DNA from: a virus
Direction: 5' to 3' (one strand)
DNA: 32,188 nucleotides
Virus record (IMG/VR): IMGVR_UViG_3300049719_000171
Span: 1 to 32,188 of that record
This document shows, piece by piece, positions 1 through 32,188 of the stretch. The notes beneath the pieces were generated by a model. It ran no database searches. It saw nothing but the letters and a program-made list of their open reading frames with translations, and was not told the DNA's origin. Made by a program: the position numbers and the translations under genes. How positions within the stretch are numbered: position 1 is the stretch's first letter; each line of letters starts with the position of its first letter.

Positions 1-122
1 TCACCCAGTCAATTGCCCAAACGTCACGCGATCAAACGCGTGTCGACGGTCGAAGCGCGGGTGATGCCACCCGCGGGTTCGTGCCAAGGTCATCCCCTCG
101 TGGGATGACTATTTGACTTTCA
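1..122 (-). repeat. Terminal inverted repeat, left copy
   Basis: Bases 1-122 are the exact reverse complement of 32060-32181. The repeat is clearly GC-richer than the rest of the window and packed with hairpins: stem 25-30 with 37-42, stem 56-63 with 68-75 (loop ATGC), and stem 89-96 with 102-109, followed by TATTTGAC at 110-117. Identity runs to base 1, so the element may extend past the window. Read on the minus strand, the neighbouring tnpB relic runs straight into it in frame and stops at 32-34. Hairpin-rich ends next to tnpB are typical of IS200/IS605-type elements and their guide RNAs, so I infer a transposon end, a small non-autonomous derivative or a structured RNA. The identity is not proven. 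Confidence 0.9.
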
Positions 123-381
123 TGTTTTTTGTAAGAATTATGTGAAGCAAATTTTGTACCATCTGAAATTGTTACAAATGTTTTAATACCAAGATCAACG
201 CCAATCGTATCTCCAATAATACAATAGGTTCTTCAACGTCGCGTTGAGTGTTGATTGTAGCAAACCAATGACCTGCTATTTCTCTTACTGTTACAGATAA
301 TATTACTTCTACCAGAAATATCCCTTCGTGGATACGTTCAATTGGTGCCACCCGTCTTTGTCGGGTATTTGTTCTGAGCAT
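123..381 (-). pseudogene. tnpB: TnpB remnant, truncated and frameshifted
   Basis: One minus-strand frame reads EVILSVTVREIAGHWFATI, which matches the TnpB segment just before the nuclease core. A second frame, entered around 205-225, continues with IGDTIGVDLGIKTFVTISDG, the RuvC-I motif with its catalytic Asp (GVDLGIK). After about ten more codons the sequence enters the 122-bp terminal repeat, so RuvC-II, the zinc finger and RuvC-III are all missing. TnpB is an RNA-guided DNA nuclease of IS200/IS605-type elements; this copy lacks most of the catalytic site and is frameshifted, so it should be inactive. Its upstream end overlaps the 3' part of the lipoprotein gene at 309-560, which suggests the remnant landed in or beside that gene. 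Confidence 0.8.
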
Positions 382-560
382 ATCATGACGTGCACGTTCT
401 TTACGTCCTTGTGATGTTTATACGGAAAGCAACACGACGAACGGAAACAACTCAAGCTATTTTTAGCGATCGTCGTTGCTACAACCATTTCTTTGCCGTG
501 CCACGTCATTGTCGGTGCACATGATGAAAGTAAAAACAACACAAATAAAAAGCGTTTCAT
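309..560 (-). CDS. Small putative lipoprotein
   Basis: 83 aa. The N-terminus MKRFLFVLFLLSSCAP is a short basic and hydrophobic signal peptide ending in a good lipobox (LLSSC), predicting lipid attachment at Cys14 and an envelope location in the host. The mature part has several further cysteines (a CFRSSCC cluster). It starts 7 bp downstream of the stop of the 568-756 gene and is probably co-transcribed with it. The last ~30 residues overlap sequence read in another frame as tnpB remnant, so the C-terminus may be altered or chimeric. Phage lipoproteins of this size are often outer spanins or superinfection-exclusion proteins. No adjacent inner spanin is visible, so I do not assign either role. 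Confidence 0.55.
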   Translation of the reverse strand: MKRFLFVLFLLSSCAPTMTWHGKEMVVATTIAKNSLSCFRSSCCFPYKHHKDVKNVHVMICSEQIPDKDGWHQLNVSTKGYFW

Positions 561-567
561 GTTGCAC

Positions 568-756
568 TCAGTGCGTTGACAATCCCATAGATTTAAAGTA
601 TGAGCGTAGTTTTTTCTTTGTCTCGTCGTTGACGAGCAAGCTTTCACCATCAAGTGACTTGTCGTCAACTAACTCACGTGAGTAATTTTCCTCAGGCTGC
701 GATCCCTCGAGGCTTTCACGAATTGCTTGACGTAACTGTTTGATTGTCAGTTTCAT
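568..756 (-). CDS. Small protein with LRxxIRE N-terminal peptide
   Basis: 62 aa. The ORF extends further upstream, but the ATG at 754-756 is chosen because it gives MKLTIKQLRQAIRESLEG, the same kind of N-terminal peptide seen in four other proteins of this window (9086-9586, 11354-11692, 12856-13161, 29335-30390). The rest is charged and probably helical. The triplet I-R-E before Ser fits the (L/I)-x-E cleavage preference of T4-type prohead proteases. The inferred role is a small internal capsid protein; the body of the protein has no recognised domain. Divergent from the glycosyltransferase at 800. Confidence 0.7.
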   Translation of the reverse strand: MKLTIKQLRQAIRESLEGSQPEENYSRELVDDKSLDGESLLVNDETKKKLRSYFKSMGLSTH

Positions 757-799
757 TAAACAATAGATAGGATGTGAATTAATTTCTTGATATCTACGT

Positions 800-2059
800 A
801 TGACACAAAAGATAAAAGTTTTGATGATTTCAGACATGCAGTTATCGACCTCTGGCGTCGGGACACAAAGTCGCGTCCTCATAAATGGACTGCTTTCCAC
901 AGGTCGTTACACGTTTCGTTGTCTTGGTGCGGCGCTAAAACACGAAGACATGCGCACGATCGTGGTGAACGATGACTTTGTCATAAAGCCAATAAATGGA
1001 TTTGGTGATCCAAATCTAATTCGTCAAGTGCTCGTTTCAGAAAAACCAGACGTTTTGTTACTGTTCACTGACCCACGCTTTTTCATGCATGTGTTTGCAC
1101 ATGAGGACGAAGTTCACCAGATTTGTCCAATAGCCTACAATAATTTGTGGGACAATTTCCCTGCGCCCACGTTCAACAAACCGCTTTATAAGAGCTGTGA
1201 CTTGTTGAATTGCATCAATTGGGTTTCGTACAGCTTTTTGAAGGAATGGGGATTTGAAAACGTTCACTACACGCCTCATGCAGTTCCTGAAGACGTTTAT
1301 TTTCCAATGTCTGACGTTGACGCAAAAAATGCAAAATTAGCGTTCTTTGGTCCTGCACGTGTTGATCACTTCATGCCGCTATTTGTTGGCAGAAATGCTA
1401 GGAGAAAAAATACTGGTGACATCGTGTGCTCGTTCAAGATGTTTTTAGATGAGCTCGAAAAGAAATATGGACACAGGAAGTCAACGTTGGTGATGCACAC
1501 CGATCCATTTGACCAAGAGGGACCAAACCTGCAGGCAGTCGTTGATCTATACAACGTGAAAGACAACGTCGTGTTTTCAAACAACCGCGTAGGGTTTAAT
1601 CAGATGAATGCGTTGTACAATGCGTGCGATGTTGGGATTAATAAGTCAAGCGCAGAAGGTCTGGGTCTTCCAATTTTGGAAATTAAAATGACAGGAAAAC
1701 CCATAATATGCCTGAAAACAGGTGGCTTGACAAAGCAAGTCGAAGACGATGTGACAGGTGAACAATACGGCGTCGCAATTGAGCCAGAAGTGAAAACATT
1801 GGTTGGAACGCAACAAATTTCATTTATCTTTGACGATGCGTGTTCTAACGAAACTTTTGCAAAAGCACTCATGACAGTTTACGAAATGGGTGAAGAAAAA
1901 AGAAAAGAGCTGGGCAATCGTGCAATGTTACATGCAAGAAAAAATTATAGCATGCAACATTTAATTTCAACATGGGATGAAACCTTGACAAAGTTAGTTG
2001 ACGACTGGAAACACAAACGTCTCCCAAACAATAAACGATGGGAGGCGATAACACTATGA
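800..2059 (+). CDS. GT-B glycosyltransferase, GT4-like
   Basis: 419 aa. The N-terminus KIKVLMISDMQLSTSGVGTQ is a Rossmann-like first strand with a glycine loop, as in GT-B enzymes. The C-terminal donor-binding half has VGRNARRKNTGDIV and the E-x7-E motif EGLGLPILE (Glu286 and Glu294) followed by GKPIICLKTGG, typical of the GT4 family of retaining glycosyltransferases. Such enzymes move a sugar from a nucleotide-sugar donor to an acceptor. In phages, acceptors can be modified DNA bases, virion proteins or host surface glycans; nothing here shows which. The stop overlaps the start of the second glycosyltransferase by 4 bp (ATGA), so the two are translationally coupled and may act in sequence or as a pair. 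Confidence 0.88.
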   Translation: MTQKIKVLMISDMQLSTSGVGTQSRVLINGLLSTGRYTFRCLGAALKHEDMRTIVVNDDFVIKPINGFGDPNLIRQVLVSEKPDVLLLFTDPRFFMHVFAHEDEVHQICPIAYNNLWDNFPAPTFNKPLYKSCDLLNCINWVSYSFLKEWGFENVHYTPHAVPEDVYFPMSDVDAKNAKLAFFGPARVDHFMPLFVGRNARRKNTGDIVCSFKMFLDELEKKYGHRKSTLVMHTDPFDQEGPNLQAVVDLYNVKDNVVFSNNRVGFNQMNALYNACDVGINKSSAEGLGLPILEIKMTGKPIICLKTGGLTKQVEDDVTGEQYGVAIEPEVKTLVGTQQISFIFDDACSNETFAKALMTVYEMGEEKRKELGNRAMLHARKNYSMQHLISTWDETLTKLVDDWKHKRLPNNKRWEAITL

Positions 2060-3210
2060 AATCTGTAATTCTTTCTGGTCCCCTCTGCGTCCAAAGTGGA
2101 TACTCCGTCCATGCAAGACAAATCGCGAGCTGGCTTTTATCCAAACCAAATCTTGACGTAAAGTTCCATCTTACACCGTGGGGTACTGTGCCCTGGGAGT
2201 TGCGAGAAACTGCTTGTGACGGCCTCATTGGTGAAATCATGCGCCGCAGCAACCCGTCTCAAAAGGCTGACGTTGCAATACACGTGAAGTTGCCCAATGA
2301 GTTCACTACTGACATGGGAAACATTAACGTTGGCGTTTCCGCAATGGTCGAAACAGATAGGTGCTCACCAAAGTGGGTCGAAGCCTGTAACAAGATGAAT
2401 GCAATCGTCGTGCCGTCATTGCACGCAGCGGCAGCTCTAACGAATTCTGGAACGGTCAACGTCCCGTTACACGTTGTCAACGAGGCGTATAACATTGCTT
2501 GCATCAAAAAAGATCTACCGACGTTGCCTGACTTTGGGACGCCATTCAATTTTTTGTTGTTCGGTCAGCTCACTGCGTCAGACGCTCGCACTGACAGAAA
2601 AAATATCTTCAACACGATCAAGTGGTTCTGTGAGGCATTCAAGGGTAACGACAACGTAGGGTTGGTTATCAAGACAAACCTTGGAAAGAACACCAAGATT
2701 GATCGAGCGAACACGAAGCAGTTATTGGGAGACCTATTGAGACAAGTTCGTAGGTCAGGAAAGCCCAAGGTGACGTTGCTTCACGGTGACATGAGCGACG
2801 ACGAAGTCGCCGCGCTGTACAGGCATCCGCAGATAAAAGCAATGGTCACGCTGTCACGAGGCGAAGGGTGGAACTTACCAGCTTGTGAGGCAGCGGCATC
2901 TGGATTGCCAATCATTGCGACGAACTGGAGCGCACACACTGAGTTCTTGAGCTTGGGAAAGTTTGTCAAAATAGACTACACGCTTCAACAAATTCCGCCT
3001 CAACGTGTCGATGAAAACATCTTTTTGCCCGCAGCGAGGTGGGCTGAAGCGAGCGAACATGACTTCAAGAGCAAAATCTTAAAATTTCATGACCGCCCTG
3101 AAATTCCCACGCAATGGGCGAAAGAACTTCAACCAAAGATAATTGAAAAATTGTCTCTCAATGAAGTGTTCAAGGCGTACGATGCAGCGATCGGAGACTT
3201 ATTGTGTTGA
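2056..3210 (+). CDS. GT-B glycosyltransferase, second copy
   Basis: 384 aa from the ATG at 2056. An in-frame ATG exists at 2038, but a GGAGG ribosome-binding site lies just before 2056 and that start gives the ATGA overlap with the upstream stop. The N-terminus SVILSGPLCVQSGYSVHARQ is a GT-B acceptor-domain start. The C-terminal half holds the E-x7-E motif EGWNLPACE followed by ASGLPIIATNWSAHTEF, a classical GT4 donor-site pattern. It differs substantially in sequence from the preceding glycosyltransferase, so this is not a recent tandem duplication. It likely acts in the same glycosylation pathway; donor and acceptor are unknown. Confidence 0.88.
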   Translation: MKSVILSGPLCVQSGYSVHARQIASWLLSKPNLDVKFHLTPWGTVPWELRETACDGLIGEIMRRSNPSQKADVAIHVKLPNEFTTDMGNINVGVSAMVETDRCSPKWVEACNKMNAIVVPSLHAAAALTNSGTVNVPLHVVNEAYNIACIKKDLPTLPDFGTPFNFLLFGQLTASDARTDRKNIFNTIKWFCEAFKGNDNVGLVIKTNLGKNTKIDRANTKQLLGDLLRQVRRSGKPKVTLLHGDMSDDEVAALYRHPQIKAMVTLSRGEGWNLPACEAAASGLPIIATNWSAHTEFLSLGKFVKIDYTLQQIPPQRVDENIFLPAARWAEASEHDFKSKILKFHDRPEIPTQWAKELQPKIIEKLSLNEVFKAYDAAIGDLLC

Positions 3211-3530
3211 TAGTTTTATCTACAATTTTGTTCGTGTCAATTTCGTATTCAACGTTAGTAACCTTGCTTGCACGCAAGTTGTTTCTAAAGTGTTCAGAGC
3301 AACAAGACAGGTTATCAACGACGCTTGAAGCGATTGAAAAGTCGTTAGACGTGCTCGATAGTTGTTACCAAAATCTTGTGAGGGTGTCAAGCACGCCCGT
3401 GCTTTATGATAGTCCTGAAATTAGAACTCTGTGTGCTGAATTGATCAGATCACGTGATGCAGTTGCAGTCGTTGCGAAGAAAATCACTGACGTCGTGAGC
3501 GAAGAGGACGATGATGGCAACGCCAATTGA
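3204..3530 (+). CDS. Small N-terminally membrane-anchored protein
   Basis: 108 aa with a GTG start that overlaps the glycosyltransferase stop by 7 bp. Residues 1-24 are hydrophobic and would form one transmembrane segment. The remainder is predicted helical with heptad-like spacing (LSTTLEAIEKSLDVLDSCYQ) and ends in an acidic tail. No family is recognised. Tight coupling to the two glycosyltransferases suggests a shared function, for example holding them at the inner membrane, but this is only positional inference. Confidence 0.65.
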   Translation: MLIVLSTILFVSISYSTLVTLLARKLFLKCSEQQDRLSTTLEAIEKSLDVLDSCYQNLVRVSSTPVLYDSPEIRTLCAELIRSRDAVAVVAKKITDVVSEEDDDGNAN

Positions 3531-3870
3531 ACCGACACCTGTATTTGAGGGTGAAGATGCTGAGCTCTTGTTGAGTGAGCTCGCAAAAGTTCACTTGTCA
3601 GAAGAACAACGAAAAAAACGTCGTGAAACGTGCAAAATGCACATTGAAGAGCGAATGCGACCAAAGGGTTACAAAAATCAACACGTTGGATCTACGTTGG
3701 AAGAATTTTTTGACGAGATTGGTGAACGCAAAGAATTTGAACAGCTTGTTACGAACAAGATGAATAATTATTTGCTTTCTGAAAAATGCTGGGAACAGTT
3801 GCAGTTACACTTTCTTGCTTCACCAATCATAGAAGAAAATGATGATATAGACGGTGACCGGCTTATTTGA
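3511..3870 (+). CDS. Hypothetical small charged protein
   Basis: 119 aa. Overlaps the end of the membrane protein gene by 20 bp. Two ATGs sit in tandem (3511, 3514); the second has better spacing from the GAGG at 3504-3507. The protein is highly charged and probably helical, with no signal peptide, membrane segment or recognised motif. It is the last gene of the plus-strand glycosyltransferase run and ends 8 bp into the convergent DUF1003 gene. Function unknown. Confidence 0.65.
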   Translation: MMATPIEPTPVFEGEDAELLLSELAKVHLSEEQRKKRRETCKMHIEERMRPKGYKNQHVGSTLEEFFDEIGERKEFEQLVTNKMNNYLLSEKCWEQLQLHFLASPIIEENDDIDGDRLI

Positions 3871-4318
3871 GCTTGTCAAGCTTTTCCTGAATTTTGTTCA
3901 GCTTCTTGTGTAGTTCTTCAATTTCAAGTTCAGCCTTTAAGTTAATTCTGTAATCAAATTTTGCGTGAAACCTGTCTTTTTGATTGTGTCTATTGCTTGA
4001 CATCATGATGATCGGAGCTTGAATTGCAGCTAACATTGACAGGAACAAATTTAAAAGAATGTATGGAAATGGATCGTATGGTTTTGTTACGTGACTGTTC
4101 ACAAACATCCACGTTGACAAGCAACCCAAAAATATGAATATGAACGTCCATGAGCCGCCGAACGCAGATATTTTGTCTGCTACGCGCTGCCCGAACGTCA
4201 ATTTTTCTTTTGGAGGTTCACGAACAATTTTAAGACAATGCGTGCCCGTTTCCGTCTCAATGAGCTCAAAGACATGTGCAATTTCTGTTGTGTCCGCAGC
4301 GTCTTGATCGTCATTCAT
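3863..4318 (-). CDS. DUF1003 family membrane protein
   Basis: 151 aa. It carries the family pattern: FGQRVADKISAFGGSWTFI, then a first membrane segment (about residues 55-75), then DPFPYILLNLFLSMLAAIQA and PIIMMSSNRHNQKDR with a second membrane segment (about 85-107), then a DYRINLKAELEIEEL coiled C-terminus. DUF1003 proteins are two-helix inner-membrane proteins of unknown biochemical function, found in bacteria and in some large phages. The start overlaps the stop of the NlpC/P60-like gene by several bases, so this is the last gene of a three-gene minus-strand operon. Confidence 0.88.
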   Translation of the reverse strand: MNDDQDAADTTEIAHVFELIETETGTHCLKIVREPPKEKLTFGQRVADKISAFGGSWTFIFIFLGCLSTWMFVNSHVTKPYDPFPYILLNLFLSMLAAIQAPIIMMSSNRHNQKDRFHAKFDYRINLKAELEIEELHKKLNKIQEKLDKLK

Positions 4319-4892
4319 GTATTAAGTATTCGTCAATTATTTGAGGAATTCCAACTAATTGATAATATTCTCCGGAAAATATGTGCATTGCACACAAGTC
4401 ACAAGGCCGCACGAAGTCAGGTCTGTTCGCTATGCACAGACCACCCGCTTCAAGTCCTGCAACGATCAGTTCGCTGCAGAAAAACTTTGTGTCGTTAAAC
4501 TTGTCTCGTTCAATTCCTAACGCAACCGCAGCAACACCATAAAAATCATACGGTTTCTTGTTCTGATCAAACATGAAGTTAAAGAACGAAGTCTTGTTGA
4601 GCTCACGATGCACGTCGTCAGACAATGGCAACACCCACACTTCACCGTCATAGTTCAAGCGCTGCTCGAGCAAGTTTATCGTCACTCCGACGAGCCCGTT
4701 CAGCGAAGTGCTCTCAATGATCTTGACGGGATCTAATGAGAGTACACAGCCGACGTGTGAGACGTGAGAGTGACATGCAAGTTTGACGACGTCAGACACA
4801 ACGCCTTTTCCACCAAAAGCGACTACGTCACCCGGTCGAAGCGTATTTTTTATGTCATCAAACTTTGAAATGTGATAGGACACAACAATCAC
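4311..4892 (-). CDS. Permuted NlpC/P60 (YiiX-like) papain-fold hydrolase
   Basis: 193 aa. LRPGDVVAFGGKG and the following SHVSHVGCV give the conserved Gly-Asp turn and the catalytic His (His46). The catalytic Cys lies near the C-terminus in KFFCSELIVAGLEAG (Cys139). This His-before-Cys order is the hallmark of the circularly permuted NlpC/P60 group (YiiX/YebB/DUF830-like). Members cleave peptides, amides or lipid acyl groups. In a phage it could act on host cell wall or lipids, or on a virion component. There is no signal peptide. The ATGA overlap with the gene upstream at 4889 shows operon coupling. Confidence 0.82.
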   Translation of the reverse strand: MIVVSYHISKFDDIKNTLRPGDVVAFGGKGVVSDVVKLACHSHVSHVGCVLSLDPVKIIESTSLNGLVGVTINLLEQRLNYDGEVWVLPLSDDVHRELNKTSFFNFMFDQNKKPYDFYGVAAVALGIERDKFNDTKFFCSELIVAGLEAGGLCIANRPDFVRPCDLCAMHIFSGEYYQLVGIPQIIDEYLIHE

Positions 4893-5584
4893 CTCACATA
4901 GCGAGTTCTTCCAAGAGGTCGTTCCTGCCGACGAGCCTGTCGTTCACGTTGTGGACTGTCAGGTTGATATTGAATGGTACGAGTTTCAGTGAGCAGGATA
5001 TTGTCCATGAAGCGATCGAACGAGAAAGTTTCCTGTAACCCATCGTAGCTTCCTGGATTTTCAGTGTGCCACTTTGCTGCTTCTTCGTACTCATAGCCGT
5101 GATCAAATCCACAATCACCGCACGTTTCATAGTCAGCGGGAAGCTCTGTTTCAGTTCGATTGGCGGTTGTTCCAAAATCGTCTGCTTCTTCAATTACTTC
5201 TTTTTCGACTTCGTGTCCTTCATAACCAACGGGTCCGTCTTCGTTGATGTCATATTTACTTGTTGCTTTGCCACAACTCGTGCATTCGCCACCAACAATG
5301 TTTCCACCACACTCTTCACAAGCGTCAGGTGACATGTCATCGACTGGAATTTCGTTCGGCCATCCATCTTCTTCTTCGTCGGGTTCACTAAGATCAAATT
5401 CGTTGTCTTCGTCTTTCACAACTTCAAACTCATCACGATCATCAATTTCTTGAGCGCCCATACCACTTGGTCGCAAACGTTGATTTGATCCAGAATATGC
5501 CCAATGATCCGGATTATCAGCAGACACTGGATTAGCACGAAATTCTTCATCAAAATCTTCTAGCGCTTCTTTGATCGTTTTCAT
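4889..5584 (-). CDS. Acidic zinc-ribbon-like protein
   Basis: 231 aa, first gene of the 5584-to-3863 operon. The first half is very acidic (runs of D/E, e.g. DLSEPDEEEDG). Two cysteine clusters follow: CEECGGNIVGGECTSCG, a clear CxxC-x9-CxxC zinc ribbon, and CGDCGFDHG, half of a second one. The C-terminus is basic and arginine-rich. The start MKTIKEALEDFDEEF carries an I-K-E before Ala and faintly resembles a T4 capsid-targeting peptide. A TATAAT at about 5601-5606 and a GAGG ribosome-binding site support the start. The function is unknown; zinc ribbons often bind nucleic acid or protein. Confidence 0.7.
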   Translation of the reverse strand: MKTIKEALEDFDEEFRANPVSADNPDHWAYSGSNQRLRPSGMGAQEIDDRDEFEVVKDEDNEFDLSEPDEEEDGWPNEIPVDDMSPDACEECGGNIVGGECTSCGKATSKYDINEDGPVGYEGHEVEKEVIEEADDFGTTANRTETELPADYETCGDCGFDHGYEYEEAAKWHTENPGSYDGLQETFSFDRFMDNILLTETRTIQYQPDSPQRERQARRQERPLGRTRYVR

Positions 5585-5619
5585 AAAACCTCAAACATAA
5601 TTATACATGTTATGTTCTA

Positions 5620-5641
5620 TTGTTTAATTGTTATTAAACAA
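5620..5641 (+). other. Hairpin upstream of the tnpB relic
   Basis: A 9-bp perfect inverted repeat, TTGTTTAAT / ATTAAACAA, with a TGTT loop lies immediately before the GTG (5642) that begins the tnpB N-terminal remnant. IS200/IS605 left ends carry a subterminal hairpin recognised by TnpA, so this may mark the left end of that element. It could equally be a regulatory hairpin for the divergent minus-strand operon. Confidence 0.4.
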
Positions 5642-6475
5642 GTGATTAGGACATTTCGTTATCCACTTCATCCATCAAAAGAACTTCATTACAACGTATT
5701 GATCTTGCTTATAAATCATTTTTTCGACGAGTAAAAGCTCATGAAACACCAGGTTATCCGCGTTTCAAAGGAACTAATCGTTATCGATCGTTTACAACAA
5801 GGTAAAGTTCTTTTTGGACACATCAAATTTGAAGCAAACGGCAAATGGTTTTTGTCTATTATATGTGATCTTTGTGAAGCTCCTGCCAAAGTAAAATCCA
5901 CTAAAATATGTGGTATCGACGTTGGTATTACACATTTTGCAACTCTTGATAATGGAATTACAATCGAAAACCCTCGTTTTTTTAGGGAAAGTCAAGTAAA
6001 ACTTGCAATTCAGCAACGAAACTTGTCTCGAAAAAAACGAGAAAGCAAATCTCGAAAACGAGCAAAATTAATTGTTGCAAAGATGCATTTGCACATTCAT
6101 AATCAACGACTTGATTTTGCTCGAAAACAAGCATCACAACTTTTTAATGAATTTGATGTAATTTGTTTTGAAGAACTCAACATCAAAGGAATGATAGAAA
6201 ATAATGAAAAGTATTTAGCAAAATCAGTTACAGACGTAGCATGGGGTATGTTCATCGCTTGTCTCAAATCCAAAGCTGAAAATGCTGGGAAGTGGGCGAT
6301 CGGTGTAGATCCTGTTGGAACGTCACAAGAATGTTGTGGGTGTGGAATTATAAAGAAAAAATCACTTTATCAACGAATTCATGAATGTTCTTGTGGAGAA
6401 AATCTTGACAGAGATCATTGTTCGGCAAAAGTTATTAAAGCGCGTGGTCAACGCGTGGTCACTGAAATATTTTAA
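5642..6475 (+). pseudogene. tnpB: TnpB, decayed N-terminus with intact nuclease core
   Basis: Three pieces align with one TnpB. From GTG 5642: IRTFRYPLHPSKE, a typical TnpB start. From about 5689 in another frame: LQRIDLAYKSFFRRVK, then TPGYPRFKGTNRYRSF, ending at TAA near 5804. Then, back in the first frame, the ORF from 5741 holds the rest. In that ORF (244 aa) the RuvC-I motif GIDVGITHFA (Asp60), RuvC-II FEELNIKG (Glu144), a CCGCG...CSCG zinc finger and RuvC-III NLDRDHCSA (residues 222-228) are all present. About 60 residues after PSKE and about 35 before GKVLFG are missing relative to ordinary TnpB. The 244-aa ORF could still be translated, but it lacks the N-terminal recognition half, so I call it a pseudogene. 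No tnpA is nearby. Confidence 0.85.
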
Positions 6476-6487
6476 ACAAATATTTCA
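6463..6487 (+). terminator. Hairpin at the tnpB 3' end
   Basis: A perfect 10-bp inverted repeat, TGAAATATTT / AAATATTTCA, with loop TAAAC spans the tnpB stop codon. Just upstream, CGCGTGGTCA occurs twice in tandem (6441-6450, 6452-6461). There is no T-run after the stem, so it is a poor intrinsic terminator. The alternative is the right-end hairpin or omega-RNA 3' stem of the tnpB element. Confidence 0.45.
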
Positions 6488-6510
6488 TCCAAAGTTATAA
6501 TTCATATAAC

Positions 6511-7260
6511 ATGTCAGTACAACGACGAAGACGCAAGCCAACAACTGGAACTCCTGAAGAGCGTGAAAAGGCACGTCAGTCTCGAATGTACTTCAACGCA
6601 GACACGCAAGCTGCTGTCGTCGAGTATCAGACTGAAGACGACTTCAACGTGCGAAATAAGACGTACGTCACAAAGATTGCTCCTGCTTTTGAGAAGCTTG
6701 TCGAAAATTTGATAAATATACACAAGTTCACGTCGGCTCATGACACGTATGATACACTGAAGAATGATTGCGTCTGCTTTTTGTTTGAAATTTTGAACAA
6801 GTTTGATCCCAACAGAGGCTGTGCAGCGTTTTCTTACTTCAACGTGTGCGCAAAGAATTGGCTGATAATTCGAACAAAGCAGAAGTCGCAGTCGACAAAG
6901 AAGTTCTTGTCAATAGACGACCCAGAGTCACTAACGCTGTCAGACTATCACATTCTTGAAGAAAAATGCTCAGTTCAGGCTCAAGACGAGCAGCTTGAAG
7001 ATCAACACGCATCACAGGAGATTTTAGACAGGCTGTTCATGATACGTGAAAGTGTCAGCACTGAAAATGAGCTCTCGACGTTGAACGCAATCATAACGCT
7101 GTTTCAGAACAAGAACGAAATAGACATCGTCAGCAAGGCAGCGATGGGATTGTACATGAAGGACTTGACGAGCTTGTCACACAAGCAATTGCTTGGAGCG
7201 ATTGCGGTGATAAAGCAACTATATATGGAACAAAAAGAAGAGGACGAAAACGAGTACTGA
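6511..7260 (+). CDS. 55: Late transcription sigma factor, T4 gp55-like
   Basis: 249 aa. The central part has the shape of T4 gp55 and sigma-70 region 2: a helical segment followed by KFDPNRGCAAFSYFNVCAKN and WLIIRTKQK, matching the F-[DN]-P-x3-...-F-[AS]-Y-F pattern that contacts core polymerase and the promoter -10 region. T4 gp55 replaces the host sigma factor and directs RNA polymerase to late promoters with help of gp33 and the sliding clamp. The N-terminus is basic (RRRRK), the C-terminus acidic. It lies just upstream of baseplate genes that such a factor would switch on. A TATAAT at 6496-6501 lies 9 nt before the ATG. No region 4 is seen, as in gp55. Confidence 0.78.
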   Translation: MSVQRRRRKPTTGTPEEREKARQSRMYFNADTQAAVVEYQTEDDFNVRNKTYVTKIAPAFEKLVENLINIHKFTSAHDTYDTLKNDCVCFLFEILNKFDPNRGCAAFSYFNVCAKNWLIIRTKQKSQSTKKFLSIDDPESLTLSDYHILEEKCSVQAQDEQLEDQHASQEILDRLFMIRESVSTENELSTLNAIITLFQNKNEIDIVSKAAMGLYMKDLTSLSHKQLLGAIAVIKQLYMEQKEEDENEY

Positions 7261-7274
7261 GAATTAGTTATATC

Positions 7275-7637
7275 ATGTCAAATTTTATTCCACCTATTGA
7301 AGTTGATTTTGAAAAAAAGACTGAAGAATTTAAAGAATTGCTTGGCGATATTGAAAGTCTTTCAGACAAACGAAAATCGCTTTTAGCGGAGCTTTATAAC
7401 AATATTACGATCGACAGGATGAATGCGTACGCGATGTTACAAATTCTCGTAGAAATTGTCGGAACTAGTTCTGCAGATTGGGCTGTCCATAATCGTGTGG
7501 TAACGAGTTTGCTGTCGACAATGCAAAAAGCAAACGAACAGCTTGGTAAGCTTGCTGAACACATAAATCAGCTCCGTGAAGACGAAGACACTGCAAACCC
7601 TGAAGAGATTTTTTCACAAATTTCAGGTAAGAAGTAA
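7275..7637 (+). CDS. Small helical protein downstream of the sigma factor
   Basis: 120 aa, almost wholly predicted helical, with coiled-coil-like spacing toward the C-terminus (MQKANEQLGKLAEHINQL). It sits 14 bp after the sigma gene and 2 bp before the baseplate spike gene. Candidates from T4 logic are the late co-activator gp33 or a small terminase-like helical protein. No residue pattern settles this, so it stays hypothetical. Confidence 0.7.
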   Translation: MSNFIPPIEVDFEKKTEEFKELLGDIESLSDKRKSLLAELYNNITIDRMNAYAMLQILVEIVGTSSADWAVHNRVVTSLLSTMQKANEQLGKLAEHINQLREDEDTANPEEIFSQISGKK

Positions 7638-7639
7638 TT

Positions 7640-9097
7640 GTGCGCTCTAACTACGACCAAAACGGGTACATAAAAAACATAGCCGAGGGAAGCTACGGTC
7701 GAGTTCTCGATGCCAAACGCTTTGACAATGCTCAAACGGGTGGATTTCCAATATTCCTGCGCATGGCGGTGATCGATGTAATATCTGACCCACAAATGAT
7801 TGACGACGTAAAGCTGACGTATTGGGAACACACGTTGCAGGTGTCGAACATAAAATACGCGTCAGTTGCACCGAGAAATTCAATCATTGCACGCAGGGTA
7901 TTGAACATTTCTACGGCTGCGAGTGAACAGGTGCTCGTCATGTACCCGATGATGTCTCACATAACGCTACCTGTGAAGCCAGGCGAGCACGTTTGGGCGT
8001 TCTTTGAAAATCCAGATGCAAAGGTGAATGAGCTTGGTTATTGGATAAGCAAGATAGTCGAACCAAACTTTGTTGATGATGTTAACCACACGCACAGTAA
8101 CAGGCAACTCGACCCATCGTACTCTCCAGGCACGATTGACAAAGCGAATGGCACGTCTGTCACGTATGACTTTCCTAATGGTGCTGTCGGAATTGACAGC
8201 GATGGAAATCGCTACGTCGTTGGTCAGACGGCAACGTTGCCAGGCGATGAAAAGTCATATGAAAATTTGATCACCGGCGCAGATGCATCAAAGCTGTTAC
8301 AAATAGAACAGGTGCCGCGTTATAGAGGCAGGCCAGGTGAGCTGTTCATTGAGGGTTCAAATAACTCGTTGATAGTGTTGGGAACAGACAGGACATCAAC
8401 GTCCGCGCAGTACGATGCAGATCCTGACACAGGTAACGTGCCGAAAATACCCGACACAGATCTGCCAGGTGAACGTATTGGCACGTTTGATTTGGTTGCA
8501 GGCCGCGGTCAAACGAGCGCGACGGCCGGAGCAAAAGTTAAAAATTCTCTTGGCTTCAACGAATTGGGGAAAAGCAAGGACGAACTTGTCATCGGTGAGG
8601 GTGATCCGGATTACAAGAACGATCGAACTCGCATTGCAGGATGGCAGCGTACAAAAGTAGACACGAAGTTGCAAATAGACAAAGCAGTGTCTGCACACTC
8701 AGGTGGTGCTGTGTCTGATGGTTCACAAGGCGAGGGCGCCACAATAATGAGGTCTGATAAAATTCGTTTGGTCGCTCGACAGGACTTAGTGATACTCGTA
8801 ACGGGAGACAATCAACGAGACGAACAAGGCAGAATTATTGATGCGCCCATCGATCCTGATAAGTGCGCGAGCGTGATAATAAAGACTAATGGCGAAATAA
8901 TTTTTACTCCTGCAAAATCTGCTGTTGTAAAGTTGGGTGGCCCAAAAGCATCGAAAGCAATATTGTGCACGAACGTGAATAATGGAGGTGCAGGTGGTCA
9001 AGTGACAGCATCGCCAATTGTCGATACGATGGGCGGAGCACAAGGAGCGGCTGACGGCATCAACGGGACTTTCAGCACTAAAGTTTTAATTGAGTGA
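7640..9097 (+). CDS. Baseplate spike/hub protein, gp5 OB-fold type
   Basis: 485 aa, GTG start. The N-terminal ~150 residues are beta-rich with KPGEHVWAFFEN and GYWISKIVEP, the pattern of the gp5/VgrG-type OB-fold that begins phage central spikes. The middle has GRPGELFIEGSNNSLIVLGTD, common in large-phage spike proteins, and the C-terminus has KTNGEIIFTPAKSAVVKLGG as in gp45/spike tips. No lysozyme domain is present, unlike T4 gp5. The role is part of the membrane-puncturing central spike under the tail tube. Its position just before the gp25/gp6 block fits. It overlaps the convergent 9086 gene by 12 bp. Confidence 0.75.
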   Translation: MRSNYDQNGYIKNIAEGSYGRVLDAKRFDNAQTGGFPIFLRMAVIDVISDPQMIDDVKLTYWEHTLQVSNIKYASVAPRNSIIARRVLNISTAASEQVLVMYPMMSHITLPVKPGEHVWAFFENPDAKVNELGYWISKIVEPNFVDDVNHTHSNRQLDPSYSPGTIDKANGTSVTYDFPNGAVGIDSDGNRYVVGQTATLPGDEKSYENLITGADASKLLQIEQVPRYRGRPGELFIEGSNNSLIVLGTDRTSTSAQYDADPDTGNVPKIPDTDLPGERIGTFDLVAGRGQTSATAGAKVKNSLGFNELGKSKDELVIGEGDPDYKNDRTRIAGWQRTKVDTKLQIDKAVSAHSGGAVSDGSQGEGATIMRSDKIRLVARQDLVILVTGDNQRDEQGRIIDAPIDPDKCASVIIKTNGEIIFTPAKSAVVKLGGPKASKAILCTNVNNGGAGGQVTASPIVDTMGGAQGAADGINGTFSTKVLIE

Positions 9098-9586
9098 TTT
9101 GTCCAAAATCTTCTCGACTGCGCCTTCAATTGCGTTGTGTATTGGACGCTGCACGAGCAGTGACATGTCTTTTGGATTTTCAGCAATGTCTAACGCACTC
9201 TTTGCGGAAGAGATTTCTTCTTCAATGTAGTCAGTGAGTAAGTCTTTCTGTTGAAGTTTAGGCTTCAACGTCCTGTCGCACAGTTTCACGAGTTGGTCTG
9301 CCACCTTAAAAGCATCATTAATATCACCACGAAACATCTCAGTTGTTGAAATTGTTCCACTTGCATCGTCCATTCTTTCATTTCCTGGACGATTTCCTGA
9401 ATTTTTATATAATTCAACACCTAGTTTATCATGCAATGACCACGCTCGCGAAATCACGTCAGCAATTTCATCGTAACCTTTGTCACGAATTGCGCTAATA
9501 GCATTCTTCGCCTCAGAAGATTTGCTATCATAAGTGCCCTCTTTGATGATCTTGCGAATGTGCTCACGAAGTTGACGAATGTTCAT
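9086..9586 (-). CDS. Protein with LRxxIRK N-terminal peptide
   Basis: 166 aa from the ATG at 9584-9586; a TTG two codons upstream is less likely. The start MNIRQLREHIRKIIKEGTYD belongs to the recurring LRxxI(R/K)xI peptide group, with I-K-E before Gly as a possible (L/I)-x-E protease site. The body is helical and charged, without a recognised domain. The gene begins 12 bp after the HAD gene stop, so the two probably share a transcript. The inferred role is an internal capsid protein; the evidence is only the shared N-terminus. Confidence 0.72.
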   Translation of the reverse strand: MNIRQLREHIRKIIKEGTYDSKSSEAKNAISAIRDKGYDEIADVISRAWSLHDKLGVELYKNSGNRPGNERMDDASGTISTTEMFRGDINDAFKVADQLVKLCDRTLKPKLQQKDLLTDYIEEEISSAKSALDIAENPKDMSLLVQRPIHNAIEGAVEKILDKSLN

Positions 9587-9598
9587 GAACAATAAATA

Positions 9599-10009
9599 TT
9601 ACTCGTCAATGTTCAACATCATGATTGCTAAATCAACGTGATACTTTGTCAATCCACTATACGTTTTTGTTTTCACTTGGTTGTTCTCATGTCCAGAAAC
9701 CCACAGGTCGTCTATGACAACGTATCTCATGTCACGATGATGATCGTATTGAACTAAGTAATCGTAAATTTCTTCGCCGCGACACCACAACTCGGACGTT
9801 TTTCCATTGACAATGCCAATAAAACCTAAACTTGACAATGTCTGTTGAAGCGATTGAGTTGTTTGTCCAATTCGCCATGTTGAAGTTATGACAATTTCTG
9901 CACCCGTTTCTTTTACAATGTCATTCAGGAGCAAAACTTTGTCTGGCTCAATTTCTGGATTGCCACGTGAATTCAACACGCCGTCGATGTCAAGAAAAAT
10001 TAATTTCAT
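9599..10009 (-). CDS. HAD-superfamily phosphatase-like protein (SAK-repair type)
   Basis: 136 aa from the ATG at 10007-10009; a GTG at 10015 is also in frame. MKLIFLDIDGVLNS carries the HAD motif I DxDGV with Asp7 and Asp9; EIVITSTWR supplies the motif II Thr/Ser; YVVIDDLWVSG supplies the motif IV acidic pair. The compact layout and the TSTWR signature match the HAD domain named for Swiss-Army-Knife RNA repair proteins. Such proteins are probable phosphatases acting on nucleotide or nucleic-acid ends. Next to a nuclease, a role in end processing is plausible. A TGA-TACTAT box ends 6 nt before the ATG. Confidence 0.82.
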   Translation of the reverse strand: MKLIFLDIDGVLNSRGNPEIEPDKVLLLNDIVKETGAEIVITSTWRIGQTTQSLQQTLSSLGFIGIVNGKTSELWCRGEEIYDYLVQYDHHRDMRYVVIDDLWVSGHENNQVKTKTYSGLTKYHVDLAIMMLNIDE

Positions 10010-10045
10010 GAACACATAGTATCACACTTTGATGAAAAATACACA

Positions 10046-10909
10046 CTATGGACAATGCGGCGTGTTTTTGAATGCACAATACTTGCACGACGTCTCAGTT
10101 TTGTTCTTCAATGCAATGCCTCTTGACACAGACGAGAGCATGTTGTTGATCACTTTTAACGCCCTACCACGAGTTATGTCTCCGATTGACACTAACACGA
10201 GCTCAATTTTTTGACCAACCTTTGCATCACGTTTTAACAACAAAAATCCAGCACGTATGTCTTTCAAGTCAATGTTATACTTTTTTGCGTAGAAATTCTT
10301 GTAATATATTAGTTGAGACTGCAAAACTTTGTCGTCTCTTTTTTCTCGTCTCCACGAAAATTTCGTTGTCTTGAAGTCAATTATATAGTACGTGTATTTA
10401 CCGTTCTTTTGACGTGTTTTGATTATGCAGTCGACGAAGCCTTTGAATGCATGTTCAGTTCCTTCGACGGCTTCGTACAATAACTCTTCAGAGCTAACCC
10501 ACTCCCATCCAGGAAATCGTTCATCAAGAAATGGTTTTAGCTCAGACGTTACTTCAACTAACCCACGTTTTGCGCTCGCAAGTGAAAATGTTTCTTCAAA
10601 TTCAGGTTGCTTGTGCCATTCATCTTCTAACTTTTTGATGCCAATGTCAATCTTTGCGTCTCCATGTTTTAACAAATTTTCGCAACACTTGTGTTGAACG
10701 CTTCCAAACACAAGGTATGGGCTTGGAACGTTGATATCAATGTGCATCACATGTATTAGTTTGTGAGCATACGAACAGTTGACCCAACAGGCGACTTCTG
10801 AAAAGCTAACATGAGGTTTACCCGTGGGCAACAACTTATACTTGTGCTTTGCGACTGATGCCAGCTTCTCGTCAGTCGCCTCTTCGCGTGACAATTTAAC
10901 TTCTTCCAT
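10046..10909 (-). CDS. PD-(D/E)XK nuclease with Fe-S cysteine set (Cas4/AddB/RecB-like)
   Basis: 287 aa. VSFSEVACWVNCSYAHKL is the N-terminal helix of the RecB/Cas4 nuclease family. The core follows: His73 in FGSVQHKCCENLL, Asp160 in KGFVDCII, Asp178 and Lys180 in YIIDFKTT, and QSQLIYYKNFY (motif Q-x3-Y). Four cysteines are spaced as in iron-sulfur nucleases: Cys45, then Cys275-x2-Cys278-x7-Cys286 at the C-terminus. Enzymes of this type degrade or trim DNA ends with a metal-dependent site and a structural 4Fe-4S cluster. In phages they serve recombination, repair or host DNA breakdown. No helicase domain is present. Confidence 0.88.
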   Translation of the reverse strand: MEEVKLSREEATDEKLASVAKHKYKLLPTGKPHVSFSEVACWVNCSYAHKLIHVMHIDINVPSPYLVFGSVQHKCCENLLKHGDAKIDIGIKKLEDEWHKQPEFEETFSLASAKRGLVEVTSELKPFLDERFPGWEWVSSEELLYEAVEGTEHAFKGFVDCIIKTRQKNGKYTYYIIDFKTTKFSWRREKRDDKVLQSQLIYYKNFYAKKYNIDLKDIRAGFLLLKRDAKVGQKIELVLVSIGDITRGRALKVINNMLSSVSRGIALKNKTETSCKYCAFKNTPHCP

Positions 10910-10967
10910 ACGAAGAAATTAATCAACGTCACGGTTTTAGTTTCACAAACGGGAGACTAATTAAATT

Positions 10968-11357
10968 ATGACCGCCACATACGTTCAACAGCTGGTTTCT
11001 GAATTCATGTTACATCCATTTGCATATACAATGGGAACGTTGACCGTTATTGGCGCATTGCTGAAAAAATTTGCTCCAAATTTACGCGTCACAAGGGCGC
11101 TCAACGCGCTCTCAACAGACGCTCCCGAACTTGCTACAATCGCTGCGAGCTTCATGAGCAAGACTTCATTGTTAAAAGCTCTTGAATTGGGCGGACACGT
11201 GATAAGCGACGTTGCAAAAGCAGTTGAAACGCCTGAAACACCTGTCGTAGAAGATAAAAAAGAAGTGACTGCTCCCGACGTTGACGAGCTGCAAAAAATC
11301 AAAGCGACACTTGAACAACTACTTGCTTCACTTTCACAGGACGGAAAAACAAAGTGA
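10968..11357 (+). CDS. Small protein with one membrane-like segment
   Basis: 129 aa. Residues about 15-30 (HPFAYTMGTLTVIGAL) form a moderate hydrophobic segment. The C-terminal half is helical with a flexible Pro/Glu-rich stretch (ETPETPVVEDKKE). GGGAG about 15 bp before the ATG is a possible ribosome-binding site. The stop overlaps the next gene by 4 bp. No family recognised. It opens the plus-strand virion block, so a structural or assembly role is possible. Confidence 0.65.
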   Translation: MTATYVQQLVSEFMLHPFAYTMGTLTVIGALLKKFAPNLRVTRALNALSTDAPELATIAASFMSKTSLLKALELGGHVISDVAKAVETPETPVVEDKKEVTAPDVDELQKIKATLEQLLASLSQDGKTK

Positions 11358-11692
11358 AGACCACAATTGAAACTCTACGTAAACTAATTCGCGAAGCATT
11401 TGAACAAGCTGATGCGTACGCAAAGACAGAATATCCTCAAGATTATCACGACATAAGGAAAACAAAAAAGGTCGACAAACCTGATAGCATCGGATCTGGA
11501 AAAGAAACGTCAATGCGGACCAACACGCCTGTCGAGCAAAAAACAAAGCTCGTCGCAAAGGAACTTCAAAAGTTGGGTAAGCCAATAAAGCAGGATTTAT
11601 TGAAGTTCATGAAGACGTTCAACGAAGACGACCTGGTCGTCAATAATGCGAGTTGGTTTGCGAATGAGTTCGTGAAGAAACAAGCTAATTGA
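11354..11692 (+). CDS. Protein with MKT...LIREA N-terminal peptide
   Basis: 112 aa, GTG start with GTGA overlap to the previous stop. The N-terminus MKTTIETLRKLIREAFEQ is the member of the recurrent peptide group closest to the T4 capsid-targeting sequence MKTYQEFIAEA: both begin MKT and carry I-x-E followed by Ala. The remainder is basic and charged, with a short helical C-terminal domain (KPIKQDLLKFMKTF...NNASWFANEF). It is the best candidate in the window for a small internal capsid protein; the function after injection is unknown. Confidence 0.72.
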   Translation: MKTTIETLRKLIREAFEQADAYAKTEYPQDYHDIRKTKKVDKPDSIGSGKETSMRTNTPVEQKTKLVAKELQKLGKPIKQDLLKFMKTFNEDDLVVNNASWFANEFVKKQAN

Positions 11693-11855
11693 GATATTTC
11701 TTTTCTTTGTGTTTTGGCAAGGTCATGTCGACTGATATAATGTCGAAAACGTTGATTGACACGTCACGTTCGGGAGTTTTTTCAACGACAACGAGCTCAA
11801 GTTGTTCTGAGGCATCATCGTCGAGTGGATAAAAGAACTCTTTAGACTTGCTCAT
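11685..11855 (-). CDS. Small hypothetical protein, 56 aa
   Basis: An open frame on the minus strand from ATG 11853-11855 to TAG 11685-11687, starting MSKSKEFFYPLDDDASEQLE and ending LPKHKEKKYLN. Composition is balanced and protein-like, and it fills an otherwise empty interval between two plus-strand genes, overlapping the stop of the upstream one by 8 bp. The acidic, beta-rich middle (LELVVVEKTPERDVSINVFD) looks like a small folded domain. No family recognised. It would be the only minus-strand gene inside this part of the virion block. Confidence 0.6.
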   Translation of the reverse strand: MSKSKEFFYPLDDDASEQLELVVVEKTPERDVSINVFDIISVDMTLPKHKEKKYLN

Positions 11856-11912
11856 GAAAATAATTGTAACATAATTTTGTCAAAATTACATTTTGTGAAT
11901 TAATTTATACCA

Positions 11913-12815
11913 ATGGCATCTCTTTACGGGCCAATATTGACAGGTGTGGGATTAATCCAGGACGGAAAACTCACAAAGTCAGCAAAAGATCGTTTTTTAC
12001 AGGAAGTTTTATTTCTTTTACTTTCAGGTAATGACAATGGAAAAGGCGGATCACCTTTGACTAAAATCTTCAATTCGTTGTTTCCTTTACCACCCGTCGC
12101 TGGTCCGCTCATTGTAAATGCCACAACATTGTCTACCGAAAATGCGTTTTGGTTCAAACCAGATCCTTTTGCGACGCTCATAGCGACGCAGCTTAATGAT
12201 CCCAAAAATAATCCAATTTGGCACACAATTTTCGAGGACATACTTCTTGAACAAACCGCGCTCGCGCTTGACATAAACGGTTCGACGCCGCTCGCGCCGG
12301 CGGTATTCGACGCATCATTTTTGGCACCGAACATTTCTTTTCCTCCAAACCCACCCGACCTTGCGCTTGCACTAAACGTGCAATTGCCACAACTCGCCGT
12401 AAAATTGGTCGATCTTGGAATTAGCTTGCAAATGCCGAGCATTCCTTCACCACCAAGCATAAAATTTCCAAGCATAAATTTACCTGTGCCGCCGCTTATT
12501 TTGTTTGACCTGTGTATTGGTTTAATAAAAATGCCGTTCGACCTACTGCTGAAGTTAGTTTTACCACCTGCGATTGACATCGTGCTTGATTTGCCAGGAC
12601 TGCCCAAAGTAGTGTTTGATCTCGCGTTTGATGTCGTGTTGCAGCTACTCATAGATTTGGGTTTACTTTTGATTGTTCCAAAATTGTTCATTGCGTCTTT
12701 GCTAATTTGGTTAAAAGACATTGTCGCAATGATATGCGTTGATATCGTTGGGTTAATCGTTGGTGCGAGCGGTGGAATGACGAAAACGGTCGCAACATTG
12801 ACAGGATTAGTATAA
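11913..12815 (+). CDS. Hydrophobic proline-rich virion-type protein
   Basis: 300 aa. The first 130 residues are ordinary. Residues about 140-195 are proline-rich with a repeating short pattern (PSIPSPPSIKFPSINLPVPP). Residues about 190-290 are strongly hydrophobic with alternating leucine/valine stretches broken by DLP/PLP turns, enough for several membrane segments. No signal peptide. It lies between small virion-type genes and gp25, so it is probably a structural or baseplate-associated protein. Such hydrophobicity is unusual for a baseplate part and would fit a protein inserted in the host membrane during infection. No family recognised. Confidence 0.75.
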   Translation: MASLYGPILTGVGLIQDGKLTKSAKDRFLQEVLFLLLSGNDNGKGGSPLTKIFNSLFPLPPVAGPLIVNATTLSTENAFWFKPDPFATLIATQLNDPKNNPIWHTIFEDILLEQTALALDINGSTPLAPAVFDASFLAPNISFPPNPPDLALALNVQLPQLAVKLVDLGISLQMPSIPSPPSIKFPSINLPVPPLILFDLCIGLIKMPFDLLLKLVLPPAIDIVLDLPGLPKVVFDLAFDVVLQLLIDLGLLLIVPKLFIASLLIWLKDIVAMICVDIVGLIVGASGGMTKTVATLTGLV

Positions 12816-12855
12816 TTTTTTTCATTAGTAACGTAGAAGAATATTATTTAACAAT

Positions 12856-13161
12856 ATGGCAATCATGAACGAAACACAACTACGACGCATAATTCGAGAA
12901 GAGATTTCACAATATCGACGCAATGATGGTGCAAAAATACGAGTTTTTGGGCAAATTGTGGAGGTGATGAGTTTGAACCTGGCAAAGCTTTTGCAACAGT
13001 AAAAAATGGTACTTGGGTTAATCCGGATGGTGAGCCGTGGGGCAAGGGTGTTCAGAAAACGCTTGATAATTGCAAAGCGTGGCAGTGGCAAAGGCGGTGG
13101 TGAAATGGTTGATGGATATCCAATTGAAGATTTTGATAACGTAATTGTCGTACAAAGTTGA
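12856..13161 (+). pseudogene. Split gene with LRRIIREE N-terminal peptide and NPDG segment
   Basis: From ATG 12856, MAIMNETQLRRIIREEISQY opens a 48-aa ORF stopping at 13002. A second frame (about 12918-13107) reads ANCGGDEFEPGKAFATVKNG and then TWVNPDGEPWGKG, which looks like real protein. The first frame then resumes with KRGSGKGGGEMVDGYPIEDF up to TGA 13159-13161. Two compensating frame changes within about 150 bp would rebuild one ~100-aa protein. The frame breaks may be true mutations, sequencing indels (A5 at 12932-12936 and T5 nearby) or recoding. The N-terminus belongs to the capsid-targeting-like group. This occupies most of the 425-bp gap before gp25. Confidence 0.6.
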
Positions 13162-13183
13162 TAATTTTTTGACAATGTTCATT

Positions 13184-13208
13184 TCAACGAGCTTTTTTTG
13201 CTCGTTGA
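13184..13208 (+). terminator. Hairpin upstream of gp25
   Basis: A perfect 9-bp stem, TCAACGAGC / GCTCGTTGA, closes a loop of seven T's. It lies between the split 12856 gene and gp25. There is no T-run after the 3' arm, so Rho-independent termination would be weak on the plus strand. An mRNA-processing or stability role is possible. Confidence 0.45.
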
Positions 13209-13239
13209 GTGATTTAAATCTCCGGAGACTATTTATTAT

Positions 13240-13707
13240 GTGGCAACATTTTCGTTCAAGTCTGTCGGCGTAACTCAAATTGATGCACAAACAAATGCAA
13301 CGAAAGCTACACCCACGCCTGTTGGAATTTTGACACCGTTGAAGTTGTCGACGACTGACGGGTTGTTCGTGATGAGTTATTCGCTTGCAGACCAAGTCAA
13401 CGATAACTTGAAAAATTTGCTCCTGACGAACTGGGGCGAGCGGCTTGAACTGTATGATTTCGGCGCAAACTTACGTCCGTTAATGTCTGAGTTCGCAACC
13501 GATCAAGACTTTGGCACGCAGGCAATACAGCGAATTTCAGCCGCCGTCAGTAAATGGATGCCATACATTGAGCTCGATGACTTCAGCGTCGACACTGTGA
13601 CAACGGGAAACAAAAATCTCGCGATAAAGGACATTACGGTAACTTACGACGTGCCGTCATTGAACGTTCAAAAGAAAAGCTTAAAGGTTCGAGTGTTCGC
13701 GCTGTGA
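13240..13707 (+). CDS. 25: Baseplate wedge protein gp25
   Basis: 155 aa, GTG start. It has the gp25/GPW signature: QVNDNLKNLLLTNWGERLEL, then YDFGANLRPLMSEF, then a helix (QAIQRISAAVSKWMPYIELDD) and a C-terminal beta hairpin (LAIKDITVTYDVP). gp25 is the conserved baseplate wedge piece that starts sheath assembly in contractile tails. It is normally followed by gp6 and it is here, 17 bp downstream. ACTATTTATTAT immediately precedes the GTG and recurs before the 20994 gene. Confidence 0.93.
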   Translation: MATFSFKSVGVTQIDAQTNATKATPTPVGILTPLKLSTTDGLFVMSYSLADQVNDNLKNLLLTNWGERLELYDFGANLRPLMSEFATDQDFGTQAIQRISAAVSKWMPYIELDDFSVDTVTTGNKNLAIKDITVTYDVPSLNVQKKSLKVRVFAL

Positions 13708-13724
13708 CATAGTTATTTGATGAA

Positions 13725-15563
13725 ATGTCTGTCAACCAAGACAATCTAAAATCAGTGCGGCAGCGACAATTTCTTGTTGGTGATTTTAACAGTTTTCGCG
13801 CATCGCTGCTCGACTATGCTCGACAATTTTATCCTGATCGCATCAGTGATTTCAGCGAAGCATCATTGGGCGGTTTATTTCTTGATTTTGCAGCCGCAGT
13901 GGGCGACAACATGTCGTTCTACTTATCGCACCAGTTTAGCGAACTGAACTCAACGACAGCTGTTGAACTGACAAACATAGAAAGATCGTTGATAGCTGAT
14001 GGCGTGCCAATCACCGGTGCTGCTCCTGCAATAGTTCCTGTCACGGTGTACGTTCAAATACCAGTGATATTACAGAACAATTCCCAACAACCAAATCCTG
14101 ATGCGTTGCCAATAATAAAACAGGGATCAATATTTTCTGCTGACAATGGTGTGCAATTTATTCTGCTAGAAGACATAGATTTTAGTAGCAAGTATCAGGA
14201 TGGCACGTACGTGTCAACAGTTGTCATAGGACAAAAAGCGTCAAACGGAACTCCACAAACATACATATTTTCTCTCGCTGGACTTTGCATAAGCGGTAAC
14301 GTGACGTCAGAAACAGTTTCATTGGGAACGTTTCAACCTTTTAAGAAAATAACGCTAAGTAATCCAAACGTGACAGACATATTGTCAGTGTCAGACGGAG
14401 TGGGCAACAATTATTATCAAGTGACGCACTTGACGCAAGACGTCGTGTATCGTAACGTTCTCAACACCACTGTTGACGCAGACATTGTGAAAGACGTCAT
14501 AAAGATTGTTCCTGCACCGTATCGATATACAGCAGACGTAGACTTAGCAACGCGCTCCACAACAATTACGCTTGGCGGTGGTTCTGCTGACACTCTTGAG
14601 GACGACGTAATTCCTGATCCGTCTGACTTTGCGATCGCTTTTCCTTATTCAAAGACATTTTCAAGAATATCAATCGATCCATTGATGCTGATACAAACGA
14701 AGACACTTGGCGTGTCTGCGATAAACACAACGCTCACGATCACATATCGTTATGGTGGTGGATTAAATCACAATGTTCAGAAAAATTCAATAAAGAACAT
14801 AAACACAATCAACGTGTTTTTTCCAAACAATCCATCAGCAACGATTGCATCTGCAGTTAAAAATAGCATTGAAATAACAAACGACATTCCAGCAAAAGGC
14901 GGTGATGACGCTCTAACGCCTTCTGATTTGTCAACACTTGCGCCACAAGTTAAAAATTCTCAAGAAAGAATTGTGTCTCGTGAGGATTTATTGGCGAGAA
15001 TTTATACGTTGCCATCAAATTTTGGACGAGTGTTTAGGGCACAAGCAAAGTCAAATCCAATTAATCCACTCGCAACGCAGCTCTACATAATTTCAAGGGA
15101 CATTGATGGAAACTTGACAACGTCGTCTGACACGTTGAAACAAAATTTGGTTCGTTATCTGAACCCATATCGACAAATCGCAGATGCAATAGACGTGCTC
15201 GACGCGCCAGTAGTAAATTTCACCGTAAATTTTAATATTTTAGCAGATCCATCGTTGAACAAGAGTGTCATATTACAAAACATTATTACACAGCTAATAA
15301 AACTTTTTGATGTAAAAAATGTTAATATCGACCAACCTTTGCAACTTAGTAACATTCGAAACACGATATTTTCGACGACAGGAGTTTTGTCGATAATTGA
15401 TCTACAAATTCAAAACATCTCGGGTGTCGTCAACAATCGTCAGTACAGTGACGTCGTACACGACATTGCAAATAATACGTTCATGGATTTATCACTACCA
15501 CCTCGTGGCGGCGTCTTTTTCGTCGCTTATCCAAATTATGACATAATCGGCAAGGCATCATGA
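13725..15563 (+). CDS. 6: Baseplate wedge protein gp6 (baseplate J-like)
   Basis: 612 aa, close to T4 gp6 (about 660). The N-terminus has FRASLLDYARQFYPDRISDF and GGLFLDFAAAVGDNMSFYL, the classic start of gp6/J-like wedge proteins. The end has NPYRQIADAIDVLDAPVVNF followed by the NFNILADPSLNK domain and the IRNTIFSTTGVLSIIDLQIQ segment, typical of the C-terminal dimerisation part. gp6 forms the inner iris ring of the baseplate. The stop overlaps the next ATG (ATGA), so the wedge genes are translated in series. Confidence 0.92.
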   Translation: MSVNQDNLKSVRQRQFLVGDFNSFRASLLDYARQFYPDRISDFSEASLGGLFLDFAAAVGDNMSFYLSHQFSELNSTTAVELTNIERSLIADGVPITGAAPAIVPVTVYVQIPVILQNNSQQPNPDALPIIKQGSIFSADNGVQFILLEDIDFSSKYQDGTYVSTVVIGQKASNGTPQTYIFSLAGLCISGNVTSETVSLGTFQPFKKITLSNPNVTDILSVSDGVGNNYYQVTHLTQDVVYRNVLNTTVDADIVKDVIKIVPAPYRYTADVDLATRSTTITLGGGSADTLEDDVIPDPSDFAIAFPYSKTFSRISIDPLMLIQTKTLGVSAINTTLTITYRYGGGLNHNVQKNSIKNINTINVFFPNNPSATIASAVKNSIEITNDIPAKGGDDALTPSDLSTLAPQVKNSQERIVSREDLLARIYTLPSNFGRVFRAQAKSNPINPLATQLYIISRDIDGNLTTSSDTLKQNLVRYLNPYRQIADAIDVLDAPVVNFTVNFNILADPSLNKSVILQNIITQLIKLFDVKNVNIDQPLQLSNIRNTIFSTTGVLSIIDLQIQNISGVVNNRQYSDVVHDIANNTFMDLSLPPRGGVFFVAYPNYDIIGKAS

Positions 15564-17401
15564 TCAAAACTTGTAAATGTGATAAAGATACGTATATTGT
15601 TAATCGCGTCATTAACGGCGTGTACACGTTGAACGCAAACATAGGTGCCGCAGGAACATTAGATTTATATAAATTATACGGATTTTCTTCGTCAGAATCG
15701 GTAGAATTATCTCGACTATTAATACACTTTGATTTAAATCCTTTACGTGAATTAATAAATGAAAATAAGCTTGATATATCGAATGCATCGTTTAATGCAA
15801 AAATGATACTTCACGATGTTTATGGTGGACAACCGACACCTTCAAATTTTACAATCGACGTGTTTCCGTTATCTGCTTCTTTTTCAGAAGGCTCTGGTCG
15901 CGACATCATTCAATATTCAGACATCGATGCATGTAATTGGCTCACGTCATCATTTGGTTCTACGACTTCAATCTTATGGGTATCAGGTGGTTGTACATAT
16001 ACAACACCATCAACATCAAACGTGCAATGTGACTATTTTAGTGATTATAAGTCTTCACAGACGTTCAAAAGCGAAGAAGACCTAACGATTGACGTGACAC
16101 AAATGGTGTCTGCAACGTTATCCGAATTGATACCCGATGAGGGATTTCGAATAGCTTTTAGCTCAACGTTAGAAAACGATAATCATACTTATTTTGTGAA
16201 GCGTTTTGCCACAAGGTCAGCATACGACAAAACGTTCGTTCCTGAACTCGTAATTAAATTTGACAATTCAATTCTGGACGATAGTCAAAATGCGTTCATA
16301 GACGCTCCAACGACTTTATTTTTGTACAATTACGTTGGAAATTCGTATGTAAACATTATTTCTGGATCAACAGACGTAACTAATCTAACGTTAAAACTTG
16401 TAACAACCATCAATACAATACAACCAATTAGCTCAACCGTAATATATTCTAATGTCGGACCCTTTAAGTTTCTTCCAACGTCGAGCGTTGCATTTACAGG
16501 ATCATATAAAAATATAACGACAGGCAGCGCGTTGTTCACCACGGGAACGCAACTTATTGGATCAATGTCGGGAACATTCACTAACGTGAATAACGTTCTA
16601 AGTGGTAATTTCACTCTTACGGATGGCATTACACCTGTATTATCTGGACCCGCGTTATTTTCAGGCACGCTCAATAATTTTACAGGGACGTTCTGCTTGA
16701 CGGGAAGTTACGTGCCTGATGGAGTATTTTTATTCAGCGGAAGTTACGCATCCAGCGCAACAATGGGATATGCACCGTACGTTTTGGGCCCGTTTTCGGC
16801 AAGTCAATTTAAATTAGGAACAATTCCTCAGGTTGGAATTTATTCGTCATCATTTAAAATCATAACTGACCAATACATCGCATTGCAGTTACAACAAACG
16901 GGTTCAGTTAGTTTAACACCCATCTGGGGATCTAATGACGGTTCAGTCAGGTATTCTACGGGCAGCGTTATTAGTTTTTATCCACCACAACGTGGTTCAA
17001 AACAATTTGGAACAAAAAGATTTGTCGTCAACGTGTTGGGGTTGTCAGAAGAGTACACAACGTGCGAAATGACAACGTTACGTGTCAATATTTTTGATTA
17101 TTCGTCTCCATTAATAACTGTCGTAAGGGTGCCTGTTGAGCTACCTGGAATTGTCATACGTGACGTTCATTACCAAGTACGTGACGTTGAGACAAATGAC
17201 GTTAAAATACCGTTCGACACGACGTACAATTCAACGCGAGTTTCAAGTGATGCAACAGGCATGTTTTTTGAGCTCGACACATCAAATTTGGTGCCTGAAC
17301 ACACTTACGTAATTGACGTCTTGATAAAAACAAACGGTGTAAAACAAATTTACAAAGATGCAGGGCAGGCATTCAGAGTAACTTCTCACAAAACATCATA
17401 G
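15560..17401 (+). CDS. Baseplate/tail structural protein, DNRLRE-like N-terminus
   Basis: 613 aa. Residues 1 to about 235 look like a DNRLRE-type beta domain: DTYIVNRVING at the start, the SRLLIHFDL strand, a central WLTSS...WVSGGC piece and FATRSAYDKTFVPELVIKFD at the end. Residues about 305-400 contain short repeated strands (FTGSYKNITTG, GSMSGTFTNV, FSGTLNNFTG, FSGSYASS), suggesting a stacked beta structure. The C-terminus is another beta domain. It occupies the position of gp7 or gp8 in T4 order. I call it a baseplate-peripheral structural protein with confidence in the class, not the exact part. Confidence 0.7.
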   Translation: MIKTCKCDKDTYIVNRVINGVYTLNANIGAAGTLDLYKLYGFSSSESVELSRLLIHFDLNPLRELINENKLDISNASFNAKMILHDVYGGQPTPSNFTIDVFPLSASFSEGSGRDIIQYSDIDACNWLTSSFGSTTSILWVSGGCTYTTPSTSNVQCDYFSDYKSSQTFKSEEDLTIDVTQMVSATLSELIPDEGFRIAFSSTLENDNHTYFVKRFATRSAYDKTFVPELVIKFDNSILDDSQNAFIDAPTTLFLYNYVGNSYVNIISGSTDVTNLTLKLVTTINTIQPISSTVIYSNVGPFKFLPTSSVAFTGSYKNITTGSALFTTGTQLIGSMSGTFTNVNNVLSGNFTLTDGITPVLSGPALFSGTLNNFTGTFCLTGSYVPDGVFLFSGSYASSATMGYAPYVLGPFSASQFKLGTIPQVGIYSSSFKIITDQYIALQLQQTGSVSLTPIWGSNDGSVRYSTGSVISFYPPQRGSKQFGTKRFVVNVLGLSEEYTTCEMTTLRVNIFDYSSPLITVVRVPVELPGIVIRDVHYQVRDVETNDVKIPFDTTYNSTRVSSDATGMFFELDTSNLVPEHTYVIDVLIKTNGVKQIYKDAGQAFRVTSHKTS

Positions 17402-17409
17402 TTATAGAT

Positions 17410-20400
17410 GTGCAACAACAATTAAACATTCCGTCATTCGTGAAGTCTGCCTTATCAGGAAGTCGTCCTGTACAGCTCACATTTGCAGACGTTGCAGACA
17501 CTAACATTCAAAGCACATCGTCGTTCATGTACGACATAACGTCTGCACCATTAAAATCGACACAGCAATTAAAGGTTGATTGGTCAAAATTTGAAAATCA
17601 CACGTTTTTTTCGTCAGCGGAAACAAAGATAAATTTTACGTTTGATCAAATAATCAATGGATACCCATTTGACGGGACGAGACAAGAAGTTGAGGCATTT
17701 CTTGAAAAATTGACTGGCTTTGAAAATTGGGTGTTGACAAAACAATTTCCAACGTACAAAGGAGAACTTCTGTTTTCTGGCACTCAAGTTGGTGAAACGT
17801 CGGGTGGCACGTCAATCGAAGTGATGGATATTGCAGGAGGGTTGTATCCAGAAATATCGAAAAATCGTTCAGGTGATCACGTATTGAACCCACGTGGCAC
17901 GTCATTCAGTGCGGAGATGCAATTATTTTTGCCGACAGTAAACAATTCAACGCAGTTCGTGTTTCAAAAAATGTCAGGTAGCTCTGAAGGAATGGCGCTG
18001 TATTTAATGCCAAGTTCTATAAACACTGTTGAAGCAAGGTTCAGCGTAATATCACAAGGTTTTGGTGACATCACTGTTCCATTTGAATTAACAAAAGGAG
18101 TTTTCAACCACATTTGCGTGCAAATGAACAGAGAGACTTCTACAAACTATCTTGAAGCGTTTGTTAATGAACAATCTGTCGCAAGATCAAAAACGTCAAC
18201 TGTTATAAATGATTTAAACAACGACGCTGCAAGCTTTTTTATTGGAATTCCCGCTGGATCAGGAACAATAAATTTATCAACGGGCATAATCACGCAGTCT
18301 CAAACAATGAGTGGTGTGCTTGACGAATTTAGGGTTTTTCACTCAGCAAGAACTGTCAACCAACAGGCAAATTTTGCAAAAAAATCAATTTTTTCTACTC
18401 CTGATTTAAAGTTATATTATAGATTTAATGAACCCGCTCCACCAATAATGTCGTCAATCAATGATCCGGTGAACGGAATAGTAATTGATAGCAGTGGTAA
18501 TTCTTTGCATGCGTTAATAACCAATTTTACAGGATCTTTAAGAATTGATGCATCGCAAGACGTTGCAAGTAACTTAATTTATGAAAAAATTGAAACATTG
18601 CCTGTGTTGTTTCCGGCCTATCAACCCGTAATTGATTTGAGCGTTAAATTATTAGCCAGCGCATCATTGTATGACGCAGAAAATCCAAATTTAATAACAA
18701 AGTTGATACCACAACATTATCTTCTTGAAGGTGGTGATCAAGATGGTTTTAGCGCGCCAAATGAAATACAGAAAGTATCAGGAATTGGAATTCCAGGTAA
18801 TGGTGAAAAAAGCAATGTACAAATAATGCTTTCGTTATTATACATATGGGCAAAGTTTTTTGATGAAATTAAATTGTTCATTGATCAGTTTCAAAATCTC
18901 AAAACTGTCACTTATGATGATTATGACAACGTTCCAAATAACTTCATGCTTAATTTGTTACAACAAAGTGGAATTTATCTTCCACCCTTGTTCAATGATG
19001 CATCAATAGAACAATACGTTCGAGCAGAAAATATTGACATTGATACCTATGGCACATTTGAAACATCACTTAAAACTGTCCAACATGAGTTACTAAAGAG
19101 AATTTTAATAAATTTACCTGACGTGCTTAAATCAAAAGGAACATTGAACAGCATAAAATCATTTCTTCGTGCAATGGGAATTGATCCTGACAATAGCATG
19201 CGAATACGTGAGCATGGTGGTCCAACAAATCGAACGCTTGAACACTCAAGAGAAACAAAAAGAACTGTAGGCACGTTTGTACAATTTTCAACGTCGTCAA
19301 TAGTTACGTCAAATTATTTGGTTGCGCCGCGCGTTGAACCAGGAATTCCATATCCACTTGGCACATTCATTACAAATTCATTGGGACAAAACGTAAGCAC
19401 AACAAACGTGTCTGACAATTTATTGACGTCTGGGTCATGGACATGTGAACTACTCGTAAAATTTTTGCCAAACGTGTCATACATGTCACAAAGCATTGCA
19501 AGGATGTGTGTGACGGGTTCAGCAATAACAAATATTGATAACATTGGGACAATTGTTAATGTCGTTGCAACGCCCGGATCGAATTCGAATATTACGTTGT
19601 ATGCGCGTCCATGTCAAAATACTGAGACGTTAATTTTAACGCTTCCAATGTTGACACAAAGCATATTTGACAGTGACGCATGGAATGTGTGTTTTGGTCT
19701 TCAACGTGGTGATTTACATAATCCACCAATTCCTTCGTCATCGTCTTATTTTTTACGAATTGGTAAACAAAATGCAGGTGACATTGAATACGCTGCATCG
19801 ATATCGTCGATATTTGGAATAACAGATAATGGCATTGAAACCAATATAATAGACGACATCAATGAAAACATAATACTTGATAGTAGTCAACAAGTAATTG
19901 ACGATGATATCATTGCAACTAATGCATTTCGTAGTGTAACGGACTACAATGGGTCTGGATCATTCATTGCGTTGGGCAACAAAAAAATGTACGCAGGCTC
20001 AATGTATCTTGAAGACACGTTATTAACACCTCTTGCGCGAACTTCAAATTTTTCTGGCGAAATGGCAAACTTAAGATTTTGGACAAAAGCAATAACAATA
20101 CCTGAATGGACAGAACACGTAAGAAACATAAAGTCCGTTGGTGTCAATGATCCTGCGACTAATTACAACTTCAATAAATCTAACTCGGGTTCATTTGAAA
20201 AACTACGCATTGATACCTTATCAAAACAAGAAACGCGTGACGCTGACACAAACGGGAACATAAATTTCTTAGACTTTAGTTTAAACAACATGCACATGTC
20301 CGGAACGTCATTTCCGACGTCAAGCCACGTTGTCGTCGGTGAAATATTTGATTATAGCATGCTTTCACCGTACTTTGATGAGGCAGTGTGTGATAATAAA

Positions 20401-20928
20401 ATACGTGTAAGAGGATATAATGACCTTAACCTTGTAAACTCAACGCCCTGGGCAGGAATTGCTCCAGTCTATGAAATAGCAAAAAACGAACAGCCAACCG
20501 ATGATGTTCGGTTCAGCGTTGAGTTTTCACTCGTCGACGCGTTGAACAGAGACATCATCACAATATTTTCGTCATTAGACGCGATGGGTGACGCGATGGG
20601 TGCACCTGAGATGATGTTTTCGTCAGATTATCCAAAGTTATCTGCGATCACTAATTCATATTTCAATCGTCTACAATCAAAGCTTGATTTTGGCACATTT
20701 TTTGAATATTTTAGGTGGTTTGATACTTCAATAAGCAATGTCATCGATCAGTTAATACCAAGAAAAGTAAAGTTCAATGGAACAAATTTTGTTGTCGAAG
20801 GGCACATGTTGGAACGTCAAAAGGTACAATATCAGTTCAGTGACATGTATTTGAGCGAAGAAACCCGAGCAGACATAGCGAGCAGTATTTTGCTTCAACA
20901 AATCGACGGAATTATACGAAAAATGTAA
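17410..20928 (+). CDS. Large baseplate structural protein with two LamG-like domains
   Basis: 1172 aa, GTG start. A first concanavalin/LamG-like domain spans about residues 164-320 (SFSAEMQLFLP ... GVFNHICVQMN ... SGVLDEFRVFHSARTVNQQA, then LKLYYRFNEP and VIDSSGNSLHA). A second spans about 675-900 (GSWTCELLVKFLP ... FSGEMANLRFWTKAITIPEW). A helical stretch lies between them (VQIMLSLLYIWAKFFDEI...), and a conserved-looking C-terminus (FFEYFRWFDTSISNVIDQLI PRKVKF) probably docks to the baseplate. Its size and position resemble T4 gp7 (about 1030 aa), though no gp7 motif is claimed. LamG folds usually bind glycans, so host-surface contact is possible. Confidence 0.75.
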   Translation: MQQQLNIPSFVKSALSGSRPVQLTFADVADTNIQSTSSFMYDITSAPLKSTQQLKVDWSKFENHTFFSSAETKINFTFDQIINGYPFDGTRQEVEAFLEKLTGFENWVLTKQFPTYKGELLFSGTQVGETSGGTSIEVMDIAGGLYPEISKNRSGDHVLNPRGTSFSAEMQLFLPTVNNSTQFVFQKMSGSSEGMALYLMPSSINTVEARFSVISQGFGDITVPFELTKGVFNHICVQMNRETSTNYLEAFVNEQSVARSKTSTVINDLNNDAASFFIGIPAGSGTINLSTGIITQSQTMSGVLDEFRVFHSARTVNQQANFAKKSIFSTPDLKLYYRFNEPAPPIMSSINDPVNGIVIDSSGNSLHALITNFTGSLRIDASQDVASNLIYEKIETLPVLFPAYQPVIDLSVKLLASASLYDAENPNLITKLIPQHYLLEGGDQDGFSAPNEIQKVSGIGIPGNGEKSNVQIMLSLLYIWAKFFDEIKLFIDQFQNLKTVTYDDYDNVPNNFMLNLLQQSGIYLPPLFNDASIEQYVRAENIDIDTYGTFETSLKTVQHELLKRILINLPDVLKSKGTLNSIKSFLRAMGIDPDNSMRIREHGGPTNRTLEHSRETKRTVGTFVQFSTSSIVTSNYLVAPRVEPGIPYPLGTFITNSLGQNVSTTNVSDNLLTSGSWTCELLVKFLPNVSYMSQSIARMCVTGSAITNIDNIGTIVNVVATPGSNSNITLYARPCQNTETLILTLPMLTQSIFDSDAWNVCFGLQRGDLHNPPIPSSSSYFLRIGKQNAGDIEYAASISSIFGITDNGIETNIIDDINENIILDSSQQVIDDDIIATNAFRSVTDYNGSGSFIALGNKKMYAGSMYLEDTLLTPLARTSNFSGEMANLRFWTKAITIPEWTEHVRNIKSVGVNDPATNYNFNKSNSGSFEKLRIDTLSKQETRDADTNGNINFLDFSLNNMHMSGTSFPTSSHVVVGEIFDYSMLSPYFDEAVCDNKIRVRGYNDLNLVNSTPWAGIAPVYEIAKNEQPTDDVRFSVEFSLVDALNRDIITIFSSLDAMGDAMGAPEMMFSSDYPKLSAITNSYFNRLQSKLDFGTFFEYFRWFDTSISNVIDQLIPRKVKFNGTNFVVEGHMLERQKVQYQFSDMYLSEETRADIASSILLQQIDGIIRKM

Positions 20929-20978
20929 CTACGTTTAGAAAATTATACGTGACTTCGCAGGATGTTATTTGATGTAGT

Positions 20979-20997
20979 TCACTATTTATAATAGTGA
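20979..20997 (+). promoter_or_regulatory. Hairpin enclosing the 20994 start codon
   Basis: TCACTAT / ATAGTGA form a 7-bp perfect stem with a TTATA loop; the GTG start codon (20994-20996) lies in the 3' arm. If formed in mRNA it would hide the start and could tune translation. The loop region also carries ACTATTTATAAT (20981-20992), nearly identical to the 12 bases before the gp25 GTG. Read on the minus strand, the centre is TATAAATA, the T4 late-promoter box. Confidence 0.4.
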
Positions 20998-21848
20998 CAC
21001 AAATAGACACAAGCATGATCGACGAGTTCCGACAAGGTGTGGAACTCACGCAGCAAAAATATTTTGACGCAGGCATAGTGAAAATATGGTCTGGCGAACA
21101 AAATAACGTGTCGCTAAAACTTGACTATGGCGAGGAAACAACGCGTTATCATAACGTTGTGTTCGTTGACAGATCGTATTCTGACGCAATTCAGATGTTA
21201 AATTCTAATTTTTCGAACGTCAAAGAAGAAATTGTTGATGACTTCATTTTTGTTGACACTGATCAAGTAGTTGACTTTGAGAACGATGACGTCGTAATAA
21301 CAAGTTTGTTGTTAACGCAACATGGTTCTCAAACGCACATTACAACATTTCCTGTGTTATATGATAGCGTTGATTACTCTGCGGTCAGAGAAATTTCATT
21401 TGATGGTGTGTTGGAACCGCTTAATATTCGTACGCGAGCAATATATTTGACGTCAGACGCGCTAGGTAATGTTCACAGTTGTAACGGAAATGTTGAAAGT
21501 GGAAATGTTGACAGTCAAAAAAAATCTGATATCGTTTCTTCTGTCAATAAGTTAATGACAACATCTGCACCTTTCAATGATGCAAAAATTGTGGGCAACA
21601 CAATAATGAGAACTGTTGGATATTTTACGAATGATAATGTGTTAGAACCTTTTTTTGACGATAGATTAGTATTAAATTCAGCTCACGATAATTCACGAGA
21701 CATCATGATGACTGCAATTATCAGTTTAATGACGGGTTCTACTGAAAACTACATTAATCCCGGTGAATATTCAATGCCAACAGGATTTGACTATGAAAAT
21801 TGCCCCGTTGGCACTGATTCGATTGTCTTTGGGGGAATGGGTTATTAA
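20994..21848 (+). CDS. Hypothetical virion structural protein
   Basis: 284 aa. The GTG at 20994 is the longest start; an ATG at 21015 (MIDEFRQGVELTQQKYFDAG) is also possible and avoids the start-site hairpin. Mostly beta-rich with no recognised motif. It lies between two very large virion proteins, 3 bp before the next start, so it is very probably a tail or baseplate component. Confidence 0.7.
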   Translation: MTQIDTSMIDEFRQGVELTQQKYFDAGIVKIWSGEQNNVSLKLDYGEETTRYHNVVFVDRSYSDAIQMLNSNFSNVKEEIVDDFIFVDTDQVVDFENDDVVITSLLLTQHGSQTHITTFPVLYDSVDYSAVREISFDGVLEPLNIRTRAIYLTSDALGNVHSCNGNVESGNVDSQKKSDIVSSVNKLMTTSAPFNDAKIVGNTIMRTVGYFTNDNVLEPFFDDRLVLNSAHDNSRDIMMTAIISLMTGSTENYINPGEYSMPTGFDYENCPVGTDSIVFGGMGY

Positions 21849-21851
21849 CGT

Positions 21852-24800
21852 ATGACTTCACCTATATCAAAAAGAACTCCCCCAAAACGTAATTTTGATG
21901 ATTATATTTTGACGTTATCGCGTGGAAAACACGTTGGTATGACTGATGTGCCACAAAGTAGGTTCACACAAGTTTCAGGTGGTCCAGGACAAAGTTTTGC
22001 AACATATGATTTGTGTTCGTCGCCAATTGACATTGGATTTAGTTTTTCATTCAACAATAAGTCTTACAATAAATTTGTTGTTTGCGTAAATGGTTACTTT
22101 GTGTTATTGGATCCAAACGTAAATACGTTCAACGCATTAGACACATTTACTTTATCGTCAGGTGATAATACACACATGCGTCCAACGTTTGCTAATGAAC
22201 ACGTGTTGCTAGCACCATGGTTGGGCAATAATTTGAGTGATGCGGCGTTGTCACAAATTGCAACAGTAAATGTCATCAGCGATTTATTACAATATCTTGG
22301 AATAACCTCTCCGGCTGATAAAAAAACATATACACAAAACGTAATGAATGGAATTGAAGTTCCAATAAAAACAGTTTACGATCCAGCGGCATATGCATGT
22401 AGCATGTGTAACACAACGACAAAACAAGGGCGCGCGCTAATTGTTCGGTGGAATAACGTTAGCAGCGCAGGATCAGATGCGTCGGGTCGATTATTTTATG
22501 AAGTCGCATTGTATGAAAATGGAACAATTGAATTTAATTACGCGCCCGTTCAAAACATATTTGACATTCCGCAGGTGAACGTTAATGAAATTGCGACGAT
22601 TGGAATATTTTTATCAACTACTAATTTTCGTGATTTTGCATCAGAATTACAAGCAATGCCACGCGCATTGAACGAAAATGGAGGTGCAAAATACGATCAA
22701 ACGTTCACTGACGCTTTAAACGGCACAACTTATGCATCAAATCTAAGATCACTTTCAGTCTATACGCAAAACACAAACGTTGCTCCTGTTGGTTTTTTCA
22801 ATTGGCCTACACAAGATGCATTTGGTGCAACATTTACGTTTAAACCGCCAATGTTACGTAAAAAAGTACTTCCTCGAAAAGACATAGCAACAATTGACGC
22901 GCAAGTTGATATTACGACGTCATATGATGATAGAATGTCGTTAACATTTGGTTCGACCACAGTAGTAAATTATCCCACAACATTGCAAAGAAATTTTAAT
23001 TCGCACGCAGAAACAAATGTGTGTGAACAAAATTTGTTTTCAACAAATTTCTTAGTGTCAAGTAGCATTTCACGAAACGCAAGTGAACAGTTTGTGACAT
23101 CAAAGGTTGAAACGATGATTTCGCCGTTTGTTGACAAACAAATATTCCACGAAAGTGGATCATCAATTGATTTGTTTGGGTGTTCATTAAAACAACCGAT
23201 TGAAAATAAAACACGAATTGACATATCGTTGCCAGTTAACTACAATACGCAAATGTTACCACTCACTAGTAGCATGTATTATTACAATAATATCACAAAG
23301 TGTTGGAACATTCCACAAAATGCCATGGCTGATCTTGCAGGTCCCGGATCATACGACATATTTCAACAAACTTCATATTATGTCCCTGAAGATTTTCGGG
23401 GATTTGGGCCAATATCAAATTCAATTTCATCAGGAAGTTCAATATCTGTAAAAATCGATCCGTGGTGGTCATATTACGAATTACAAACAGACGCATTGAT
23501 AGCAGAAAGATACTCACAAGAAAATTTCACAAAAGCAATTGGAAAAAAATATCAAAAAACTGTTCAAATTAATTCTGATTATGAAGCATTTGATGAAACA
23601 ATTGACATAAAAATAGAAAAACCGTTTGTTCTCGAGCGCGCTATAATAACTGTTCCCTGTGCGATGGGTGATAGTTGGTTCAAACAAAGAACGACAACGT
23701 TCACACCTGCAGACGAAGTTAACAATGGAGGAAATCAGTCGTGCGCAACGTTCATTGACTTTGTCGGACCGGCGCTAACATGCGCTCTGTTCAATCAAAT
23801 AAAGTTAAATAACACAACGCGTAGGGAATTAATTTGTACCGGCTCAATAATACCTACAGGTGACAATATATCGACGTTAGTGTTTTCTGGTGATCCTGGA
23901 TTGACAAGTCAACCACCCAACACACAGTTTAACGTGCGTCCAGAAGGTTTTCTTGCGTATTCATCAAATCCTGCCGCTATTGTTGTTCCAAATAATTTTT
24001 CTGCCTATACAGGTTCAATTTCAGTCAATTGCGAGGCAGCAGTCACAAATGGTACAATTTTAAATGTGTCTTGGGTATTGACAGATGCGACGATGGGAAC
24101 GCAAAATAGAAACATCGTCTCAAGCATTTTATCGTCTTCAACGTTGCCATCAAATGATCAAACGAGAATTTATTCAATCTCACCGCTAGGAAGATCAGCA
24201 ACAGATCTAGAACAATCGGGACGATCGATATTTGGGAAAGAATATGGCACAGTTGACACGCAACTTACAAACATAAAAAATCCATTTTATGCACCCGTAC
24301 TTGACGCGCAACAGCAACAAGTTGTAAATAACGGAAAAGCATTTTTATTGTCTGCAAACATACCACTAACAAAAACTGTGCAAAGTCCTTATCTACTGTT
24401 CCCAGGTGACAAGTTGGTATTTAGCGTGTCAAAAACGCGACCAAAATTTTATGGAAATTTATGGCTATATGCGTCGGGCAGCGCTGTCAGCGGCAGCGCT
24501 TTTGTCACAAGTGACATAGCAAATCATTTTGATGACGTTCAATTGACAAGTGGCACGATTGAAATAACGTTATATGGATCATACGTAAAAAGTAATAAAG
24601 AATTTCATGAAATTAAAAATTATTCATCACCAATAATAAGCGATGTTATTTGTAATGATCATGTAACTGATCAATTTGAAATAATGAACCGCGATGAATA
24701 CGTTGGAACGATAACGGACCGCTACTTGACGGGAAGCATAATTCGCCGCGCAAAAACATTTGATAAATCTACACAATTTGTGTTTGGAAATCGTGCGTTA

Positions 24801-25736
24801 GAAACTTCAATATATAATTCTGAAAATCAACCAAATTCTGATACAACGTCAAAATCTTTTAATCTTCAGCCACTTTTTGAGCGTACGCCAAAAAATGTTT
24901 CAAGAATGTTTGTCGTGTCAGATTATAACGAAAGATATTATGATACCTTGTTACCTGATTTTTCAAAATGTCTTAAATTAGATAACAACGTAATTTATAC
25001 GACTGCGGCGGGATTTAATTACGCTACGTTTGACATCTTTAACACTGTTCCAATAGTGACAAATTTGCGTTGGACAAAGTCTTTTCCTTACGAAAATCAC
25101 TATTCTGAAGCCAGAAGGTTACAAAGCATTTCAAGTGGATTTTCAACGACAACATTTTTTACTTCTGGGACAACGTTCATAACGATACCTGAAAAAAATA
25201 TTCCAGGATTTTTCATACGTGAAGGCGTTCCAACAGGTGTGTTTCCTTTTTCGTCATCAGTATTGATAGCTAGCGACTATGTCGGAAACGATACATTAAA
25301 CAATACGTACATGAGTAATAATGACTATGCAAAAGTATTGTACGGATTTGGCGACGTAAACACATGTTTCACAAGCGACGGTCTAACGTACGGCACAAAT
25401 CATTTTTCAGACTTTCGTTTTAACTTCGTTGGAGTGTTTTTTGTATCACCTGTGATACGTGGTTCAAAGTATGGCGTTCACAACGTGTTACCTGAATACA
25501 CAAAACAATACTGCTCAAGAACACACTATGGGTTCATACGCGATGTGTATGAACAACGTGTTTACGGCCGCTTGTATAATGAACAAAATTCAGTGACTAG
25601 TCAAGGTTGCATAACGGTAAAGTTCATTGACAATAATGGAAAACTAACACAACCTGAACTAACGAATAGTCAAAATTTGTCATTTGACTACACGTCGTCA
25701 ATACCATATATTGACGAAATGACTACAGATCGCTAG
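21852..25736 (+). CDS. Very large virion structural protein, nidogen-like N-terminus
   Basis: 1294 aa, the largest gene here and the last of the virion block. Residues about 50-270 resemble NIDO-like beta sandwiches seen in phage tail proteins: IDIGFSFSFNNKSYNKFVVC followed by VNGYFVLLDP, later ALIVRWNNVS and LYENGTIEFNYAPV. The rest is beta-rich, with isolated cysteines and serine/asparagine-rich loops and no enzymatic motif. Large proteins at this location usually form the baseplate rim or bear receptor-binding fibres. It ends 14 bp inside the convergent small gene 25723-25908. Confidence 0.7.
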   Translation: MTSPISKRTPPKRNFDDYILTLSRGKHVGMTDVPQSRFTQVSGGPGQSFATYDLCSSPIDIGFSFSFNNKSYNKFVVCVNGYFVLLDPNVNTFNALDTFTLSSGDNTHMRPTFANEHVLLAPWLGNNLSDAALSQIATVNVISDLLQYLGITSPADKKTYTQNVMNGIEVPIKTVYDPAAYACSMCNTTTKQGRALIVRWNNVSSAGSDASGRLFYEVALYENGTIEFNYAPVQNIFDIPQVNVNEIATIGIFLSTTNFRDFASELQAMPRALNENGGAKYDQTFTDALNGTTYASNLRSLSVYTQNTNVAPVGFFNWPTQDAFGATFTFKPPMLRKKVLPRKDIATIDAQVDITTSYDDRMSLTFGSTTVVNYPTTLQRNFNSHAETNVCEQNLFSTNFLVSSSISRNASEQFVTSKVETMISPFVDKQIFHESGSSIDLFGCSLKQPIENKTRIDISLPVNYNTQMLPLTSSMYYYNNITKCWNIPQNAMADLAGPGSYDIFQQTSYYVPEDFRGFGPISNSISSGSSISVKIDPWWSYYELQTDALIAERYSQENFTKAIGKKYQKTVQINSDYEAFDETIDIKIEKPFVLERAIITVPCAMGDSWFKQRTTTFTPADEVNNGGNQSCATFIDFVGPALTCALFNQIKLNNTTRRELICTGSIIPTGDNISTLVFSGDPGLTSQPPNTQFNVRPEGFLAYSSNPAAIVVPNNFSAYTGSISVNCEAAVTNGTILNVSWVLTDATMGTQNRNIVSSILSSSTLPSNDQTRIYSISPLGRSATDLEQSGRSIFGKEYGTVDTQLTNIKNPFYAPVLDAQQQQVVNNGKAFLLSANIPLTKTVQSPYLLFPGDKLVFSVSKTRPKFYGNLWLYASGSAVSGSAFVTSDIANHFDDVQLTSGTIEITLYGSYVKSNKEFHEIKNYSSPIISDVICNDHVTDQFEIMNRDEYVGTITDRYLTGSIIRRAKTFDKSTQFVFGNRALETSIYNSENQPNSDTTSKSFNLQPLFERTPKNVSRMFVVSDYNERYYDTLLPDFSKCLKLDNNVIYTTAAGFNYATFDIFNTVPIVTNLRWTKSFPYENHYSEARRLQSISSGFSTTTFFTSGTTFITIPEKNIPGFFIREGVPTGVFPFSSSVLIASDYVGNDTLNNTYMSNNDYAKVLYGFGDVNTCFTSDGLTYGTNHFSDFRFNFVGVFFVSPVIRGSKYGVHNVLPEYTKQYCSRTHYGFIRDVYEQRVYGRLYNEQNSVTSQGCITVKFIDNNGKLTQPELTNSQNLSFDYTSSIPYIDEMTTDR

Positions 25737-25908
25737 ACGCAGGAACGTCAACTGCTAGTGTCGTATCTTTGTACAGTTGACATTCTTTTGTGTGTTCATC
25801 AGTGTTAGATAATTTTTCTATCCAATTGTTCTTAGGTGGCGGTGGCATTTTCTTGCACATTATGACTGGATTTCGGGTGAATGGAATTGCAGTGATGTTG
25901 TCTGACAT
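25723..25908 (-). CDS. Small hypothetical protein, 61 aa
   Basis: 61 aa, starting MSDNITAIPFTRNPVIMCKK, followed by MPPPPKNNWIEKL. An AGGAAA ribosome-binding site 8-9 nt before the ATG supports it. It is the final gene of the minus-strand 28573-to-25723 run, 24 bp after the deoxyribosyltransferase-like gene. The single proline run and two cysteines are the only features. Function unknown. Confidence 0.65.
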   Translation of the reverse strand: MSDNITAIPFTRNPVIMCKKMPPPPKNNWIEKLSNTDEHTKECQLYKDTTLAVDVPASSDL

Positions 25909-25932
25909 GTATATATTTCCTGTGAGTAAATA

Positions 25933-26736
25933 TCAAATTTTAGATTTTTGCCACAATAAAAAGTCATCGTTGCACACATATTGTTTAAGTTTTGCGTTCC
26001 ATTTTTTGGGTAATGTGTGTCTAAGAGTTATTAAGAAACGTAATAACGGACGAACAGGCGGGTGATTTATTTCTCTTGTGTCTTCTTCGTTGTCTTTCCA
26101 CATAAACTGTTTTTTGAATTCACTGAAACCAAACCCATCAAAGAAGTTTTCTCCACCCACAAGCGGGATGTACCATAACGAAGGAATTCCATGAGGATTA
26201 ATTTTTAGCGGAATTTCCTTCACGAACTGTTTTAACAACTCTTTTCCAATGTTATCGTTCTCAACGTGAGACTTTAATTTTTCATAAGCAGTATATTCAA
26301 CTGGTGGACTGACGAACAACACAGGCTTTCTTTGCTGCCTTGCAAGTGATATTTCGTGTGGAGTTCCAACGCTGTAAATATTTGTTGGACACCTTGCAAT
26401 CACAATGTCACATGTGTCGACCATGCGTAGGTCAACGTGCATTGTTTCACGATATTTTGATACAAGTTCACCACGCGCCTCTGCACCTGCCTGCGTGTCT
26501 TCAAACGTCCATTTATTCAAATCGCACGTCGTGTTGACGCCCTCAACCCCATAACCAAAAAACCCACGCACAAGTGGTTTTCGCCATGGGTCAAACACGA
26601 CGCACCCCTGAGCCTTCAAAAAATCTCCCATGCGTGTGCGCCAGCCATTCGCTGCTTCCTCTTCACGTGAAGCAACAAAGTCCATTGGACCACTAAGATA
26701 AACGCGCACGCCGCTTAGGAAATTTGTGTTTGACAT
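25933..26736 (-). CDS. Nucleoside 2-deoxyribosyltransferase-like protein
   Basis: 267 aa. The N-terminal ~150 residues form a Rossmann-like NDT domain: VRVYLSGPMDF (strand 1 and phosphate loop), GWRTRMGDFLKAQGCVVFDP, DLRMVDTCDIVIARCP, then SVGTPHEISLARQQRKPVLF with the likely catalytic Glu in GTPHE. The ~110-residue C-terminal extension (SLWYIPLVGGENFFDGFGFS...) is not typical for NDT and is basic near the end. Family members move or release nucleobases from deoxynucleosides, or hydrolyse nucleotides. In phages they feed nucleotide salvage or base-modification routes. The start overlaps the previous stop by one base (TAATG). Confidence 0.82.
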   Translation of the reverse strand: MSNTNFLSGVRVYLSGPMDFVASREEEAANGWRTRMGDFLKAQGCVVFDPWRKPLVRGFFGYGVEGVNTTCDLNKWTFEDTQAGAEARGELVSKYRETMHVDLRMVDTCDIVIARCPTNIYSVGTPHEISLARQQRKPVLFVSPPVEYTAYEKLKSHVENDNIGKELLKQFVKEIPLKINPHGIPSLWYIPLVGGENFFDGFGFSEFKKQFMWKDNEEDTREINHPPVRPLLRFLITLRHTLPKKWNAKLKQYVCNDDFLLWQKSKI

Positions 26737-26948
26737 TAGAACATGTCCAGTTCAATTATCGGTCGCCACTCTGCATTCGGCGCCAAACAATCACCATGAC
26801 CAACAATATAGTAAACATACCCATTGTTTTCAACGCGTGACAGTATTTTTACTTCATCGCGTTGTGTACGCCATCGCAATACATCACATATTTCAATCAT
26901 TTTTTCATGTGCATATTCATGCGCACTTACGTCTAATAAAAATTTCAC
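26736..26948 (-). CDS. Small hypothetical protein, 70 aa
   Basis: 70 aa. The GTG at 26946-26948 is chosen: it overlaps the upstream stop as GTGA and has a GGGA ribosome-binding site; a TTG at 26966 is also open. The sequence has a helical N-terminal half (DVSAHEYAHEKMIEICDVLR), then strands with VENNGYVYYIVGHGDCL. No family recognised. It is coupled between the VWA/metallopeptidase gene and the NDT-like gene. Confidence 0.7.
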   Translation of the reverse strand: MKFLLDVSAHEYAHEKMIEICDVLRWRTQRDEVKILSRVENNGYVYYIVGHGDCLAPNAEWRPIIELDMF

Positions 26949-28573
26949 TTTGATTTCCCGTCGCAAGGCATCTTTCGCTCGTCGTTTGCAATGTCACGTT
27001 GTGCATCGTTGTGAGCTTTCACTTGATTGTCAACGTCACGCATTGCATTTTCAAGCGCACCAATCATTTTTTGAGCCTCAGACACCGTGCAGAGTGGATT
27101 TTTCTTCATCGTGTCGCACGTGTTTTTGATCAACGCGTCCTTTGTCGGACCGGGATTTTTGAAATCAATCACTAAATTTGACATTTTTCTTTCTCCTACA
27201 ATGAATATTTTTGTTTCATTCGTGTCAAAAGCAAGTTTGTTGCCTGCCGGCAAAACCCAACCTCGTTTTTTGCGACAACTTTTTGGCTTGGGCGCGTCGC
27301 CGTCGGTGACAATCAACAACGCGTCCCACCTGCCACGATTTTTGGGATCGTTGAACAGTTCGGTGGGTGCGTTGAAATCCGTTCCACCCGTCTTCACGCG
27401 CTTCAACTTCACCTTTGCACCTTTTCGCAGTGTGATCACTTGTTTTCGATCAAGTTCACAATCAAATGGAACGTAATCTACTTCAACTTTGCGCGTCAGG
27501 TTCAATATTTCTGCAATGAAATATGACAACAAATCGTCGCTAACGCTGCCGCTTTGGTCGACCGCGACCAACAACTTTGCGGTGCGGTTTCTTTTGACGC
27601 CTGGATGGTCATAAGGTTGCTTACGATTTAGCTTTTTGATCGTTGAACTGCGCCCACCCGTTGCAAGAGAACCTACGAACTGTTTTAGCGCTTTTCTCCA
27701 GTCAATTGTCCGCGACACCCTTTGACGAATTTCATCGCAAACGGAGGCAGGTATGTTACCCCATCCATTTGTCTGTTGGTCGGCATGCTGAATGGCTTTT
27801 TTGATTATTGACTTCACTTTTGCTTTAGTTCTATCATTAGAACCATCATCCGAGTTGCCGTCTTGCCACTCTGAATGATTGTCGAGCTGTTTTCCTAATA
27901 AACCTTTTTGGAACGTTGCATTGCTTCCTGATGGATCGTCAGAAGCCGAGTTATCACCATTTTCTGTTCCTTCGTCACTTTCGGAACCCTTTTTTCCCTT
28001 AAGACCTTTACCGGGCGAAGAACCTGCACCGGGTTTATTTCCAGCTGTTCCGTCACCTTTTCCACCGTCACAGTTTCCGCTCTCAATCTCTTTTTTTAGT
28101 CTCTCAAAGTACCATTCGCTTGCCTGTAGCGGCGGAAACTTCTTCACCAGTTCGACGAGTGCAGGATCACCTTGAATTACAGTTCCAGGCACCAGCGCGC
28201 TCTTGGGAAGCTGTATGTTTTTGTCATTCGTAGTCTTAATGATTGAATTTACTGCTAAATCAGTCGCATAGTTCCAGACGAGTGCCCACTTTCTGTCAGG
28301 CATTCGAGAAAAGATGTGCTCGTTGATAATGTGATAGAGTTCATGAACAATTACGCCCATGATTTCTTGTGGTTGAAGTGACATGAAGAACTTTGGTGAC
28401 CACAACAATTGTAGCTCGTCAAGTTCTTTGTTGTACAACACGCCCGCAGTTTCAATTGTGTCACACGGTATCTTGTGAATGTTGCGTGAAATTTCGGCGT
28501 AAAAAGGCACGTGCCGTAGCAAGTTCACGAGGTGTTTGTCGAGGTTGAATTCTGTCTCAACTACTTCGTACAT
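26945..28573 (-). CDS. Metallopeptidase-like plus VWA-like protein (DUF2201 type)
   Basis: 542 aa. The N-terminal domain holds a zinc peptidase motif, HELYHIINEH (His77-Glu78-x2-His81), in the arrangement of the DUF2201 putative metallopeptidase family. Residues about 165-245 are a low-complexity Gly/Ser/Asp linker. The C-terminal domain is VWA-like, with the MIDAS metal site DQSGS (Asp339, Ser341, Ser343), a TGGTDF Thr and VTDGD. In bacteria such proteins usually work with a MoxR-type AAA+ ATPase as chaperone or maturation pairs; no ATPase is visible in this window. TGG-TATAAT ends 7 nt before the ATG. Confidence 0.87.
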   Translation of the reverse strand: MYEVVETEFNLDKHLVNLLRHVPFYAEISRNIHKIPCDTIETAGVLYNKELDELQLLWSPKFFMSLQPQEIMGVIVHELYHIINEHIFSRMPDRKWALVWNYATDLAVNSIIKTTNDKNIQLPKSALVPGTVIQGDPALVELVKKFPPLQASEWYFERLKKEIESGNCDGGKGDGTAGNKPGAGSSPGKGLKGKKGSESDEGTENGDNSASDDPSGSNATFQKGLLGKQLDNHSEWQDGNSDDGSNDRTKAKVKSIIKKAIQHADQQTNGWGNIPASVCDEIRQRVSRTIDWRKALKQFVGSLATGGRSSTIKKLNRKQPYDHPGVKRNRTAKLLVAVDQSGSVSDDLLSYFIAEILNLTRKVEVDYVPFDCELDRKQVITLRKGAKVKLKRVKTGGTDFNAPTELFNDPKNRGRWDALLIVTDGDAPKPKSCRKKRGWVLPAGNKLAFDTNETKIFIVGERKMSNLVIDFKNPGPTKDALIKNTCDTMKKNPLCTVSEAQKMIGALENAMRDVDNQVKAHNDAQRDIANDERKMPCDGKSK

Positions 28574-28580
28574 AATGTAT

Positions 28581-28589
28581 ATTATACCA
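28581..28589 (-). promoter_or_regulatory. Extended -10 promoter of the VWA gene
   Basis: Minus strand TGG-TATAAT, a perfect extended -10, ends 7 nt before the ATG at 28573. The expected start of transcription falls at or next to the start codon, predicting a leaderless or nearly leaderless mRNA. No good -35 is seen. It lies inside the last codons of the small upstream gene 28582-28728. Confidence 0.6.
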
Positions 28590-28728
28590 CGTTTTTTCGT
28601 TTTTTATCATTTACGGGAACATAATTGTCGTCGTCAATGTAGAAAATGTTTCTGTTCGCAAATTTTGTGGGCTCTAAATCTAAGTTTGTCATGCCAAGAG
28701 ATCCATCGGGATTAACAACATATACCAT
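28582..28728 (-). CDS. Small protein with VNPDGSLG motif, 48 aa
   Basis: An open frame from ATG 28726-28728 to TAA 28582-28584, starting MVYVVNPDGSLGMTNLDLEP and ending in a basic tail. The V-N-P-D-G-S-L-G motif is the same as in the 30900 and 31742 genes, which supports it being real. A TGA-TATAGT box ends 7 nt before the ATG. The motif may be a small beta-turn module; the function is unknown. It is divergent from the peptidase gene at 28793. Confidence 0.65.
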   Translation of the reverse strand: MVYVVNPDGSLGMTNLDLEPTKFANRNIFYIDDDNYVPVNDKKRKNVV

Positions 28729-28735
28729 GTGCTTT

Positions 28736-28744
28736 ACTATATCA
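28736..28744 (-). promoter_or_regulatory. Extended -10 promoter of the 48-aa gene
   Basis: Minus strand TGA-TATAGT (5 of 6 matches to TATAAT, with the TG extension) ends 7 nt before the ATG at 28728. The upstream context AAAGTGTGATA is the same as in front of the HAD gene at 10009. A leaderless transcript is predicted. Confidence 0.55.
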
Positions 28745-28792
28745 CACTTTCACAAAAAGTTCATTATCCTCCAAACAATTATAACAAAAAAC

Positions 28793-29325
28793 ATGCATTT
28801 CAAGACGCATAAGTTCTTGTCAAAGAATTTTTGGATTTGAATAATCTTCGACATCCAAGTCAAATCATTGATCTCGATGTAACGTGTGACGGTTTTTCGT
28901 CATATGGAATGTATAGTTTCAGATCAATGAAGTTGATGGTGAACGTCAAGAAATCGCGAACACCAGTGAAAATGCCTGGGTTTAGTTGGTCATACACAGG
29001 TTACAAAGCCGATTTGACAATACCTGGAATATTGTGTCACGAAATTGGGCATCACACTCATCATGTGTTAGAAACACAAAAACCTGTTGATGACGTCACA
29101 ATTCACACGCTTCTCAAATCTATTCGTAAAAATGAAAAGGCAGTCTCAAGTTATGAACCAAACGTGTTCATTTTGAACCCAAACTTGTTGATGTTGGGCC
29201 GTCCAAAACGATGGCATTTTTTGACTGTCGACATGAAGTTGAAACCGCTTCACAATGAACCCTGGAAAAACGTGCTCATGAATGCGCACAAAAAATTAAT
29301 TTGTGCAGCAGAAAAATTGGATTAA
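28793..29325 (+). CDS. Zinc peptidase-like protein (HEIGHHTHH), probably frameshifted start
   Basis: The main frame runs from TTG 28831 to 29325 (164 aa) and contains LTIPGILCHEIGHHTHHVLE, an HExxH zinc-site motif with extra histidines, as in gluzincin or ImmA-like peptidases. In that frame no ATG precedes it and a stop lies at 28810. A better start is ATG 28793, with TATAAC ending 7 nt upstream, which reads MHFKTHKFLSKNF and then hits TGA at 28838-28840. A -1 shift at the T5 run (28828-28832) would join the two as KNF-LDLNNLRHPSQ. This could be a sequencing indel or recoding. Its substrate is unknown. Confidence 0.65.
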
Positions 29326-29334
29326 TAAATAATT

Positions 29335-30390
29335 TTACGATTCCCAAGATTTATCTTCTTCATTCCATGTTTGAATGATACCTTCTTCGGCAATGTCGCC
29401 TGTTGTGTCTTCATCTTCTTCGGGAGGCATTTGTGCATGTAACTGATCTTTATATATAAAGAATTTCCAAGTCTTCTTTACTGTGCGTTTTGCAAGCATA
29501 TCATTAGTGGACGCAGTAGTTTTATTTGGAAGATATTTTTTAAGAATTTTTGATATTGCAAGTTGTACTTCTTTTTCGTTGTCGCTCCGAGCTTTTATGG
29601 CAGCCTTTTTTTCTTCTTTGTGTGTATCGCTCCATGCGCTTTCTGCGTCTTGTAATTGTTTTCGAAGTTCATCAGGTACTTTACGAATTGCATTTTTGAC
29701 CGGTATTGCCATTCGTTGCGCCCAGAGTTTTGACCATACAGGATCAGTGTATACACCTATTGATTCGTTAAATTTTTCTACACTATCAACAAGTGTTTCT
29801 GCTTTTTCAACGTCTTCACTCGACATACGTTTCTTTATTTTAATGACTTTTGGTTCACCATTATAATTCATAAAATCAAACGCCATCGTATATGCTGGCG
29901 ACCAATTTCCACCACCTTCACCCAATCTTTCTTGTGACTCCTGTAATACAGCTTCACTAATCGCTTCAGGAAATTGTTGTTCTACTTGTTCGAATGTTAA
30001 TTTTTTCCAATTTTTCTGATCACCATAAACGCCCAAACCATAGTCATTTTCAGGAACTATTGTTTTGTATAACTTACGTGTTTTTTCTGTATCAGCTTCA
30101 GTCCATTTACCATTTTTATACGCATATGCATCAGCAGAACTTTCTTGATTTGGATAAAGACTTGCATATTTTTCGTTATCGTTTATCCAAAATGCGTACA
30201 ACGTCTTTCCAACTGCAAAACAATTGTGCATGTTGCTATTGTCAAGGTGCAATTGAGTTTTAAATTTTTCAACCGCTCCTGGCCACTTTTCGTTAACGTC
30301 GTCAATGTCAACTTTAACCGGTTTCATTGAATTGATGTCAACAATTTCTTCATGTATGATGCGTCGGAGCTGTGCTTCTGTGATTTTCAT
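29335..30390 (-). CDS. 351-aa protein with LRRIIHEE N-terminal peptide
   Basis: 351 aa. MKITEAQLRRIIHEEIVDIN is a clear member of the recurrent N-terminal group, with I-H-E before Glu. The body is soluble and charged: a mixed N-terminal domain (residues about 25-135), a second likely processing site (AISEAV, LQESQERLGEGGG at about 145-160), a helical middle rich in Lys/Glu, and an acidic C-terminus. CATAAATA lies 18 nt upstream of the ATG, a 7/8 match to the T4 late promoter box, which would fit late expression of a packaged protein. It is the largest candidate internal protein here. No enzymatic motif recognised. Confidence 0.78.
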   Translation of the reverse strand: MKITEAQLRRIIHEEIVDINSMKPVKVDIDDVNEKWPGAVEKFKTQLHLDNSNMHNCFAVGKTLYAFWINDNEKYASLYPNQESSADAYAYKNGKWTEADTEKTRKLYKTIVPENDYGLGVYGDQKNWKKLTFEQVEQQFPEAISEAVLQESQERLGEGGGNWSPAYTMAFDFMNYNGEPKVIKIKKRMSSEDVEKAETLVDSVEKFNESIGVYTDPVWSKLWAQRMAIPVKNAIRKVPDELRKQLQDAESAWSDTHKEEKKAAIKARSDNEKEVQLAISKILKKYLPNKTTASTNDMLAKRTVKKTWKFFIYKDQLHAQMPPEEDEDTTGDIAEEGIIQTWNEEDKSWES

Positions 30391-30408
30391 TTGTTCACTA
30401 AGTTTAAT

Positions 30409-30416
30409 TATTTATG
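30409..30416 (-). promoter_or_regulatory. Candidate late promoter box
   Basis: Minus strand CATAAATA differs by one base from the T4 late -10 box TATAAATA and lies 18 nt upstream of the ATG of the 351-aa gene. The gp55-like factor in the window could read such a site. A single short match in AT-rich DNA is weak evidence. Confidence 0.35.
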
Positions 30417-30433
30417 TTCGAGACTTTGACAAT

Positions 30434-30462
30434 AATAATCATCCGGCGGATGATTATTTGAC
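30434..30462 (+). repeat. Hairpin resembling the terminal-repeat end
   Basis: A perfect 11-bp stem, AATAATCATCC / GGATGATTATT, with loop GGC, followed by TTGAC. GGATGATTATTTGAC here differs by one base from GGATGACTATTTGAC at 103-117 in the left terminal repeat, and both follow a TCATCC arm. It is probably another end, or a relic, of the same hairpin-bearing mobile element, left in the intergenic space between the 351-aa gene and the 30538 gene. Confidence 0.6.
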
Positions 30463-30502
30463 ATCATCGATGTTACTAATGAAAAAATTTGTTGTACGAA
30501 AT

Positions 30503-30531
30503 TTGTATATTTTTTGAGAATGTGATATACT
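30503..30531 (+). promoter_or_regulatory. Sigma-70-like promoter of the 30538 gene
   Basis: TTGTAT (30503-30508), a 17-bp spacer, then TGA-TATACT with the -10 hexamer at 30526-30531. This is the most complete promoter in the window. The -10 ends 6 nt before the ATG at 30538, so the predicted transcript starts at the start codon. Confidence 0.7.
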
Positions 30532-30537
30532 TGAATC

Positions 30538-30864
30538 ATGGAAATTCTCAAAGTTGGTTCACAAATAACTGATGATCGTGGAAATCTTTACAAAGTTTTT
30601 TCACTTGTAAGTGAAAGTTCAATGAATGAATGTGAAGTTCAATCACGACATCCATTTTTTGGTCGTTACATTTCGGCACGTCTTCAAAAAAAGAACGAAA
30701 AAAGAAATTTGTGGGAAAAGCCGCTTAAGCGAACGTTGGCTTTGTTTGAAAATGGAAGTACATTTGGATTTTCAATGGCAACGATGCACACATGTTGCGA
30801 CAGTTCACCTCGTATAATTCGAATTGTAAAAATTAATCAAAACGTCGTATACACGCGTGATTAA
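30538..30864 (+). CDS. Hypothetical protein, 108 aa
   Basis: 108 aa starting MEILKVGSQITDDRGNLYKV. The beta-rich N-terminus resembles small SH3-like or regulatory folds, the middle is basic (RLQKKNEKRNLWEKPLKR), and the C-terminus has HTCCDSSPRIIRIVKI. No family recognised. It is driven by the promoter just upstream and has no ribosome-binding site, consistent with leaderless translation. It is followed 35 bp later by the NPDG-motif gene, which has its own promoter. Confidence 0.7.
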   Translation: MEILKVGSQITDDRGNLYKVFSLVSESSMNECEVQSRHPFFGRYISARLQKKNEKRNLWEKPLKRTLALFENGSTFGFSMATMHTCCDSSPRIIRIVKINQNVVYTRD

Positions 30865-30882
30865 GTGTAATTTTCATCACAT

Positions 30883-30891
30883 TGGTATAAT
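30883..30891 (+). promoter_or_regulatory. Extended -10 promoter of the 30900 gene
   Basis: TGG-TATAAT, a perfect extended -10 with the hexamer at 30886-30891, ends 8 nt before the ATG at 30900. No convincing -35. The same TGG-TATAAT occurs before the VWA gene (28581-28589, minus strand). Confidence 0.6.
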
Positions 30892-30899
30892 ATGTGCAC

Positions 30900-31745
30900 A
30901 TGCATAGACAAACACATGTGTTTGATTACCTGAATGACAGCGACAAAAATCAGCGCGTCTTTGGTCAATTCAAATTTTGTCTCGACCAAGACGAAGTTCC
31001 TGCACATCGTCACATTAATCCCGATGGTTCGCTTGGTGGGTGGGTTGCTGAAACTGCGTACGTTGACGTCAGTGCATACGTGGCTGAAACAGCTACGGTG
31101 TACGACACTGCGCGCGTGATAGGTGCTTCAATCATTGAACCGTTCGCAAAAGTGTGTGATGATGAAGTCATTAATGACAAAGACTTTGCTGATGTCTTCA
31201 CGTCGTGGGCTGAAACTTCTCCCGAAGCAGAAGCTTTAGCGGCAAAGTACGAAAAACGTATCAAACACAATTCAACCATAAAAGAATTTACAAATGTTGT
31301 TGAAAAGCTTTTTGAAAAAAGCGTGAAAGAATTCAAAGATTTAGATGAATTATCGTCAGTTGAAGAATTCATCCAATATAAACTCGACAATGACGAACTT
31401 TCGTTCACAACAATTGAATTACAGGCGCTCTCACACAACGTTGATTATTCGCAAAGAAAGATCAAGAACGCTCTCCCGCCTACTGCTTTAGTGAAAACAA
31501 TAAAGAATGAACTTGTGTCACTTGGATTGAAGTTCATTCCACGAGAGCCACCGAAGTTCACACGTGGTGCCCGAAGTGGGTCACACGGCACACACCCATT
31601 CGCAGGTTCAGGTGGCGGTGGATCAGGAATGGGTTCAGGACGTGAAGGACCTACAGGATTTGGGTTTGGCGGAGGCCCGGGCGTAATGGGTGGTGGGTAC
31701 AAGTGGGACAAGAATGACAAAAAAAATCTAAAGATGTGTAAATGA
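30900..31745 (+). CDS. NPDGSLGG / hexapeptide-repeat protein with Gly-rich tail
   Basis: 281 aa from ATG 30900; a GTG at 30894 is also in frame, but the promoter position favours the ATG. HRHINPDGSLGGWVAETA leads into imperfect hexapeptide repeats (AYVDVSAYVAETATVYDTARVI within residues about 50-75), the pattern of left-handed beta-helix proteins. A helical segment follows, and the last ~60 residues are Gly-rich (GSGGGGSGMGSGRE, GFGFGGGPGVMGGG). Transferase-hexapeptide folds form trimers, and phages use similar modules in surface proteins; no acyltransferase site is seen. The stop overlaps the next ATG (ATGA). Exact role unknown. Confidence 0.7.
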   Translation: MHRQTHVFDYLNDSDKNQRVFGQFKFCLDQDEVPAHRHINPDGSLGGWVAETAYVDVSAYVAETATVYDTARVIGASIIEPFAKVCDDEVINDKDFADVFTSWAETSPEAEALAAKYEKRIKHNSTIKEFTNVVEKLFEKSVKEFKDLDELSSVEEFIQYKLDNDELSFTTIELQALSHNVDYSQRKIKNALPPTALVKTIKNELVSLGLKFIPREPPKFTRGARSGSHGTHPFAGSGGGGSGMGSGREGPTGFGFGGGPGVMGGGYKWDKNDKKNLKMCK

Positions 31746-32150
31746 CGTATAGACACGTAAACCCTGATGGTAGTTTGGGCCCCATTATTGGGCGATGAAA
31801 TTAAATTAGATCATACAATAACTCTCTCAAGCAATCTTACAATTACATCAACAGCCATTAGTGGCTCAAAAAAAGATATCAATCATATTCAAAATATGTT
31901 ATTGTTTAACGAAATTAAACTTCCTTGGAATATAATTGAACTGGTTGCTCAAGAAACATATTATGGAACTAAATTAATAGCAATCTTTTGTCAAAACGCG
32001 CAGCAATTACACGTGCTTGCAACATCCAATGTTAGTGTGTGGGTGCACTGTGCAATTGCTGAAAGTCAAATAGTCATCCCACGAGGGGATGACCTTGGCA
32101 CGAACCCGCGGGTGGCATCACCCGCGCTTCGACCGTCGACACGCGTTTGA
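31742..32150 (+). pseudogene. NPDGSLG gene, frameshifted and fused into the terminal repeat
   Basis: ATG 31742 gives MTYRHVNPDGSLGPIIGR and a stop at 31798. The neighbouring frame (open from 31767) reads PLLGDEIKLDHTITLSSNLT and continues as plausible protein (DINHIQNMLLFNEIKLPWNI...ETYYGTKLIAIFCQNAQQL). Removing one C from CCCC near 31780 joins them as NPDGSLGPLLGDEIKLDH. The ORF then runs into the 122-bp repeat at 32060 and ends with the same repeat-encoded tail (ESQIVIPRGDDLGTNPRV...) as the left tnpB relic. So the gene is probably both frameshifted and cut off at its 3' end by the element. Confidence 0.6.
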
Positions 32151-32181
32151 TCGCGTGACGTTTGGGCAATTGACTGGGTGA
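32060..32181 (+). repeat. Terminal inverted repeat, right copy
   Basis: Exact reverse complement of 1-122, with the three hairpins in reverse order. The window continues 7 bases beyond it (ATTTGAA). The left and right flanks differ (tnpB relic versus the NPDG gene), so this is a dispersed element present in at least two copies and not one locus read twice. See the left copy for the proposed nature. Confidence 0.9.
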
Positions 32182-32188
32182 ATTTGAA

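Follow-up and report, generated by a model that had tools for sequence, protein, structure and literature searches.

The repeat and its boundaries

The window, which is the whole 32,188-base virus record analysed here, encodes among other products a gp25-like baseplate protein, a baseplate-wedge-like protein, and glycosyltransferases, and each of its ends lies within one copy of an inverted repeat. A repeat search across the window recovered the arms described in the first-pass annotation (1–122 and 32060–32181) as 122 nt of inverted, 100% complementary sequence with zero mismatches, a match far above chance, and found no other long repeats. The sequences beside the two copies are distinct, as had also been claimed. 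The description of the repeat as rich in hairpins is likewise supported, as the + strand folds better than all 200 shuffles (z = −4.5 as RNA and −4.8 as DNA).

The left arm is cut by the window start at base 1, and the right copy runs on with ATTTGAA to position 32188; contigs of 32,209 and 89,731 bp carry on through these same bases. The repeat is thus longer than the 122-nt arms, which show only part of it. At its other side, the true boundary of the right end (RE) of the underlying insertion sequence lies after ACTATTTGAC, at position 117 on the left and 32065 on the right. Because other copies diverge exactly at these positions, the five outer bases, TTTCA (118–122 and 32060–32064), are matching flank. 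TTTCA opens both RE flanks, which carries a probability of about 2% as a coincidence among the RE flanks compared; the match may reflect chance or, possibly, a target preference.

Copy A (1–117, + strand) comprises an RE including the region 3′ of tnpB, a putative omegaRNA scaffold. It ends at the TTTGAC boundary common to all copies, and its remainder lies beyond the left contig end. Copy B (32065–32188, − strand) is the same RE in reverse, is identical to G002:3-126 and G003:89605-89728, and is halted within the element by the contig end. Folding places a terminal hairpin of the form GTCATCCC-CTCGT-GGGATGAC at 89–109 (+ strand).

Copies in the metagenome

Three further virus contigs (G001–G003), each from metagenome 3300049719, contain a match to a 54-base core of the repeat, always no more than about 130 bases from a contig end. 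Five RE copies from this metagenome are 100% identical over their overlap, have unlike flanks, and diverge exactly at GTCAAATAG / CTATTTGAC. Identical copies at five differently flanked sites bear out the recent spread that the first-pass annotation had offered as one meaning of the perfect identity. Every full-identity RE copy found in 3300049719 sits at a contig end that falls 100–127 bases inside the element. Two further contigs (L033 and L035) terminate in a matching left end (LE), 158 bases in, reaching the start of tnpB, and one LE-ending contig also starts inside a 5′-truncated tnpB. The count for this metagenome is therefore at least five RE sites, with two LE ends found. No single contig spans copy A or copy B, both of which are visible as their RE portion. 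The assembly breaks at the window ends because the element is multicopy and its identical copies are beyond the assembler; contigs that halt 100–127 bases into a repeat are expected assembler behaviour with collapsed multicopy sequence, in agreement with the suggestion that the repeats are why the assembly ends here.

Restored reading frames gave no convincing pair between the LE flanks of L033 and L035 and the five RE flanks, and the disrupted ORF next to the right-hand copy (31767–32063) has no relatives among viral contigs. Searches of isolate phage and plasmid collections with the RE returned no match. The sole match in a genome contig (Oceanobacillus, L039) was rejected because it lies in what is apparently a normal chromosomal gene, where the remainder of the RE is absent; the number of matches of this type is close to that estimated by chance for the pattern.

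The complete element and its insertion site

Relaxed pattern searches identified complete copies in virus contigs of two other metagenomes (L030 and L031). Both elements are 1,293 bp in length, match over the 1,290 bases compared, and share a layout in which TTTAT is followed by an LE hairpin, a gene for a 354-amino acid TnpB, the RE hairpins, and a terminal TTTGAC; the element start reads TTTAT followed by GTTCGAATTGACAAGAATAGTCATCCCCTCGTGGGATGAC. Over its last 110 bases, the RE of L030 agrees with window positions 1–117 at 107. Of the three substitutions, two affect both partners of a single base pair, which goes from C-G to U-A, while the remaining one converts C-G to U-G. The TnpB matches Cas12f1-like_TNB (PF07282) above the cut-off and OrfB_IS605 (PF01385) weakly, below the cut-off; RuvC and zinc-finger regions are present, and the motifs GIDRGL, LEDL, and HADFNAA can be read by eye. 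Both full copies are devoid of tnpA. Subterminal hairpins, rather than terminal inverted repeats, occur at LE and RE, with the GTCATCCC/GGGATGAC palindrome at both ends, an arrangement by which IS200/IS605 elements are recognised. The palindrome of the terminal RE hairpin recurs at the LE of L030, L033, and L035, and this hairpin is likely the one recognised by TnpA.

The sequence TTTAT stands immediately 5′ of every LE-type start read. When the L030 flanks are joined without the element, a 101-codon open frame with a stop at its end is restored, and no target duplication is seen. An intact homologue of the interrupted gene, 66% identical over residues 1–97, is present on contig 3300049719_000097, and the DNA alignment of the joined flanks with this contig crosses the junction without a gap, as expected of an empty site. 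The restored frame and the gap-free homologue therefore indicate insertion of the element 3′ of TTTAT with no target duplication, the mode of insertion of IS200/IS605 elements (PMC7290912).

Taken together, we conclude with high confidence that the repeats are neither genome ends nor a free-standing RNA but the REs of two oppositely oriented copies of an IS200/IS605-family insertion sequence, which carries tnpB and has proliferated in a tailed phage with contractile-tail genes. It is proposed that an HUH/Y1 TnpA moves the element as single-stranded DNA by recognising its hairpins. The 3′ part of tnpB and the RE would then give rise to an omegaRNA that finishes with ~16 nt derived from flanking DNA, and TnpB would cut empty sites adjacent to TTTAT such that a copy is restored there and the element persists. 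Faced with identical copies, the assembler ends contigs inside them. Recombination between the two inverted copies, which had been suggested as a means of flipping the intervening 32 kb, is possible in principle.

The putative guide RNA

The reRNA bound by ISDra2 TnpB consists of the 3′ end of tnpB, the RE, and ~16 nt of flank (PMC8612924). By analogy, the window repeat corresponds to the region that yields the guide RNA in TnpB elements. Hairpin 2 (48–85, + strand), which has an ATGC loop, is a putative omegaRNA stem and covaries: among four distinct copies, 5 of its 15 pairs are changed on both sides and 98% of cells are paired. Overall, 94% of pair cells are standard and six pairs are changed on both sides (four distinct, related copies). 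Six two-sided changes were reached by 2 of 500 shuffles, and slid controls gave at most two; nearly all of the changes fall within hairpin 2. This covariation is support for, not proof of, a TnpB guide RNA. The production of an omegaRNA and its guidance of cleavage are predicted from the known systems, and on the ISDra2 model (PMC8612924) the ~16-nt guides would be the flanks that follow the REs of copy A (118–133, + strand) and copy B (32049–32064, − strand). Of the functional RNA raised by the first-pass annotation, it is the coverage of a guide-RNA region and the covariation of one hairpin that stand, whereas the transcript itself is presumed. An Rfam search at gathering and permissive thresholds gave nothing credible, with three sub-threshold hits at chance level, and the tRNA/tmRNA search found none.

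A tnpA-bearing relative and mini-elements

A 725-bp relative at G003:85688-86412 encodes, on the opposite strand, an intact 138-amino acid Y1 transposase (Y1_Tnp, PF01797, E = 2e-33). Its LE and RE are of the same type, and its tnpB is reduced to the 3′ part. Consequently, TnpA may be supplied in trans to the full tnpB copies. The contigs also contain shorter derivatives. In the window, a 47-bp mini-element (30416–30462, + strand) follows TTTAT (30411–30415) and joins an LE-like start, one hairpin, and the RE-like end ATTATTTGAC; a mini-element similar to it lies at G001:19032-19087, and another with an LE-type end at G003:50531-50578. In a ~108-bp mini-element located just 5′ of a gene (G001:22171-22278, minus strand), a 43-nt guide-RNA core is unchanged and both end hairpins have decayed. 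There is a slim chance that some short derivatives are live, in that this mini-element could supply guide RNA in trans to phage TnpB proteins.

The abundance of such derivatives bears on the reading of the window copies themselves, which could instead be non-autonomous, RE-containing minis of a few hundred bases, internally deleted and moved in trans by TnpA. Minis are common in the contig set, from the 47-bp solo hairpins through the ~108-bp copy to the 725-bp tnpA copy, and five RE ends were found against two LE ends. However, the LE contig ends in 3300049719 enter the 5′ sequence of tnpB and halt there, as expected if full copies were collapsed, and the window RE differs from the RE of the complete element at just 3 of 110 bases. 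We therefore regard this reading as unlikely and favour full tnpB-carrying copies.

Other tnpB sequences are also present in the window. A decayed remnant with a RuvC-I-like motif (GDTIGVDLGIKTFVTISDG, read by eye in the frame) flanks copy A at 123–400 (− strand); a BLAST comparison with two TnpBs gave no match. A second TnpB (5741–6475, + strand, 244 amino acids), whose N-terminal half is apparently missing, belongs to a different family and is 26% identical to the L030 TnpB. No RE-like hairpin occurs in the ~35 bases between it and the next gene.

The host phage

IMG/VR classes the window record as linear without end repeats, a class that is often a fragment. The sole relatives of its 612-amino acid baseplate protein in the phage collection, at ~27–30% identity, belong to a 484-kb uncultured phage, Flavobacterium phages of 160 kb, and a 190-kb Microcystis phage. 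Based on gene content and these relatives, the window most likely represents part of the genome of a larger phage with a contractile tail. The 484-kb phage (LR756508.1), which also provides the best match for the baseplate protein, contains nine places similar to the TnpB of the element. A 542-amino acid protein (26945–28573, − strand) matches phrog_1314, labelled HNH endonuclease (E = 2e-48); by eye it looks to be of metallopeptidase/VWA type (HELYHI and DQSGS motifs), and the PHROG label may mislead.

The promoter-like motif TTGAGANNNTGNTATA occurs seven times over the four contigs (window 30514; G001:16736; G002:29672; G003:33, 357, 1435, and 82054), mostly directly 5′ of ATG, as compared with an estimated ~0.02 occurrences expected by chance. 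This motif is probably an early phage promoter, and the sharing of so rare a sequence suggests that the four contigs are probably from one phage or close relatives; two or more related phages may have contributed contigs to this metagenome. A second motif, AACATAAA, which is found beside the hairpins, was considered as a phage late promoter. That reading was rejected because near the hairpins the motif is the reverse complement of TTTAT|GTT at element starts, and because its other occurrences share no hairpin context.

The position of the repeats at both contig ends invites two further explanations. A chimeric inverted-end assembly artefact, the condition under which the first-pass annotation would have been overturned, accords with the fact that both ends fall within repeats. 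It is very improbable, as the flanks differ, independent copies occur in three other contigs of 3300049719 and in three other metagenomes, and complete copies were recovered elsewhere. A linear viral genome with terminal inverted repeats, of the sort that protein-primed viruses have, would also show perfect inverted repeats at both ends; this reading, and with it the earlier suggestion of a functional genome end, is hardly credible given that further bases, shared with other contigs, lie beyond the right copy, that the repeat lies at five or more sites and within complete internal elements elsewhere rather than at ends alone, and that the IMG/VR class and gene content indicate part of a larger phage.

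Relationship to known systems

The tnpB-carrying insertion sequence adds an example to an established class of mobile DNA rather than defining a new one. As in ISDra2, an IS605-group element with TnpA and TnpB, tnpB is followed by a hairpin-rich RE, a pentanucleotide marks the left boundary, and the flank would supply the guide. In contrast to ISDra2, the pentanucleotide is TTTAT rather than the TTGAT that serves as the ISDra2 TAM, the full copies carry tnpB only and reside in phage contigs, and the RNA and cleavage are predicted. L030 and L031 resemble the tnpB-only (IS1341-like) IS200/IS605 elements in consisting of LE, tnpB, and RE without tnpA, although here the contig set includes a relative that has tnpA and ends of the same type, and that may mobilise them in trans. 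Finally, the short copies resemble PATE-like IS200/IS605 minis (PMC7290912) in possessing just the element ends and a hairpin, but some have shrunk to 47 bp, in which one hairpin links a start of LE type with an end of RE type.

A striking feature of the window is thus ordinary mobile DNA, which warns against taking perfect inverted repeats at virus contig ends for genome termini, as they can be the ends of insertion sequences. If the ~108-bp derivative at G001:22171-22278 did provide a guide in trans, it could lead to RNA-guided regulation or the exclusion of rival phages. Full tnpB elements, a tnpA-bearing relative, minis that retain the guide core, and single-hairpin minis all occur in one phage contig set, which offers a natural case in which to test the spread of TnpB elements among phage genomes.

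Follow-up and report, generated by a model that had tools for sequence, protein, structure and literature searches.

The window, i.e. the whole stretch of 32,188 nucleotides of viral DNA that was analysed, contains five genes whose products begin with a similar short peptide, referred to as the tag, of about 14-22 residues and with a consensus of about MKITxxxLRxII[RK]E (Table 1). These five N-terminal peptides had been pointed out in a sequence-only reading of this DNA, and translation confirmed all of them in frame; three of the genes lie on the minus strand and two on the plus strand, a point on which that reading was silent. Gene 4, which it had drawn as a single open reading frame (ORF) from 12856 to 13161, is interrupted by an in-frame TAA at 13000-13002. 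As the coding signal resumes in the neighbouring frame past this codon, this copy is frameshifted, through decay or assembly error, with its tag intact. No match was found in Pfam or PHROGs for the four intact proteins (genes 1, 2, 3, and 5). The body of gene 5 showed no relatives among 4 pattern matches in viral contigs, and its AlphaFold model, built from one sequence, was poor (mean pLDDT 43.5).

Table 1. Features of the window. A slash marks the predicted cut; the score is that of the 14-residue tag profile.
Feature	Position	Strand	Product	Translation	Tag codons	Predicted cut	Score	Remark
Tagged gene 1	568..756	-	62 aa	MKLTIKQLRQAIRES (756-568)	756-715	...AIRE/S	24.6	
Tagged gene 2	9086..9586	-	166 aa	MNIRQLREHIRKIIKEG	9586-9539	...IIKE/G	10.3	Lowest score of the five
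Tagged gene 3	11354..11692	+	112 aa	(M)KTTIETLRKLIREA	11354-11395	...LIRE/A	18.3	GTG start
Homology block with relative L004	12823..12906	+						89% DNA identity; covers gene 4 leader and tag
Tagged gene 4	12856..13002	+		MAIMNETQLRRIIREE	12856-12900	...IIRE/E	31.1	
Baseplate wedge gp25-like gene	13240..13707	+						T4-like tail context
Baseplate wedge gene	13725..15563	+						Query used to find relatives
Tagged gene 5	29335..30390	-	351 aa	MKITEAQLRRIIHEE (30390-29335)	30390-30349	...IIHE/E	31.9	

The profile was trained on 343 tags of other phages, the window and its close relatives being left out. Among ORFs of at least 40 aa in the window, it matched exactly the five genes, and the best non-tag stretch, at an internal position, scored 8.3. 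Of 624,839 reversed-protein windows used as a null, one reached the score of gene 2 and none that of gene 3. Extending the search to the rest of the window and to relatives, as the sequence-only reading had proposed, yielded no sixth copy in the window and showed that the tag recurs in uncultured phages of large size, with 26 N-terminal tags in G023, 26 in G027, 15 in G001, and 11 in G002, compared with 0.13-0.16 expected. These counts rest on profiles with nulls, which replaced the first, loose motif counts. At the DNA level, the pattern for MKITxxxLRxIIRE found matches in at least 120 viral contig stretches, the same codons permuted matched none, and two neutral MKIT patterns with 7 fixed residues instead of 10 matched 24 and 86; in 84,980 cellular genomes, the tag pattern matched 5 stretches on 2 contigs.

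The tagged genes often form tandem islands of bodies unrelated to one another. G023 and G027 are contigs of about 290 kb, and a third contig holds 29 tagged genes within 40 kb. At least three tag classes were found, and 32 of the 602 tagged ORFs carry two or more tags. With the later profile, G003-G005 and the cultured Flavobacterium phage immuto (160 kb, from Flavobacterium sp. LMO8 as host, with S77 protease and Gp23 capsid protein) have 2-4 N-terminal tags each, immuto having 4, and Mel-JY01, which also carries S77 and Gp23, has none. The first profile placed tag-like starts in immuto at 113144, 102250, 102836, 81481, and 123311, the first of which reads MKKSQLRQIIKE/ALDAST. In known-phage records, tblastn with two short tag-like peptides, a weak search for queries of this length, gave one match (LR756508) and none, respectively.

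The bodies behind the tag were distinct in 349 of 370 cases by a k-mer test; as in T4-type propeptides, a short N-terminal peptide is common to otherwise unrelated proteins. Tagged proteins are mostly small (median 115 aa, n=349), and the 70 longest matched few known domains. SLT transglycosylase and DUF2608 domains were matched among the tagged bodies, some of which show what we take to be P-loop and HAD-like motifs; a lysozyme domain of a type also known from tails occurs in a single tagged protein. For a second-class tagged body (L361), an acetyltransferase assignment was not retained, since Foldseek with an AlphaFold model from three sequences (pLDDT 64.2) gave no hit at E <= 0.001; several acetyltransferases among the top 50 hits hint at a GNAT-like fold. 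The ADP-ribosyltransferase-like look of the tagged ORF that closes G061 (L275:1-600) was likewise set aside: it is based on motif resemblance, the ORF is truncated where the contig stops, and Pfam gave no such match.

Comparison with relatives suggests that label and body are separable. At the gene 4 locus, homology with L004 runs through the tag and then stops, with no blastn match (E <= 1e-10) past 12906 before 13183, and the body directly behind the tag is replaced. Gene 2 is mostly missing in L003, where the alignment jumps from window position 9231 to 9549, and L189 holds a 74% identical copy. Gene 3 keeps its tag and body in L003 and L005. Gene 5 is absent from G012, in which the matches to window positions 29325 and 30888 stand 18 bases apart. 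Tagged genes thus come and go among close relatives. Homologous bodies were also found behind different tag classes, which have little in common except their (L/I)xE end.

With regard to the machinery that could process such a tag, a gp21-type S77 protease (Peptidase_S77) and a Gp23 capsid protein were found together in 8 of the 20 relatives' records searched, namely in 8/8 of those of at least 98 kb and in 0/12 of the shorter ones; S77 was absent from the closest records searched (G012, L005, L003, and L189), all of which are short. The prohead protease that the sequence-only reading had called for is thus present in the long relatives, and the window record, a 32-kb stretch, holds no head genes. 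A head cluster on L196, which stems from a metagenome of neighbouring number, was rejected as the head region of the window phage, its G+C content being 56.5% compared with 40.5%. Among tagged records, S77 is present in 16 of the 18 longer than 100 kb and missing from 2 of these and from 7 of the 8 shorter ones; the records lacking it may be incomplete. As 3 of 6 neutral control records longer than 100 kb also carry S77, one of these three being tagged, its presence by itself discriminates weakly, and its co-occurrence was rejected as sole proof.

Tag-like starts lie in the protease-to-capsid interval in 25 of the 27 loci holding both genes, some of which were included in the training set of the profile, and some tagged genes lie in the head operon next to the protease and a scaffold-like gene, the head-operon proteins with tag-like starts being small. 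The capsid propeptide ends in ..LL[KR]E or ..VL[KR]E in 36/36 capsid proteins, these being the ones with the preceding motif ..NQxxQ among 80 loci looked at, and this end resembles the I-[RK]-E of the tag. Its Glu is invariant in six aligned capsid proteins; as in T4, the capsid protein carries a predicted protease site of the type seen in the tag.

The end of the tag itself is marked by one (I/L)-x-E site or by two. Of 87 tag-like starts found with P1 masked, 66 have Glu at this position and 3 have Asp, a count from which loci fetched by the tag pattern were left out and for which the search expression required I/V/L at P3; an (L/I)xE end with Glu rather than Asp is that of a T4-type propeptide. 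Among tags with Glu at P1', 138 of 201 have a second [LIVM]xE at a distance of 4-10 residues, compared with 34 of the 95 that have A/S/T/G there (Fisher 1.6e-7, related tags being treated as independent), the background in later windows being 5-18%. An example of a tag with two sites is ..IIREEKQKLLKE/S, and conservation of the tag fades near the second site. Glu is the commonest P1' residue in tags (58%), whereas the capsid site of the six proteins has S, A or V; the second site could also be a continued amphipathic helix. In a tag-free positional test, [LI]xE near the protein start was raised in some genomes, with no rise in G002, G003 or G005.

From phage T4 it is known that anti-defence proteins which are packaged and injected can be marked by a short peptide at their N terminus, although T4 has only a few of them. 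The sequence comparisons make it very probable that the present tag is likewise an N-terminal capsid-targeting propeptide, belonging to a new sequence family and greatly expanded. It resembles the T4 capsid-targeting sequence (CTS) of IPI-III and Alt, cut by gp21, in being a short propeptide on otherwise unrelated proteins, in its (L/I)xE end, in the S77 protease and Gp23 capsid protein of the long relatives, and in cargo genes that vary between close relatives (PMC9026906; PMC12373910). In T4, Asp at P1 is described as blocking processing and not targeting (PMC9026906). In contrast to the T4 CTS, the tag has another sequence, often two tandem sites and a basic P2; by eye, MKTYQEFIAE (as quoted in the sequence-only reading) and MKITKRQLRRIIREE have little in common beyond the Glu site. 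Contigs here carry 26, 26, and 29 (in 40 kb) tagged genes, compared with three IPs and Alt in T4, with islands, at least three tag classes and multi-tag ORFs. The phiKZ-like giant phages (SPN3US gp245 protease, AXE sites) also have a prohead protease that cuts after Glu, and N-terminal propeptides with several cut sites and Ser favoured at P1' (PMC10052503). However, P3 is Ala there, whereas it is Leu in 36/36 capsid sites here, with P3 left free by the search expression, and I/V/L in tags, where the expression fixed it. Furthermore, 6/8 of their N-terminal propeptides are 111-254 residues long, and the available text of PMC10052503 describes no shared short tag.

We propose that the tag would dock each protein to the prohead core during head assembly. 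The S77 protease, expected to process the major capsid protein at L-[KR]-E, would then cleave off the tag behind I-[RK]-E, behind the second [LI]xE, or at both sites. The freed bodies would remain alongside the DNA inside the head, and at least some may enter the next host, as T4 internal proteins and Alt do; phages of this kind would maintain islands of such cargo genes. The packaged set put forward by the sequence-only reading is in this respect upheld in part: packaging and cleavage are well supported by comparison (head-operon tags, capsid site), and injection with an effector role would follow from the analogy with T4. There is about an even chance of a broader picture, in which dozens of different proteins per particle are loaded by means of a general label throughout a large, uncultured group of T4-like jumbo phages, with several interchangeable label classes, similar chiefly in their terminal protease site, sharing one packaging route, label and body recombining as modules, and some genes chaining two or more labelled bodies for the protease to cut apart. 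Should the tag indeed be a mark of packaging, sequence would suffice to list the virion cargo of many large uncultured phages. Hundreds of proteins, most of them with no known domain, would become candidates for injection, and chosen proteins could perhaps be loaded into phage heads in this way; which proteins jumbo phages carry in would become a directly testable question.

Tagged proteins could instead be head-core (scaffold-like) or DNA-condensing structural proteins, which are tagged, cut, and kept or expelled, and are not injected effectors. Core proteins of this kind are known from T4 (gp22, gp67, and gp68; PMC9026906), and the head-operon genes beside the protease and the scaffold-like gene, the small size of the products and their few known domains are consistent with this role. 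Nevertheless, we consider it unlikely, as nearly all tagged genes of G023 and G027 lie in islands outside the head operon, genes 4 and 5 are absent from close relatives, and some bodies look enzymatic.

Still less probable is an uncut amphipathic helix that docks or binds membranes for another use (replication compartment, membrane, tail). The tag does read as a basic amphipathic helix, gene 4 lies directly upstream of the gp25 baseplate gene, and in immuto (81481) and Mel-JY01 (162421) tag-like starts precede the corresponding baseplate genes. However, the preference for Glu over Asp at P1, the drop in conservation beyond the second (L/I)xE, the tag-like starts on head-operon genes, and the tag classes alike in little but their (L/I)xE end on homologous bodies all argue against this reading.

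A similarity at the DNA level, i.e. a repeat, a site of recombination or a translation signal where genes begin, with no peptide function, is scarcely credible: one of the body exchanges does fall together with DNA homology at the tag, and codon sharing at identical residues exceeds the prediction from codon usage in G023, G027, and G037 (0.53-0.62 compared with 0.34-0.45), but in each of the five genome sets conservation is lowest at third codon positions (identity 0.30-0.63, compared with 0.60-0.84 at second positions), and sharing is near expectation in G001 (0.43 compared with 0.40) and G002 (0.31 compared with 0.35) while the residues are kept. Judging from these codon positions, the tag is kept at the protein level, and the excess codon sharing in G023, G027, and G037 suggests recent duplications.

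The shared N-terminal peptide of the window (about MKITxxxLRxII[RK]E, here called the tag) is predicted to work like the capsid-targeting propeptide of T4, to which it is likened in predicted function only, and the comparative evidence that tagged proteins would be packaged and cut is strong. All five N-terminal peptides claimed by the sequence-only reading were present on translation. The single frame 12856-13161 that it gave for gene 4 does not exist, as a TAA is found at 13000-13002 and the coding signal shifts to another, neighbouring frame, which reflects either decay or an assembly error. A 14-residue profile, built from 343 tags of other phages with the window and its near relatives excluded from training, was run on every window ORF of at least 40 aa in six frames. 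Exactly the five genes scored 10 or more (31.9, 31.1, 24.6, 18.3 and 10.3), the sixth-best match (8.3) was internal, and only 1 of 624,839 windows of reversed proteins reached 10.3. The 32,188 bases are the entire virus record, and no tRNA genes were found in them.

Tagged genes and other features of the window
Feature	Position	Strand	Remark
Tagged gene 1	568-756	-	
DUF1003 gene	3863-4318		around tagged genes
TnpB-like protein	5741-6475		OrfB_IS605, Cas12f1-like_TNB; between phage genes
Tagged gene 2	9086-9586	-	
HAD_SAK_2 gene	9599-10015		around tagged genes
PD-(D/E)XK nuclease gene	10046-10909		around tagged genes
Tagged gene 3	11354-11692	+	
Tagged gene 4	12856 on	+	
gp25-like baseplate gene	13240-13707		T4-like
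Baseplate wedge gene	13725-15563		T4-like
Nucleoside deoxyribosyltransferase gene	25933-26736		around tagged genes
DUF2201 metallopeptidase with VWA-like domain	26945-28573		around tagged genes
Tagged gene 5	29335-30390	-	

Relatives were collected with the wedge protein as query, and their genomes (G numbers; L numbers denote loci) were retrieved in successive stretches. This protein matches at least 80 loci in viral contigs, with 33-92% identity among the matches listed, and six known-phage records at 27-30% identity: four of Flavobacterium phage immuto, Microcystis phage Mel-JY01 and one 484-kb uncultured phage. Tags were counted with a 21-column profile at a score of at least 10 (maximum of 10.3 in 664,994 windows of reversed proteins) on gene calls from a simple longest-ORF script. 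The tag was enriched in four large relatives, with N-terminal tags on 15/468 called genes in G001 (309 kb), 11/578 in G002 (369 kb), 26/406 in G023 (293 kb) and 26/380 in G027 (289 kb), where chance would give 0.13-0.16 per genome; training of the profile drew in part on the counted genomes and on loci overlapping parts of G023 and G027. Few were present in G003 (2), G004 (3), G005 (3), immuto (4), G012 (3) and G008 (1), and none reached the threshold in Mel-JY01, G010 and G011. The exact DNA pattern for MKITxxxLRxIIRE had at least 120 matching stretches in viral contigs and five, on two contigs, in cellular genomes; in viral contigs, a permuted version with the same codons reordered matched none, and two neutral versions with seven fixed residues instead of ten matched 24 and 86. 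A broader pattern matched 20 of the 31 records above 100 kb (16/18 picked by the first pattern and 4/13 others), and its reverse matched none of the 31.

Beyond the tag, the proteins differ: a k-mer test assigned different bodies to 349 of 370. When 70 tagged proteins of at least 170 aa are aligned, only MKITxxQLRxIIREE is conserved, with Glu as the sole invariant column; because these proteins were selected by a tag-based expression requiring Glu, the alignment demonstrates body diversity and is no proof of the tag. At E ≤ 0.01, these 70 have matches in 19 Pfam families and 28 PHROGs, almost always through a single member, and 3 of 20 of the longest tagged proteins had PHROG matches when scanned individually. 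Among ten chosen for length or an enzyme-like look, an SLT transglycosylase, a DUF2608 body and LRV repeats exceeded curated cut-offs. Tagged genes also form islands, with 15 called genes in a row in G027 (52335-58201), nine in a row in G023 (52386-56950), and 28 of the 35 genes called from 146,500 to 161,200 in G037, where 29 are tagged in the 40 kb examined. Within genomes, agreement of tag codons is lowest at third positions (0.30-0.63) and highest at second positions (0.60-0.84). Codon sharing is near the codon-usage prediction in G001 and G002 and somewhat above expectation in the three island genomes, which suggests recent duplication in the latter.

Tag and body also part company between relatives. 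The window matches the DNA of L004 through the gene preceding gene 4 (12564-12820) and through the leader and tag of gene 4 (12823-12906, 89%); beyond 12906, no match at E ≤ 1e-10 occurs before 13183, just ahead of gp25. At the gene 4 position, L001, L003 and L004 carry a different body and L005 has no gene. Gene 5 is missing from G012 and gene 2 mostly from L003, and L003 and L005 both retain gene 3, tag included. Across the larger collection of loci, two more classes of tag were seen, LLREYIRxLLxE (24 ORFs) and MIKLKxxLxE (25 ORFs, some of them counted twice in overlapping loci). The former was seen in L361, G061 (L555) and G023, and three L361 paralogues, 48-53% identical overall, keep nearly the whole of it. 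The latter, merely 10 residues long, sits on differing bodies in G064 (L559, L560), L343, L369, L386 and Mel-JY01. In fifteen pairs of homologous bodies from different phages, one body carries a tag of the main class and its partner a MIKLK-class tag, including G064:34345/L342:146 (64% identical over 124 residues) and G064:25942/L369:3288 (65% over 105 residues); in several, homology begins well inside the body. Homologues with no recognised tag form 291 pairs for the main class and 38 and 28 for the two further classes, these being partly fragments, fusions or starts missed by the tag rules. Two or more tags occur in 32 of 602 tagged ORFs, a few of them near copies of one another, at spacings of 41-198 residues and often with E-S or E-G before the internal tags, as if polyproteins were to be cut at each tag. 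Examples with two to four tags are L379:3696-4949, L323:11992-12945, L374, L381 and L275:3085-3729.

In T4, gp21 cleaves after L/I-X-E, the IP propeptides span 10-19 residues, and an IPIII tag with Asp as residue 10 still targets but is no longer processed (PMC9026906). With P1, the residue before the predicted cut, and later positions masked, and with loci retrieved by the tag pattern excluded, P1 is Glu in 66 and Asp in 3 of 87 tag-like starts, some of the other cases possibly being no tags, as the expression was loose. For 349 deduplicated tags, in which Glu at P1 was required, information is 2 bits at P1' and declines to background about ten residues later. A second [LIVM]xE lies 4-10 residues past the first in 138/201 tags with Glu at P1' versus 34/95 with A, S, T or G (5-18% in later windows of equal width); the p value of 1.6e-7 counts tags as independent and is only a guide because they are related. 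An unfavourable P1' at the first site may thus go with an additional site downstream. In a tag-free test, [LI]xE ending at residues 8-16 was compared with four later windows of equal width, and was raised in G064 (12/34 vs 3-5), G061 (18/62 vs 5-11), G037 (14/43 vs 4-10), G027 (49/243 vs 21-36), G023 (44/251 vs 24-29) and immuto (32/148 vs 14-21). No excess was observed in G002 (34/393 vs 27-37), G003, G005 and G012.

The gp21-like protease on which the sequence-only reading depended was recovered in relatives and not in the window record: S77 (PF03420) is present in 8 of 20 relatives' records, namely every one of the 8 that reach 98 kb, and the capsid protein Gp23 (PF07068) in the same eight. 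S77 occurs in 16/18 tagged records above 100 kb, 1/8 tagged records of 19-88 kb and 0/5 further relatives of 5-76 kb. It goes with the tag, yet is frequent in large phages generally; as neutral controls have it too (1/10 and 3/10 at 40 kb or more; 3/6 above 100 kb, one of the three also tagged), this association is of limited weight.

The anatomy of the head operon is more telling. It runs from the terminase through a tagged small gene, the portal, the protease, more tagged small genes and a scaffold-like gene to the capsid protein, where the terminase, portal and scaffold-like names are putative and given by position on the model of T4. Among 80 loci examined, 25 of the 27 holding both protease and capsid genes have a tag-like start (score of at least 5) between them, although the profile training set contained some of these loci and the match is weak in several. 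The capsid propeptide continues with [VL]L[KR]E in 36/36 capsid proteins where ..NQxxQ was found, so its P3-P1 resemble the I-[RK]-E of the tag, and the Glu of this site is invariant in six aligned capsid proteins. In the head operon, the first tagged gene after the protease is directly preceded by a gene that, judged by a motif, is presumably peptide-deformylase-like (G001 170166-170666, G002 273283-273774, L196 5943-6452). The gp25-like gene is also closely preceded by a gene whose start is a tag or resembles one in the window (gene 4), L001, L003, L004, immuto (81481) and Mel-JY01 (162421); the matching gene is annotated as baseplate assembly protein in immuto and tail lysozyme in Mel-JY01. 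A position beside a baseplate gene is odd for a head-cargo protein.

The T4 proteins Ip1-3, inhibitors of GmrSD restriction systems, have no mutual homology except an N-terminal leader directing their packaging (PMC12373910); loss of ipIII is reported to cost T4 the infection of one E. coli strain (PMC9391042). Topic searches, covering few subscription journals and few bioRxiv preprints, gave no paper recognisable from its title and abstract start as describing this tag, and tag strings matched no paper at all. Large aquatic phages are described in PMC12619734, which lists prohead core protein protease among their shared genes, and PMC9123017; the term 'N-terminal' is absent from both texts. 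Neither 'capsid targeting' nor 'prohead protease' occurs in a jumbo phage review (PMC13282480). Tagged contigs L461-L465 fall in two MAGs, Halobacteriovorax sp. (PBIO01000025.1) and Methylococcaceae bacterium TMED69 (NHDW01000006.1), and this binning is a possible hint of the hosts.
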